64,000 nucleotides of DNA from Paratrimastix pyriformis (Eukaryota; Preaxostyla; Paratrimastigidae). The stretch lies in assembly GCA_027972325.1 (NCBI GenBank), contig JAPMOS010000015.1, positions 633,501 through 697,500 on the forward strand. Reading direction: 5' to 3'. Positions 1-64,000 of this stretch are shown piece by piece (the stretch's first letter is position 1; the number at the start of each line of letters is the position of its first letter). A program made the position numbers and the translations under genes. Below the pieces are notes generated by a model. The model ran no database searches. It was not told the DNA's origin and worked only from the letters and a program-made list of their open reading frames with translations.

Positions 1-3000
1 CCGCCGGGGGAGCGGCCCGGCCAGGTGCCCCCCAGCTCGGAAGGGACCCCGCCCCCGCCCCCCGCCGGCAGCCCCGCCATGCCCCCGAGGCTTCCCGTGG
101 GGCTGCCGTAGGGCGGCGAGAAGGGGCCCTGCGGCCGGTGGCGCGACGCCTGGGGGGGACCCGACCCGGGGGGAGGCCGATCAGGCGCGAGGAGGAGCCG
201 GGGGGGCGGCGATGGCGGGGCAGGGACGGGGGCGGCAGCGGCGGCGGGGGTGGCGGCGGACCAGGGGAGCCCGGTGGGGCACGGTCCCGAGGGGCGTGGC
301 CTCGATGGGGCCCGGGTCGGGCCACCGGTCGGCCGGCTGGGGGCGAGGCTGACCGGTGGGGGCCGCCGCCGTGCGGGGGGGCCGGGCCAGCGGGTCGGCC
401 GAGTGAGGCCGGGCAGGGCTGGGCCTCCGTCCTGCTGCCCCTACGGGGCGGGGCGGCGGCTGGGGGCCGGGTGGCGAGCGCCGCGGTGTGGCGGAGGAGG
501 TCGAGGCAAGCCCCAGCCCCAGCCCCGGCCCCAGGGCCGCGACCGCCCCGGCGCGGTGCCCAGTGCGCCCGCCGTCCGTCGGGGGGGCGGCCCCGTGGGA
601 GTGCGGGTGCAGGGGCTGCTGCGGCTGGGGGCCCGCGGGCGGCCGGCGGGGCAGGGGCTGCGTCCGGACGGGGCGGCTCAGGTCGGGCTGCGAGGCGCGG
701 CCCCGCCGTGGCTGCCCGAGCGGAAGGGGCGTCATGAGCAGCGAGCGGGCGCCCATCCACCCACCGTAGGGAGAGCGGAGGGAAGCGGAGGGAAGCGGAG
801 GGCGGAGGAGCGGAGGGGCGGAGGGCGGAGGCGGAGGAGCGGAGGCGGAGGCCGGCACACACGACGGAGCGGCGGACACGCGGCTGAAGCCACGCGGCAC
901 GAGGGAGCAGAGGTGCCAGCCAGCAGCAAGGGCAGAGGCAGCAAAGGCGAAGGGGGGGGGGGGGGGGGGGGGGCGGGCAGACCCCGTGGTGGAAGCGCTG
1001 CCGGGCGACCCGCTGGAGGGGCCGTGGCGCCGAGGGTGCGGAGGATGTCCTTCAGCCGCTGGGGGGTGATGCTCTCGGGCGAGGTCCCCTCCAGGGTCGC
1101 AAGCTGCGCCCCCGGGCCGACCCGTGATGAGCCACGCCGGGTGGTGGTGGTGGTGGTGGTGGTGGTGGTGGTGGTGGTGGTGGGGGCCGCGGACCTGGGC
1201 CTGCAGGGCGGAGAGCTCGCGGCGCTCCTCGTCTGCGGGGTCGCCCATCATCTCGGGCCCGGCCAGGGCCAGCGGCGGGGCGCCGGCCTCCTCGTCCTCC
1301 ATGGGCGCCCCCTCCCCCTCCTCCTCGGGCCTGCGCCCCACAGCGGGCCGGGCCGGCCCCGCGCGGGCGCTCTGGGGGTGAGGTGGTGGCAGCTGCCGGG
1401 CCGGGGGCAGGCGGGCCGACTGGGGGTGAGCCCGGCGGGCCGGGGCCGGGACCGCGGGGCCGCCGCCGAGGGCCTGCAGGGCCACCCGGACCTCGACGGG
1501 TGAGCCGACGACGGTGGAATCATGTGAGGCCGGCTGGGCGGCCCCCTCACCCCGAGGCGGCGCATCGGCGGGCGAGCCGGCCGGGGTGGGGGCCGAGGGC
1601 TGGTGGCGGCCCTGGCGGGGCGGGGGCAGCTGCTGGGCCAAGAGGCGCTGCCGGAGGGCCCGCTGCTGGGCGGGTGTCAGCAGGCCCTTGAGGGCGGCCC
1701 CCAGCTCGGCCACCTCGGGGCCCTCGCGCTCTGCCGGGGCCGCGGCGGGGGGCGCGCCCTCGGGGGCCTCGAGGATGGCCATCAGCGAGCCCACCAGCGA
1801 GCCCGTCGTCCCGCCGGCCGCCCCCGACGAGGCCGAGGCCTCCGAACGGTGCGGCGACCCAACCGCCCCCCCAGCCCCCGGGATACCCTGCATGCCCGCC
1901 GGCATTCCCTCGGGGGCAGCCAGGGCCGGGGGGAGGGCCTCGGTCGGCGAGGCGGTTGGGGGGGCGAGCTGGGGGGCGCTCGAAAGGGCCGCCGGGTCGG
2001 CCAGGAGGCCGCCCGCTGTGGGCGTGGGCGCCGGGGCCAGGGAGCCCGGGGCGGCGGCGGCCAGGCGGGCGATCATGGTCTGCAGGGCCCCGATCCAGGC
2101 GGCGGGCGGGTCGCTCGGCCGGGGCAGCGGCAGCCGCTCGAGGACGTCCCCTTGGGCGCCCCCGGCCTGCCCACCCGCAACCATCTCCGTCTCCGTGGCG
2201 GCGGTGGTACCGATGCGCCTGCCCATCATCGTGGGCCCCAGGTCGGCCAGGGGGGCTGCGGGGGGGCCCGCCAGCACAAGGCCGGGGCGGCCGGGGGGCG
2301 AGGGCAGCGGGGTCTCGAGGGGCGCCCCGACCGGCTGCGGGGGGCCGCCCGCCAGGAGCCCCTGCTGGGCCGGCCGCGGCGGGGGCTGGGGCGTGGCGCG
2401 GGCGCCTGCCATGGGCGCGGGCCGGGGGGCGGGGGGCGGGGCCGGCGGGGCGGGCGTGATGTCCACCCAGTCGGCCGCGAAGAGGGCAGCCTCGACGGGG
2501 CTCGGGCGGCCCCCGCCCCACAGCCCTGCCACCCGCACGCCCCCATACGCCAAGCAAGAGGATGGCGATGCGAGGTGAGGATGGCGATGCGAGGAGGATG
2601 GCGATGCGAGGTGAGGATGGCGATGCAAAGTGGGACCGCCCGGGGTCGGGGGGGCAGGGTGCGGACCTGGGCCGGGCTCGGGCATCGGGTGTGGGGTGGC
2701 CGGGAGGGGGCGGGGGGGAAGCTGGGCGGGGTGTCCGACGGGGGCCTGGGGCGCCTCGGCCCCTGGGGGTGGCGGGGGTGGAAGGGCCCGGCTGGGCGGC
2801 GGCACGGGCCGGGGGGCGGTCGCAGGCCCCGAGGGGGCGGAGGCAGGGGCAGGGGCGGGGGCGGGGCCCCCAGGGCCCGTGTGTGTGCCGACGGCGAAGA
2901 GGGGGTTGGGCAGGATCCGGCTGCCATCGCCCGGGGGCCCATCGGGGGTCGGGGCTGTCGTCACAGGCGTCGGCCCGGGCCGCGGCGCGGCAGCCGGTTC

Positions 3001-4835
3001 GGAGAGGGCCAAAGGGGAAGTGGTGTTGGTGGCGGGCGGTGGGGTGGTGGAGGGGGTGGGTGCTGGGATGGAGGGCGCCGCGGCTGGCCACGGGGCCACC
3101 AGGGGTGGGGCGGGGGCAGGTGGGGATGAGGGGGAAAGGCCAGCCGAGGCCGGGGGATGGGCCAGCAGCCGGCGGCGGGACGGCGGAGGCGGAGGAGGAG
3201 AAGGCCTGCGGGCTGCCCCCGAGACCGAGAGGGGCCGCAGGCTGCAGCGGCTGGGACAGCGGCTGGGGCGGGACGGGTTGAGGCTCGAGGGCGGCCAGGG
3301 CGGCGAGGAGGCGGGCCAGCATGGCGTCGTGCAGGGCCACCGTGCGGGCGACGAGCCCCAGGGCCGGGTCCCCCAGCAGGGCAGCCTCGGTGCCGTCCCC
3401 CTGGGCCGCCACGTAGCCGTGCCGCTGGGCCCAGGCCCCGAAGAGGGCCAGCCCAGCACGCAGGCACTCCGAACCCGTTCGCTGCAGCTGCAGCCCCCCG
3501 CCCCCAGGCGGGGAAGCGGAGGCCGCGGGGGCCGTGGCTGGGGGCCCCAGGGCCACCTGCATGCGGACGGGAAGCCCCTCGACCAGCAGGAACCGGTGCA
3601 GCCGCGCAGCCAGGGGCCCCAGCCCCGTCCCCGAGGCCTCCTCGCCACGCGGCTCCACACCCCGGGTGGCCCCGTCAAGTGGGGGCGGCTGGCTCGGCCG
3701 GGCATCTGCGAGGTGAGGATGAGGTGTGTGGATGTGGTGGGTGGGGGACGCGAGGTGGGTCACAGCCAACCCGGGGGAGCCCCACCGGCTCGGGGCGCCG
3801 CCCGGTTGAGCCGCGGACCAGGGGGGAGGTAGGGCCCGAGGGTCTCCGTGACGGCCTGCTCCCAGAGGCGCGGCACGCTGACGGCGGCCGGGTTGAGGGA
3901 CGAGAGCCCATCCACCCGGGCCGCCCCGGGCGGGGGCAGCTGCGGGCCGAGCGGAAGCGGCCCCGTCTCGACGGCCAGGGGGCGCGCCTCGGCCAGCAGC
4001 CGCCACAGGGCCTCCATCTTCCGCTGGGCGGCCCCCATGGAGGCCTCGTCGAGCCCGTTCTGCTGGAAGTACGTCTGCCCACCAGCAGCCGCAAGGCAGG
4101 TGCGGGTGGAGGGAGGCGAGGGCAGAGGAGCAGGCGATGAGGTCCCCTCGGAGAGCAGGCCCAGTGGGCCGGCGGTGCGGTGCGGTGGCCGACCTTGAAG
4201 CGGCGCAGTGAGACGCAACCCTGGGTGTGGCCCACCTCGGCGCAGAAGCGGGCCGCCAGCTGGTCGAAGAGGGCCGTCGAGGGGACCGCACCATCGGCCA
4301 CGGGGGCCTGCCCCTCGGCGCCCGCCCGCCCGGCGAGGGAGCGAAGGCCGGCCCGGATGGCGGATGCTGCCCCGGCCAGGGTCACCGGGGCAGGTTGCTG
4401 GCCCGATCCCGTGGAGGAAAGCCAGTCGGCCTCGCCCTCGGGGCAGGCGGCGCCCGGCTCGGTGGGGTCGGGCGAGACCAGGGCAAGCAGCAGGAAGCCC
4501 AGCTCGCCCGCCGTGACGTGGCCCACGCCCGCCGTGTCGAGCATGAAGAACAGGCTCTCCGCCTGGGAGAGCCACCCCGCCGTGAGGCCCTGCTGCACCA
4601 GCACCCGGTTGTGCTCGTTGATCAGCAGGCCCAGCATCACGTCAAGCTCACCCTCGGTGCTGTTCCGCTGTTGGAGCATTTCCAAAAAAGCCCCTTCGCT
4701 GAAGGTGCCTGCCGAGGGCTTGGCCCCGGACGCCTGTTGGAGGCCATACTCGATCCAGCACTGATACATCTTCGAAAACTCCTCGTCTGAAATGGTATTG
4801 GCAATTCGCCATTGAATAACCTTCAGAAAGTTCAC
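1..4835 (-). CDS. EF-hand-like, proline/alanine-rich protein, 3' end outside window
   Basis: Not recognised as a named family. The N-terminal exon (4835 down to about 4200) is helical and holds an EF-hand-like segment, FFMLDTAGVGHVTAGELGFL, with a degenerate loop. After an intron with donor GTCGGC it continues with TYFQQNGLDEASMGAAQRKM (about 4070-3790), then a folded-looking stretch (FLLVEGLPVRMQVALGPP, about 3700-3200), then long Pro/Ala-rich sequence with helical islands such as IGALQTMIARLAAAAPG near 2090 and ESITPQRLKDILRTLG near 1060. Introns carry a TCGCATCGCCATCCTCACC-type repeat (2560-2630), a CAC repeat (1138-1182) and a poly-C run (952-973 on the complement). The open frame at the end runs off position 1. 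No ATG is available at the start: an in-frame TGA lies seven codons upstream and GTG at 4835 is the best candidate. Exon ends in the low-complexity part are approximate. Confidence 0.55.
952..973 (-). repeat. Intronic poly-C (coding-strand sense)
   Basis: 22-nt G run on the plus strand, so C on the coding strand of the first gene. It lies inside a predicted intron with donor GTCTGC, just after PPR. Confidence 0.8.
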
Positions 4836-4997
4836 GACGCCTTCAAGAATGGGTCAGCCGTCAAACAGATGAAAAGAAATTAATTAATTGACAAAAACCA
4901 ATCGAGACCTGCCGCGTCTGTCTTGGGACAGACATCAAAAACAGCTTCCCAATAGATGGAACGAGCCTTTTGTATCCATCTGGTGGTGGGGCCGCTC

Positions 4998-6904
4998 ATG
5001 GCCAGTCACCCGGAAAACACAACGGCCCCGACCGAGTCGCGTAAACCTTTTGGGTTCCTTACCCCTCAGGAAAAACGGAAGGCTGTCTTCACCCAACGCC
5101 AAAGATCCCTGGACACTTGTCTTGGAAACCCTTACGAAGGTTATCATAGAGCAAGAACAAATTGTTCAATGGATTCATAAGCATTTCCCGGGATCGTATC
5201 CATCCACACAAAACCCCGCCTTTTGTTCGCCTTCCTGCCCTTCTCTCCAATCGTCAGATATTGACATTTTACAGAGGATTAATGATTCCGTCCATCCGCC
5301 ACAAACTGTACAGGATTCTGTTGCTCCCCCCCAACCCCCCTCACAAATTTTCGGCCCGAGGCAGTTCCCGCCATCCGTTTTCGCCCCTCCGGAGCAACCC
5401 GCGACCACTCCTTGGCATCCAGCACCGGTTCGATATCAAGGGACACCTGGCTCGGCCATCGCACAGCAACCAGAGGAGCGCACAGCCTCGCCCCAACGGG
5501 CCCGTGAACGGCACCTGTGCACCCTCTGCCACGTCTACACGACAAGCATGGAAGGGTTCAAGCAGCACCTCGCTGGAAAGGGACACGTCTCCGCCCTCAA
5601 GGTCCGACCGAAACCGAGCCCCGACCCTCCTCTCATGTCGCGCTGCTCTGGTGCAGAAAGCCGCCGTTTCGGTGCTGCCGGGGAGCCACGCCGACCACAA
5701 CCGGCACCACCAACTCGTCGTCGGTCCCCCCTCGACCGCCGAGGATCCGCCTTCTTGTGACTCGCGGTTTGCCCTGAGGCGCCATGTGCTGCTGCCTCCC
5801 CCACCCGCAGCGCGGTCGTCGGCCCCGGACCCGCCCGCGACCGCACCAACCTCCCCGTCTTCACCCCCCGCTCGGATTCCTGTCCGTTTGAGGCACTCCA
5901 ATCTTCCCGCACGTCATCCCGACGAGAGTGGACCCCGCCCTCCTCCGAAGACGCCTCCTCAGCCGCATCCTCAGCCGCATCCTCAACCACATCCTCGACC
6001 ACATCCTGCCCTCCGCACCACGGGTCCCTCCCCCCAGCCACCTCACCAGCCGCCTCACCAGCCACCTCACCAGCCACCTCACCAGCCACCTCACCAGCCA
6101 CCTCACCAGCCACCTCACCAGCCGCCTCACCAGCCGCCTCACCAGCCGCCTCACCAGCCGCCTCACCAGCCACCTCACCAGACTGGGCAACCATCTGTTG
6201 CCGCCGTGCACCCCCCGAACCCCAAACGAGGGTCGTTACCACCTTCATCGGCCCACGCCATGTTGGTTGGGCTGACTGCCCGTGGCCGGGCCTCCCGGGG
6301 ACGGGGTCGAGGGGGCCGTGGACGGGGGGGCACCTTTGGGCACGCTCCGCCACCGCCACCGCCACCGCCACCATCCCCCCCACAGCCAGCGGGGAACCTC
6401 ATTCCGATTCCGGGCACCGCAGGCCCCCAAAGGGACCTCGGGGCTCCACCCAGCCGGGCAACCCTCGGCCCCGCCGGATCGCCGCCACCGCCACGCTCCT
6501 CGCCCGTCCCGACGGCGTCGCCGGGTGTCTCCTTCCTGAGCACCCTCCAGGCCCTCTGCGCCCAGCCGCCAACGCCCCCTCCCCGCGAGAAAGCCCAAGA
6601 CACGGCGAAAGGTGTGGAGCGCCCACCCGCCACCACCGCAGCCGAATCGGCCGAGCTCGCCGAAGGACCCGCGGTTCCGGCTCTGGCTCTGCCTCCACCC
6701 CTGATGGCCCGCTCGGGCCGCAAGCATCTCCGTGGGCCCCAGTTGGCCGAGGGAGAGGCCGCCGATGCGGGCAGCAAGCGCGCCAAGGATGACGCTCTTT
6801 CGGGTCATGCCGGCCGTGCCCAGGCCTCCTCGGATGGCGGCGACGGGGCCGATCGGATGGCGCCGTCTGTGCCGCGCCCCACCCACCTCCACCTCAGCTG
6901 TTAA
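4998..6904 (+). CDS. C2H2 (U1-type) zinc-finger, proline/RGG-rich protein
   Basis: Exon 1 starts at ATG 4998 (an in-frame ATG at 4956 is the alternative) and ends at KRKA. A 55-bp intron (5085-5139, donor GTCTTC) joins it in frame to VIIEQEQIVQWIHKHFPGS. The second exon ends in a zinc finger, LCTLCHVYTTSMEGFKQHLA followed by GKGH, with the long Cys2-to-His2 spacing of matrin/U1-type fingers that often bind RNA or splicing factors. The next donor is GTCCGA at 5602 and the likely acceptor is near 5661. The remaining frame is open to the TAA at 6902-6904. It encodes a (HQPP)n repeat at 6030-6180 (possibly instead intronic), an RG-rich patch (SRGRGRGGRGRGG) and a basic tail. A role in RNA processing is inference from the finger type and RG content. 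No named orthologue recognised. Confidence 0.6.
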
Positions 6905-6992
6905 GGGTCATCGCTGACTGACGTCCACCTCCCCTGTTTGGGATGTCCACCTCCCCTGTTTGTGATGTCCGTGCGGTGGCGTCTTGGGCAGG

Positions 6993-9900
6993 GTGGTCGA
7001 CCTGACGGACATTGTGCCCCAGTCGCCGCCCCTCTCGCCCCTCTCCGAGTGGGGCTCCGAAGAGACGGGCCCCTTCGCCCTGGGGGCGGACCCGGAGGAC
7101 ATGGCCGACACGGCCGACGCCGAGGAGGACGCCCAGGTCTCCTTCCAGATGCTCTCCGAGGAGGGCAGGCTCTCCGAGGAGGGCAGGCTCCCCGAGGAGG
7201 GCAGGCTCCCCGAGGAGGCCGGCCCGGGCTCGGGCGGCTCGGTCCTCCTGGCGGCCCTGGCCTCGGCAGCATCTTCAGAGGCCGATGGGGCCCCCGCCGA
7301 CCCGGCCCCCCTGGACTTCAGCATGTCAGGGACCGCGCCCCTCGTGACCCCGGCCCAGGGCGGGGTGGATCTCATCGACCCGCAGGGCCTTCCCGAAGGC
7401 GGCCAGCCGCTCCCTCTGGAGGACCCCGACCCAGACGCAGAGGCCGATGGGGATGGAGGCGCCCGAGGGCCCGGGGCCACCGATTCCTACTGCCGGCCCC
7501 CCTTCCCCGGTGTTCTGTACGGCCCCCCCGCGGCCGTCGTGGCCCGACCGGCCCCGCCACCCGCCGAGCCCATGCTGCCCGACGGGGGCCCCGCTCATGC
7601 CCCGAGCGGCACCGCCTGCTCCTTCTGTCGGGTCGCGCACGCGCTTCCGTTCGTGCCCCTCAACCGGAACCCCGACGCGGCCGCATGTCCGCCCACCGGC
7701 GGCCCGGGGCTCGACGGGCAGCCCGAGGAGCAGCCGGCTCCCGACGGCCCGGAGTCGGGGTCGGCGGAGAGCGGCGATCAGTGGCGGCCCCGGCCCGAGG
7801 ACGTGCCCATCATGCCCCCGCTGGCGGCCCACCTGACTCCGCTCCAGGTCCAAGGGGCCCGCTTCTTGTGGGGCCGGGTGGGCGGGCCCCTTGCCCACGG
7901 GGCCTTCCTGGCCGACGCGATGGGGCTGGGCAAGACGGCCACCGCCCTGGCCCTGGTGGAGGCCTTCCTGGCTATCTTCGAGGCCTCCGCCGTCATGGTG
8001 GTCGCCCCGGCGGGTGTCCTGCACAGCTGGCTCTCCGAGTTGGACCGCTGGCTCATGGGGCCGCTGCGCGAGTATCACCGCAGCCACTCGTGCGCCCGGC
8101 CTCACAAGCTGCCTTCCCTCTCGCCCGTCGATGCCGGCTCGGGCTTCCCCTGCGCCATCCTCGCGCCTTCCCTGCGCCCGAACGGTCCGGATGACCCACC
8201 CCGCGCCGTGCCTCGTCGCCTCATTTCGCTGTCAGCCCTCGCACTCTCCTCCGCATTCGCTGCTCACTCCAACCCCCTCGCGGCTTGGGCGCGGGTGGTG
8301 CAGAGCGTCGGCGTCTCTTGGCGGAGTGGCGCCGGCGGGGCGGGCTGCTGCTCATCTCGTACGAGCTCCTCCGGGCCGAGATCCAGGCCGCCACGGCCGA
8401 GCGGCCCTTCCCACAGCCCGATCTGGTCATCCTCGACGAGGCCCACCGCCTCCGGTCCGCCCGAACGGCCGCCCCCTCCATCCGCCTCATCCCGGCCTGA
8501 CACGCGCACCCCCACGGGGCCCGCACAGGGTCTCCAAGTCGGCCGTCTCGCGGGCCCTCGACCGGCTCACCACCCGGCGCCGGGTGGCCCTCACAGGCTA
8601 CCCGCTGCAGAACAACCTCCTCGAGTGCTGGGCCATGGTCGACGCCGTCCACCAGGGGTCCGTCCGCCGCCAAAGGGCAGCCCCAGCCCATATGCTGATG
8701 GCCCTCCCGCTGGGCCTCCACCAGGTACCTGGGGGCCCGGTCGAGCTTCGAGAAGGCCTTCGTGGGCCCCATCACGCGCGGCCTGTGCGCCGAGAGCACC
8801 GAGGCCGAGCGGCTCGTCTCGGGGCAGCTGGTGGGGCGCCTCCGGACGCGGCTGCGGCCGCTGGTGCTGCGGCGTGTCTGGGACCCGCCCACCGAGGCCC
8901 TGGCCGGGCTGCCCCCCAAGCAAGAAGCCACCGTCCTCCTGCGGATGTGCCCCGCCCAGCTGGCCCTGTACAGCGCCTTCCTGCGGTGGGCTTCCGAGGG
9001 CCGCCCCACCCGCGACGACAAGGACGTCATCGCCCACTCGGCCACGGCCCTCCTCATCACCTGCCACCCCGGTCCGCCAGCCGCTCCTCCGACCACCCTT
9101 CCCCGTCGTGGCTTCCGCCGACTCATGCTCATGGCGCGGCCTTTCCCAGCTGCCCTTCTCGAGGACCGGATCCGCGCCTCCTCGCGCCCCGTCCCGAAGC
9201 CGCTCCGTGGCGGATCGGCCACACGGAAAACGGCCGACGCCCCAGCCCGGCAGGCCGACGAAGGCGAGATGACCGCAGATGATGGCGAGGAGGAAGGCAC
9301 AGAGGAAGGCTCAGAGGAGGAGTCGGAGGAGGATGCCGCCCATGGGCGGCCAACCTCCAGCCCACGCCGGGCCGCCCCTTCAGGAGGAGGCGCCAGTGCC
9401 CCCGCTTCGGCAGCACCCGCTTCGGCACCCGCCCCCAATGCCACGGCCCCGCAGCCAGGGCTCAAGCATCCCTGGCTCGAGACTGTCCGCACCCCTTCCC
9501 TTCCCTTCTCGCCGGCTCACCTTTGCCCTGTTTGCAGGCCTGGCCTGAGTCCCTGGTGGGCAGCATCGGCGGCGGTGCGATCGACCCCCGGCTGAGCCCC
9601 AAGCTGGAGGCCCTGCTGCACATCGCCCGGGAGAGCTGCCGGCTGGGCGAACGGCTGCTGGTCTTCTCGCGGTCCCTCAGCAGCCTCAACGTCATCCAGC
9701 GCCTCCTCACGACACACCTCGCCCTCGGCATGGAGGGCGCCCCCGCTGCCGCCTCCGCGGCACCTGCCCCTGCCCCTGCGCTGCCGCCACTGCTACATTC
9801 GAGTTCGAGCGTCTCTGAGCCGCTGGCGTCTCCGTCAGCTCACCCGTATGCGTCGGGCCACGCTCCTCCTCCCCCCCCAACGGCCGCCCCACCGCAGACT

Positions 9901-10646
9901 GCCCTGTTCCGCATCGACGGGACGATGGCCGCCACGGCGCGGTGGGCCGCAGTCCAGTCTGTCGGCCTGGGTTCGGGATGGCCGCTGACCCACACGGTTT
10001 TTCGCCCCCTCCTCCCTTCTCCCCAGGAAATTCACTGCCCTGCCAGCCGGCACGCCGGCCGTCTTCCTGATCTCGACCCGGGTCTGCTGCCCGCCCGGTT
10101 GTCGCGCCCTCTTCACTTCACTGGCACTGGCGCTCTCAGGCCGGGTGCGAGGGCCTCAGCCTGACTGCCGCCAGCCGGGTGGTGCTGATGGACACCTCGT
10201 GGAACCCGTCCTTCGACGTGGAGGCCACGTACCGGGTGTTCCGCTTCGGCCAGCAGCGGCCCGTCTTCGTCTACCGCCTCGTCTGCGCCCGCGCCATGGA
10301 GGAGAAGATCTACCGGAGACAGCTCCTTAAGCAACACCTTGCAGCCCAGATCGTCGATATGTCGCCGGCCTCTCTTCTCTTCACCAGGGAGGAGCTCCGG
10401 CATATGTTCGTGCCGCCTGTCCCCTGGGAGCCCCCAACCCTGGCCGAGAGTATCGGTGAGCCCCGGCGGGGTCCTGACAGCAGCTTCCTGACGAGGGTCG
10501 ACCAAATCTCATGCTTCCCTCAACCAGGTCACGGACCCTTGCTGGACCGAGACCCCGTGCTGGCCTCGTTGACCACCCACATGGCACACGCAATTTGTGG
10601 GATTGTCGATCATGTAGCGGCCCAGTCAGAAGGGTCGGGATTTTGA
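6993..10646 (+). CDS. Snf2-family ATPase of the ATRX/RAD54L2 (ARIP4) type
   Basis: A chromatin-remodelling or DNA-translocating ATPase, expected in the nucleus. After an acidic low-complexity N-terminus the helicase motifs appear in order: motif I DAMGLGKT (about 7914), motif Ia VVAPAGVLHSW, motif II LDEAHRL (about 8434), motif III LTGYPLQNNLLECWAMVD (about 8590), and in the second RecA lobe LLVFSRSLSSLNVIQ, GCEGLSLTAASRVVLMDTSWNP and RVFRFGQQRPVFVYR. The block PITRGLCAEST between the lobes and the tail EEKIYRRQLLKQ point to the ATRX/ARIP4 branch over RAD54 or Mot1. Traced donors include GTCCGC after HRLR, GTCCGT after the motif III exon, and GTGAGC in the last intron. An acidic stretch (9260-9340) sits in an intron or insert. 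The start is unclear: an in-frame TGA lies just upstream and no ATG follows it, so GTG 6993 is proposed. Confidence 0.85.
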
Positions 10647-10747
10647 AAGATTTTTGAAGATCATCTCCAAGAGTCTGGGGGAAAGTGGCAGAGGCCTCTC
10701 CCCTGCTCCGAAGGGAAACTGGTTTCAAATCCGCAATCTCCCCGGTG

Positions 10748-11775
10748 ATGATGAAGTTGATTCTTCTGGGCCTCTTGCTGGCTGCCAGCGTGTTTGCGGC
10801 CAGTCCTGTCGAATGCTCCGTTTGCGAATGGGTTGTTGGTGAGGCTGATCGTTTTCTCTCGGAGAACGCGACTGTTCAGGTTCGTTCCTCCATCTTTACC
10901 CTGGCACCAGACAGAGATTTTTCCGCAGGAGGTCAACGACTTGATCAACCATCTTTGCAATTATGTCCCTGCCGCCGGGCGCGCGATTTGTGACAATTTC
11001 ATCGTCTGCGATGATTTTTGCTATGAGCGCTGTGAACGGTGTTGGCGGATAGGATCTCTGGGCTGATGACCTGATCGCTCTGTTCGTCTCTCACGAGACC
11101 CCCGATAAGTTCTGCAAGCTTCTCAAGCTCTGCACTCCCGCCGCCGCCGCCAACGACTACAACGACGCAATCTACGCTGCGGCCCAGTCCTGGATCGGCC
11201 GCTCGACGGCTGCCGGCCCTGACGGTGGCCGCGAGGCTTGGTCCGCCTTTCCCTTGCCGCCGCCGCTCGTACTCATCGTCCGCCCCGCCGCAGCGCCTGG
11301 ACGGTGAACCACATCCTGGCTCAGGCCATCCACCGCACCATCGGCGAGGTCTGGCGCCCCGCCTCATGCCCCACCCACCCACCCACCCACCCCACCCGCC
11401 AAGATGGAGGAGCCGTCATCATCCATGACCTCCTCACTCGCCTTCCACACCCGCAGAACCCGAACTACGTCCCCTCGGTGGAGGACGCCCTGCGCGACGG
11501 AGCCGGCGTTCCCATCCCCCAGGACGACGCCCGCCCTGGCGACCTGGTCATCGCCAGCGGCCAGGAGCACATCGGTATCTACATGGGTGACGGTCCGCCG
11601 CCGCCCCCCCCGGCATCACCATCCCCGGCAACTCTTTGTTCTTGGGCGGTCGCTGGTCCTGAGCGCAGACCGGGTGCAGTCGAACAGCTCGTCGCGGGCG
11701 TGCTACTGCTGGAACTCGGACATCGACTTCGACGACTACTACGGCGGCTCCAGCCGGGTCTACCGCGTCAAGTAA
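10748..11775 (+). CDS. Secreted saposin-B domain fused to an NlpC/P60/CHAP-like peptidase
   Basis: Six exons traced by hand: 10748-10879, 10929-11003, 11053-11240, 11294-11348, 11457-11592, 11669-11775; together 230 residues. The protein starts with a signal peptide (MMKLILLGLLLAASVFA), followed by a saposin-B domain with six cysteines: CSVC, LCNYVP, ICDNFI, FCKLLKLC. The C-terminal half looks like a bacterial cysteine peptidase of the NlpC/P60-CHAP fold: REACAWTVNHILAQAI carries the likely nucleophile Cys, QEHIGIYMG the likely His, and RVQSNSSSRACYCWN with YYGGSSRVYRVK the family's C-terminal signature. The nucleophile codon is split by intron 3 (TG|C). Such enzymes usually cut peptidoglycan stem peptides, and saposin domains bind membranes, so a bacteria-killing or phagosomal digestion role is a reasonable inference. 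The peptidase half was probably acquired from bacteria long ago, since it now has several host-type introns. Confidence 0.85.
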
Positions 11776-12103
11776 GGCCTCACCGGCCCCGCGCCCGCGC
11801 CTCCCCATGCCCCGCGACCGCGACTGCTGCTGCTGCCTGTTCGTCTTGTGTTGGCTTGTTTGTATGTTTGTTTGCGGCCACGGGGTGCGGCTCACCAGCC
11901 GGGGGAGGAGCCACCCAATAATTTTTTCCACCACGCCTGGCCGCTTCGCTGGAGCGGAGGGCAGTGGAAACCGATTTTCTATCCGACTCTGGGTTTTCTG
12001 CTGGAAGATGTGACTCGGGGTTGCTTCTCTATCGACAGGTGACCCGGGCAGGGGCGAGAGGAAGGGGGGGTGAGGGAGGAGGAGAAAAATGGGAAGAGAG
12101 AGG
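11776..12103. other. Convergent spacer between the saposin-peptidase and DPY30 genes
   Basis: About 330 bp between two stop codons that face each other. I see only T- and G-rich tracts, including TGCTGCTGCTGCC-like and GAGGGAGGAGGAG stretches. Nothing here looks coding on either strand, and no structured RNA is evident. Confidence 0.5.
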
Positions 12104-12480
12104 TTAAATCGAAGAAGACTGGGGGTTGGAGGGGTTGGAGGGGTTTGCCTTCATGGGGTTGTGCCTCAGCAGGTACGCTGCCACATACTCGACCGGATCG
12201 GCAGGACTGCAAATCGGGGAGATGTGGAAAGGGCGGAGAAGAGGCTCCAGACCGCTCGCGAACAAGCGCAGAAAGGGCTTGAAGGAGCAAAGGCACAACA
12301 GTCTGGTCGAGATAGGCACGAATCGGAAGCGCCTGAACATCAATTTTGCTGTTGAGAGTGAATGAGGCGTTCTCGGCCGAGGCACCCTGTAGAAGGGGAA
12401 AAATATTAGACGAATAGGAATCTGGGGAACACACAAACCTCGGGCTTCTCCTGCTGTGGTGGGGGCTGTTGCTGGTCCAT
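12104..12480 (-). CDS. DPY30: DPY30-domain protein
   Basis: A 92-residue protein in three exons. A Gln/Pro-rich start ([14 protein letters not shown]) is followed by the Dpy-30 dimerisation motif, [20 protein letters not shown], and then the helix [15 protein letters not shown]. In the family this four-helix bundle docks amphipathic helices of ASH2L in SET1/MLL histone H3K4 methyltransferase complexes, and related RIIa/Dpy-30 proteins sit in flagellar radial spokes. Both roles are open here. Intron donors are GTTTGT and GTCTGG. Length is close to human DPY30 (99 residues) and the motif is complete. The start codon is only 50 bp from the proposed start of the divergent MYCBPAP gene. Confidence 0.93.
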
Positions 12481-12530
12481 TTGAATTTACGAGAGTAGAA
12501 CCTAGGCTTCCTATCGACTAATCCGAGCAA
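12481..12530. promoter_or_regulatory. Shared 50-bp divergent 5' region, DPY30 / MYCBPAP
   Basis: The whole space between the DPY30 ATG and the proposed MYCBPAP start. It is AT-richer than the surroundings and contains no ATG on the plus strand. Any core promoter must overlap the coding starts. No TATA box seen. Confidence 0.45.
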
Positions 12531-15500
12531 GTGGCGGACTCCAAAAACCGACGTCCTTGGGAGACACTCGGTGACCCCGAGGAGTTCAATCAATTATTAC
12601 GGGAAGAAGAGGAACGAAAAGCGGCCGCGGCTCCTCCGATTCCCGAGGTTCGGAACGGTCGCTGTTGTTTGTCCCGATTAATACTTCGCGGGTGATAGAT
12701 TGCTGAGCCTGACGAATTCGCCACACTTCACGAGGAACAGATTGGGAGGAAAAACATGCTTCAGGTCTGTTTACATTCGCAGATCTCATGGTGTACAGCA
12801 TGTGCAACCCGAACTCCCAGTCTGCCCTGGCGACCTTGCGAACAAACGCGTTGTGCGACGCCCAACTGAAAGAGTCCACATTGAAGAGACTGTCTCCGAG
12901 TGACCAGATCACGTCTGTTTGTCGGGTGTCCCCCCCCCCCCCCCCCCCCTTCTCATCGCGTTGTTCCTGGTGATCTGGTGGTGGTGGGGCAGCCTGACCC
13001 GGGACGAGCGGGCGCTGCGCCTGTGGGAGCGCCAGAACCGGGAGTGGGACCGGATGAAGGAGCGCCTGGCGGGCCGGCTGGGGAAGCCCGTCGAGGCGCT
13101 GGTGGTGTCGCGTGTCGAGGCCTACCGGGGCCTGGTCGAGGCCAAGACCCTCGCCGAGCAGGCCGTCCCCCTCCACGTCAGCACGCACGCCCCCCCCCCC
13201 CCCCCCCCCCCCCGCTGGTCATGCCGTGCTCCCCCCCTTGGCCTGTGGGCGTGCCCCTCACCGTGTCCTCCCGGCGGCGGCTGGGGGCTGTGCCGAGCAG
13301 GAGAAGTGGCAGGACAGCTTCTGGCAGATGTCCCTCCGGGGCGGCTTCCAGCGGTTCGTCCAGGTGGGCAGCGCCTTCAGCGGGCTCTACTGCCCCGTGG
13401 GCGAGCCCAAAAACCCCTCGTCCGTCCCATCGCATGCGCCCTGCCTGCTGCCTGTGCCGCGCGCCATACCCCCCGGGCGCACCTGATGCCGATCATTTTC
13501 GATGCTCGATGCTCGATGGGGTGCCGGGGCGCAGCTTCGAGAGCGTTCGCAAGCCGGGCGCCACGAGCCGATCGCCCACTCGGCGCCAGGAGAAGACCGG
13601 CCTGGACTTGCTGTCTGCCCCACCCCCCCACCGCCCGCCCTTGACTGTGCCTTCTTGCGCCCCTCTGGGTGCCGCCCCGGTCGACCGGCCCGCTGACCAC
13701 ACCCACTGACCACACCCACGGCCCCATGGCGGGCCTGGTGGGTCTGCAGGCGGCCCGCCCAGATGCGGCACCTCAAGTCGAGCCTCACCCAGCGGGGCCT
13801 CCACCTCCCCGCCGACCAGGTCCGCCACGCCCCCGGCATCGCCCCCGGCATCGCCCCCGGCATCGCCCCCGGCATCGCCCCCGGCATCGCCCACACCCCC
13901 ACACACGGCCGTCCGCAGCCCCTCACCGTCCACCGTTTGCTGGTCCCATGGGACATCGCACCCCGGGTGTGCGGGGCGGTGTGTGGATGGCCGGGACGTG
14001 GGGCGGGGGCAGGACATGGACCAGCTCTGCCTGAGCGGCGAGGGCCTGCTGACCGAGGCAAAGCTCAGTGCCCAGATGCAGTCCGCCCAGCCAGCCGCCC
14101 AGCCGCCCAGCCAGCCGCCCAGCCGCCCCCCTTCGACAGCCCCGCCGCCCATCCCATCAGCCCCACGGGCCGCTGGTCCCCATTGTCATTCATCCCTCTG
14201 CGCCCCCTCCCCTGGCTCCTGCCCCGTCCCCCACCAGGGACGTTGAGCAGACCATCGCCCGCGACCAGGCCGCCCTCGTCCGCAGCTGCCCTGCCCTGCC
14301 CTGCCCTGCCCTGCCCTGCCCTGCCCTGCCCTGCCCTGCCCTGCCCTGCCCTGCCCTGCCCTGCCCTGCCCTGCCCTGCCCTGCCCTGCCCTGCCCTGCC
14401 CTGCCCTGCCCTGCCCTGCCCCCAGGCATTTCCATTTCGCCGGTGCCGTGAACCTCGCGTGGTCGTCGGCCACTCGGCCACGGGGCGCTGACGACTGTTG
14501 GCTGCCCGTGTGGATGGTGTCGTGTCTGCCCTCAGGAGGAGGAGGCGCGCCTCGGGGCCACTCGGACTGACGCGGCCAGCCCTGGGACCGGCCCTCGGTC
14601 CGCCACAGCCCGCACCCTCGCCTCCCATGCCATGCCCGCCCCCCACGAGCATCCCGCTCGCCACCGCCGCGGCCCTGAGGTTCACCGCCCCTCTGTGGTG
14701 GCGGCCATGAGGTTCACCGCTCCTCTGTGGGGGCGGGCCAGGCGGGAGGGCGGACACTCCGATGCCCCCTCGCCGGGGGCGGGGGCGCCGCAGGAGGGGC
14801 AGCAGGAGGGGCAGCAGGAGGGGCAGCAGGAAGGCCCCTCGATGGAGCTTGCCCTGACCGAGCTGCACTTCGAGGGCCCCGCGGGGGAGCCCGTCCGGGC
14901 CACCCTCACCGCCACCAACCGGGGCACCCTGGCCACATTCTTCCAGTGGTCCCGCGTCGGCCTGGGCGGCACGGTCCGCCATGCGCGTCCCGCCATGCAC
15001 CCACCACCCACGCCCCACCCACGCCCCACCGCCCTCCGCCATCCGCCATCCGAGTCCGAGTCCGAGTCCGAGTCCGAGTCCGAGTCCGAGTCCGAGATGC
15101 CGCCGCACCTCCTCCGCCCCGCGACGGGCTGCCCTCGCCTGCCCTTCCTGGCCCCGCCTCCGGCCCTTGCCTTTGGCTGACCTCACCGCCCCCTCGCTCC
15201 TCCTGGGCGGTCCCGTCGGCTCTTCGGTTCGTTGGCGTTGGCGTTGGCGTTGGCGTTGGCGTTGGCTTGGGGGGCGCAGCTTCCGCTGCCCGAGCGGAGC
15301 GTCTTCTTCCTGGACCGGCAGCGGGGCGCCCTGCTGCCCGGCGAGACGGCCGCCTTCGTCTTCACCTTCAAGCCGCCCGCACCCGGGGTCCGGCCCCCCT
15401 GCCCCTCCGGCTCCCCTGCCCCACGGCCCCCACTCCTGCCCTGCTGCCTCCTTGCCTGCTGCTGCTGGTGGTGGCGCCTGCTGGCGGTGGCGGTGCTCAT

Positions 15501-16597
15501 TCTCGCCGCTGGCCCGGTGTGGGCACGGCGGGGGCGGGGGCTGCAGCTGTACCGGGACCAGTGGTACGTCGTGTGCACGCCGCCCCCGCCGGCCCACCCG
15601 GGCCCCATGTCGGTCGCCCTGAGCGGCGTCGGCCGCCCCGGGGACGCGTGCGCCCTGCCCAGGCGCCGCCTCGAGGCCCAGATGGCCCACGACCGGTCCA
15701 CCCCGCCCCGCCCCGCGCCCCGCCCCGCCGCCCCACGTCCCACACCCCTTGGCGCACCCCCATCGCGCCCCTCTTCACCTCCTCGCTTCCACCCCTGCCC
15801 GTGCCGTCCGCGCCTCTGTGGGTCTGTCTGTGGGTCTGTCTGTGCCGGGGTGGCTGCAGGCGGGTCCGCGAGTGCCGCGGGCTGGTGGAGGAGCTGCTGG
15901 CGGCCATCCCCGAGCGCCCCGCCCCGCGGCTGGAGGTGGACATGCGCCAGGCGCTCTTCCTCCTCCACAACGCGCCCCTCCAGGTCCGCCCGCCCGCCCC
16001 CGCTCCCTTCCCCCGCCCGCCTGCCCGCCTGCCCGCCCGCTCTCGGCTCGGAGGCACCCCCCGGGCGGGTGGTCGCGAGGCGCTCACCCATCACTGGCCC
16101 ACCCACCCCGCTGGTGCGGCACGGGGCGGGGCGGGCAGCTGTACGGTGCGGGGGGCCTCATCGAGCGGTTCGAGCGGCTGGCGGGGACGGTCTTCCGGGG
16201 CCTGGGCGCCCCGCCCGAGGAGGCCCACTGGGACTACTCGGTGAGCCACCTGCGGGACCTCATCCGCCTGCTGCCCGACCCCGAGGCCCGCCGGCTGGCC
16301 GGCGCCCACCTGGACGGGCTCTGCCTCCTGGCCGCCTACCCGCCCGACCCGGTCCAGGGCCAGGGCCAGGGCCAGGGTCAGGGCCAGGGCGAGGCCGAGG
16401 GGCCGGTCCGGCTGCCGGCCGAGTGGCAGCCCATCGAGGACGCCGTCGCCGACTTCCAGCCCGAGTGCGCCATCGTGTCCGCCCGCACCGCACCGCACCG
16501 CCATGCCCATACCCATGTCCATGCCCATACCCATACCCATGTCCATGCCCATGCCCATACCCATACCCATGCCCATGCCCATGCCCATGCCCATGTC

Positions 16598-16684
<87 letters not shown>

Positions 16685-18471
16685 CTGTCGCCGGTGTTGT
16701 CTGCCTGCAGGCGGCGGCTTGTTGGGGAGCTCGTCGACTCGGTGGAGCCGCTTGCCCTCCGCGCGGCCGCCATGCCGCCGCCGCCGGTCGTCTCGGAGGG
16801 GCCCCGCCCGGCCCCGGCCCCGGCCCCCTCACCCCCACCCGCCACGGGGCGGCCCGGCTCCCGGGCAGGGACACCCGGCGACAGCCAGCGCCCCAAGCCT
16901 CAGCCCGCCCAGCAGGCGGCACGCGCCGGTCGGCACCCGTGCCCACACCCACGCCCATGCCTCATGCCTCATGCCTCATGCCCCATGCCCCATGCCCCAT
17001 GCCCCATGCCTCATGCCCCATGCCCCATGCCTCATGCCTCATGCCTCATGCCCCATGCCCCATGCCTCATGCCCCATGCCCCATGCCCCATGCCCCATGC
17101 CCCATGCCCCATGCCTCATGCCTCATGCCTCATGCCCCATGCATGTGTGCCATGCCCGCCCGTCCCCACCCCTGCCCCTGCCCCGTGCCGTCTGCCACTG
17201 CCGGCTGGTGCCTGGCGACAGGGGCGGCCGCCAAGGGCGATGGGAAGGCCGGCAAGGCGGCGCCCCCGGGGGGCGAGGGGGCACCCGTGCGGCGGCCCGA
17301 GAGCGCCCTCGAGATGCGCCGCCTGGGGGAGCGCAACCCGCCCCACCAGCGCATCCGGGCGGGGGCCCACATGCTGGCCGACCGGGCCGCGGCCCTCGAG
17401 GCGATGGGCCTCGAGGACATCATCGTCCGCCCAGCCCGCTCAGCCCGCCCAGCCCGCCCAGCCCGCCCAGCCCGCCCAGCCCGCTCAGCCCGCTCAGCCC
17501 GCTCAGCCCGCTCAGCCCGCCCAGCCCGCACGCATCACCATGCCTCCCTTTCGGCCCATGCCGCTTTGGGTGCCTGCTCGTCCTCTGGCGGGGGGCGGGG
17601 GGTTCTGCGCAGGCGCCCCAACCCGCCGACCCGGTCGCCGAGGGTCCGTCACGCGCGCCTCCTCCGCCCTGCCCCCCGCTGCCCCACTCTGGCCTTCCCA
17701 TGACCATCCCCCCTGCCCTGCCCTGCCCTGACCTGCCCTGCCCTGCGTGGCTGACTGGCTGTCCCCGGTCGATGTGTTTGCCCTCTCGCAGCCGAGGCCC
17801 AGGCGCAGGCCCAGGCCGACGAGGAGGCCGCTGCTGCCGCGGCTGCTGCGCTGAGGGCCGCCCGGCCCGAGCTGGGGCTGCCCCTCGAGGGGGAGCCGCT
17901 CCCCCCCGCCATGGTGCCCCTCCTGCCCACCCGGACCGGCCCCTCGCCCCGTCTGCGTCCCCTGCCTGCCCTGCCCTGCCCTGCCCTGCCCTGCCCTGCC
18001 CTGCCCTCACCTCCCAGCCTGTCCGACCTCATCGGCTCGGTTGCCCTCATCGGCACGGGTGGCCGCTCTGGGGCCGCGGGCCGGTGCAGTGGCGCCCTGG
18101 GCGCGGGGCCTCTTCGCGCTGCAGGTGCGGGACGCGCTCTGCTTCACCATCGACCGGGCCGCGGCCCTGCTGGGAGCCCTCGACAGGCGGGCCGACACCC
18201 TCGCCGAGGCCGACGGCGGTCCGCCATCCGCCCCCCACAGGTGCTGCCCATCCGCCCCCCGCAGGTGCCCATCCGCCCGGGTTGGGCTTTCTCTGGGTCC
18301 TCGCCGCCACCTGCAGCCCAAGCCGAGTGCGACGGGGCCGTGGACGACCTGCTGGCCCGCCAGGAGGAGGAGCGCCGCGCCCGGGAGGAGGCCGCCGCCG
18401 AGGAGGCCGCCCGCAAGGCCGACGAGGAGCAGGAGCGCCGCCTGGCAGCCCTGGAGGAGGCCGCCCCATGA
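12531..18471 (+). CDS. MYCBPAP: MYCBP-associated protein (ciliary, FAP147-like)
   Basis: A large multi-exon gene. The recognisable order matches MYCBPAP: a helical segment [18 protein letters not shown] then [10 protein letters not shown] (about 13010-13170); [16 protein letters not shown] (about 13300); [19 protein letters not shown] (about 13763); an immunoglobulin-like ASH/MSP domain [58 protein letters not shown] (14840-15390); [13 protein letters not shown]; then helical C-terminal segments [36 protein letters not shown] and an alanine/arginine-rich coiled coil ending at TGA 18471. In ciliates and algae the orthologue is in the axonemal central apparatus. Introns hold CCCTG, CCCATG, CCTCATG and CCCGCTCAG repeats and two poly-C runs. 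The first exon ([17 protein letters not shown]) has no ATG; GTG 12531 is the only plausible start after an upstream TAA. Confidence 0.8.
12930..13213 (+). repeat. Two intronic poly-C runs in MYCBPAP
   Basis: Runs at 12930-12949 (20 nt) and 13190-13213 (24 nt), each within an intron flanking the conserved exon [11 protein letters not shown]. Confidence 0.8.
14287..14421 (+). repeat. (CCCTG)n intron repeat, about 27 copies
   Basis: Perfect pentamer array in a MYCBPAP intron that starts after the exon [12 protein letters not shown]. The same pentamer, in the same sense, recurs in introns of CCDC39, TONSL and the kinesin. Confidence 0.9.
16500..16683 (+). repeat. (CCCATG)n intron repeat
   Basis: Hexamer array with some CATACC/CATGTC variants between two MYCBPAP exons (ADFQPECAI and [13 protein letters not shown]). 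Confidence 0.9.
16962..17143 (+). repeat. (CCCCATG/CCTCATG)n intron repeat
   Basis: Heptamer array alternating two unit types in the next MYCBPAP intron. The unit differs by one base from that of the preceding intron. Confidence 0.9.
17430..17530 (+). repeat. (CCCGCCCAG/CCCGCTCAG)n intron repeat
   Basis: Nonamer array after the exon ending GLEDII in MYCBPAP. Confidence 0.85.
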
Positions 18472-18506
18472 GCGAGGGCGTGCAGCCATGCCTCGATGTA
18501 CACTGA

Positions 18507-18507
<1 letters not shown>

Positions 18508-18547
<40 letters not shown>
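18508..18547 (+). repeat. 40-nt poly-C after MYCBPAP stop
   Basis: Longest homopolymer in the window, 37 bp after the stop codon, so probably in the 3' untranslated region or just beyond. Confidence 0.9.
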
Positions 18548-18651
18548 ACCGATGTCCCAGAAGAGACAATCGCGCCCCGGCGGGGTCATGGGCGGCGGGG
18601 TCATGGGCGGCGGGGTGTCAAGACCGGACCACCCAGGGCCCCTTTCCAAAA

Positions 18652-18750
18652 GAGCCACACCGAGGCCTCTAGAGGAGCCACACCGAGGCCTCGCCACACC
18701 GAGGCCTCTAGAGGAGCCACACCGAGGCCTCTAGAGGAGCCACACCGAGC
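18652..18750. repeat. Tandem array with palindromic CCTCTAGAGG core
   Basis: Several imperfect copies of GCCACACCGAGGCCTCTAGA in the convergent spacer between MYCBPAP and the CBM20 gene. The core GGCCTCTAGAGG can form a hairpin in either transcript. Confidence 0.75.
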
Positions 18751-18974
18751 CACCCCCCATCTCCATCCCAGCGGGACCGACACCGTACATCTCCAATGTT
18801 CACTCGTGGAGGGAGCCAGCAATGCGACCAGGCGCACACTCACGGCCCGCGGGCCAACCAACCCATCGAGATAGCAGAGCGAAACCGAACCGGGAAGGGA
18901 AATGCAAATATGGAGGGGGATGGAGAGGAGAGGAGGGAGGGGAGGGGAGGTACTGTATAGCTGGAGCCCCGGCC

Positions 18975-19245
18975 TCAGAGGGGGCGGTGGGACCCGACGA
19001 AGTGGGCGATGGCGCAAAGGGTCCCCAGCACGGCGAAGGCTCCGAACATGACGGCCGCCCTGGTGGCCGCACAAAGGGGAGCCGTAAGGACGAGGAACCA
19101 GAGCAGTTATGTCTGTCTGACTGTCTGTCTGACTGTCTGTCTGACTGTCTGTCCGATTGTCTGTCCGACTGTCTGTCTGACTGTCTGTCTGACTGTCTGT
19201 CCGGCTGTCTGTCCGACTGTCTGTCTGACTGTCTGACTGTCTGAC

Positions 19246-19278
<33 letters not shown>

Positions 19279-19289
19279 GACTGTCTGAC

Positions 19290-19354
<65 letters not shown>

Positions 19355-22300
19355 GACTGTCTGACTGTCTGACTGTCTGTCTGTCTGTCTGTCTGTCTGG
19401 TGCGGACCAGAAGCGGGGGTTGGTCTCGTCCTCACTCGGGCTCTTGGGGGCCGCTTGCTCCTCGGGCTCGGGCCGAGGGGTGGGCGGGGGAGGCGCCGGC
19501 CGGCTTCCCTTCCTGCGCCGAGGTCCACTCTCGACCCCAGCCCTGGGCGAAGCGGATTGCCCCTCGGAGGCCCCACTCGGCGTGGGCCCCGCAGGGGCAG
19601 CTGTGTGTGCAGCTGCGGGTGCTGCTGCGGGGGCAACTGGAGCTTGATCGATCCCCGGGGCGGGGGCTGCAGCAGGTGGCGGGGGGTCTGCCTTGGCGGC
19701 GGTGCGCATCTCCCGCTGGGCGGCGAGGGCCTTCTGGAGATCCTCCTCCCGCTGGGCGGCCCGGTCGCGCTTGCGGGCCTGCTGCCGCTCGGCCTGCTTC
19801 TGGCGGCGCGCCTGGAAAGATCGCGATGACCCGCCCACGACCCGCCCACGACCCGCCCACGACCCGCCCACGACCCGCCCACGACCCGCCCACGACCCGC
19901 CCACGACCCGCCGAGGCAGCCGATGAACATGCGGAGCAGGGCAACGTGAAGCAGGCACAGCAGCCCATGACCAGGGCATGCAGGGTCGTGGGATGAGCGG
20001 GGAGCCAGACGCGTTCCTGGTCCTCCGCCGGGCCCGTGGGGGCGGCAGGGCCGGCCGGGTCGGGGTGGGCTTCGGTGGCCTCCTGGGCCTCGTCCCCCTG
20101 GGCCGCGGCGGCGGCTTTGTGGAGGGCCTCCATGATCGTGGCCGCGGTGCGCTCGGGCAGGTGTGCGGTGGGAGTTGGGGGTCTGCTGCTCGCATGGGCC
20201 CCCGCGTTGCTGCCCGATCGCCCCCGGGGGCCCGCCGCCGGCACCACAGCGGCTGGGGGCGCCACCACGGTGGGGGCCCCATGGCCGGGTGCCGCTTGGG
20301 ATGCCGCGGGGGCGCCCACGGATCCTTTGCGGCTCCGGGTCGGCGCTGGGGCGCGGGGGGCGGGCCCCTCGGACCCCACCGCAACCCGAGGTGGTGCGGC
20401 GGCGTCGGGCGACTTGGCAGCCGCACGGCCCACGCCCCCGCCAGCCGACGGTGGGCGCTGGGGGGCGGGAGGGGCTGCGCCCGCGCCCGATGGCCGGCAT
20501 GGCACAGGGTCCTGCGGCCTGCCCTCGGGTTTGGGACTCGCCGGGCGAGTGGACCCGTCGCCCGCGGGCGACCGGCCGGAGGCTCGGGCGGCACAGACAA
20601 GCGGCGCCTGTGGAGGAGGCGGGGCGGCCTGTGGAGGAGGCGGGGCGGCCTGTGGAGGCGGGACGGCCTGTGGAGGAGGCGGGGCGGCCTGTGGGGTCGG
20701 ATGTTGCGCGGCCTGTGGCTGGTGGGCGGCCGGGGCGGCACGGGCCGGGGCGGGGCCGTTGCGGATGGGGCAGCGGGCCGTGTGCCGGCGGGCCTCGTCG
20801 AGGTCCAGCTGGCTGACCAGCACAACATCGCCCAGGTCGAGCGGGTCCTCCTCGGCCCCCCCGGCGGTGGGCTTCTCCTCCATCACCGAGGGCTTCTCCT
20901 CCATCACCGGGGGCTTCTCCTCCATCACCGGGGGCTTCTCCTCCATCACCGGGGGCTTCTCATTGGCAGGGGGCTTGACAGGGGGCTTCTCCTCCATCAC
21001 CGGGGGCTGGGCGGGCGAGGCCGCGTCGGGTTGGGCGGGCCAGGCATCATCAAGGGGGCGGGGGGCAAGGGGCGAGATAATGATGACCCCGGGCGAGAAT
21101 GGACTCTCCAGGGGCGTCCCGGTGGCCGGGGTGGGTGGCGGGGGGTTGGGGGACGGCCTGTCATCACCGCCCGTGGGCCCGCCCTCGGGAGCGGGGTGCT
21201 CGCTGCCCGATGCGGACCCGGAGCCGCTGGAGGCGGCATCCCGACCGACCCCGGCCCCAGACCCAGCAGGGGCGGGCCCAGGCGCAGAGGGCGCTTCCTG
21301 GGCTGCCGCAGCCACGGGGGGTCCCACAGCAGTCACGGCGGGGGCTTCTGAAATGGGGCTGTCCGGCAGGGTGGGCCGTGTGGGCTCGGCTGCGGGCTCG
21401 GCTGCGGGGGCGGTCGCGGCAGGGGCAGCGGGGGCTTGAGGCCGGCGGCTGTGGGCGGCCTGATTGCGCTTGCGCATGGGCGGCTCCCCGTGGCGGCTCC
21501 GAGGGGCCCCGTCGGCAGCGGCAGGGGGGCAGGGGCAGCAGTACGCGTAGGTGGCGTACCCGGGCAGGGGTAGGGCCAGGGGCGCTGGGGCCACTGGAAC
21601 CCGGGCCGCCGCCGCAGACGCCACCACGGGGGCCAAGGGCGGACGTAACGACGCGGCCGGTAGCGGAGGCGGCACGAGGGAGAGGCCGCTCGAGGGGTAC
21701 AGGTAGGCCGCCGCGGGCGGATAGAAGGCGAACTCGGCTTTCCGATGGTCGGCCTTCGGGGGCTGAGCGGCCGCGTGATCGCGCTTCTGATGAGGAGCAG
21801 CCTGACCGTGCAGAGGCGGCTCGTGCCCTGGCTGCTCGAGCTGCTTGGGTTGAGGTTGGGTCTGCTCGGGCTGGGTCTGTTCGGGCTGGGTCTGTTCGGG
21901 CTGGGTCTGTTCGGGCTGGGTCTGTTCGGGCTGGGTCTGTTCGGGCTGGGTCTGTTCGGGCTGGGTCTGCTCGGGCTGGGTCTGCTCGGGCTGGGGATGG
22001 GCCTGCTCGGGCTGGGTCTGTTCGGGCTCGGGCTGGGTCTGTTCGGGCTGGGGTTGGGTCTGTTCGGGCTGGGGTTGGGTCTGCTCGGGCTGAGGTTGGG
22101 CTTGCTCGGGCTGGGGTTGGGCTTGCTCGGGCTGGGGTTGGGCTTGCTCGGGCTGGGGTTGGGCTTGCTCGGGCTGGGTCTGTTTGGGTTGGGCCTGCTC
22201 GGACTGGGCCTGTTCGGGCTGGGCCTGTTCGGGCTGGGGCTGGGCCTGCTCGGGCTGGGGTTGGGCCTGCTCGGGCTGGGGTTGGGCCTGCTCGGGCTGG

Positions 22301-24193
22301 GCCTGCTCGGGCTGGGTCTGTTCGGGCTGGGGTTGGGCCTGTTCGGGCTGGGGTTGGGCCTGTTCGGGCTGGGTCTGTTTGGGTTGGGCCTGCTCGGACT
22401 GGGTCTGTTCGGGCTGGGGCTGGGCCTGCTCGGGCTGGGGTTGGGCCTGCTCGGGCTGGGTCTGTTTGGGTTGGGCCTGCTCGGACTGGGCCTGCTCGGG
22501 CTGGGTCTGTTCGGGCTGGGGATGGGCCTGCTCGGGCTGGGGTTGGGACTGTTCGTGCTGGGTCTGCTTGGACAGGGCCTGTTCGGGCTGGGGAGGGGAC
22601 AGAACCTCGGGTTGGGGCACCTCGACTGCCCCTGGCGGCGGGACCACAGCCAGCCCTTGACTTTGACGTCCAGGAGCCGGAAGCTCCGCCGGCGGGTTGC
22701 CCGGGATCACGGTGTCCCTGTCGGGGCGCGGGAGCTGCGTGGAGGGCGCCCAGGGAGGGGCCTGGCAGGCGTCTGCGGCCCCAGAGAGGGTCGCGTTGGG
22801 ACCCGGGGAGGACGTAGCGCCGGCTTGCTCGGCTGCAGGCTCCCTGGCCGGCGCCGGCACGGCAGGGCTGGGGGCGGGGGTCTTGGGCTGGGTGGCCGCT
22901 TGGAGCTGCTCGGCCGGCTGGGAAAGCGGCACTTGGGGCTGAGGCGGAGTGGAGGAAGGAAGGGGCTCCTCGACGAGGGGCCCGGGTGGCGTGCTGACGG
23001 GACCCTCCGCGGGTGGGGCCGGGGCCGAGGACGCCAGCTCCTCGAGGGGCGGCTGCACGGGCAGCGGGGGCGTCGCCCAGACTGCCGCCTGCTGGGGCCC
23101 TTGGGGACCATCCTGCGGCTGCTGCCCAGCCCCGCTTTCAGCGAGTGGCGATGGGGCAGGCGTGCTGACAGAGGTGGTGGGTCGGGGACCGGCGACGACC
23201 TCATCGGGGGCGGGCCGCTCGGCAGGGGAGCCGACGGGCGCCGGTGCTGGCAGAGCCACTGCGAGGGCCGAGCAAGCCAGGGCGCTCATCACCGAGACCA
23301 CCGAGGGCGGCGAGTTGGGCGGCGCGACAGCGGGGCCGGCGAGCTCCCCCATGGCGGCGGCAGGGGAGAGGGAGAGCGCAGCCAGGGGCGAGGGGGGGCT
23401 GGTGATGTTGGCCTGCTGCTGGACCACCGCGAAGGGAGAAGACGTCGCCGGCCCCCCATCCGGGGGCGGGACCGAGGCTGCATTGTTGGTCGCCTCTCCG
23501 TCGGCATCAGCATCGGCATCGGCCGGGGCCGCGGAACCCGATGGGCCGCCACTCGCGGTGGCCGGCATGGGCGGGCCAAGGGCCGGGCCTGTCGGCTGAT
23601 GCAAGGGCGCAAGCGCTTCGGCGCGCTTTTGGACAAGTTCGAACTTCCAGCCCGCTCCCTGGCCCAGCCGCAAGTCGGCCTCCCCAAATGAGCGTTCGGT
23701 GTGGGCCTGCGAAAGTTTCGCAGACAACAGTGTGTTCGTATGCCGAGAAGAGTCGGACAGACATTCCAATTTTCGTTGAGAATGAGGAGACTTTTTGGAT
23801 CGGCATCAGGGATGACGGAGGAAACAATCATTTTTCGATTTGGACACTGTTCCCACACAAGCTGCTTCGAATCAAATGTGAAGCAGCGAAATCGCAAAAA
23901 ACAAAAAAAGATGGGGCAACGAAGAAGTAAAGTCGAACAAACCTGACTATTCTCAAGGAGCACGAATTTGAATTCGACAGGCGTTTTTAGTGGGATATCA
24001 ATCGTAGCTGACCAGATATCCGGTGGCGAGAAAACCATTTCATGACCATGGAGAGGATCTACCAGCCAGGAAAAGTGCGGCCAGTGAAAACCGGGCGGGA
24101 CAAACCCCAATTTCCGAGTGAGGGCAAATTCCCCACCGCCAGCAAACGCTGGCCTAGAACGGTTTGATATGGAACCAAAAGGCGAACTTCCAT
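18975..24193 (-). CDS. N-terminal CBM20 starch/glycogen-binding protein with C-terminal membrane anchor
   Basis: The N-terminus is a CBM20 starch-binding domain: MEVRLLVPYQTVLGQRLLAV, GNLPSLGNW|DP (split by intron 1), DIWSATIDIPL, PVEFKFVLLENSQ, and LVWEQCPNRKMIV with the Trp and Asn-Arg typical of glucan-binding site 1. Then come roughly 1,200 residues of Pro/Ala/Gln-rich sequence in one giant exon, including the (QPEQ)n block and PPVMEEK repeats. A charged helix follows (ARRQKQAERQQARKRDRAA). After a 348-bp intron made of CAGA repeats (19060-19407) the last exon encodes AAVMFGAFAVLGTLCAIAHF with VGSHRPL, a single membrane segment next to the stop. That makes it tail-anchored, with the CBM20 facing the cytosol. 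The layout is the reverse of mammalian STBD1 (N-terminal anchor, C-terminal CBM20). Holding glycogen or starch on a membrane is inference. Donors: GTTTGT, GTTTGT, GTCTGT, GTCTGG, GTCCGC. Confidence 0.82.
19109..19400 (-). repeat. (CAGA)n-type intron repeat, about 290 bp
   Basis: Tetranucleotide array with interspersed CAGT units, filling the last intron (19060-19407) of the CBM20 gene right before its membrane-anchor exon. Confidence 0.9.
19826..19913 (-). repeat. (GGGTCGTGGGC)n 11-mer intron repeat
   Basis: About eight copies within the penultimate intron (19812-20010) of the CBM20 gene. Confidence 0.9.
20870..21005 (-). repeat. Coding 21-bp repeat, PPVMEEK
   Basis: Encodes five to six copies of KPPVMEE in the CBM20 protein linker. 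It stays in frame, unlike the intron arrays. Confidence 0.85.
21850..22610 (-). repeat. Coding QPEQ repeat, about 750 bp
   Basis: Degenerate 12/18-bp units encode EQAQPQPEQTQPEQ-like tetrapeptides in the CBM20 linker. The unit keeps frame throughout. Confidence 0.9.
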
Positions 24194-24470
24194 TTGGTTA
24201 TTTCGCGAAGGTGGTAACCCTGCGGACTCGACGCAAATGGAAATACGCGACGGCGTCAAGAGGCTATGCCAGGGGGACCTATTTCGGATGCGGAAAAGTC
24301 TTGGAAGAGGGGCGCGCCTCGGGGGGAGGGGGAGGCGATACGTTGCCAGCTCTGGGAATGCTTGTTGGGGGAAAAACGTGTTGGCCCGGGGACAATGCTT
24401 GTTGGGGCAAAAGGAATCGAATTGGCCCGATATTTCATCAGGGAAAAAAAGAGACAGCGAATCGGGAGAA

Positions 24471-26854
<2,384 letters not shown>

Positions 26855-27027
26855 CACTCTACGAGCGCCTGATGCCGGCGCTTCAGCTGCGGTTGATTAT
26901 ACCGGGGTACTGTGCCCTTTTTTTTCAGCATTGCGCCGTCCGTCCCTTCTTTTCATTTTCGCTGAGATGTTGACACCGTCGCCCTTTCCTCTGATTCCTT
27001 CCGCCCTTTCGTTTTTGAGTGTAGAAT
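26855..27027. promoter_or_regulatory. Divergent 5' region, PRPF4B / CSN7
   Basis: 173 bp between two opposed ATGs, AT-rich with T8 and TTTTC tracts, in strong contrast with the roughly 70% GC of gene bodies. It is presumed to hold both promoters. No consensus element recognised. Confidence 0.4.
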
Positions 27028-28178
27028 ATGGACTCTTGGGAATCACGCTCCCTTCCTCCTTTTGTGGAGGGTCTGTTTTGTGGCCCTCTTTTTTTCACTC
27101 AAAACAATCCGCCGAAAATAAACCTCTCCGCCCAATTCCTTGTAGCCGCGTCGAAATTGCAAGGGCGCCCTGTCGTTGACATTATTTTGAAAACTATCAA
27201 CCACCCGAACATCTTCGTTTTCGGTGAGATGCTTGACCTGCCACAAGTCCAGGAGGTTTGTATTTTTTTTAAAGTTATTTCGGGCTCAATTCTGTTCCTG
27301 CCAGCTCGGCGCGAATGCTGAGACCAAGCCCTATCTTAATCTTCTCGAGCTCTTCGCCTACGGAACATACGGAGAGTTCATGACCAATCGTGCTAACTAT
27401 CCCAGCCTTACACCTCCCCAAATCGCCAAGCTCCAAATGCTCACTCTCGTTGATCTTGCCAACAAGCAAAAGGTTTGTCGCGACAACTCGAGACCCGCTG
27501 ACCGCACTGCGGCCGCATTTGGGCAATTCCTTAGACTATTCTCTACTCGGCACTGACCCGAGAGCTGGGGATTGACAGTGTCCGACAGATCGAGGACATG
27601 ATCATTGAATGCACCTATAAGGGTCTCATTCGCGGCAAGATTGACCAGAGGAACCAGCGCCTCACTATCCAGTTCGCCATTGGTCGGGATGTTCGCCCTG
27701 CGCAGCTGCCCCCCATGATTGCAACTCTGCAGTCTTGGTCTGTCCCGCCTTTCCGCCCCTCGGGTGATTATGTGTTTTTGGCGGGTAGGGTCCACGCCTC
27801 GGAGGAATTCCTGAAGAAAATCGAGGAGCAGCTCAAGTCGGTGGACATCTCCCGGCAGCAGCGCGGCAAGCACGACCAGGACCTGAAGACCCAGCTGGAC
27901 GAGATGAAGACCCGGGTCCGCTTCCAGATGGAGGAAGAGGAGATGGCCGCCGTCGCAGCGGCTACGGGGGGCGGGGGGCGGGCAGGGATGGAGGGCCTCG
28001 AGTTCGAAGGTGACGGCGATGAGCGCCGGTCTGTCCGCCTGCCTCTTTTGTCCCTCTCGTCCGCCTGCCTTTTTTTTTTTTTTTTTTTTTTTGCCCCCAC
28101 CACGGCCCTCCCTTCTCGTTCTCATGCCTCCTCTCTTGCCTCGCACCCGCCAGTCGTGGGGGCCGCCGTCATCGGTAA
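27028..28178 (+). CDS. COPS7: COP9 signalosome subunit 7
   Basis: Five exons traced by hand (27028-27255, 27305-27472, 27535-27737, 27789-28028, 28154-28178) give 287 residues; human COPS7A has 275. Conserved landmarks: NIFVFGEMLDLPQVQE, LLELFAYGTYGEFM, then the PCI winged helix with RELGIDSVRQIEDMIIECTY, GLIRGKIDQRNQRLTIQF and AIGRDV. A long C-terminal helix follows and the last, very short exon gives a basic RRRGGRRHR end, as in animal CSN7. CSN7 is a PCI subunit of the complex that removes Nedd8 from cullins. The four donors are GTTTGT, GTTTGT, GTCTGT and GTCTGT; the last intron contains a 24-nt poly-T run. The stop is 131 bp from the convergent TM2-like gene. Confidence 0.95.
28069..28092 (+). 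repeat. Intronic poly-T in CSN7
   Basis: 24-nt T run in the last CSN7 intron (28029-28153). It is the only pure T run of this size in the window. Confidence 0.85.
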
Positions 28179-28309
28179 CCCGTCGGCCGGATCCCTGGGT
28201 TGGCACCCCTCGCCGCGACGGGGGCTGTATTGTGGATCTCGGACGTTCCCCTCCTCTTTTTGTTCGGAAGAACTGCTTGTTCATACCACCTTCGGAAAAG
28301 ATCATGTCG

Positions 28310-29013
28310 TCACCACCCAGAGATGGGGATCCCTTCGCCATCGCTGATCGTCGCGCCGCCGATCTGCACCTGCGCCGCGCCAAGAGGAAAGGACGCCGTG
28401 TGGGTGCGTGCGTGTTCCCTTTGGACCCCACCCGTCCTCCCCCCTGTGCCCCGCATCGGACCAGGGCGATCACCTGCCAGACGGCGTGGGCGGCGACGAA
28501 GAGCAGGAAGAGGCCCATCGACCAGGCCACCGAGCGGACGATGCGACGCTGCGATCGGGCGCCGCAGCAGAGGCAGCAGAGAGGGGTGAAACTGAAGAAG
28601 ACCCCCAGCTCGACGGCGAGCTGGCCGAGCCCTGTGCCCACCCAGCCCTGACAGACGGACGTCACGGTCGTGCCAAAGAGGAAGCAGCGAGAGCCACAGA
28701 CGAGATAGAAGAAACCCGACCCAAACCCGGCCAACAGCTGCAACAGGAATGCAACAACACGGCTGTGGCGAGACTTTGTACACCCTTTGGTTGCCATTTG
28801 TGGCCCGCTCCTTGGCCAGGTGTAATAACTGTTCGTGCAGACGCACGATCCGGAGATGCACATCCCCAGATGAGCACACTGAGAGGAATCGGAACACTCA
28901 ACAGGATCTGGGAGTGGATCATAGTATTCCGCCAAGGCGCCTTCGGGCAAGAGGAGAAGGAAGAGGATGCTCAGACACAGCAGATGATGATGGCTCCCTG
29001 TGGCTCCATGCAT
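28310..29013 (-). CDS. TM2-like membrane protein with EGF-like ectodomain
   Basis: Starts with a signal peptide (HHLLCLSILFLLLLPEGALA). A short Cys-rich EGF-like segment follows (DPVECSDSSQCAHLGMCIS, GSCVCTNSY), then charged KSRHSR and four hydrophobic segments: VVAFLLQLLAGFGSGFFYLV, TTVTSVCQGWVGTGLGQLA, LGVFFSFTPLCCLCC and SVAWSMGLFLLFVAAHAVW. The first pair with its Gly/Phe/Tyr pattern looks like a TM2 domain, which fits a surface or endosomal membrane protein of unknown role. One intron (donor GTCCGA) precedes the last exon, which ends ISDGEGIPISGW. An ATG at 29256 opens the same frame upstream, adding a Cys-containing stretch. I prefer 29013 because it places the signal peptide at the N-terminus. 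Confidence 0.7.
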
Positions 29014-29285
29014 CAGGCAACCTGGAAAATCATGAGGAGGTGATCGGCAGCACAGACAAATTCGCCAGACAGTAATGAGGAGGCAGGGACCGAGACTGCT
29101 GGCGGCGAAGAGCGGAGTCTGCCTCTCGTCCGCCGGAGGCCGGTTCGTGCTGCTCTTGCATTCATCGCCCTCGTCAGGCACGTCTTTCCCGCACCCGAGC
29201 GAGGAGCAGGGTTGTTCCTTCAGACTCCATTTGGAGACGTCGTCCGAATATTGCATCCTTCTATATAGCTTATTCGTGTTAGAGC

Positions 29286-31162
29286 TTATTCACGGGGGAG
29301 GAGTGGCAGGAACTCGGGGAGCTTGTCCGAGGAAACCCACTCGTCTTCAACCCATTGCTGTTGGGTTGGGTCTGGCGCTGTCCGGGCCCGCCTGAGCCAG
29401 ATGCAAGGCCCCCCAACCCGGTTGAAAAGACCCTGGGCGCGCCACTGCAACAGCTGGGGCGTGGTGAATGGCCCAAAGCTCTCGGCTGCGTCAGCGGTCC
29501 ACTTGTACTCCCAAGATTCTCCCGAGCTGAGCGCAGCATGCCGAGGAGCTTCCGCAGGGGCGGGCATCGCGCCCGGGGCTGTCACCGAGACCGAGGGCCC
29601 TGCAGGGCGCCACGCGAGAAGAAATGAGTGGGAGTGGTCGCCGAGGGGAGGGCTATGTCCGGCGCCAGACGCGAAGAAGGGGCGATGGGGAGGACCCAGG
29701 GGGGAGGGGGCGGACCTTCCGAGGGGCGGGCAGCCTCGAAGACGGCCACCAGGCGCTGGAGCTTTTCGAAGCGGTCCGAGTAGGCATCTGGCACGCGAAA
29801 CCCGACCGAGAGGAGGGAAATCACACCGAGAAGAGAAGACAGAGTGGGACGGACCGTAGCAGCGCAGTTCCATCAGACGATCGGCGCATTCGGTGAGCTC
29901 CTCGATGAGGCCCTGCGAGCGCCCCCGCCTGACGAGGCGCACACGCTCCCGGAAATCCAGCCGCGCTTTCACGGGACGGTCCGTTTCGCCAACCGGGCCG
30001 CGGGGCCTTTTGGCAGGCAGAGCAGCCTCGGCCGCGACAGCTGGGGCCGCGACAGCTGGGGCTTCGGCTGCTGGGGCGGCTTGGGGGACGCCTTGGGGCG
30101 CAGCCGCGGCATGCGGGGTCCGGCTGGGCTGGGGATGGGGATGAGACAGGGCCTCGGCTTCGGCCATCTGGTCGCGCTTGAGGCGGCGGAGCGCATCGAA
30201 GGCGTTCTCCCCGGGCCGGAGCAGCTCGAGCATGTGGCGCCGAAGGGCCGTCTTTTTGGCCTCGAGGGCCTCGGGGGAGGCCGGGCCCTCCTCGTCGGCC
30301 TCGTCGGCATCCCCGAAGGCACGCCCACCAGCGCCGCCCTCCCCGGCCGGACGGGCCCCCCGGGGACCGGCGGCGGAGGCCTCGCGGTCGCGCCGATTGG
30401 CGGCGCGGATGTCCGGGTCGGCCTCGTCCTCGCCCTCCTCGTCGGGGTCCTCCTCGGAGGCCGATGGCTCGAGCTCCTCGTCCTCCTCCTCGTCGACCTT
30501 CTCCCCGGCCGCCTCCCGCTCGGCCTTCCGCTTGGCGCGGGCCTCGCGGGCCTCCCGCTTGAGGCGCTCCTTCTGGGCGTGGGTCTTCTCCTTGTTGCGG
30601 CGCCGCTCCTCGGCACGGCGCTCCCGCTCGTCGTCGCTGTCGGCGGCTTGCTCGGGGGCCACCTCGAAGGTGCCCTTCATCTGATGAGGGCCCGCAAAGT
30701 ATGAGCAAGGGGGCTCCGGGGCCCGTGAGGCGGGGGGTGGTGTGTGTGTGTGTGTGTGGGGGGGCAGACCTGGCCCTGGCGGTGGCTCTGCTTCTCGAGG
30801 AACTCATCGTACCAGGCGTCCAGGTGGCGTTCCTTGAACTCCCGCTTGCGCCAGACGAAGGCCCCGCCCGCCTCAAAGTCGCCCTCCAGCTTCTCCTCGT
30901 CCAGGTTGAAGGGAGTCACAGGGATCCCATCAATGGAACGATGGCCTTTCCATCGCTCTTCGCCTGGCACTCGTTTGATTTTCTCATCGTCGCTGTCCAC
31001 TTCGAACTTATTCATCTCAATGTCACCCCGATCTACCTCGGCGTCCTCTTCCTGTTCGTCATCGTGCTCCTGGGTTTTGCCTTCCTTTGAAGGTCTGGGC
31101 TTCTCTTCAACCTCCTCTGGGCCTTCATGATCCGAAAAAATGTCGTCTTCATCCTTCTGCAT
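29286..31162 (-). CDS. CD2BP2: CD2BP2/LIN1-like GYF-domain protein (U5 snRNP 52K)
   Basis: The N-terminus matches CD2BP2/Lin1: KFEVDSDDEKIKRVPGEERW, HRSIDGIPVTPFNLDEE, EGDFEAGGAFVWRKREFKER, HLDAWYDEFLEK. A charged coiled middle region follows (RERRAEERRRNKEK and later LEAKKTALRRHMLELLRPGE). The C-terminus is a GYF domain: WEYKWTADAAESFGPFTTPQ, LLQWRAQG, GGPCIWLRR. In the family the GYF domain binds proline-rich PPGW peptides and the protein sits in U5 snRNP before tri-snRNP assembly. The intron at about 30,690-30,770 contains a GT/CA dinucleotide repeat. It is next to TONSL in head-to-head layout (143 bp). Confidence 0.92.
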
Positions 31163-31305
31163 TTGATTGTTCGAATCTGTTGGATGGTATCGCGAGAAAG
31201 AGGATTTGATCCGGATGTCAGCAGAGCAGAGGGCAGACCTCAGGCTCAGGCCGGCAAAACAAAAATTGCGCTTCCGACCCCGCCGTTCGTGCCCTGTTGT
31301 TTGAC
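31163..31305. promoter_or_regulatory. Divergent 5' region, CD2BP2 / TONSL
   Basis: 143 bp between opposed ATGs, AT-richer than both gene bodies. No recognisable motif; the promoter role is inferred from position. Confidence 0.4.
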
Positions 31306-39375
<8,070 letters not shown>

Positions 39376-39508
39376 CTGGCGGGGCGTTGCTTGACCCCTT
39401 CCCTCCCCCCTGGGCCCCAGCGTCCCAGCAAACAACATGGGGGCAAGCAGCGATCTTCGCGGTCGGGCGCCGATCCGAGCGGACCAGACGCACAGCCGGA
39501 ACGGAACA

Positions 39509-42500
39509 TCAGAGGGGTGTGAGAGCGCAAGTGAGACGGGGTGGGGTGGGGGGGGGGTGGGGAGGGGGGGGGGGCGAGACAAGGGGAGGTCCGGGACGGT
39601 GGGGACGGTGGGGACGGAGGCGCCTCACAGGCGCCTTGCCCCTTGCGTCCGGCCGGCGAGCCGAACCGGCGCCCGGCGCCTCAGCCGCGGGGCCAGACCG
39701 CGGGCTGACGCGGGCGGGGTGGAGAAGAGAGGGCGGGGTTTGCCGGGGGGGGGATGCGCAGGGGCCCTGATGGAGCTGCTGGGGCCGCGAGCCGGCAGGG
39801 GGGGTCTTGGAATGGAAAGGAAGGAAGGTGGCCTGGAAAAGGATGGATGGAGGTGGCAGGGCAGGGCAGGGCAGGGCAGGGCAGGGCAGGGCAGGGCAGG
39901 GCAGGGCAGGGCAGGGCAGGGCAGGGCAGGGCCCCGGACCTCGAAGAGGCCCTGGAGGAAGGCGCCCACCTCGGGGTACTGCTTGCCCAGCTGCACCAGC
40001 GATGCGAGCACCACCTGGTTGGTCTCCTTGAGCTCCTGCAGCTGGAAGTCCCGCTCGACGGGGCTCTCCTGGTCCTCGGGCAGCCCCCGGGCCCGGCGCA
40101 TGTCCCGGGCCATCCTGGCCACGCCCCGCCCCACCCCACAGAGCAGCGGGCCCGCGGGTGAGCGCGCCCTCCGGTGGTGGGCGGGCCCGGGAGGCAGGCG
40201 AGGGCGGGGGCGGGATGGGGGGCGGGATCGGGTGCGGGATAGGGGTGGCGGGCCGACTTGGCCATCTGCTTGGTGGGCCGGTCGAGCTTGGGCGCCTGGC
40301 CCTCGATCTCCCGCTCCAGCTGCTGCTTCCTCCGGTCGAGCTCCTGCCCGCCCCCAGCCGCCCCCAGCCGCCCCCAGCCGCCACCCACCCAGCAGCACAG
40401 ATGAGCCGTGCCGCTGCAGACGCTGGCTCGGAGGCCCTGGGTGCACCCTCGGACACGGGCAGAGACACCACGGGCAGAGACACGGGCAGGGACCTGGATG
40501 TTGCGCAGGAGCAGGTCCCGCTCGGCCTCGAGGTCGGCGGCGGTCTTCTGCTGGAACTCGATCAGCTGCTGCACCTCGCCCACCTCGCGCCGCTTGTACC
40601 GGGCCCGGTCCACGGCCCCCTTCACTTGCTGCGAGCGGCGAGGGTCAGCAAGTGGCGAGGGTCAGCAAGTGGCGAGGGTCAGCAAGCGGCGAGGGTCAGC
40701 AAGTGGCGAGCGGCGAGGTCAGCAAGGCTGGCGAAGGGCGGCAAGCGGAGGGCAAGCATCGAGAGCGGACCTCATCGAGGGCCTCCTTCTGCTCGAACTC
40801 GCGGCTGGTCGCGTCGGCTTTGTGGAAGGAGCCCCGGTACCTGCGGCGCCCGGTCCCCCAGCGAGCGGCATGGGCAAGAGGATGGTCCGGACCCGCCCCG
40901 CCCCGGCCCCCTCGGCCCCCTCGGCCCCTCCGGCCCCCCCGGCCCCAAAGCCCACCGCAAGAAGGGGGGGCGCGGACGACGGACTCCTGGTTCTTGGCCT
41001 GGAGGAGGCGCATGGTGTTCTCGAGGCGGCGCACCTCGTCCATCTTCTGCCGGATGAGCCCGTCGAGCTCGTCGCCCTGCTTCTCCAGCTGCTGCTTCTG
41101 CTGGGCCGCCTGGACGATGCAGAAGGCCTGCGTGTGCTCGGCCTGCTCGTCGGGGTTGCCGCCCCGCACCCCCACGATCGCCTCGAACTTGGCCCGCAGC
41201 TTGTCCACCCGCACTTGCCGCTCGCGCAGCTCCAGCGAGACCCGGTGGTGGTCCTCTTGCAGCACCTGCACCCGCCATGCCCCCACCCGACACCCACGTG
41301 AGCCCCGGAAACCGACGGGCGATGGAGGCAGGGCCAGCGGGCCGGGGGCCGGGGGGCCGGGGGCCGGGGGCCGGGGGCCGGGGGGCCGGGGGCGGGCCTT
41401 GAGCTCGGCGCGGAGCATGTCGCAGTGGGCCTGGATCTCCTGGGTGCGCTCCTCGATGGTGCACTGGAGCTGGTAGCGCCGGTTGGTCAGCCCGAAGACC
41501 TCGTCCTGGCGGGCGTTGAGGATCTCCTGCAGCCGGCGCACCTCCAGCTTGAGCACGTCGTGTTGCACGGCCATCTCCTCCTTGTCCCGGGTCGCCTGGC
41601 GCGCCTGACGCAGCTGTGGGCACGCAGGTCGGGGGGGGGGGGGGGGGGGGGCATCGAATGGGCGTTGCGTTGCGTTGCGTTGCGTTGCGTTGCGTTGCGT
41701 TGCGTTGCGTTGCGTTGCGTTGGGGCTGGCTGGCGGGCAGGGGGCGGGCGGACCGTTGTCGTTGCCCAGGTTGAGGTCGGCGATCTTGGAGGCGAGCAGC
41801 TCCGCCTGGCGGCCGTGCTCGGAGATGGTGTGCGAGGCCCGGCGGAGGTCCTCCTCGAGCCGCTTGACCTGCTGGGCGAGCATGGCCTGGTCGCGGGTCT
41901 GCCGGTCGAGCTGCTCGGTGAGCTCCTTGATCTGGTCCGTCAGCTGGGCCTTCTCCTCGTCGCTCCGCTGCCCCTGGGCCCTGCGGAACCCCCCCCAGGG
42001 CACGGCACGCCCAACAGCCAGCGAAAACAGGGGTCAACAGGGCAACACCCGGGACGAGGAGGGCATGCAGGGGAGCAGGAGATGGGGTGGGCGATGGGGC
42101 TGGCGAGGGGCTGGCGTGGCGATGGCGTGGCGATGGCGTGGCGATGGCGGGTGTGGCGGGGCGGACCATGCCACCTTGCGCTCGAGGACCTGGGTGGCGT
42201 AGTCGGCCTGGTAGATGAGCTCGCGCTGCTTCATGGCGTCCCCGTCGAGCTTGTGGATCTTGGCCTGCAGGTTGCGCAGGGCCGCCTCGGCCCCGTTGAT
42301 CTCGGCGATGACGTTGCTCTTCTGCTGGCTCGACCGGAAGAGCACCTGCCCGCCCCAATCGGCCATCCACGCACCCAACCGCAACCGCAACCGCAACCGC
42401 AACCGCAACCGCAACCGCAACCGCAACCGCAACCGCAACCGCAACCGCAACCGCGATCCGGAAACCCGATGGGAGGGGGAATGGGAAGCAACGGGGGGTG

Positions 42501-45185
42501 GGTAGGTGGGGGGTGGGGGGGTGGGGGGTGGGGGCGAAGAAGGAGGCCTCACCACTGGGCACGGGCGGCCGGGGGCGGGCGCAAGGGCGGGCGCGCAAGG
42601 GCGGGCGCGCAAGGGCGGGCGCGCAAGGGCGGGCGCGCAAGGGCGGGCGCGAGGCGCGAGGGCGGACGCGAGGGCGGGGCAGGGCAGGACCTGGGACTGG
42701 CGGAACATCTCCTCCTTGAGCTCCTTGAGCTCCTTGTCGACGGCCCGCAGGTGCTCGTCATCGGCCCGGCGGGCCTTCTCGGCCTCGGCCGCGCTGCGCT
42801 CGGTGGAGACGGTCTGGGAGGCCTCCGTCTCGAGCTGCTGGCGCCGCTGGGCGAGGCCCGCCTGGTGACGCTCAAGGTCGGCGGCCTTCTGGGCGACGGT
42901 CTCGGTGAGCGAGGCGTTGACCTGCTGGGCGGCCACCAGGTCGGCCTGGTCCTTGGCAAGGGTACTGGCCGCCCCAAGCGCCCCCCGCCGCCCCGCCAGT
43001 CAGGCAGGGAGGACCGGCAGGCGGGAATGGCTGGCAAGCAGGGAGGGCCGGGACGGACTTGCGCTGGACCTGGATCTCGTCCTGCAGGTCCTGGATGACG
43101 GTCGACAGGCCGCCGTACTCGGCCCGCAGCTGGACGATCAGGTTATCGGCAGCCTGCGACCCACGGCCGGGTGGCGGTCGAGATGAAGCCAACCGAGGAC
43201 GGGCGGCGAGAGGACGGGCGGCGAGAGGACGGGCGGCGAGAGGGCGGGCGGCGAGAGGGCGGGCGGCGAGAGGGCGGGCGGCGAGAGGGCAGGCGGCGAG
43301 AGGGCAGGCGGCGAGAGGGCAGGCGGCGAGAGGGCAGGCGGCGAGGGCTGGCTGCGGGCAGCTCGGGCCGGATCGGGCCTGCCCAGGGCGCCAGCAGGCG
43401 GGCGCGGACCTTGATGGAGACCTCGAGCTGCTTGTTGTGGGCCTGGTGCTGCTCCAGCATCTTGCGCTGCTCGGCCAGCTGCCGCTCGAAGTCCCCCAGC
43501 CGTTGCTGCCCCCGTCCGCCACACAACAAGCATCCGCCACAAGCACCCGCGACCCAAAGCCCGGTGCGGGTCAGGCGAGTCGATTCGAGGGGACGGGGCG
43601 GGGAGATGCCGCGCCACTCGGGAGCAGCGGGGTGGCTAGTCTTTGACGGACCTTCCCTGTGGCGTAGGTCTCTCGGTTGGCGCGGATGGCTGCGTCCCGC
43701 TGCCGCATGGCGGCGAGGCTGGCCTCCCACTACGGGTCCCCGGTCACGGGGCAGGCGGACGATGGGGCGGCCGGCACAAGGGCCATCAAACAAGAAGAAA
43801 GGGCCCCAGACAGAAGGTCGGTCGGCGGTGAAGCGAGTGGGCAAGTGGTGCAAGTGGTGCAAGTGGTGCAAGTAAGGCAAGCGGTGCAAGCGGTGCAAGC
43901 GGTGCAAGCGGTGCAAGCGGTGCAAGCGGTGCAAGCGGTGCAAGCGGTGCAAGCGGTGCAAGCGGTGCAAGCGGTGCAAGCGGTGCAAGCGGTGCAAGCG
44001 GTGCAAGCGGTGCAGGCGGGGTGACCTGGGCGATGAGCTCCTCGCGGCGCCTGTGGAGGTTCTTGAAGTCCTCGGCCGTCTTGTCGAGCTCGATCTGGGC
44101 CGCCTGCGTCTCGGTTACCTGCCCTCCCCACGACCCACCCGCGGATGACGGATGGTCGCGGACTCGAGGCGAGACGCCCCAGAATGGCGGGGGTCGGGAT
44201 GCGGCGATGGCGAGGGGCGAAGGGACACCCCAGGACGGGGGGCAAGGGCAAGGGCAAGGGCAAGGGCAAGGGCAAGGGCAAGGGCAAGGGCAAGGGCAAG
44301 GGCAAGGGCAAGGGCAAGGGCAAGGGCAAGGGCAAGGGCAAGGGCAAGGGCAAGGGCAAGGGCAAGGGCAAGGGCAAGGGCAAGGGCAAGGGGACGGACC
44401 TCGGTGTCGAGGGCGCGCTTCTTCTCCTGGACCTCCTTGGTGAGCCGCTCCTGGGTCAGGGCCAGCTCGCGCACCTTCTGCTCGTCCGCTCGGGCGTACC
44501 GCTCGACGACAAGGTTATCGGCCTGCCCAAGCCAAGAGCGCAAAGCCATGCCACCACGATCAGGACCCGGACGTGACGGATGCACACGGCGGGGTGGGAG
44601 GTGGGGCGTGGCGGAGAGGGACTCGGACGGGCCTCCTTCTGGCGGTTGGCGGCGGCCCATTGGTCCATTTCCTCCTGGTTGAGGCGCAGCTGGTTCTTCA
44701 GGGTATCCAGCGCATCCTTCCCACGAAAAATCTGGTTCTGGAGGATCGAGAGCTGGGGGGGGGGGGGGGGGGGGGGGAAGGCATGGAGATTGGGGGCGGG
44801 AGACACCTGCAGACGCGTTCCTCGTACTCTTTCACCTGCTTTTCAAGGTCCGCAATCTCTTTCGCAGCCCGGCCAATCTGACGTTCGGAGAGCTTCGTGA
44901 AATGTTCCTCCGAGCGAATGGCCTGTTCTTTCGCGTCAACGATTCCCTGGGTCTCTTTAGATTGCGAAATAACGTTTGCAAGGTGTTTTTGAATAATCGC
45001 ACTCCGTTCGGTGAGGTCGGCGTGCTTGGCAGAGACAGCGATCAACTCCTCTTGCCGTTGTTTGACCTATTCGAAAGTGAGCGAAGAAAACATTCTGTAA
45101 ACCCACAAACTTGTTCGTTGAGCTTTTTGTTTTCGTCATTGAGAATTGTGGGGACGAGGTCGCTGAAATCGGCGAGGTGCTGCAT
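39509..45185 (-). CDS. CCDC39: CCDC39/FAP59 axonemal ruler coiled-coil protein
   Basis: With CCDC40, CCDC39 forms the molecular ruler that sets the 96-nm repeat of the axoneme and docks radial spokes and inner dynein arms. At least 16 exons align along its length with the vertebrate protein. Landmarks: LNDENKKLNEQ (N-terminus), SEEHFTKLSERQIGRAAKEI, LRLNQEEMDQWAAANRQKE, DGDAMKQRELIYQADYATQ, LKLEVRRLQEILNARQDEVF, TIEERTQEIQAHCDMLRAEL, EHTQAFCIVQAAQQKQQLEK, RLENTMRLLQAKNQ, and near the end FQLQELKETNQVVLASLVQL. The Ser/Pro-rich tail encoded by the last exon is not conserved in sequence, as expected. Introns carry CCCTG, TAACGC-like, GCGGTT, GCCCTT and CACCGCTTG repeats and two poly-C runs. First exons are AT-rich and later ones extremely GC-rich. 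Confidence 0.95.
39856..39931 (-). repeat. (CCCTG)n intron repeat in CCDC39
   Basis: GGGCA array on the plus strand, so CCCTG on the coding strand, in the last CCDC39 intron (donor GTCCGG after GAFLQGLFE). Confidence 0.9.
41631..41720 (-). repeat. Poly-C and (AACGC)n in one CCDC39 intron
   Basis: A 22-nt coding-strand C run (41631-41652) and a pentamer array (41,662-41,720) share the intron between SKIADLNLGND and LRQARQATRDKEE. Confidence 0.9.
42370..42452 (-). repeat. (GCGGTT)n hexamer intron repeat
   Basis: About 13 copies in the CCDC39 intron before VLFRSSQQKSNVIAE. Confidence 0.9.
43198..43345 (-). repeat. (CTCGCCGCCCG)n-type 15-bp intron repeat
   Basis: About ten copies of a GAGAGGGCGGGCGGC unit on the plus strand, in a CCDC39 intron. 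Confidence 0.85.
43850..44012 (-). repeat. (CACCGCTTG)n nonamer intron repeat
   Basis: About 17 copies in the CCDC39 intron with donor GTCACC after the exon ending RREELIAQ. Confidence 0.9.
44240..44393 (-). repeat. (GCCCTT)n hexamer intron repeat
   Basis: About 25 perfect copies in the CCDC39 intron with donor GTCCGT after KKRALDTE. Confidence 0.9.
44755..44778 (-). repeat. Intronic poly-C in CCDC39
   Basis: 24-nt coding-strand C run close to the acceptor before LSILQNQIFRG. Confidence 0.9.
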
Positions 45186-45523
45186 TTTTTCAAACGGCAG
45201 AGACAGCCGACACAAGGTCGCGGTTGAGTTGGCTTGCTGTGTGTGGTGTCTTTCAAACCCTGGACCAGACACTTCTCTGTTTCTCATCGGGCGAATGGGG
45301 CGACCGGATTTGGTTACATGTTTCCCGTGGTCTGCGGTTGTATTTTTGCGGTCCTTTGAACTAAACCCTTTCAGAATCAACCATTGCAGATATAAAGAAC
45401 ATCGTTTGTAAGGCGCGTCCCTCTGTTTGCCCAGACTCGTATAGCCTATCATTTCGTGGGAGAGCGCTCGAGGACAGTCTTTCATTGAAAACTTACCAGA
45501 TACCCGACTCGTCGGAGATTACC
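45186..45523. promoter_or_regulatory. AT-rich divergent 5' region, CCDC39 / SDR gene
   Basis: 338 bp between opposed ATGs, the largest divergent spacer in the window. It is AT-rich, with T-runs and GATATAAAGAACAT at about 45,391. No coding signal seen. Promoter function is inferred from position. Confidence 0.4.
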
Positions 45524-48500
45524 ATGGTGCTGACCGAGGCCGAGATTGCCCGAAGGCAGGAACAATCCAAAAGAATGGAGCACCGTGAAGAAACCGTCGC
45601 GCAGAGTGTCAAGTTGGTCTACAAGCGATGCCACATGTGCCAGCGTCGCTTCCCCCTGCCGCCGGGCTGCCCCAGTCTGTTCTGCCCACTTCCGATGGCG
45701 ACGATCTTTCTCCAGCCGAACCCCAGCCGATCCCTCCGATGGTTTTCCACAACCCTGCGGTGCCTCAGTTAGAGGGGCCCGTCGCCGCGGCGCCGGAGCC
45801 CATGCAGTGCCAGGTGAACCTGTACCCGTACCCGCGTCTGTGCGCCGGCTGCCACCGGCTGAACCTGGACAAGCGGGCCGAGCGGGCCCACATGGGCGGC
45901 ATGGTCGCCCTGGTCACGGGCGCCAGGTCTGGCAGCCCCCCAGCCAGCACACCACAGAGAGCGGCACAAACCCACCGCCCACGAGGAAGGTTCTCCATCG
46001 AACCAAGCCAAGCCACACAGCTCCGAGCCCAAGTCGGACACACAACACGCGCAGGCACCGTGCCGCCACTTTTTAACTCTGCTTTTCCTTCTGGGCCTTC
46101 CCTTCCCTGGTTGGATAGGGTGAAGATCGGCTTCGAGACCGGGCTGAAGCTGCTGCGATGCGGCTGCCGGCTGGTGGCGGTGACTCGCTTCCCGCGCGAC
46201 TGTGCCCGTCGATACGCGGCCGAGGCTGACTACGACCAGTGGAAGGAGCGCCTCCAAATTTACGGTCGGCGCGACCCCCCCCCCCCCCCCCCCCCCCCTC
46301 TCTCTCTCTCTCCACCTTCTCCTCACCCCGTGCCCCCTCGACCGCTCACCGAGCGGCTTGCTTGGCTGGACGCTGAGTGTATGGCGTGTTGGCGGCGTGT
46401 CTGATACACCCGCCGTGCCCGTTTTCCGCACGCCCGGGTTGTGGGTGCGGAGCGAACAGGGGTGGACCTGCGGCATATGCCCTCGGTGATGGCCTTCATC
46501 GCCCACCTGCTGCAGACCCTGCCCCGGCTGGATGTCCTCATCAACAACGCCGCAATTGTCTGCGGCACGACAGCTCACGTTTGTTCGGGGGTGGGTCGCG
46601 GGTGTGACGTGGTTTGGCGAGGGCTCATTGGCTGCGCCTTTCCATTCCGGGCCCATCTCCCGGGTGGGGTGGGCAGACGGTGCGGCGGCCGCTGCGGTAC
46701 TACCGGGAGGTCGTCGAGCAAGAGGTGGCCCCCGCGGCCGCCTCCGGGCCCGGGGCCGATGTCCTCCGCCACGTGGCGGGGGCCTTCTTCCTGACCTGCC
46801 CCGGCCCCGCTCCCCCATTGGCCCTGGGCACCGCCACGGGTGCGCCGCCATCCGCCCTGCCTCCTTCGGTCTGGACGGGCGCACGCACTCTTCCCATCCC
46901 CGGCCACGCCCACGGGGTCCACCGCCACGGCCTGAGCCCCTCCCCCGGGGCTGACGGATTTCCTTCTGCCTCGTCCCCGGCAGGCGCCCCCACCGTCGGC
47001 CGAGCGGGTGCCGGGCAGTGGCCGGATGCCGCTCCACCAGGGTGGCGTGGCGGCCGTGGACGACGCGGACATGGCGCTCCACAACGCCACCGCTGCCTCG
47101 CAGGCCGTCGGCGCCGAGCCCGAGACGAGCCCCGCCCCGTTGGCCGGGCGGCAGCAGGTGCCGCTCTTCTACGCGGACGTCCTCTCGGGCAAGCCTGACC
47201 AGGTCCGCCACACTCGCGCCCTGGCGGGCCCAGCGCCGGCTTGCCTGCGTCATCCGGCCGGCCGGTTGCGGCCATCCGCTTGCCGTTCGTCTCAGGTTCC
47301 GCTCCCACGACGATGCCATGCCGGGCACGGGCGGGGCGCACCAGGTCTCGCAGTTCATCACCCAGCAGCAGCAGGCCCTGTCGGCCGCTCGCCCGGCCCC
47401 CCGACTCGAGGCCTCTCCCCGCGATGGCCTCGGCCCCGCCAAGACCGCCGAAAGCGCGGCCCTGCTGCCCTCATCGGCCCCCCACGGCCCTGACGGCCGG
47501 GGAGACGAACTGGCCCTGCTGCCCGATGACGACCCGCGCTACTTCCCCCGGGGGCTGACCGACGAGGACGGGCAGCAGCTCGACCTGCGCCCCAAGACCT
47601 CCTGGAACACCCACCTGGCCGAGGTCTCCCCGGTGGAGGTCCTCGAGACCCAGGTCCCGCCCCCTGCGCCCCCTGCGCCCCCTGGCCCCATGCGCCCCAT
47701 GCGCCCCATGCGCCCCATGCGCCCCATGCGCCCCATGCGCCCCATGCGCCCCATGCGCCCCATGCGCCCCATGCGCCCCATGCGCCCCATGCGCCCCATG
47801 CGCCCCATGCGCCCCATGCGCCCCATGCGCCCCATGCGCCCCATGCGCCCCATGCGCCCCATGCCCCTGCGTGCCTCTGTGCTCTTGGCCTGCCTCTTCA
47901 CTGTGTGTCGCTGCTCGCCGCATGTGGGCGTCTGCAGGTGGTGAACTCCGTGGTGCCCTTTGTCCTGGTGAGCCAGCTGCGCCCGCTGCTGCTCGAGGCC
48001 GTCGCCCAGCAGCGCGCCGCCAACCGGGCCGCCTACGCCGTCGCCTGCCCCGAGGCCGACCACGGCCAGCATGGGCACGGCCAGGGCCCCGCCTCGGGCG
48101 GCCCCTGTACGGCCGGTGCCGAGCGGGCAGGGGCGCGGCAGCAGGGGCCTTCCCCCACCCGTGCCGCGCAGCGGGGCGACCGGCACCGGCGACGGGTCGT
48201 CGGCAACGACGAGGACGACCTGTGCGGCGACCAGGAGCCAAATGGCAACGACGAGGGCGAGGATGAGGATGAGGGCGAAGGCGAGGGCGAGGATGGCGAC
48301 GAGCCGCCCACGTCCACCTCCGAGGAGGACCAGCCATCAGGAGCGGGGCACGCCGAGGCGCGCACGAAGGGGACGGGCTCGTGGAAGCGGGGGCACGGGC
48401 AGGTGGGTCCCCAACAGCGCGACGACGGGGTGCCCGAGTGCCCGGTGACCGACCAGCTCCGCAAGTCGGGGGCCGTCCGGCCGGCCCTGGCGTACGTGGT

Positions 48501-48971
48501 CAACGTGAGCTCGCCCGAGGGCCAGTTCTACACGGCCCACCGCAAAACGGGGTCGCACCCACACACCAACTGCGCCAAGGTCGGTGCATCGCCTCGTCCC
48601 GCCCCCCGCTTACGCTGGCCCGCCCCTCGCTCACGCACACGATGGCCCTCCCCTCCCCGGCAGGCCTCGCTGAACATGCTGACCCGCTCCTCGTCTCAGG
48701 AGATGGCCGAGCAGAGCATCATGATGACCGCAGTCGACACGGGGTCTGCGGCCCTGCCTGCCTCTGCCTTCGATTACCTCACCCGCTCCCCTCTGATGTC
48801 CATGATAGGTGGGTTTCGCTGATGAACCCCGTCAACCGGGTCGTGCGGGCGCCCCCCCTGGAGGTGGTCGATGGGGCGGCGCGCGTCCTGGACCCGGTGA
48901 TTGCCGCCCTGCGGACGGGCACCGCCCAGTACGGCTACTTCTTCCAGAACTTCGCCATCGCCCCCTGGTAA
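45524..48971 (+). CDS. Zinc-ribbon short-chain dehydrogenase/reductase-like protein
   Basis: N-terminal helix, then two Cys pairs (RCHMCQRR and [10 protein letters not shown]) that look like a zinc ribbon. This is followed by a Rossmann core: [23 protein letters not shown] with the cofactor-loop Gly residues across an intron, [37 protein letters not shown] (NNA motif), [52 protein letters not shown], and the C-terminal [34 protein letters not shown]. The catalytic Ser is present, but the YxxxK tyrosine position reads Thr (TNCAK). I recall the same substitution in fungal and bacterial relatives of this subgroup, so it may be a family trait. Two low-complexity inserts occur, one at about 47,340-47,500 and an acidic one at about 48,200-48,330. 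The (CGCCCCATG)n repeat at 47,688-47,862 is an intron. Substrate unknown. Confidence 0.85.
46275..46298 (+). repeat. Intronic poly-C in the SDR gene
   Basis: 24-nt C run followed by a CT tract, after the exon ending KERLQIYGR. Confidence 0.9.
47688..47862 (+). repeat. (CGCCCCATG)n nonamer intron repeat
   Basis: About 19 copies in the SDR intron between SPVEVLETQ and [10 protein letters not shown]. Confidence 0.9.
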
Positions 48972-48991
48972 CCGCTGCCAACAACCGGCGA

Positions 48992-49125
48992 GCTTGATCG
49001 AGGGATCGCACTTGATCGAGGGATCGCACTTGATCGGGGGATCGCACTTTATCGAGGGATCGCACTTTATCGAGGGATCGCACTTTTTTTACAAGGGATC
49101 GCACTTGATCGAGGGATCGCGCTTG
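48992..49125. repeat. (GATCGAGGGATCGCACTT)n spacer repeat
   Basis: Seven to eight imperfect 17-18-bp copies fill the convergent spacer between the SDR stop (48971) and the GPN2 stop (49159). It is AT-richer than the intron arrays and contains GATC palindromes. Confidence 0.85.
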
Positions 49126-49158
49126 AGTTCGGTGCAGATGTGGCGGGGGGGCTCGTCG

Positions 49159-50654
49159 TCACTCCAGATCAAGGAAAGACTTGGGTGCTGGGATCGGCGT
49201 TTCCCCGCCTCCTGGGGGCGGTTTGGCATCCAGCACGCAAATGGCGCGGCCTCGGGGTACAGGAAGGACCTGTGCCTCGGGAGGTAATGTGGCGGGTGAT
49301 GGTCGGGCTGGTGGCGGCGCGGCATCTGCCCTTGCCCCTTGGGCTGATGTGGGGGTTGTAGTGGTTGGCTGCGGCGCCGGAGGGCAGTGAGGTGGTCGCC
49401 CATGCCCTTGGCGCTGCCGCATCCCTTCGTCGGCGGCAGATCGAAGATCCCGGAGCAGCTTTTCTTCGTCTGTGGGCAAATACTTATCTTGCACGGCTGC
49501 CGCCCTGCCCACCACCCGCCAGCGCAATAGGGTGAGCTCGCCTCGCCTACAAGGCGATGTCAAAGCCACAGACCTGTCGTGGGCCCAACCCGTCTCACCC
49601 GCGGCAGCGTTCAAGACGGCTTCGTTGTCCTCCATGCAGGCGCCGAACACATAGCCGCCCGTCTTGTCGATCACGCTCATCAAAGCGGCAACACTGTCCT
49701 TGTCCTGAGCCGCCAGAGAGGCGATGAAGGCCCGATGAGAGGACACGACGAGGGGGCAGACCGTGATGCACAGTGGATGGAAGCCCACCAGGGAGAAGTC
49801 CTGCACGAGGGTGGCCAAGCGCTTGTTGAGGGCCTTGTACCGCCCCACGCCCTGCTCTTGATTGAGAGCCCGGAGGAGAGGTTCGACCTTGGGCAAATCT
49901 GTGTAGTACTCCAAAGGAAGTGCTGCCCCCAAAGAAATGCGGCTGCGATGAGCCGCGGCGGCACAACAGGAGGGAGAACAGACGGGGAGCACCGTAACGG
50001 CCCAGAAGGTCCACCTTGGAAAGAACGTTGACATGAGGTAGGCCCATGAGCAGCATGGCCGAAAGGGAGAGCAGCATGGCCGAGACGAAACGGGCCGAAT
50101 CGGACGTGTGGAAACTGTCCACCAGATGCACGCAGACAAGCTGGGGTGCCAAGGAGATGAGCTCAGGCGTATGCGAAAAGAGTGCACTGTCGTCGCAGGC
50201 TCTGTGAACAGACTTGAATGTGGAACTGCTTTTGGAGGCGGGTGCAGAGACGCGGGAGGACCCCGTGATGCGTATAGAGTTCGACCTGACCCGGGAGATC
50301 GAACAGAAGATATGTCCCTGAAAGTGAGGTAAGTGAGACACCGAGAACAGAAGACTTCGTCAGACCTGGAAGTTTGAGAAGGGCTTCCTCGAGCCAGTCA
50401 ATGTTGGCCTCAAGATACTCCATGCAGTATACGAGCCCTCCATTGGGCCCCAATTCCATCTTTTCCATGACTTCTTGGAGTGAGACAAGATCTTTGATGT
50501 CCACACTGCAAGGGTAGGGAAGGTGGTCATTGGCCGGGTCGAGATTGATGATCGCAGTTTTCCTTCCGATCCCCTCCAGGAATTGGGAGATTCCATTGCA
50601 ATAAGTGGTTTTCCCAGCCCCCGGAGGCCCGACGACTAGTTGCCCAAAGGACAT
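49159..50654 (-). CDS. GPN2: GPN-loop GTPase 2
   Basis: GPN GTPases help assemble and import RNA polymerase II/III. Landmarks: P-loop [11 protein letters not shown] near residue 8; [27 protein letters not shown] containing the GPN motif; [14 protein letters not shown], characteristic of GPN2; [17 protein letters not shown] (G3); [28 protein letters not shown] (G4 NKxD-like, here SKVD). After [20 protein letters not shown] the domain ends with [17 protein letters not shown] and [18 protein letters not shown] Pro/Ala-rich extension runs to the stop at 49159 and is longer than in animals. Donors are GTCTGA, GTCTGT, GTTACG and GTCTGT. It is divergent from the RNF5-like gene with 68 bp between ATGs. 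Confidence 0.94.
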
Positions 50655-50722
50655 CGGTCCCTTTCGTTGTTCCGCCGGAAGAGCCGCAGTGCCCCGCAGG
50701 TTCAAGGGGCTCCACCCGAACG
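50655..50722. promoter_or_regulatory. 68-bp divergent 5' region, GPN2 / RNF5-like
   Basis: Complete spacer between two opposed ATGs. It is GC-moderate and no element is recognised. A bidirectional promoter role is inferred from position only. Confidence 0.4.
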
Positions 50723-51472
50723 ATGCAGCCCGACACGCCGCCGCCGCCGCCGCCGCCGCCCTCACCTCCAACCTCTGCCGAAACTGCCGCTGATACATTC
50801 GCCTGTAACATTTGTTTGGATACTGCCCATGAGCCTGTCATCACAGTTTGCGGTCATTTATTCTGTTGGGAGTGCATCTACCAATGGTTTCAGCGGCAAA
50901 CAGCCGAGGGAGCCACTACAACATGTCCTGTGTGTAAAGCAGGAATCAGTCAAGAGAAGGTTTGCCTTTTTGCAGGAAGATCCGATGGTTGATTGTTTTC
51001 TAGCTGGTTCCTCTTTATGGTCGGGGCAGTGAGCAACGCGATCCGCGAACGCCCGACCTACCTGAACGACCTCGCGCCCAGAGGCCACCCGAACCATCCC
51101 GCCAACAGCATATGGTCCGCGGGCTGTCGGAGCCACAACCCCCCGAATTAATAGCCCTTTGGTTGGTGGTCTTCGTGCAGCACCGAATGCCGGGCATCCA
51201 AGTGAATGTTGGTGTCAACTTTGGGGGGTTGCGACCGACGCCATTCGGCTTCCAGTACACATTTCCCCAGGCCCCACCACCAGGTCGGTCTTGTCCCCCT
51301 TGCATCGACGATGTTCTCACCCCTCGCCGGGTTGCTGTGGGTTGCTGGGTTGGACACGGCAGCGGCAGGAAGCCCTCAGGCGGTGGAAGAGGCACGGCGA
51401 AAAGCGCTCTTTCGGCGACTAACAGTCTTCTTGCTGTTCATGGTCTTCTTCTTGATGATGCGGCTCATCTAG
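50723..51472 (+). CDS. RNF5: RNF5/RNF185-type membrane RING E3 ligase
   Basis: An ER-associated ubiquitin ligase family that acts in protein quality control. A Pro-rich start ([16 protein letters not shown]) leads into a C3HC4 [49 protein letters not shown]. After a 44-bp intron (donor GTTTGC) the text continues [17 protein letters not shown], the diagnostic motif following the RING in RNF5/RNF185. A Gly/Phe-rich stretch ([17 protein letters not shown]) follows, and the C-terminus is a single membrane helix, [20 protein letters not shown], that ends at the stop. All expected parts are present. Confidence 0.94.
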
Positions 51473-51802
51473 CAGCGCGCCTTTGGTGCGGGTCGGCCCA
51501 GTCGGGCGGGTACCGAGGTGGCAGGGGCGTCTGTTGCCAGTCAAGTTCAGGGAGCAGCAGAGGGGAGGGAGAGGGGAGGGGAGGTCCTTGGGGGTGCTCT
51601 GTGCGGCAAGAAGGCGTGAGAGGAGGAGAGGAGGAGGGAAAGATCCGGAGAGGGGCGGATGAGTGGACACGCACCACGCATGCCCACGAGCCGAGAGAGG
51701 CGGTGAGATTTGAGGAAATGGCACGAGCCCCGGCCGGGCCGGGTTCCTGACCTCCGAAAGGTGCTGCAGCGCCGGCCATGAGACAGCACGCAATCCGTCG
51801 TC
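51473..51802. other. Convergent spacer, RNF5-like / UNC119
   Basis: 330 bp between opposed stops. It has purine-rich GGGAGGGAGAGGGGAGG tracts near 51,560-51,590 and nothing that looks coding or structured. Confidence 0.5.
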
Positions 51803-52708
51803 TCACTGATAGGCATAGGTGGCCTTGCAGTGCATCACCAACGTGTCACCCACGAAGTAAAAAGAGTCCGAGCGAGTCTCGTGCGGGTGTGCCACCATTT
51901 GTTGCACTGAGGAGGATGTTGAGTGGCGGCCAAAATGAAGGAAGAATCAGACCCAGGTCCGCGGGGAGTGGGGGTACATCATAGATGACTTCCCAAGAAT
52001 TGGTCGATGAAGGAATTACAAAACCAAAAGTAAAATCGTAGCTTGGGAAACAAAGCACAAGCGTGATTGCAGGGATGGGACCGGCAGACCTCCGAATCAA
52101 CTGGTTGCGGAAATAATGGCGCTCAATCATGCGGAAATTTTCCAGGGGCTGAGGGCCCACAGAGAACTTCAGAGCCGTACCAATGTTTTTGGAATGAAGG
52201 AATTCGCGAGGGAACGTGTATTGAATGAGTCGTCCCGTGGGGTCGCAGCGGGCAATCCCAACTTGGGCGATCTTGGGGTCCTGAGCGACCTCAAAATAGA
52301 CACTACAATCGGAGGGCGAGAAGGAGCGCGCGTCAGATATTGATGAAGGTGCTGACGGCGAAGGTCGTCCGGGCACTGGGATTGCTTGCCAAGAACGGAC
52401 CGTTTTGTGTCCATGTCGCGAATCTTGAAATGCAGGAAATTGAGACCCACGGTGTTAGCTTCGATGGGGCAAAGATAATCTGGATGGGAGAGGGAAATCG
52501 GCAACGGTTCGAGGTAAACATATTAAAAGCTCCATGGGTGCATCAAACGTCACAAACCGCTGGTGTACCCAGGAAGGCGAAGGACATTTTCGGGTGTCGG
52601 GGATGGGCGGGCGCCAGCGACTGGGTGTGCCGAAGCAGTCGACGAAGCGCGAGCAGAGGCGGACGCTGCCGCAACAGCGGGTTTCGCAGCAGTTGGCTTG
52701 GAGCTCAT
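51803..52708 (-). CDS. UNC119: UNC119 lipid-binding chaperone
   Basis: Five exons traced by hand (52558-52708, 52401-52479, 52090-52302, 51953-52041, 51803-51906) give 211 residues; human UNC119 has 240. The protein sequesters N-myristoylated cargo and delivers it to cilia on ARL3 release. Landmarks match along the full immunoglobulin-like fold: [104 protein letters not shown] and the end [12 protein letters not shown]. All four donors are of the unusual GTYYG type: GTTTGT, GTCCGT, GTCTGC, GTCTGA. The family strongly supports each junction, so this gene is the best single proof of that splice-site rule. Confidence 0.96.
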
Positions 52709-52728
52709 TTTATGTTTTCAAAGAAAGA

Positions 52729-52935
52729 ATGGCGAAACCACCGTGGTTCTTCGGGCTGTCATTCGTGCTGCGGGCGATGGTGCCAGAGCTTTCCACTGTT
52801 CGTTACGTCATTGGTTGTGCGATTCTTTTGGTCTTTGTTGGTCTGTGGTTCTGGCCGATTCCTTTGTTCTCTATTTCTTTCTTTTTTTCAGGTGCCATCG
52901 CCTTGAAAAATGCCGCCATCTTCTTCAAGAAGTAA
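52729..52935 (+). CDS. Possible 42-residue hydrophobic protein
   Basis: Weakly supported. ATG 52729 opens a frame MAKPPWFFGLSFVLRAMV, continuing to RYVIG. An intron with donor GTTGTG near 52,810 and a clean T-rich acceptor (TTTTTTTCAG at about 52,890) would join it in phase to AIALKNAAIFFKK and a TAA. A pyrimidine-rich acceptor in this position and the head-to-head spacing of only 20 bp to UNC119 resemble real genes here. The donor is atypical for this genome, I recognise no family, and unspliced reading of the same frame is also open. It could be spacer sequence. Confidence 0.3.
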   Translation: MAKPPWFFGLSFVLRAMVPELSTVRYVIGCAILLVFVGLWFWPIPLFSISFFFSGAIALKNAAIFFKK

Positions 52936-53486
52936 TCCGACTGCTCCAGACACCCGCCATCCACCGCCAGGATTGACGGGGGGATAATTTGGAGCCGGTG
53001 ACGTTGCGTTTTGAGGACTGACGAGTAGAGGGTGATGAATTTTTGTGCGGGGAGCTTTTGTGCGAGTGAGAATTTCCCCCCCCCCCCCCCCCCCCTCCCC
53101 TCCCATACCACCCCCATCTATCGAGGCGGCCCCAGAGGGGTGCCGGCGAGGCAGGCCAGATCGCGGCCTCTTTTCCACGAACACGAGTTGATTGGCGTTT
53201 GTCCGCTCTTTGAAGTGGTTCTTCTCGGGAGATCGCTCATTTTCTTTGCCACACGCTCACTGCCTTCCCCTTCCCACCTCTGAATCCATTTATTGACGTC
53301 TCCCCTTGTTTGAGTTCCCCTTTCATCGTTCTTCTCCGGCAATCGCCCCATTGTCCCCGGGCCAACATGTTTTTCCCCCTGTTCGAGAGGTCCAAAATGT
53401 CAAATTTCATGCGAAAAATATAATCTCAAAAAACAGTGGCTCGAGCGGCTATTCGGACGGTTGTTTGTTCCACCACTCGCGACACA
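52936..53486. other. Spacer upstream of the kinesin gene
   Basis: About 550 bp. It holds a 20-nt poly-C run (53076-53095) and AT-rich sequence just before the kinesin start (AAAATATAATCTCAAAAAAC near 53,420). No convincing exon. The last 100 bp is the likely kinesin promoter or leader. Confidence 0.45.
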
Positions 53487-56022
53487 ATGATCCGGGCAGC
53501 GAGTGGATCAGGGGAACGGTTTGAGGCGGTTCGGGTTGTCGGGCGTGTTCGTCCGATGTCAGAGGTCTCCTTGCTTTCCACATTGCCAGCCGATCGGTTT
53601 TCACTCGCCCACAGGCTGAGAAGGAACGAAACGAGATTCAGGCAATCACTGTTACCGGAAACTCCTTGGAGGTCTTGTTGTTATTTTGTGGTGGTTGACG
53701 CCACTTTCACCCTCCCTGCAGATCATGGTCCCCAATGTTGGGGCTGCCCCACCCAGCGCTGGTGGGAGCGGGGCCGCAATGCAAAAGGGCAACAAACAAA
53801 TTGTGCCCGACTTTGCTGTGCACCGGTTTACGATGGCCCACCTGTTCGGCGAGGAGACCACCCAGGAGCAGCTCTTCGCCCAGTGCGGCGTGACCAACCT
53901 CCTCGAGGGGGCCCTGCTCGGTGGGTCCGCCACGCCTCCCGTCGCACAGGGCTGCCTTCCCCTGCGCCCCAACGCCCGGTAGGAAATCCTCTGCTCTGTC
54001 CGCTGGCTCTGGGTGCCGCTTGCCTGTTGCCTGTTGCCTGTTGCCTGTTGCCTGTTGTCTGTTGCCTGTTGCCTGTTGCCTGTTGCCTGTTGCAGCTACT
54101 CCTCGACGGTCTTTGCCTACGGGCAGACGGGCAGCGGGAAGACCTTCACCATGCTCGGCGGGGCCTTTGACGGTTCGCACTCTTTCTGCTCCTTCCGCTC
54201 CCTCGCCGCTGCCCTTCCCCAAGAAGCTCGCCGCCCTCCCGTTCCCCTTCTCACCCATGGCTGGCCGCGCTGCGGGTGCCGGCGGCCCGACATCATCCAG
54301 ATGCGGAGGGAACCCGAGTCAGCGAAAGCGCGGCCAGCCACCGGAACGACGGGATTGCGCCCCGGAGCGTGGAGTACCTGTACATGTTGATGGGCCAGCA
54401 CCCCGAGCTGCGCTTCACCCTGCACGCGAGCTTCCTGGAGATCTACAACGAGCAGGTCCATGACCTCCTCCGGCCCCCGCCCCGGGAGCCCCTCGAGCTG
54501 CGCCAGGTCTCTGGGGGACCCAATGCCCTTTTCTACGCGCCCCAGCTGACGCACGTCGAGTGTACCTGCCCCGAGGATACCATGGCCGTCCTGGAGGAAG
54601 GTTCGTCCCCCGCCTGGCCCGCGACCCGCGACCGCGACTCATGCATCTTTTCCCCCCCAATGCAAACGAAGGCTCCCGCAATCGGCGTGTGGCCTCGCAT
54701 TGCTTGAACCAGTCCGCCAGCCGCCCTCGCCCCTTCTGCCCTGCCCACCCGCGACCCCCCCCCCCCCCCCCCCCCCCCCAGCCTCATTGCCACCATTCCG
54801 ACCCTCGGCTGCCCCGGATAGGGACTCCTCCCGCTCACACGCGATCTTCACGCTGATCATGAACGCCACCGACATGGCCGCGGGTACCACGAGGAGAGGC
54901 AAGATCGCATTCGTGGATCTCGCCGGTCCGCGCCGCGCCCCCTGCCACGCCACGCCACGCCACGCCACGCCACGCCACGCCACGCCACGCCACGCCACGC
55001 CACGCCACGCCACGCCACGCCCCGGTCCCGCACCGCACCGCACCGCACCGCACCGCACCGCATCGGTCCCGAACGCGCTCACCCTCATGATGCCTGGACA
55101 GGGAGCGAGCGGCTCAAGGAGAGCATGTCTGAGGGGGTCACCATCAAGGAGACGGTCAACATCAACCGGTCCCTCTTCGCCCTCGGTCTGCGCCCCCAGG
55201 CTACCACGACCCCCATGGCACCACGCACCCCTGGCATGCCCGCTGGCCGTGGCCGTGCTTTCCTCTGACGCGGCCTTGTTGGGCGGGGTCGGGCGGGCGG
55301 GAGTGCAGGGAAGGTCATCCAGTACCTGTCCGACCAGCGGGGCCACATCCCCTACCGCGACTCGAAGCTGACCAAGCTCCTCATGGACACCCTCGGCGGC
55401 TCCGCCCGCGCGCTCATGGTTCGTCCGTCTCGGCCGCACCCATTGTACTGCCGCCAACTGCCATGCCGCTCTCTGCCCCGGACCCTCATCCGCATTTCCG
55501 TTCTGTGCTCCACCACCCGTCCGGCTGCAGATTGCCTGCCTGACGCCCTCCATGCGGCACGCCTTCGTGACGTTGAGCACGTTGCACGTCTGTCGGCCCT
55601 CGCCCTCGCCCTCGCCCTCGCCCTCGCCATCCATCGCCCTCAGGCTGCGCATCGGGTGGGCGGGCGGGCGAGCGAGCGGGCGGGCGGGCGGGCGGGCGGG
55701 CGGGCGGGCGGGCGGGCGGGCGGGCGGGCGGGCGGGCGGGCGGGCGGGCGGGATACCGTTCGCCCGAATGGGCTTCCTCTCAGGGCCCCGCCCGGCTGCT
55801 CATCCGCCGGGCGCCTTGTTGACCTGCCCGTTTGCTCATCCGCCGGGCGCCTTGTCTGCATGCGGGGGTCCAGTATGCCAACCGGGTTCAGTCCATCCGC
55901 AACCGGCCCGTCTCGTACGTGAGCGAGCAGAAGGTGGTCGCGACCCAGCTGCGGGACGAGATCAAGAACCTGCGCGCCGAGATTGAGTATTGGCGCTCCA
56001 TCGCCGCGGGGTCCGTCCTCGC

Positions 56023-56061
<39 letters not shown>

Positions 56062-58122
56062 GCCAGCCAGCAAGGCTTTGGCCGGTGGCAGGTCAGCCTC
56101 ATCGAAACTCATCGGTGCCCCACCGCCGCCCCCAGGCACACGCCCCCCACCACACCAGGCTCGGTCAAACCCCCGTCCAGCGCATCCTCCTTCTACAGCC
56201 GCTCCAGCCGGAGCCTCTTCTCGCAGGGCAGCAGCGCGGGCGGCTCGCTCATCGACGGGGAGCCCGTCCCGGGCGGCGGGGCGGCCGAGGAGAAGGCCGA
56301 GCAGATGCGGCAGGTCCGCGTCGCGCCAGCTCTGAGTCTCACCATCTGTCTCCGCCCTGCCCTGCCCTGCCCTGCCCTGCCCTGCCCTGCCCTGCCCTGC
56401 CCTGCCCTGCCCTGCCCTGCCCTGCCCTGCCCTGCCCTGCCCTGCCCTGCCCTGCCCTGCCCTGCCCTGCCATGCCATGCCATGCCATGCCATGCCATGC
56501 CATGCCATGCCCTGCCCTGCCCTGCCCTGCCATGTCCTGCCCTGCCATGCCATGCCATGCCATGCCATGCCTGCCCTGCCATGCCATGCCCTGCCCTGCC
56601 ATGCCCTGCCCTGCCATGTCCTGCCCTGCCATGTCCTGCCATGTCCTGCCCTGCCATGCCATGCCCTGCCCTGCCCTGCCCTGCCGGTGCTCATCCCATG
56701 TCTCATTGCATGCCTCGTGGCGGCCGGGCAGGTCATCGAGCGGCTGCGGCTGGAGAACAACGAGGCCACCAAAACCTTGCAGAACCTGCGGGCCGAGCTG
56801 CAGGCCCATAACGCGGAGCTGTCCGTCCAGCATCGACGCAAGAGGCCCGTGCCCCACCCACCCTGCCTGCCCCCGCCCCTGCCCGTCCCCCGCCCCTGCC
56901 CGCCCCCCGCCACCGGCTCCCGTCGCCCCGGCTGGTGCCACAGTCTGTTCTGTTCCTCCCTCGGGGCGCGCAGTCTGGCGGACGCCTCTCTGTCGGCCGT
57001 CGGGCCGGCCTTCTACACGGCCAGCGCAGGACCCTCCTCGTCGGGCGCCGCTTCGAGCCCCCTCCCCTTCCCTTCCCCACCCACCACTCTCCTTCCTTGC
57101 GCCCACGGCCCACCCCGACCCCGGTCGCCCTCGTCCCCTTCCTCGGCCTCGGCAGTCCCTCCGACCCTCTCGTCCCGGCTGCGGGGCCTCCGGGGCCCCC
57201 TCGCGTCGCCCCTCCATCCACCCGCCCCCATCCCGCGCACGCTACCGCCCCTCGCAGCATATTCGCGCCCAGCCGGCGGCTCGGCGTCCGTGAGCCCGCC
57301 CCCCCCGGGCCCGGCCAACTCGTACGCGGCCGCCCACATGGCCCAGTCGGCGGCCCAGTCGGCGGCCCAGTCGGCCCACCGGCGGGGCGGCCGGGCCCGA
57401 TCGGGCTCCCTGTCGAGCAGCCCCGTGGCCGCCGCGGGAATCTCGGCCGCAGCCGCGGCAGCCGAGGCCATGCTCGCGGCCATGGGCTCCCCCACGCCCC
57501 CCGACCGCCAGAGGTCCGTTGCGCCTGTCGCCTGTGGGACCTCGCGCTGCCGCCTGCGCACCCGGATGTCGCTCATCACCTCGGCTTCATCGTGGGCGGG
57601 GCGCCCCCTGGTTGGTTGGGTCATCGTACGGGGGCACCTGGTTGGTTGGGCAGCGGCGCTCTGGAGTGGGAAGGTCAACCGCCCGATGGCGATGATACGG
57701 CCTCGCTCTCATCCTCGGGGGCCGAGATGAGCCTCGCTTCGCAGGCGCGGCGAAGACGCTCGCTGCCCGGCCGCCTGGGCGCCCACCCTGCCCCTGCCGC
57801 GGCGGCCTCGTCCCCCGGGGTGGGTTCGGGCCTGGGCAGCCCGTCTAGCCTGACCGGCGCCAGCAGCACCGAGGAGCAGGAGAACAGCCCCGCCATCTTG
57901 GTGCGGCGCTCTCGGGCTTCGCCCTCGGTGCTCGTCTTCGCCCCCCCGCGGCCGCCCCCGGGGGCAGGGGCAGGGACAGGGACAGGGACAGGGACAGGGG
58001 TCGGGCTCGCTCCGGCCGATGCTGAGGCCGCCTCGCGGGGCGACCCGATGCCCGCCCCCGCCCAGCGGCCGTTTCGTATGCGCCCTCGCGTCTCAGCAGC
58101 CCCCGTGCCTCAAGTGGGCTGA
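53487..58122 (+). CDS. Kinesin motor protein, KIF12-like
   Basis: A plus-strand kinesin split by many introns. Motor landmarks: [12 protein letters not shown] (beta-1), [18 protein letters not shown] (P-loop, about 54,110), [41 protein letters not shown] (switch I, split by a poly-C intron), [17 protein letters not shown] (switch II, split by a CACGC-repeat intron), [55 protein letters not shown] coiled coil follows the neck ([35 protein letters not shown]), then a Ser/Pro/Gly-rich tail to the stop at 58122. The [14 protein letters not shown] and TLSTLHYANRV blocks resemble KIF12, but the subfamily needs a tree. All eight motor-domain junctions after the P-loop exon start with GTYYG or GTTCG. 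Introns contain TTGCCTG, CACGC, GGGC, CCTGTC and CCTGC/CATGC repeats. Confidence 0.9.
54020..54094 (+). repeat. (TTGCCTG)n heptamer intron repeat
   Basis: About ten copies in the kinesin intron immediately before [12 protein letters not shown]. Confidence 0.9.
54755..54779 (+). repeat. Intronic poly-C in the kinesin gene
   Basis: 25-nt C run in the intron that splits the switch I motif (CLNQ|DSSRSH). Confidence 0.9.
54948..55065 (+). repeat. (CACGC)n and (ACCGC)n intron repeats
   Basis: Adjacent pentamer arrays in the intron that splits switch II (DLAG|SERL). The second array differs from the first by single-base changes. Confidence 0.9.
55672..55752 (+). repeat. (GGGC)n intron repeat
   Basis: Tetranucleotide array, about 20 copies, in the kinesin intron between TLSTLH and YANRV. 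It is one of the few G-rich arrays on a coding strand. Confidence 0.9.
56354..56690 (+). repeat. (CCCTG)n grading into (CCATG)n intron repeat
   Basis: About 335 bp of pentamers in the kinesin intron before [11 protein letters not shown]. Blocks of CCCTG and CCATG alternate, which suggests expansion and gene conversion of mutated units. Confidence 0.9.
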
Positions 58123-58589
58123 CCGCCGCCGCTGCGAACGCTTGGACAACAAGCACCAGCATCCCCTGGGCGGCACTCGGTCTTGGGCGCCACCGATGCC
58201 TGACCTCCGAGCGGGTTGAGGCCCAGGCATCGCGTCACCCCCCCATCTCCACCCTCACCCTCACCTCACCCCCCCCCCCCCCCCCCCCCCCGCTCGCTCT
58301 CATGGGCCATGGATGGGTTTTCGATTGGAAGCCCGCCGCTTCCTCTTTTCTTGTTGGTCTCCTGTTTTGCCTGTTGCCTCGTTGGGCTTCCCTTCCCTTC
58401 CCTTCCCTTCCCTTCCCCCTGCGCTGCTTGTTCTCTGGCCGCCTCGGCCCATGCGTGCCCCCGCCCGGAAACGCGGTTGTCGAGCTCCCAGCTCGTGGGG
58501 GGCTCTGCGCTCGCTCGCTCTCTGGCCGCCCAGACGCTCCTGTGCATATCCGCCCCGGAAACACATTCGCAATGTGCCTCCACCCCAGG
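58123..58589. other. Convergent spacer, kinesin / LRR gene
   Basis: 467 bp between facing stops, holding a 23-nt poly-C run (58269-58291) and a short (CCCTT)n tract at 58,385-58,412. No gene seen. Confidence 0.5.
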
Positions 58590-60495
58590 TCATGGGGGGC
58601 TCTGCGGCCGCGGCCGCGGCTGCGAGGACGATCCTGCCGATGTGGGGTGCTGCTGTGCATCGGGGCCCCCATCGGCGGGGCATCGGGGCAGGGCCAACAG
58701 CATCTCGGCGACCTGCTGACGGCAGTGCTCGCTGGTGGCCTTGTACTCGGCTGCCGCCTGGAAATCCTCGGCCGCAGCGGCCTGGCGGATGTCCGATCGC
58801 AGCTGGGCCAGTCGCTCTGTGGCCGTGTGGGAGGGGGGGGGAGGGGGAGGGAGCACCAATCGCGCTGAGTCTGTATCCAGAGAAAGAAGCGGTGGCAGCG
58901 TCAGGTGGTGGCGAGTGGCGGCGGTCCTTGGCCCTCGGCCGACTCGGTGCCTGCTTGGCTGCTGGCGGGGGGCCGAGGGACGGACGGACCAGCTTCGGCG
59001 TAGATGGGAGCCACCAACGCCCGGAGCCGGGCCGCCTCCTCGTATGCTTCCCGTGCCACGGCCGCCTCTTTGGCCGCCTCGATCCCCTCCAGGCGGCGTT
59101 GCAGGACAGGGGCCGCCTCAAGCAGCTGGGGCCCAGCCGCCGGCAGCGACCCGCCGGAGGACTCGCCCGATGGAGGCGAGTTTCCGCTCGCCGCCCCTGA
59201 GGTTTGCCCCGTGGGCCCCACGGGCTTGGACAACGCGAGTGTCTGGAAAAGGTGCCCCACTCGTGCTGGGCCCGCAGATCATCAAGCGGTGAACGAGGAC
59301 AGTAATCCCGGCAGACCTTTGGCTGCTTCGCTGAGGATGTCTCGCGTGCCGGGGGAGCTGGGGGGACTCGCCGGATAGGATGCAGCGAGCCAGCTGTTGG
59401 CCTGGGCTCGGAGCTGCCGCGCTTGGTCGAGCAGACCCTCCAGGGCGCCCACCAAGGCACCACAGTTCTCAAGCCAGCCCGCGGCGGCCGCGGGGCTGGC
59501 TGCTGTTCCCGGAGCGGCCGGGCAGCCAGGGGTGGACGTGAGCCCCGGCGGTGCGGTGCGGATGGGTGGCGAACCGAGTGCGGTCCTGCTGCTCGGTCCG
59601 CCATTGAGCGGAGGCCGAGGGAGGTGTTCCCGCTCGGGCAGCAGGGAGTACGACTCGAGCACGCGGGATCCCGGGTCGCCGCCCCGACCACGATCGACGG
59701 GCGATGTCGGCGAGGCATGGCGAAGGCGCTTGATTTGGGGCATGCAACAAGCTCCGGGCGCCATGGGATGATCTTCTGGTGGCCGGCCGCCCTCGATTGC
59801 AGCCGCCGGAACCGACGTGGCGGCAGCAGTGGGGCCTGAGCCACCGCTCGCATAGATCGCCCTGAGGACGGGGAAGGGCACACGGCAATAATCGAGGCCG
59901 ATGTCGCGTGCCAGCCAGGGACAATGTTCCACGAATGCTCGCGCCCCGCGCTCCCCGATGGGGTTTTCGCTGAGGTCGAGCTCCAGGGGCGGCCCGCCGG
60001 TCGGTCGGCCAGCCAGCTGCAACCCGCACCAGCCGTGAAATTCAGGAACAGGGTGGGGGGTGCCTGCGGACCGCCCGAGCGAGAGTGGTGGCTCCTTCGT
60101 CGCCAACAAAGTTATGACAGAGCTTCAGGTTTTCAACGTAGGGAAGGAGGGGAAGGAGTAGCTCCATGGAATGATCATCAAGGGAAGTAAAACTGAGGTT
60201 CAAGTATCTGATATGCTTCCCGGTTTGTGCTTCAAATCTGGAAATCGCCTGGACGAGCAATTCGAGCTGGCTTTGAATGAAGGGAAACTTGAGCTAATCG
60301 AAAAGAGGTGGTGGCTGGAGGGTCAGACCTAGCCCCACATATTTTCGACTGCGCATCGAGATATTCGCTGCCTGATCGTGGGCTGGCTACACGATCGCAA
60401 AACTGCCTGAACAAGGCACCCTCGTTCTCTGTCATGTCAGTCGATAGCACACGGGGTGTTACTGGTAGAATCGGGCCGTTGAACAATTCATACAT
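58590..60495 (-). CDS. Leucine-rich-repeat protein with C-terminal UVR-like helices
   Basis: Starts MYELFNGPILPVTPRVLST. Exon 2 and 3 encode ribonuclease-inhibitor-type LRRs: HIRYLNLSFTSLDDHSMELL, VENLKLCHNFVGDEGATTLA, LELDLSENPIGERGARAFVE. The 66-bp intron between the last two has donor GTCCGC and restores a perfect repeat (TLARA|LAGRPTGG). A Ser/Pro-rich linker follows, then helical segments LEGIEAAKEAAVAREAYEEA and RSDIRQAAAAEDFQAAAEYK that look like UVR-type helical hairpins. LRR proteins of this kind are common in flagellar complexes, but function here is unknown. Its ATG lies 11 bp from the proposed start of the divergent gene. Confidence 0.72.
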
Positions 60496-60506
60496 ATTTT
60501 GCAATC
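60496..60506. promoter_or_regulatory. 11-bp spacer between two divergent proposed starts
   Basis: Only ATTTTGCAATC separates the minus-strand ATG (60493-60495) from the proposed plus-strand GTG (60507). If both are right, both leaders overlap the opposite coding region. The AT-rich zone 60,100-60,800 around it probably contains both promoters. Confidence 0.3.
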
Positions 60507-63500
60507 GTGGCCGTCGCCTTCCATATCGCAGGGCGTTCTGATTGCCCAAGGCTGGCAAAGGTTTTTTTCTTTTTGACCATTTTGTTGCCCATTCCTGTCT
60601 TCTAGGCTGAGCACATTGCGCAGCATCTTGTTGGAAATCTGCCACACATCCACGTTGAGTACCACATCAAACTTCCCGAAGAGTGGGATGCATATATTTT
60701 CGAAAAGAACCGACTTCTTGGCTTTGTTCACAAGGATTCGCCGACGATCTGGGAAGAGGGTCGCCTGGTGGGTGGCCTGAAGGAGTGGGAAGAGCTTGTC
60801 TGCTCGTCTGCTCTTTTTTGGTCATTTTTCTGTCAGGTCGCCGAGCGGTATGGCTACCGGGACGAGCGACCCGTGGAGGAGTTTGCCCATGTCGCCGCGG
60901 AGACCCACGCCCAACTGCTGGAGGACAGAGAGCAGGCCAAAATCGAGGTTCGTTGGCCATCAAGACGCTTGATCTCACCCATTCCTGGGGTGGGGCGCTG
61001 CGTCTCGCCAGGTGCAGGCCGCCTGGCTGGCGGAGGTCGTGGTCCAGGAGGCGGCCCACTATCGAGCCCTCGCAGAGGCGGCGCGGGAGGCTTACAAGGC
61101 AGGGCTGCAAATGCAGCCTGCCCTCCGGCAGCTGACGGCTGACCTGCGGGCAGGGCAGTTTCTCTCGCGGACCGTGCTCGACCTGCTGGGCCGCATCGAC
61201 CGGGCCCAGCAGTGGCTCTACATCTCCCCCAAGCTGCGCGCGCTTCTCCTCCAGCGGGAGGCCCTTCGCAAGCAACCAATCCCTCCGCCCACCGCCCGCG
61301 GCGACATCCTCGTGGGCGATGCTCCAGTGGCCACACCCCATGGCGAGGGCGGTGACGACGCCGAGGGAGGTCTGCCTCCTGCCGGCCACCGGGGCTCGTG
61401 CTGACCGGCCGTCTGGGCTGGGCTGGGCTGGGCTGGGCTGGGCTGGGCTAGCTCCCATGCGTTCGGCCCGGGCCTCGAGCGGCAAGCCCCCCGTTGCGGG
61501 ACCGCAAGTGCCCGGGGCGTCCCAGGCCGCTGAGCACCCCACCACCCCCGCTGCTAGTGGGGCGGCTGCTCCACCGGCCCCGGCCCCGGCCCCACCCACA
61601 GGTGCCGTCCCGACCGCGGCCCCTGTCAACCCTGCCCCCCGTGTGGCGGGGAAGCCCGCTATCCGGAAGCCGCTATCCGGGCGCCGCCGCGAGGAGGAAG
61701 AGGCCAAGGCACTCGCCGCCGCGGCTGCCCGACGTGCAGAGGCCGCGAAAAAGGCCGCGGAAGAGGCCAAGGTTTGCTGGCCCATGTTGGCTTCATCCCC
61801 CAGGTGCCGCACGCACACGCTCGCGCACACGCACACCACCGTACGCGCACGCACACGGGCACTCCGACCACACATTGGCCGTGTGTCTTGTCATGCCATT
61901 GATACGCGCATTGGCACACGACTGGCGCACCCACTGACACATCTGGTCTGGGACCCCGGGACACCACCCACAGAAGGAGCGTGAACGCCTCGACGCCGAG
62001 ACGAAGCGCATCCAGGGTATGCAGCGGCAGGCCGCGGTTTATGTGGCCCAGGTCTGTCCCGCCCCTCGTGGGGTCCCTCTGTCCATCCGCCCCCGCGGGC
62101 TTCTGGTCCCACTGGATCGCCTTCCTTGCCCTAACCCTAACCCTGGCGCCTTGCCCGATCGATTCTCGTAGCTGGCTGCCCTGGCCGCCCGGGTCGAGGG
62201 GCTCCTCGAAAAGGAGCGCGCCGCCCCGGCCCCTCTGGGCCCAGATGCCGCCGCTCCGGCCCCCGTTGCCGAGGTGCTGCGAACCCTCCGCGGCCACGTG
62301 ACGCAGGTCGGTCGGCCGCACATTGGCATCATCTGACGTCCCACTGCCTCCCGAACCCTCATCCTCCCCTCTGGTCCCTGGCCCCTGGACTCTTCTCTGG
62401 GCGATGGGGACCAGATTCGGGAATTTCTGAGGGCCCGCGTCGGCTCGCTCCCGCAGCTCGGGCTTCCGCCGGCCTCGGTGAGCTTCACCACTCCTCCGCC
62501 CCCTCCCGGTATCGTCCCGCCACCCCCGCCGCCTCGCCGCCCCCCGCCGCCTCGCCCACCCTCGTGGGGGCGGCCACCCAACCGGCCCCTGCTTCCGCTG
62601 CCTTGCCTCCGGCACCGAGCCCTGTCCCCTCTGGCCCCTCTGTGGGGGGCGAGAGACCCCCCCGTGTGGCGCCTCTCAACCTCTCCAAGGAGCCGACCCC
62701 AAGCCCCCGCCCCGAATCGGCGGGTACCACCCGGCCAAGCAGCGCCAGCGCTGGCCCGCTGGCCTCACTGCCGGCCGAGCTGGAGCTCCCCCAGGGCGCC
62801 CCGCCTCCAACGAGCACCCCCGGGCGGTCCGCCTTCGAGCAGTGGGACCGCGCCCTGGCCGAGGCCCTCCGCTGGGCCCAGGCCGAGCAGACCCGCTGGA
62901 CGGCCCTCGAGCGGGCCCTCGTCGCCACGGCTGCCAGCCCCATGCCCCTCGGCCACGAGATCGGCCGCGACCTCTACGACCCGGCCGGCCTCGCCATCGA
63001 GGAGGCCTCCGAAGCCGACCGGAAACGGAAGGCCGCAGCCGCCCGGGGCGATGACCCCGAACCCGAGCCCGAACCCGAACCCGAGCCCGAGCCCGAGTCC
63101 GAGCCCACCGACGAGAACGGGGACCCCTTGAGCGAGGAGGCCCTGGCCGCACACCTTGCTCAGAAGGCCGCCGAGAAGTCTGACAGCCCAGCCCCCTTCC
63201 CTCTCTTCCCTCCCTTCCCTCCCTTCTGCCCGTCAGGTGGGCAGCCCCAGGGCAGTGTCCTGACCTGCCCTTGGTGGGCTGGGCCCTTGTCTGGTCGGAC
63301 GCGGCACTGCGTAGGGCGGCCCAGCAAGCGGCCCAGGAGGAGGCAGCCCGGGCCGCAGCCGAGGCAGCCCAGCGGGCCCGCGACCAGCAGACCCTGGGCA
63401 CCCGGCTGGGGTGGCTCGACCGGCGCCTGGCCGAGGCGGCCCAGACTCTGCGTTCGCTCGACTGGCTCGGCCCCGTCTACCAGGGGCGTCAGGCCCAGTG

Positions 63501-63651
63501 CCCCGATGCCGGTCTGCAGCCCCACCCGTGCCCCCCCTGGCTCACGTATCGACCCAACCCCACAGCAACGCTGGGCCTGCAAGCCTTCGCCCCTGAGATG
63601 GCGCAATGGCGCAACCGCAGTGCCGAGCTCTGGCCCCTCCCTGTGCCGTAA
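60507..63651 (+). CDS. Protein with MDH1B-type thioredoxin-like N-domain and long helical tail
   Basis: The N-terminus matches the thioredoxin/glutaredoxin-like domain found before malate dehydrogenase in animal MDH1B: FHIAGRSDCPRLAK|AEHIAQ, PHIHVEYHIKLPEEWDAYIF, KDSPTIWEEGRLVGGLKEWE. No dehydrogenase follows. Instead there are helices (VQAAWLAEVVVQEAAHYRAL, LLGRIDRAQQWLYISPKLRA), an Ala/Pro linker, a charged coiled coil (RRREEEEAKALAAAAARRAE), proline runs, ALAEALRWAQAEQTRWTALE and LGWLDRRLAEAAQTLRSLDW, ending ELWPLPVP at 63651. Clear introns: GTTTTT (60,561), GTCTGC, GTTCGT, GTTTGC, GTCTGT, GTCGGT. No ATG exists between an upstream in-frame TGA and the conserved AGRSDCP; GTG 60507 fits the length of MDH1B. 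Middle exon structure is approximate, and a break into two genes near 61,400 cannot be excluded. Confidence 0.62.
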
Positions 63652-63726
63652 GTTCGAAAAAAAAAATCGGGCGAACCATTCTCTTCGGCTGTGCTGGCGT
63701 GGGGCGGGGTGGGGCGGGTGGGGTGG

Positions 63727-64000
63727 TCACTGAGGGGTCTCGGGTTTCTGTTGCTTGCGGGACCTTGGCCGATCGCGGGCGCTTTTGCTGTGAGACGGTC
63801 GCGGTTCGGCCGAAGCAGTGGAGGGGCGGCCGCGCGTCGGGGCCTCCTGCTCGCCCTGCTCGGACCTGGACCGCTCGTCGGCGTCCTCCTCGTTCTCGTC
63901 AGCGCCCTCCTCGTCCTCGTCAGCGCCATCCTCCTCGTCGGCCGGGGCGGCCGCAGGGGCCAGCGGCTTGGGCTGCTCGGGGTCGGGCACCTCGGGGCCC
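63727..64000 (-). CDS. C-terminal end of an acidic, low-complexity protein (partial)
   Basis: An open frame entering from the right edge and ending at TGA 63727. It reads PDPEQPKPLAPAAAPADEED, then acidic repeats (GADEDEEGADENEEDADE) and a basic end (SKSARDRPRSRKQQKPETPQ). The acidic-then-basic layout is common in nuclear or histone-binding proteins, but there is no family evidence. The gene continues beyond the window. It is convergent with the preceding gene, 75 bp stop to stop. Confidence 0.55.
   Translation of the reverse strand, partial: GPEVPDPEQPKPLAPAAAPADEEDGADEDEEGADENEEDADERSRSEQGEQEAPTRGRPSTASAEPRPSHSKSARDRPRSRKQQKPETPQ

Follow-up and report, generated by a model that had tools for sequence, protein, structure and literature searches.

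In the GC-rich eukaryote Paratrimastix pyriformis, two letters of the U1 snRNA recognition sequence and the introns that match it appear to have been altered together, so that a "universal" splicing signal has been rewritten on both sides. We consider it highly likely that ordinary major-class GT...AG introns are spliced here with a U1 whose 5' end now reads AUACAGACCU instead of AUACUUACCU, and that the donors have moved from AG/GURAGU to G/GUCYGY, with A or C at -2. The changed U1 is very probably the cause of the changed donors.

Background

The 5' end of U1 is regarded as among the most conserved of eukaryotic RNA sequences. Since thousands of donors must follow a change in U1, such a change would be expected to lie out of reach. 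Pseudouridines at U1 positions 5 and 6 have been reported for human and yeast. Engineered suppressor U1 snRNAs have a 5' end altered to suit altered donors, although these are laboratory-made and serve single sites. The pairing of the U6 ACAGA box, as commonly drawn, stops short of donor position +3, and the donor of minor (U12-type) introns is RUAUCC.

Methods

Introns in the window, i.e. the whole 64,000-nucleotide stretch analyzed, were placed by spliced alignment with GT...AG as the sole requirement on intron ends. The C. elegans OSM-3 motor domain served as the kinesin query, and the UNC119, DPY30, RNF5 and CSN7 queries were short proteins. For a survey beyond the window, 26 kinesin genes were sampled (the window gene and 25 loci drawn for the most part from the top-ranked among 135 exon matches) and aligned to three PDB kinesins under the GT...AG constraint only; of the 198 introns called, 70 passed thresholds for flank score and length and were taken as well supported. 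Hexamers were counted in 223,659 bases, made up of the window, the loci of kinesins and snRNAs and a small number of others, against an order-2 Markov expectation. The assembly was scanned for ATACNNACCT followed by 14-20 free bases and GATCA, leaving U1 positions 5-6 unconstrained. Duplex energies were calculated for all 16 dinucleotides at U1 positions 5-6 with the remainder of the organism's own 11-base end unchanged. U1-70K was located with the human RRM as query.

Results

Spliced alignment placed 16 introns in the window: seven in kinesin, four in UNC119, three in CSN7 and one each in DPY30 and RNF5 (Table 1). Position +3 was a pyrimidine in 16/16 donors, and 15/16 conformed to GTYYG. 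The sole exception was UNC119 intron 2, which a gapped alignment placed at GTTCTT; the GTCCGT of the original prediction, four bases away, is equally possible as the donor. Three further kinesin donors (GTCTCC, GTCTTG and GTCCGC) were placed by eye. The fourth CSN7, first DPY30 and second RNF5 donors of the original prediction were missed by spliced alignment with the short queries.

Table 1. Introns placed in the window, with positions in window coordinates
Gene	Position	Strand	Donor	Basis	Remarks
Kinesin	53925..54095	+	GTCCGC (GG/GTCCGC)	exons placed by eye (kinesin homology, reading frame)	acceptor GCAG
Kinesin	54173..54318	+	GTTCGC	spliced alignment, C. elegans OSM-3 motor domain	acceptor end uncertain
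Kinesin	54601..54671	+	GTTCGT	spliced alignment	
Kinesin	54712..54821	+	GTCCGC	spliced alignment	NQDSSRSH regained over junction (by eye)
Kinesin	54926..55101	+	GTCCGC	spliced alignment	interrupts DLAG^SER (by eye)
Kinesin	55186..55308	+	GTCTGC	spliced alignment	
Kinesin	55419..55530	+	GTTCGT	spliced alignment	
Kinesin	55588..55873	+	GTCTGT	spliced alignment	
CSN7	27256..27304	+	GTTTGT	spliced alignment	
CSN7	27473..27534	+	GTTTGT	spliced alignment	
CSN7	27738..27788	+	GTCTGT	spliced alignment	
RNF5	50960..51003	+	GTTTGC	spliced alignment	
DPY30	12207..12252	-	GTCTGG	spliced alignment	
UNC119 intron 1	52480..52557	-	GTTTGT	spliced alignment	
UNC119 intron 2	52272..52396	-	GTTCTT (aligned)	gapped spliced alignment	boundary uncertain; GTCCGT 4 bases upstream in transcript
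UNC119 intron 3	52042..52089	-	GTCTGC	spliced alignment	
UNC119 intron 4	51907..51952	-	GTCTGA	spliced alignment	

The kinesin survey gave the same picture. Among the 70 well-supported donors, +3 was C in 65, U in 3 and G in 2 (pyrimidine in 68/70; P = 2e-22 for C against intron base composition), +4 was C in 43, U in 20, G in 7 and A in none, +5 was G in 62, and +6 was C in 40, U in 26, G in 3 and A in 1. GTYYG occurred in 55/70 of these donors versus 223/2601 unchosen GT sites of the same genes, while GTRAG occurred in 0/70 versus 28/2601. Without the filter, 177 of the 198 introns had a +3 pyrimidine, 128 had GTYYG and two had GTRAG. Thus, the +3 pyrimidine and the GT-Y-Y-G pattern, originally read from unrelated genes of the window, held both there and in the wider sample. 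All 70 well-supported introns ended in YAG, of which AG was required by the aligner, and so carry the GT...YAG termini of major (U2-type) introns. Minor-spliceosome introns were considered and rejected, GTATCC being found in 0/70 donors of this survey limited to GT donors.

That the donors are artefacts of modeling genes in GC-rich, repeat-rich sequence seems barely credible to us. Many of the 128 of 198 called introns that failed the filter were badly aligned and apparently wrong, and GT stood at the donor in only 113 of all 212 kinesin introns called with the donor dinucleotide free. However, when the donor was freed and AG kept, the same base was chosen in 69/70 of the well-supported donors (the 70 having been preselected in GT mode), unrelated genes concur, and donor words are enriched independently of gene models. 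In the 223,659 bases, GTCTGT was counted 250 times against 80.9 expected (3.1-fold), GTCCGC 267 against 158.3, GTCCGT 152 against 77.8 and GTCTGC 198 against 122.5, and neither GTAAGT (9 against 10.3) nor GTGAGT (68 against 72.7) was in excess. Simple-repeat words such as GTGTGT and GTGGTG outranked the donor-like words in excess, and GTATGT was also above expectation (65 against 32.2).

The U1 covariance model matched eight loci over its full length (positions 1-166) at 50.8-60.2 bits, with E values of 1.1e-12 to 5.6e-10. The 5' end was AUACAGACCU in 8/8 of these genes; where ACUUACC was expected they read ACAGACC, with AG in place of UU at bases 5-6, which predicts the donor AG/GUCUGU. None of the eight genes found in the assembly had the canonical end. 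The stem-I loop GATCAC was retained in 8/8, and CCCATAA stood at -59/-60 in 8/8. The CCCATAATTTTTCC element, however, is unspecific to snRNA genes, with 219 exact copies. In sequence flanking the U1 genes, GTCYGY occurred 70 times against 34.8 expected and GTRAGT 15 times against 11.5, and the GTCYGY excess ties the U1 contigs to the same splicing system. Against the proposal, the minimum-energy fold pairs the 5' end with the Sm region, a pairing that Sm proteins would have to block.

It is very unlikely that the eight loci are pseudogenes or paralogues while a working canonical U1 is absent from the assembly or has diverged beyond detection. All eight matches score under the Rfam gathering cut-off (best 60.2 versus 69.5 bits), the family search, which began from 992 first-look candidates, scored 41 of them, and one copy (L008) has an altered Sm region and one extra base. 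Against this, the genes are nearly identical to one another within different flanks, and the 5' end is invariant among the eight, in contrast to other positions. The pattern scan returned ten matches, namely the eight U1 genes and two with GG at positions 5-6, versus one for a reversed control; none of the ten had TT, in a scan to which copies with other stem-I loops are invisible. Moreover, a canonical U1 would leave +3 unpaired in 68/70 donors. We take the eight loci as the U1 genes, and infer that they are transcribed with the changed end.

We rejected a further class of U1 carrying GG at positions 5-6, as both ATACGGACCT matches lie in one tandem repeat that lacks a U1 body. A GG-type U1 would have suited +4 C better than AG. 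Stretches resembling the U1 gene in viral (8) and prokaryotic (34) collections were taken as chance matches; their positions 5-6 were scattered (AG in 2/42, TT in 5/42), and the 13 of 42 that were run against Rfam had no U1 match, the remaining 29 being inspected only.

The changed U1 would pair G6 with C+3, A5 with U+4, C4 with G+5 and A3 with U+6. By Watson-Crick or wobble pairing, +3 is matched by the organism's own U1 in 68/70 donors and by a canonical U1 in 2/70, and 65/70 are Watson-Crick pairs with G6. At +4 the own U1 pairs with 20/70 donors and a canonical one with 7/70, the latter by wobble. Mean duplex energies were -3.15 kcal/mol for UU, the weakest of the 16 dinucleotides, -7.14 for AG, which ranked second, and -10.59 for GG. 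U is scarce at +3 (3/70, in introns with 23% T) and frequent at +4 (20) and +6 (26); its scarcity at +3 is expected opposite G6 and unexpected opposite A. Within the intronic part of the donor, only G+1 and U+2 give a stronger signal than +3 C. This C is complementary to the altered base of U1, which suggests that donor choice is driven by U1 pairing.

The original prediction held that pairing with such donors demands a changed U1 5' end, or else reliance on U6 or proteins, and the U1 genes bear out the former. Its implied end, GCGGAC, was right as to G at position 6; position 5 is A rather than G, pairing with the minority U+4 and not the majority C. A standard U1 end together with a standard donor logo was also looked for, and both end and logo proved to be changed. 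The +4 C, which lies unpaired opposite A5 in 43/70 donors and exceeds intron composition (P = 6e-5), counts against the proposed pairing; it may be a tolerated mismatch or an A-C wobble under GC pressure.

Mutation pressure towards GC alone, acting with recognition unchanged, has a close to negligible probability of having produced the C-rich donors. It would account for a higher frequency of C in the higher-GC than in the lower-GC half of introns at +4 (66% versus 57%) and +6 (71% versus 43%). Nevertheless, +3 C still reaches 89% in the lower-GC half, GC pressure under a canonical U1 should favour a +3 G able to wobble with U, yet such a G is seen in 2/70, and U1 itself has changed.

The ACAGAGA box was intact in 4/4 U6 genes, all of which have CCCATAA at -66/-67 and a TATA-like box at -32. 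A U1-70K gene is present, whose match to a human sequence spans 64 residues at 77% identity; its N-terminal part is split by an intron, and the N-terminal Pfam family gave no match, its controls being silent as well. The five introns of this gene all have GTCYG donors (GTCTGG, GTCCGT, GTCCGT, GTCCGG and GTCTGT). For U1-C, the zinc-finger search yielded only a WBP4-like match, and an intron-split domain of 38 residues could escape it. Putative METTL16-family (PF05971, positions 166-272 of 299, NPPF readable) and SNRNP27K-family (PF08648, positions 19-47 of 56, QYMNRKG readable) genes matched above the curated cut-offs. Loss of METTL16 or SNRNP27K was accordingly rejected as the cause of the avoidance of A at +4.

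Discussion

The observations themselves are the sequences of the U1 and U6 genes, the statistics on donors and the presence of genes for U1-70K and for the METTL16 and SNRNP27K families. We regard it as probable that they represent a natural, genome-wide recoding of the 5' splice site, in which a two-base change in U1 is matched by nearly all donors, both pseudouridine sites are lost and U6, U1-70K, METTL16 and SNRNP27K are retained. Under the proposed mechanism, the positions lost to pseudouridylation would be 5 and 6, and once U1 departs the unchanged U6 ACAGAGA box would read +4 to +6 (Y-G-Y), where it would offer A-C-A, the same letters as the changed U1.

The original prediction had named reliance on U6 or proteins as an alternative to a changed U1; the U6 box is standard while U1 is changed. 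In its full form, this alternative makes U1 minor, with donors set mainly by U6 (ACAGAGA with U-G-U at +4 to +6) and proteins, as proposed for Entamoeba, and the U1 change drifting in later. A standard U6 explains the Y-G-Y of +4 to +6 no less well than U1, the U1-C search was without a find, and U1 leaves +4 C unpaired. We nonetheless judge it unlikely, as +3 C is beyond the reach of U6 pairing as commonly drawn, and a decayed U1 is hard to reconcile with eight near-identical genes, a promoter-like element at fixed distance and a conserved U1-70K. Entamoeba histolytica offers a precedent for such donors in the form of GUUUGUU, with U1 snRNA described as absent in the passages available from PMC6085484. 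These resemble the donors studied here in the +3 pyrimidine and +4 U, and CSN7 and UNC119 of the window also use GTTTGT; unlike in E. histolytica as there described, U1 genes are present here and match the donors. The near-universality of a +3 purine asserted by the original prediction must be qualified to the same extent: a pyrimidine is rare, but known.

A changed U1 also sets the organism apart from other systems. With canonical U1/GURAGU systems it shares the U1 model match, the GATCAC stem-I loop, U1-70K, the pairing register, GT...YAG and U6 ACAGAGA, and it differs in AG rather than UU at U1 5-6, CY rather than RA at donor +3/+4 and the two missing pseudouridine sites. In extracts of PMC10581693, ACUUACC is invariant where U1 was found (227/230 Saccharomycotina and 9/10 outgroups, together 236/240 species); its title links the +4 A/U switch of Saccharomycotina to METTL16 and SNRNP27K, and its authors considered U1 position 5 to A as a possible compensation. 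Donor +4 departs from A in both cases, whereas here U1 is changed and both protein families are matched. According to extracts of PMC3510501 and PMC6461891, the ACUUAC recognition sequence is kept in Giardia and two nucleomorphs, in that of B. natans even though introns lack a donor motif past GU; these are divergent or reduced unicellular U1s with the end kept, in contrast to the changed end found here. Among the titles and opening lines of abstracts listed from open-licence literature, none described a natural U1 whose ACUUAC end differs, which is weak evidence of absence. Unlike the change in engineered suppressor U1 snRNAs, that described here is natural and genome-wide.

Conclusions

By analogy, Entamoeba and similar lineages may also have a changed U1, and searches for U1 in Entamoeba may have failed because the canonical end was assumed. 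Gene predictors and snRNA searches that presume GURAGU and ACUUAC are thereby given a warning. If our reading is true, the ACUUAC/GURAGU pair can change, and nature has separated the demands that U1 (+3) and U6 (+4 to +6) place on the donor. A real case would make it testable by what steps such a code is rewritten, and how the reading of donor positions is divided between U1 and U6.

Donor sites at homology-fixed junctions

A custom protein-to-genome spliced aligner that required a GT donor and an AG acceptor, and left positions +3 to +6 unscored, was applied to 26 kinesin genes (25 fetched loci and the gene in the window; 135 exon matches listed). Of 198 introns called, 70 were kept because of a good protein match on both sides of the intron. 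The seven introns that the aligner called in the window kinesin gene open with GTTCGC, GTTCGT, GTCCGC, GTCCGC, GTCTGC, GTTCGT and GTCTGT. The nine that it called in CSN7, UNC119, DPY30 and RNF5 of the window have a pyrimidine at +3 in 9/9 cases and GTYYG in 8/9. Among the 70 kinesin donors, +3 is C in 65, U in 3 and G in 2; +4 is C in 43, U in 20 and G in 7; +5 is G in 62; and +6 is C in 40 and U in 26. On the exon side, G occupies -1 in 52/70, with A (30) or C (27) at -2. GTYYG accounts for 55/70 donors versus 223 of the 2601 GT sites that the aligner passed over in these genes, and GTRAG for 0/70 versus 28/2601; the unfiltered 198 introns gave 177 with a pyrimidine at +3, 128 with GTYYG and 2 with GTRAG. 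When the donor dinucleotide was freed and AG kept, the same base was returned for 69/70 donors, which tests placement rather than GT itself because the 70 had been selected in GT mode; overall, 113 of 212 free-mode kinesin introns had GT donors. No other in-frame GT lies within 9 bases of 61 of the 70 donors, and these retained the preference (+3 C in 56, GTYYG in 48). The original observation of GTYYGY donors at junctions fixed by protein homology is confirmed at the level of genome sequence.

Word counts, which use no gene models, were made over 223,659 bases. GTCTGT occurred 250 times against 80.9 expected under an order-2 Markov model, third of the 256 GTNNNN words by excess and outranked only by two simple-repeat words. 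GTATGT was also raised (65 versus 32.2 expected, rank 19 of 256), and neither GTAAGT nor GTGAGT exceeded expectation. The window, 64 kb at positions 633501-697500 of contig C57, ranges from 57 to 80% GC in 4-kb steps.

U1 and U6 genes

In the assembly (56.06 Mb in 495 contigs), a search with the Rfam U1 family, which scored 41 out of 992 candidates from the first look, gave 8 loci. Each of them carries the 5' end AUACAGACCU, with AG at positions 5-6 in place of the UU of the canonical end, AUACUUACCU. A pattern scan of the assembly with both positions free returned these 8 genes and two matches within one tandem repeat, with no TT copy; its reversed control gave 1 match. Six copies differ from one reference copy (L003) at 0 to 6 positions, and flanks differ between copies. 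Another copy (L008) has an extra base and an altered Sm region (CAGAAUG) with an unchanged 5' end, and is possibly decaying. The ACAGAGA box is standard in 4/4 U6 genes. No U1 or U6 place found in the assembly lies on the window's contig (C57), and within the window no match to any Rfam family attained that family's gathering score. Type-P5 twister ribozyme matches were seen separately in three IMG/VR viral contigs (L081, L083, L088), themselves chance pattern hits.

CCCATAA stands at -59/-60 in 8/8 U1 genes and at -66/-67 in the 4 U6 genes, which have a TATA-like box at -32; from this spacing, the predicted U1 start is AUAC. With 219 exact copies of its 14-base form, CCCATAATTTTTCC, in the assembly (reversed control, 0), this promoter-like element is not confined to snRNA genes. 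It could serve promoters more generally or be a repeat. One piece read holds it in a tandem array of ~65-base units; the four pieces read (L126-L129) contained no Rfam match.

Positions of individual features in the assembly and the window
Feature	Contig	Positions	Remark
U1 copy L008	C24	520094-520250	
Sole zf-U1 match (L079/L125)	C86	24809-24943	zinc finger
CCCATAATTTTTCC copies, example	C58	31480-32160	
Long simple tandem repeat	window	33100-33190	in or near window-gene introns, by eye
Long simple tandem repeat	window	55680-55760	in or near window-gene introns, by eye
Long simple tandem repeat	window	56350-56690	in or near window-gene introns, by eye

Pairing of U1 with the donors

In the standard register, U1 C8, A7, G6, A5, C4 and A3 lie opposite donor positions +1 to +6. 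The organism's own U1 pairs at +3 with 68/70 donors (65 Watson-Crick) and the canonical U1 with 2/70, by wobble; at +4 the figures are 20/70 and 7/70, the latter again wobble. Over the 16 possible dinucleotides at U1 positions 5-6, UU gave the weakest mean duplex (-3.15 kcal/mol), GG the strongest (-10.59) and AG the second strongest (-7.14). That U is scarce at +3 (introns are 23% T) yet kept at +4 and +6 is expected with U1 G6. The fraction of U at +4/+6 is 37%/51% in the lower-GC half of introns versus 20%/23% in the higher-GC half, in line with mutation pressure. C at +4 is above intron composition (P = 6e-5), though it faces A in both U1 and U6. GC pressure may have made an A-C mismatch tolerable, or the A may be modified, for instance to inosine, which at A5 and A3 would account for the predominance of C at both +4 and +6. 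The changed U1 that had been proposed is supported by gene sequence, the recognition end being altered in 8/8 genes; at position 5 the genes have A, the proposed complement implying G.

Splicing components and remaining intron signals

A U1-70K gene is present (L124), with donors GTCTGG, GTCCGT, GTCCGT, GTCCGG and GTCTGT in its five introns. U1-C was not found in the assembly, where the sole zf-U1 match is WBP4-like. A METTL16-family gene (PF05971 match, readable NPPF motif) and an SNRNP27K gene (PF08648 match, readable QYMNRKG; donors GTCTGC and GTCGGG by eye) are retained, and the avoidance of A at +4 therefore looks unlike the loss route described for Saccharomycotina in the available portion of PMC10581693.

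The acceptor is YAG in 70/70 kinesin introns (AG being required by the aligner), and near the 3' end of longer ones CTGAC (5 versus 0.43 expected) and TGACC (6 versus 0.6) are raised, both small counts, so the remaining intron signal looks ordinary, save for a weak pyrimidine tract. In the last ~45 bases, a polypyrimidine tract is not evident and G + C predominate before the acceptor. GGGGG is raised there (53 versus 7.7 expected, counting overlapping words of runs).

Comparison with other U1 snRNAs

The pseudouridines of human and yeast U1 lie at positions 5 and 6; the Paratrimastix U1, as predicted from its genes, cannot carry them there. A at U1 position 5 was raised as a possibility in a survey reportedly by Parker and colleagues. 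In the available portions of the papers cited here, pseudouridines are placed at two adjacent U residues of human and yeast U1 (PMC3510501) and at position 5 (PMC10581693), and ACUUAC(C) is kept in all 236 of 240 surveyed species in which U1 was found (PMC10581693). It is likewise unaltered in Giardia (PMC3510501) and in two nucleomorph U1s, one without a donor motif past GU (PMC6461891). Entamoeba has GUUUGUU donors with U1 described as absent (PMC6085484). The open-licence literature searched, a set outside which most subscription journals fall, yielded no report of a natural recoded U1. The text available of the Saccharomycotina survey (PMC10581693) gives A at position 5 as a possible compensation, not found there; it occurs in the Paratrimastix U1 genes, together with a change at position 6. 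In the mechanism we propose, U1 with G6 and A5 would pick G/GUCYGY donors (slash, exon-intron boundary), and unchanged U6 would then take +4 to +6, presenting the same A-C-A face as the altered U1.
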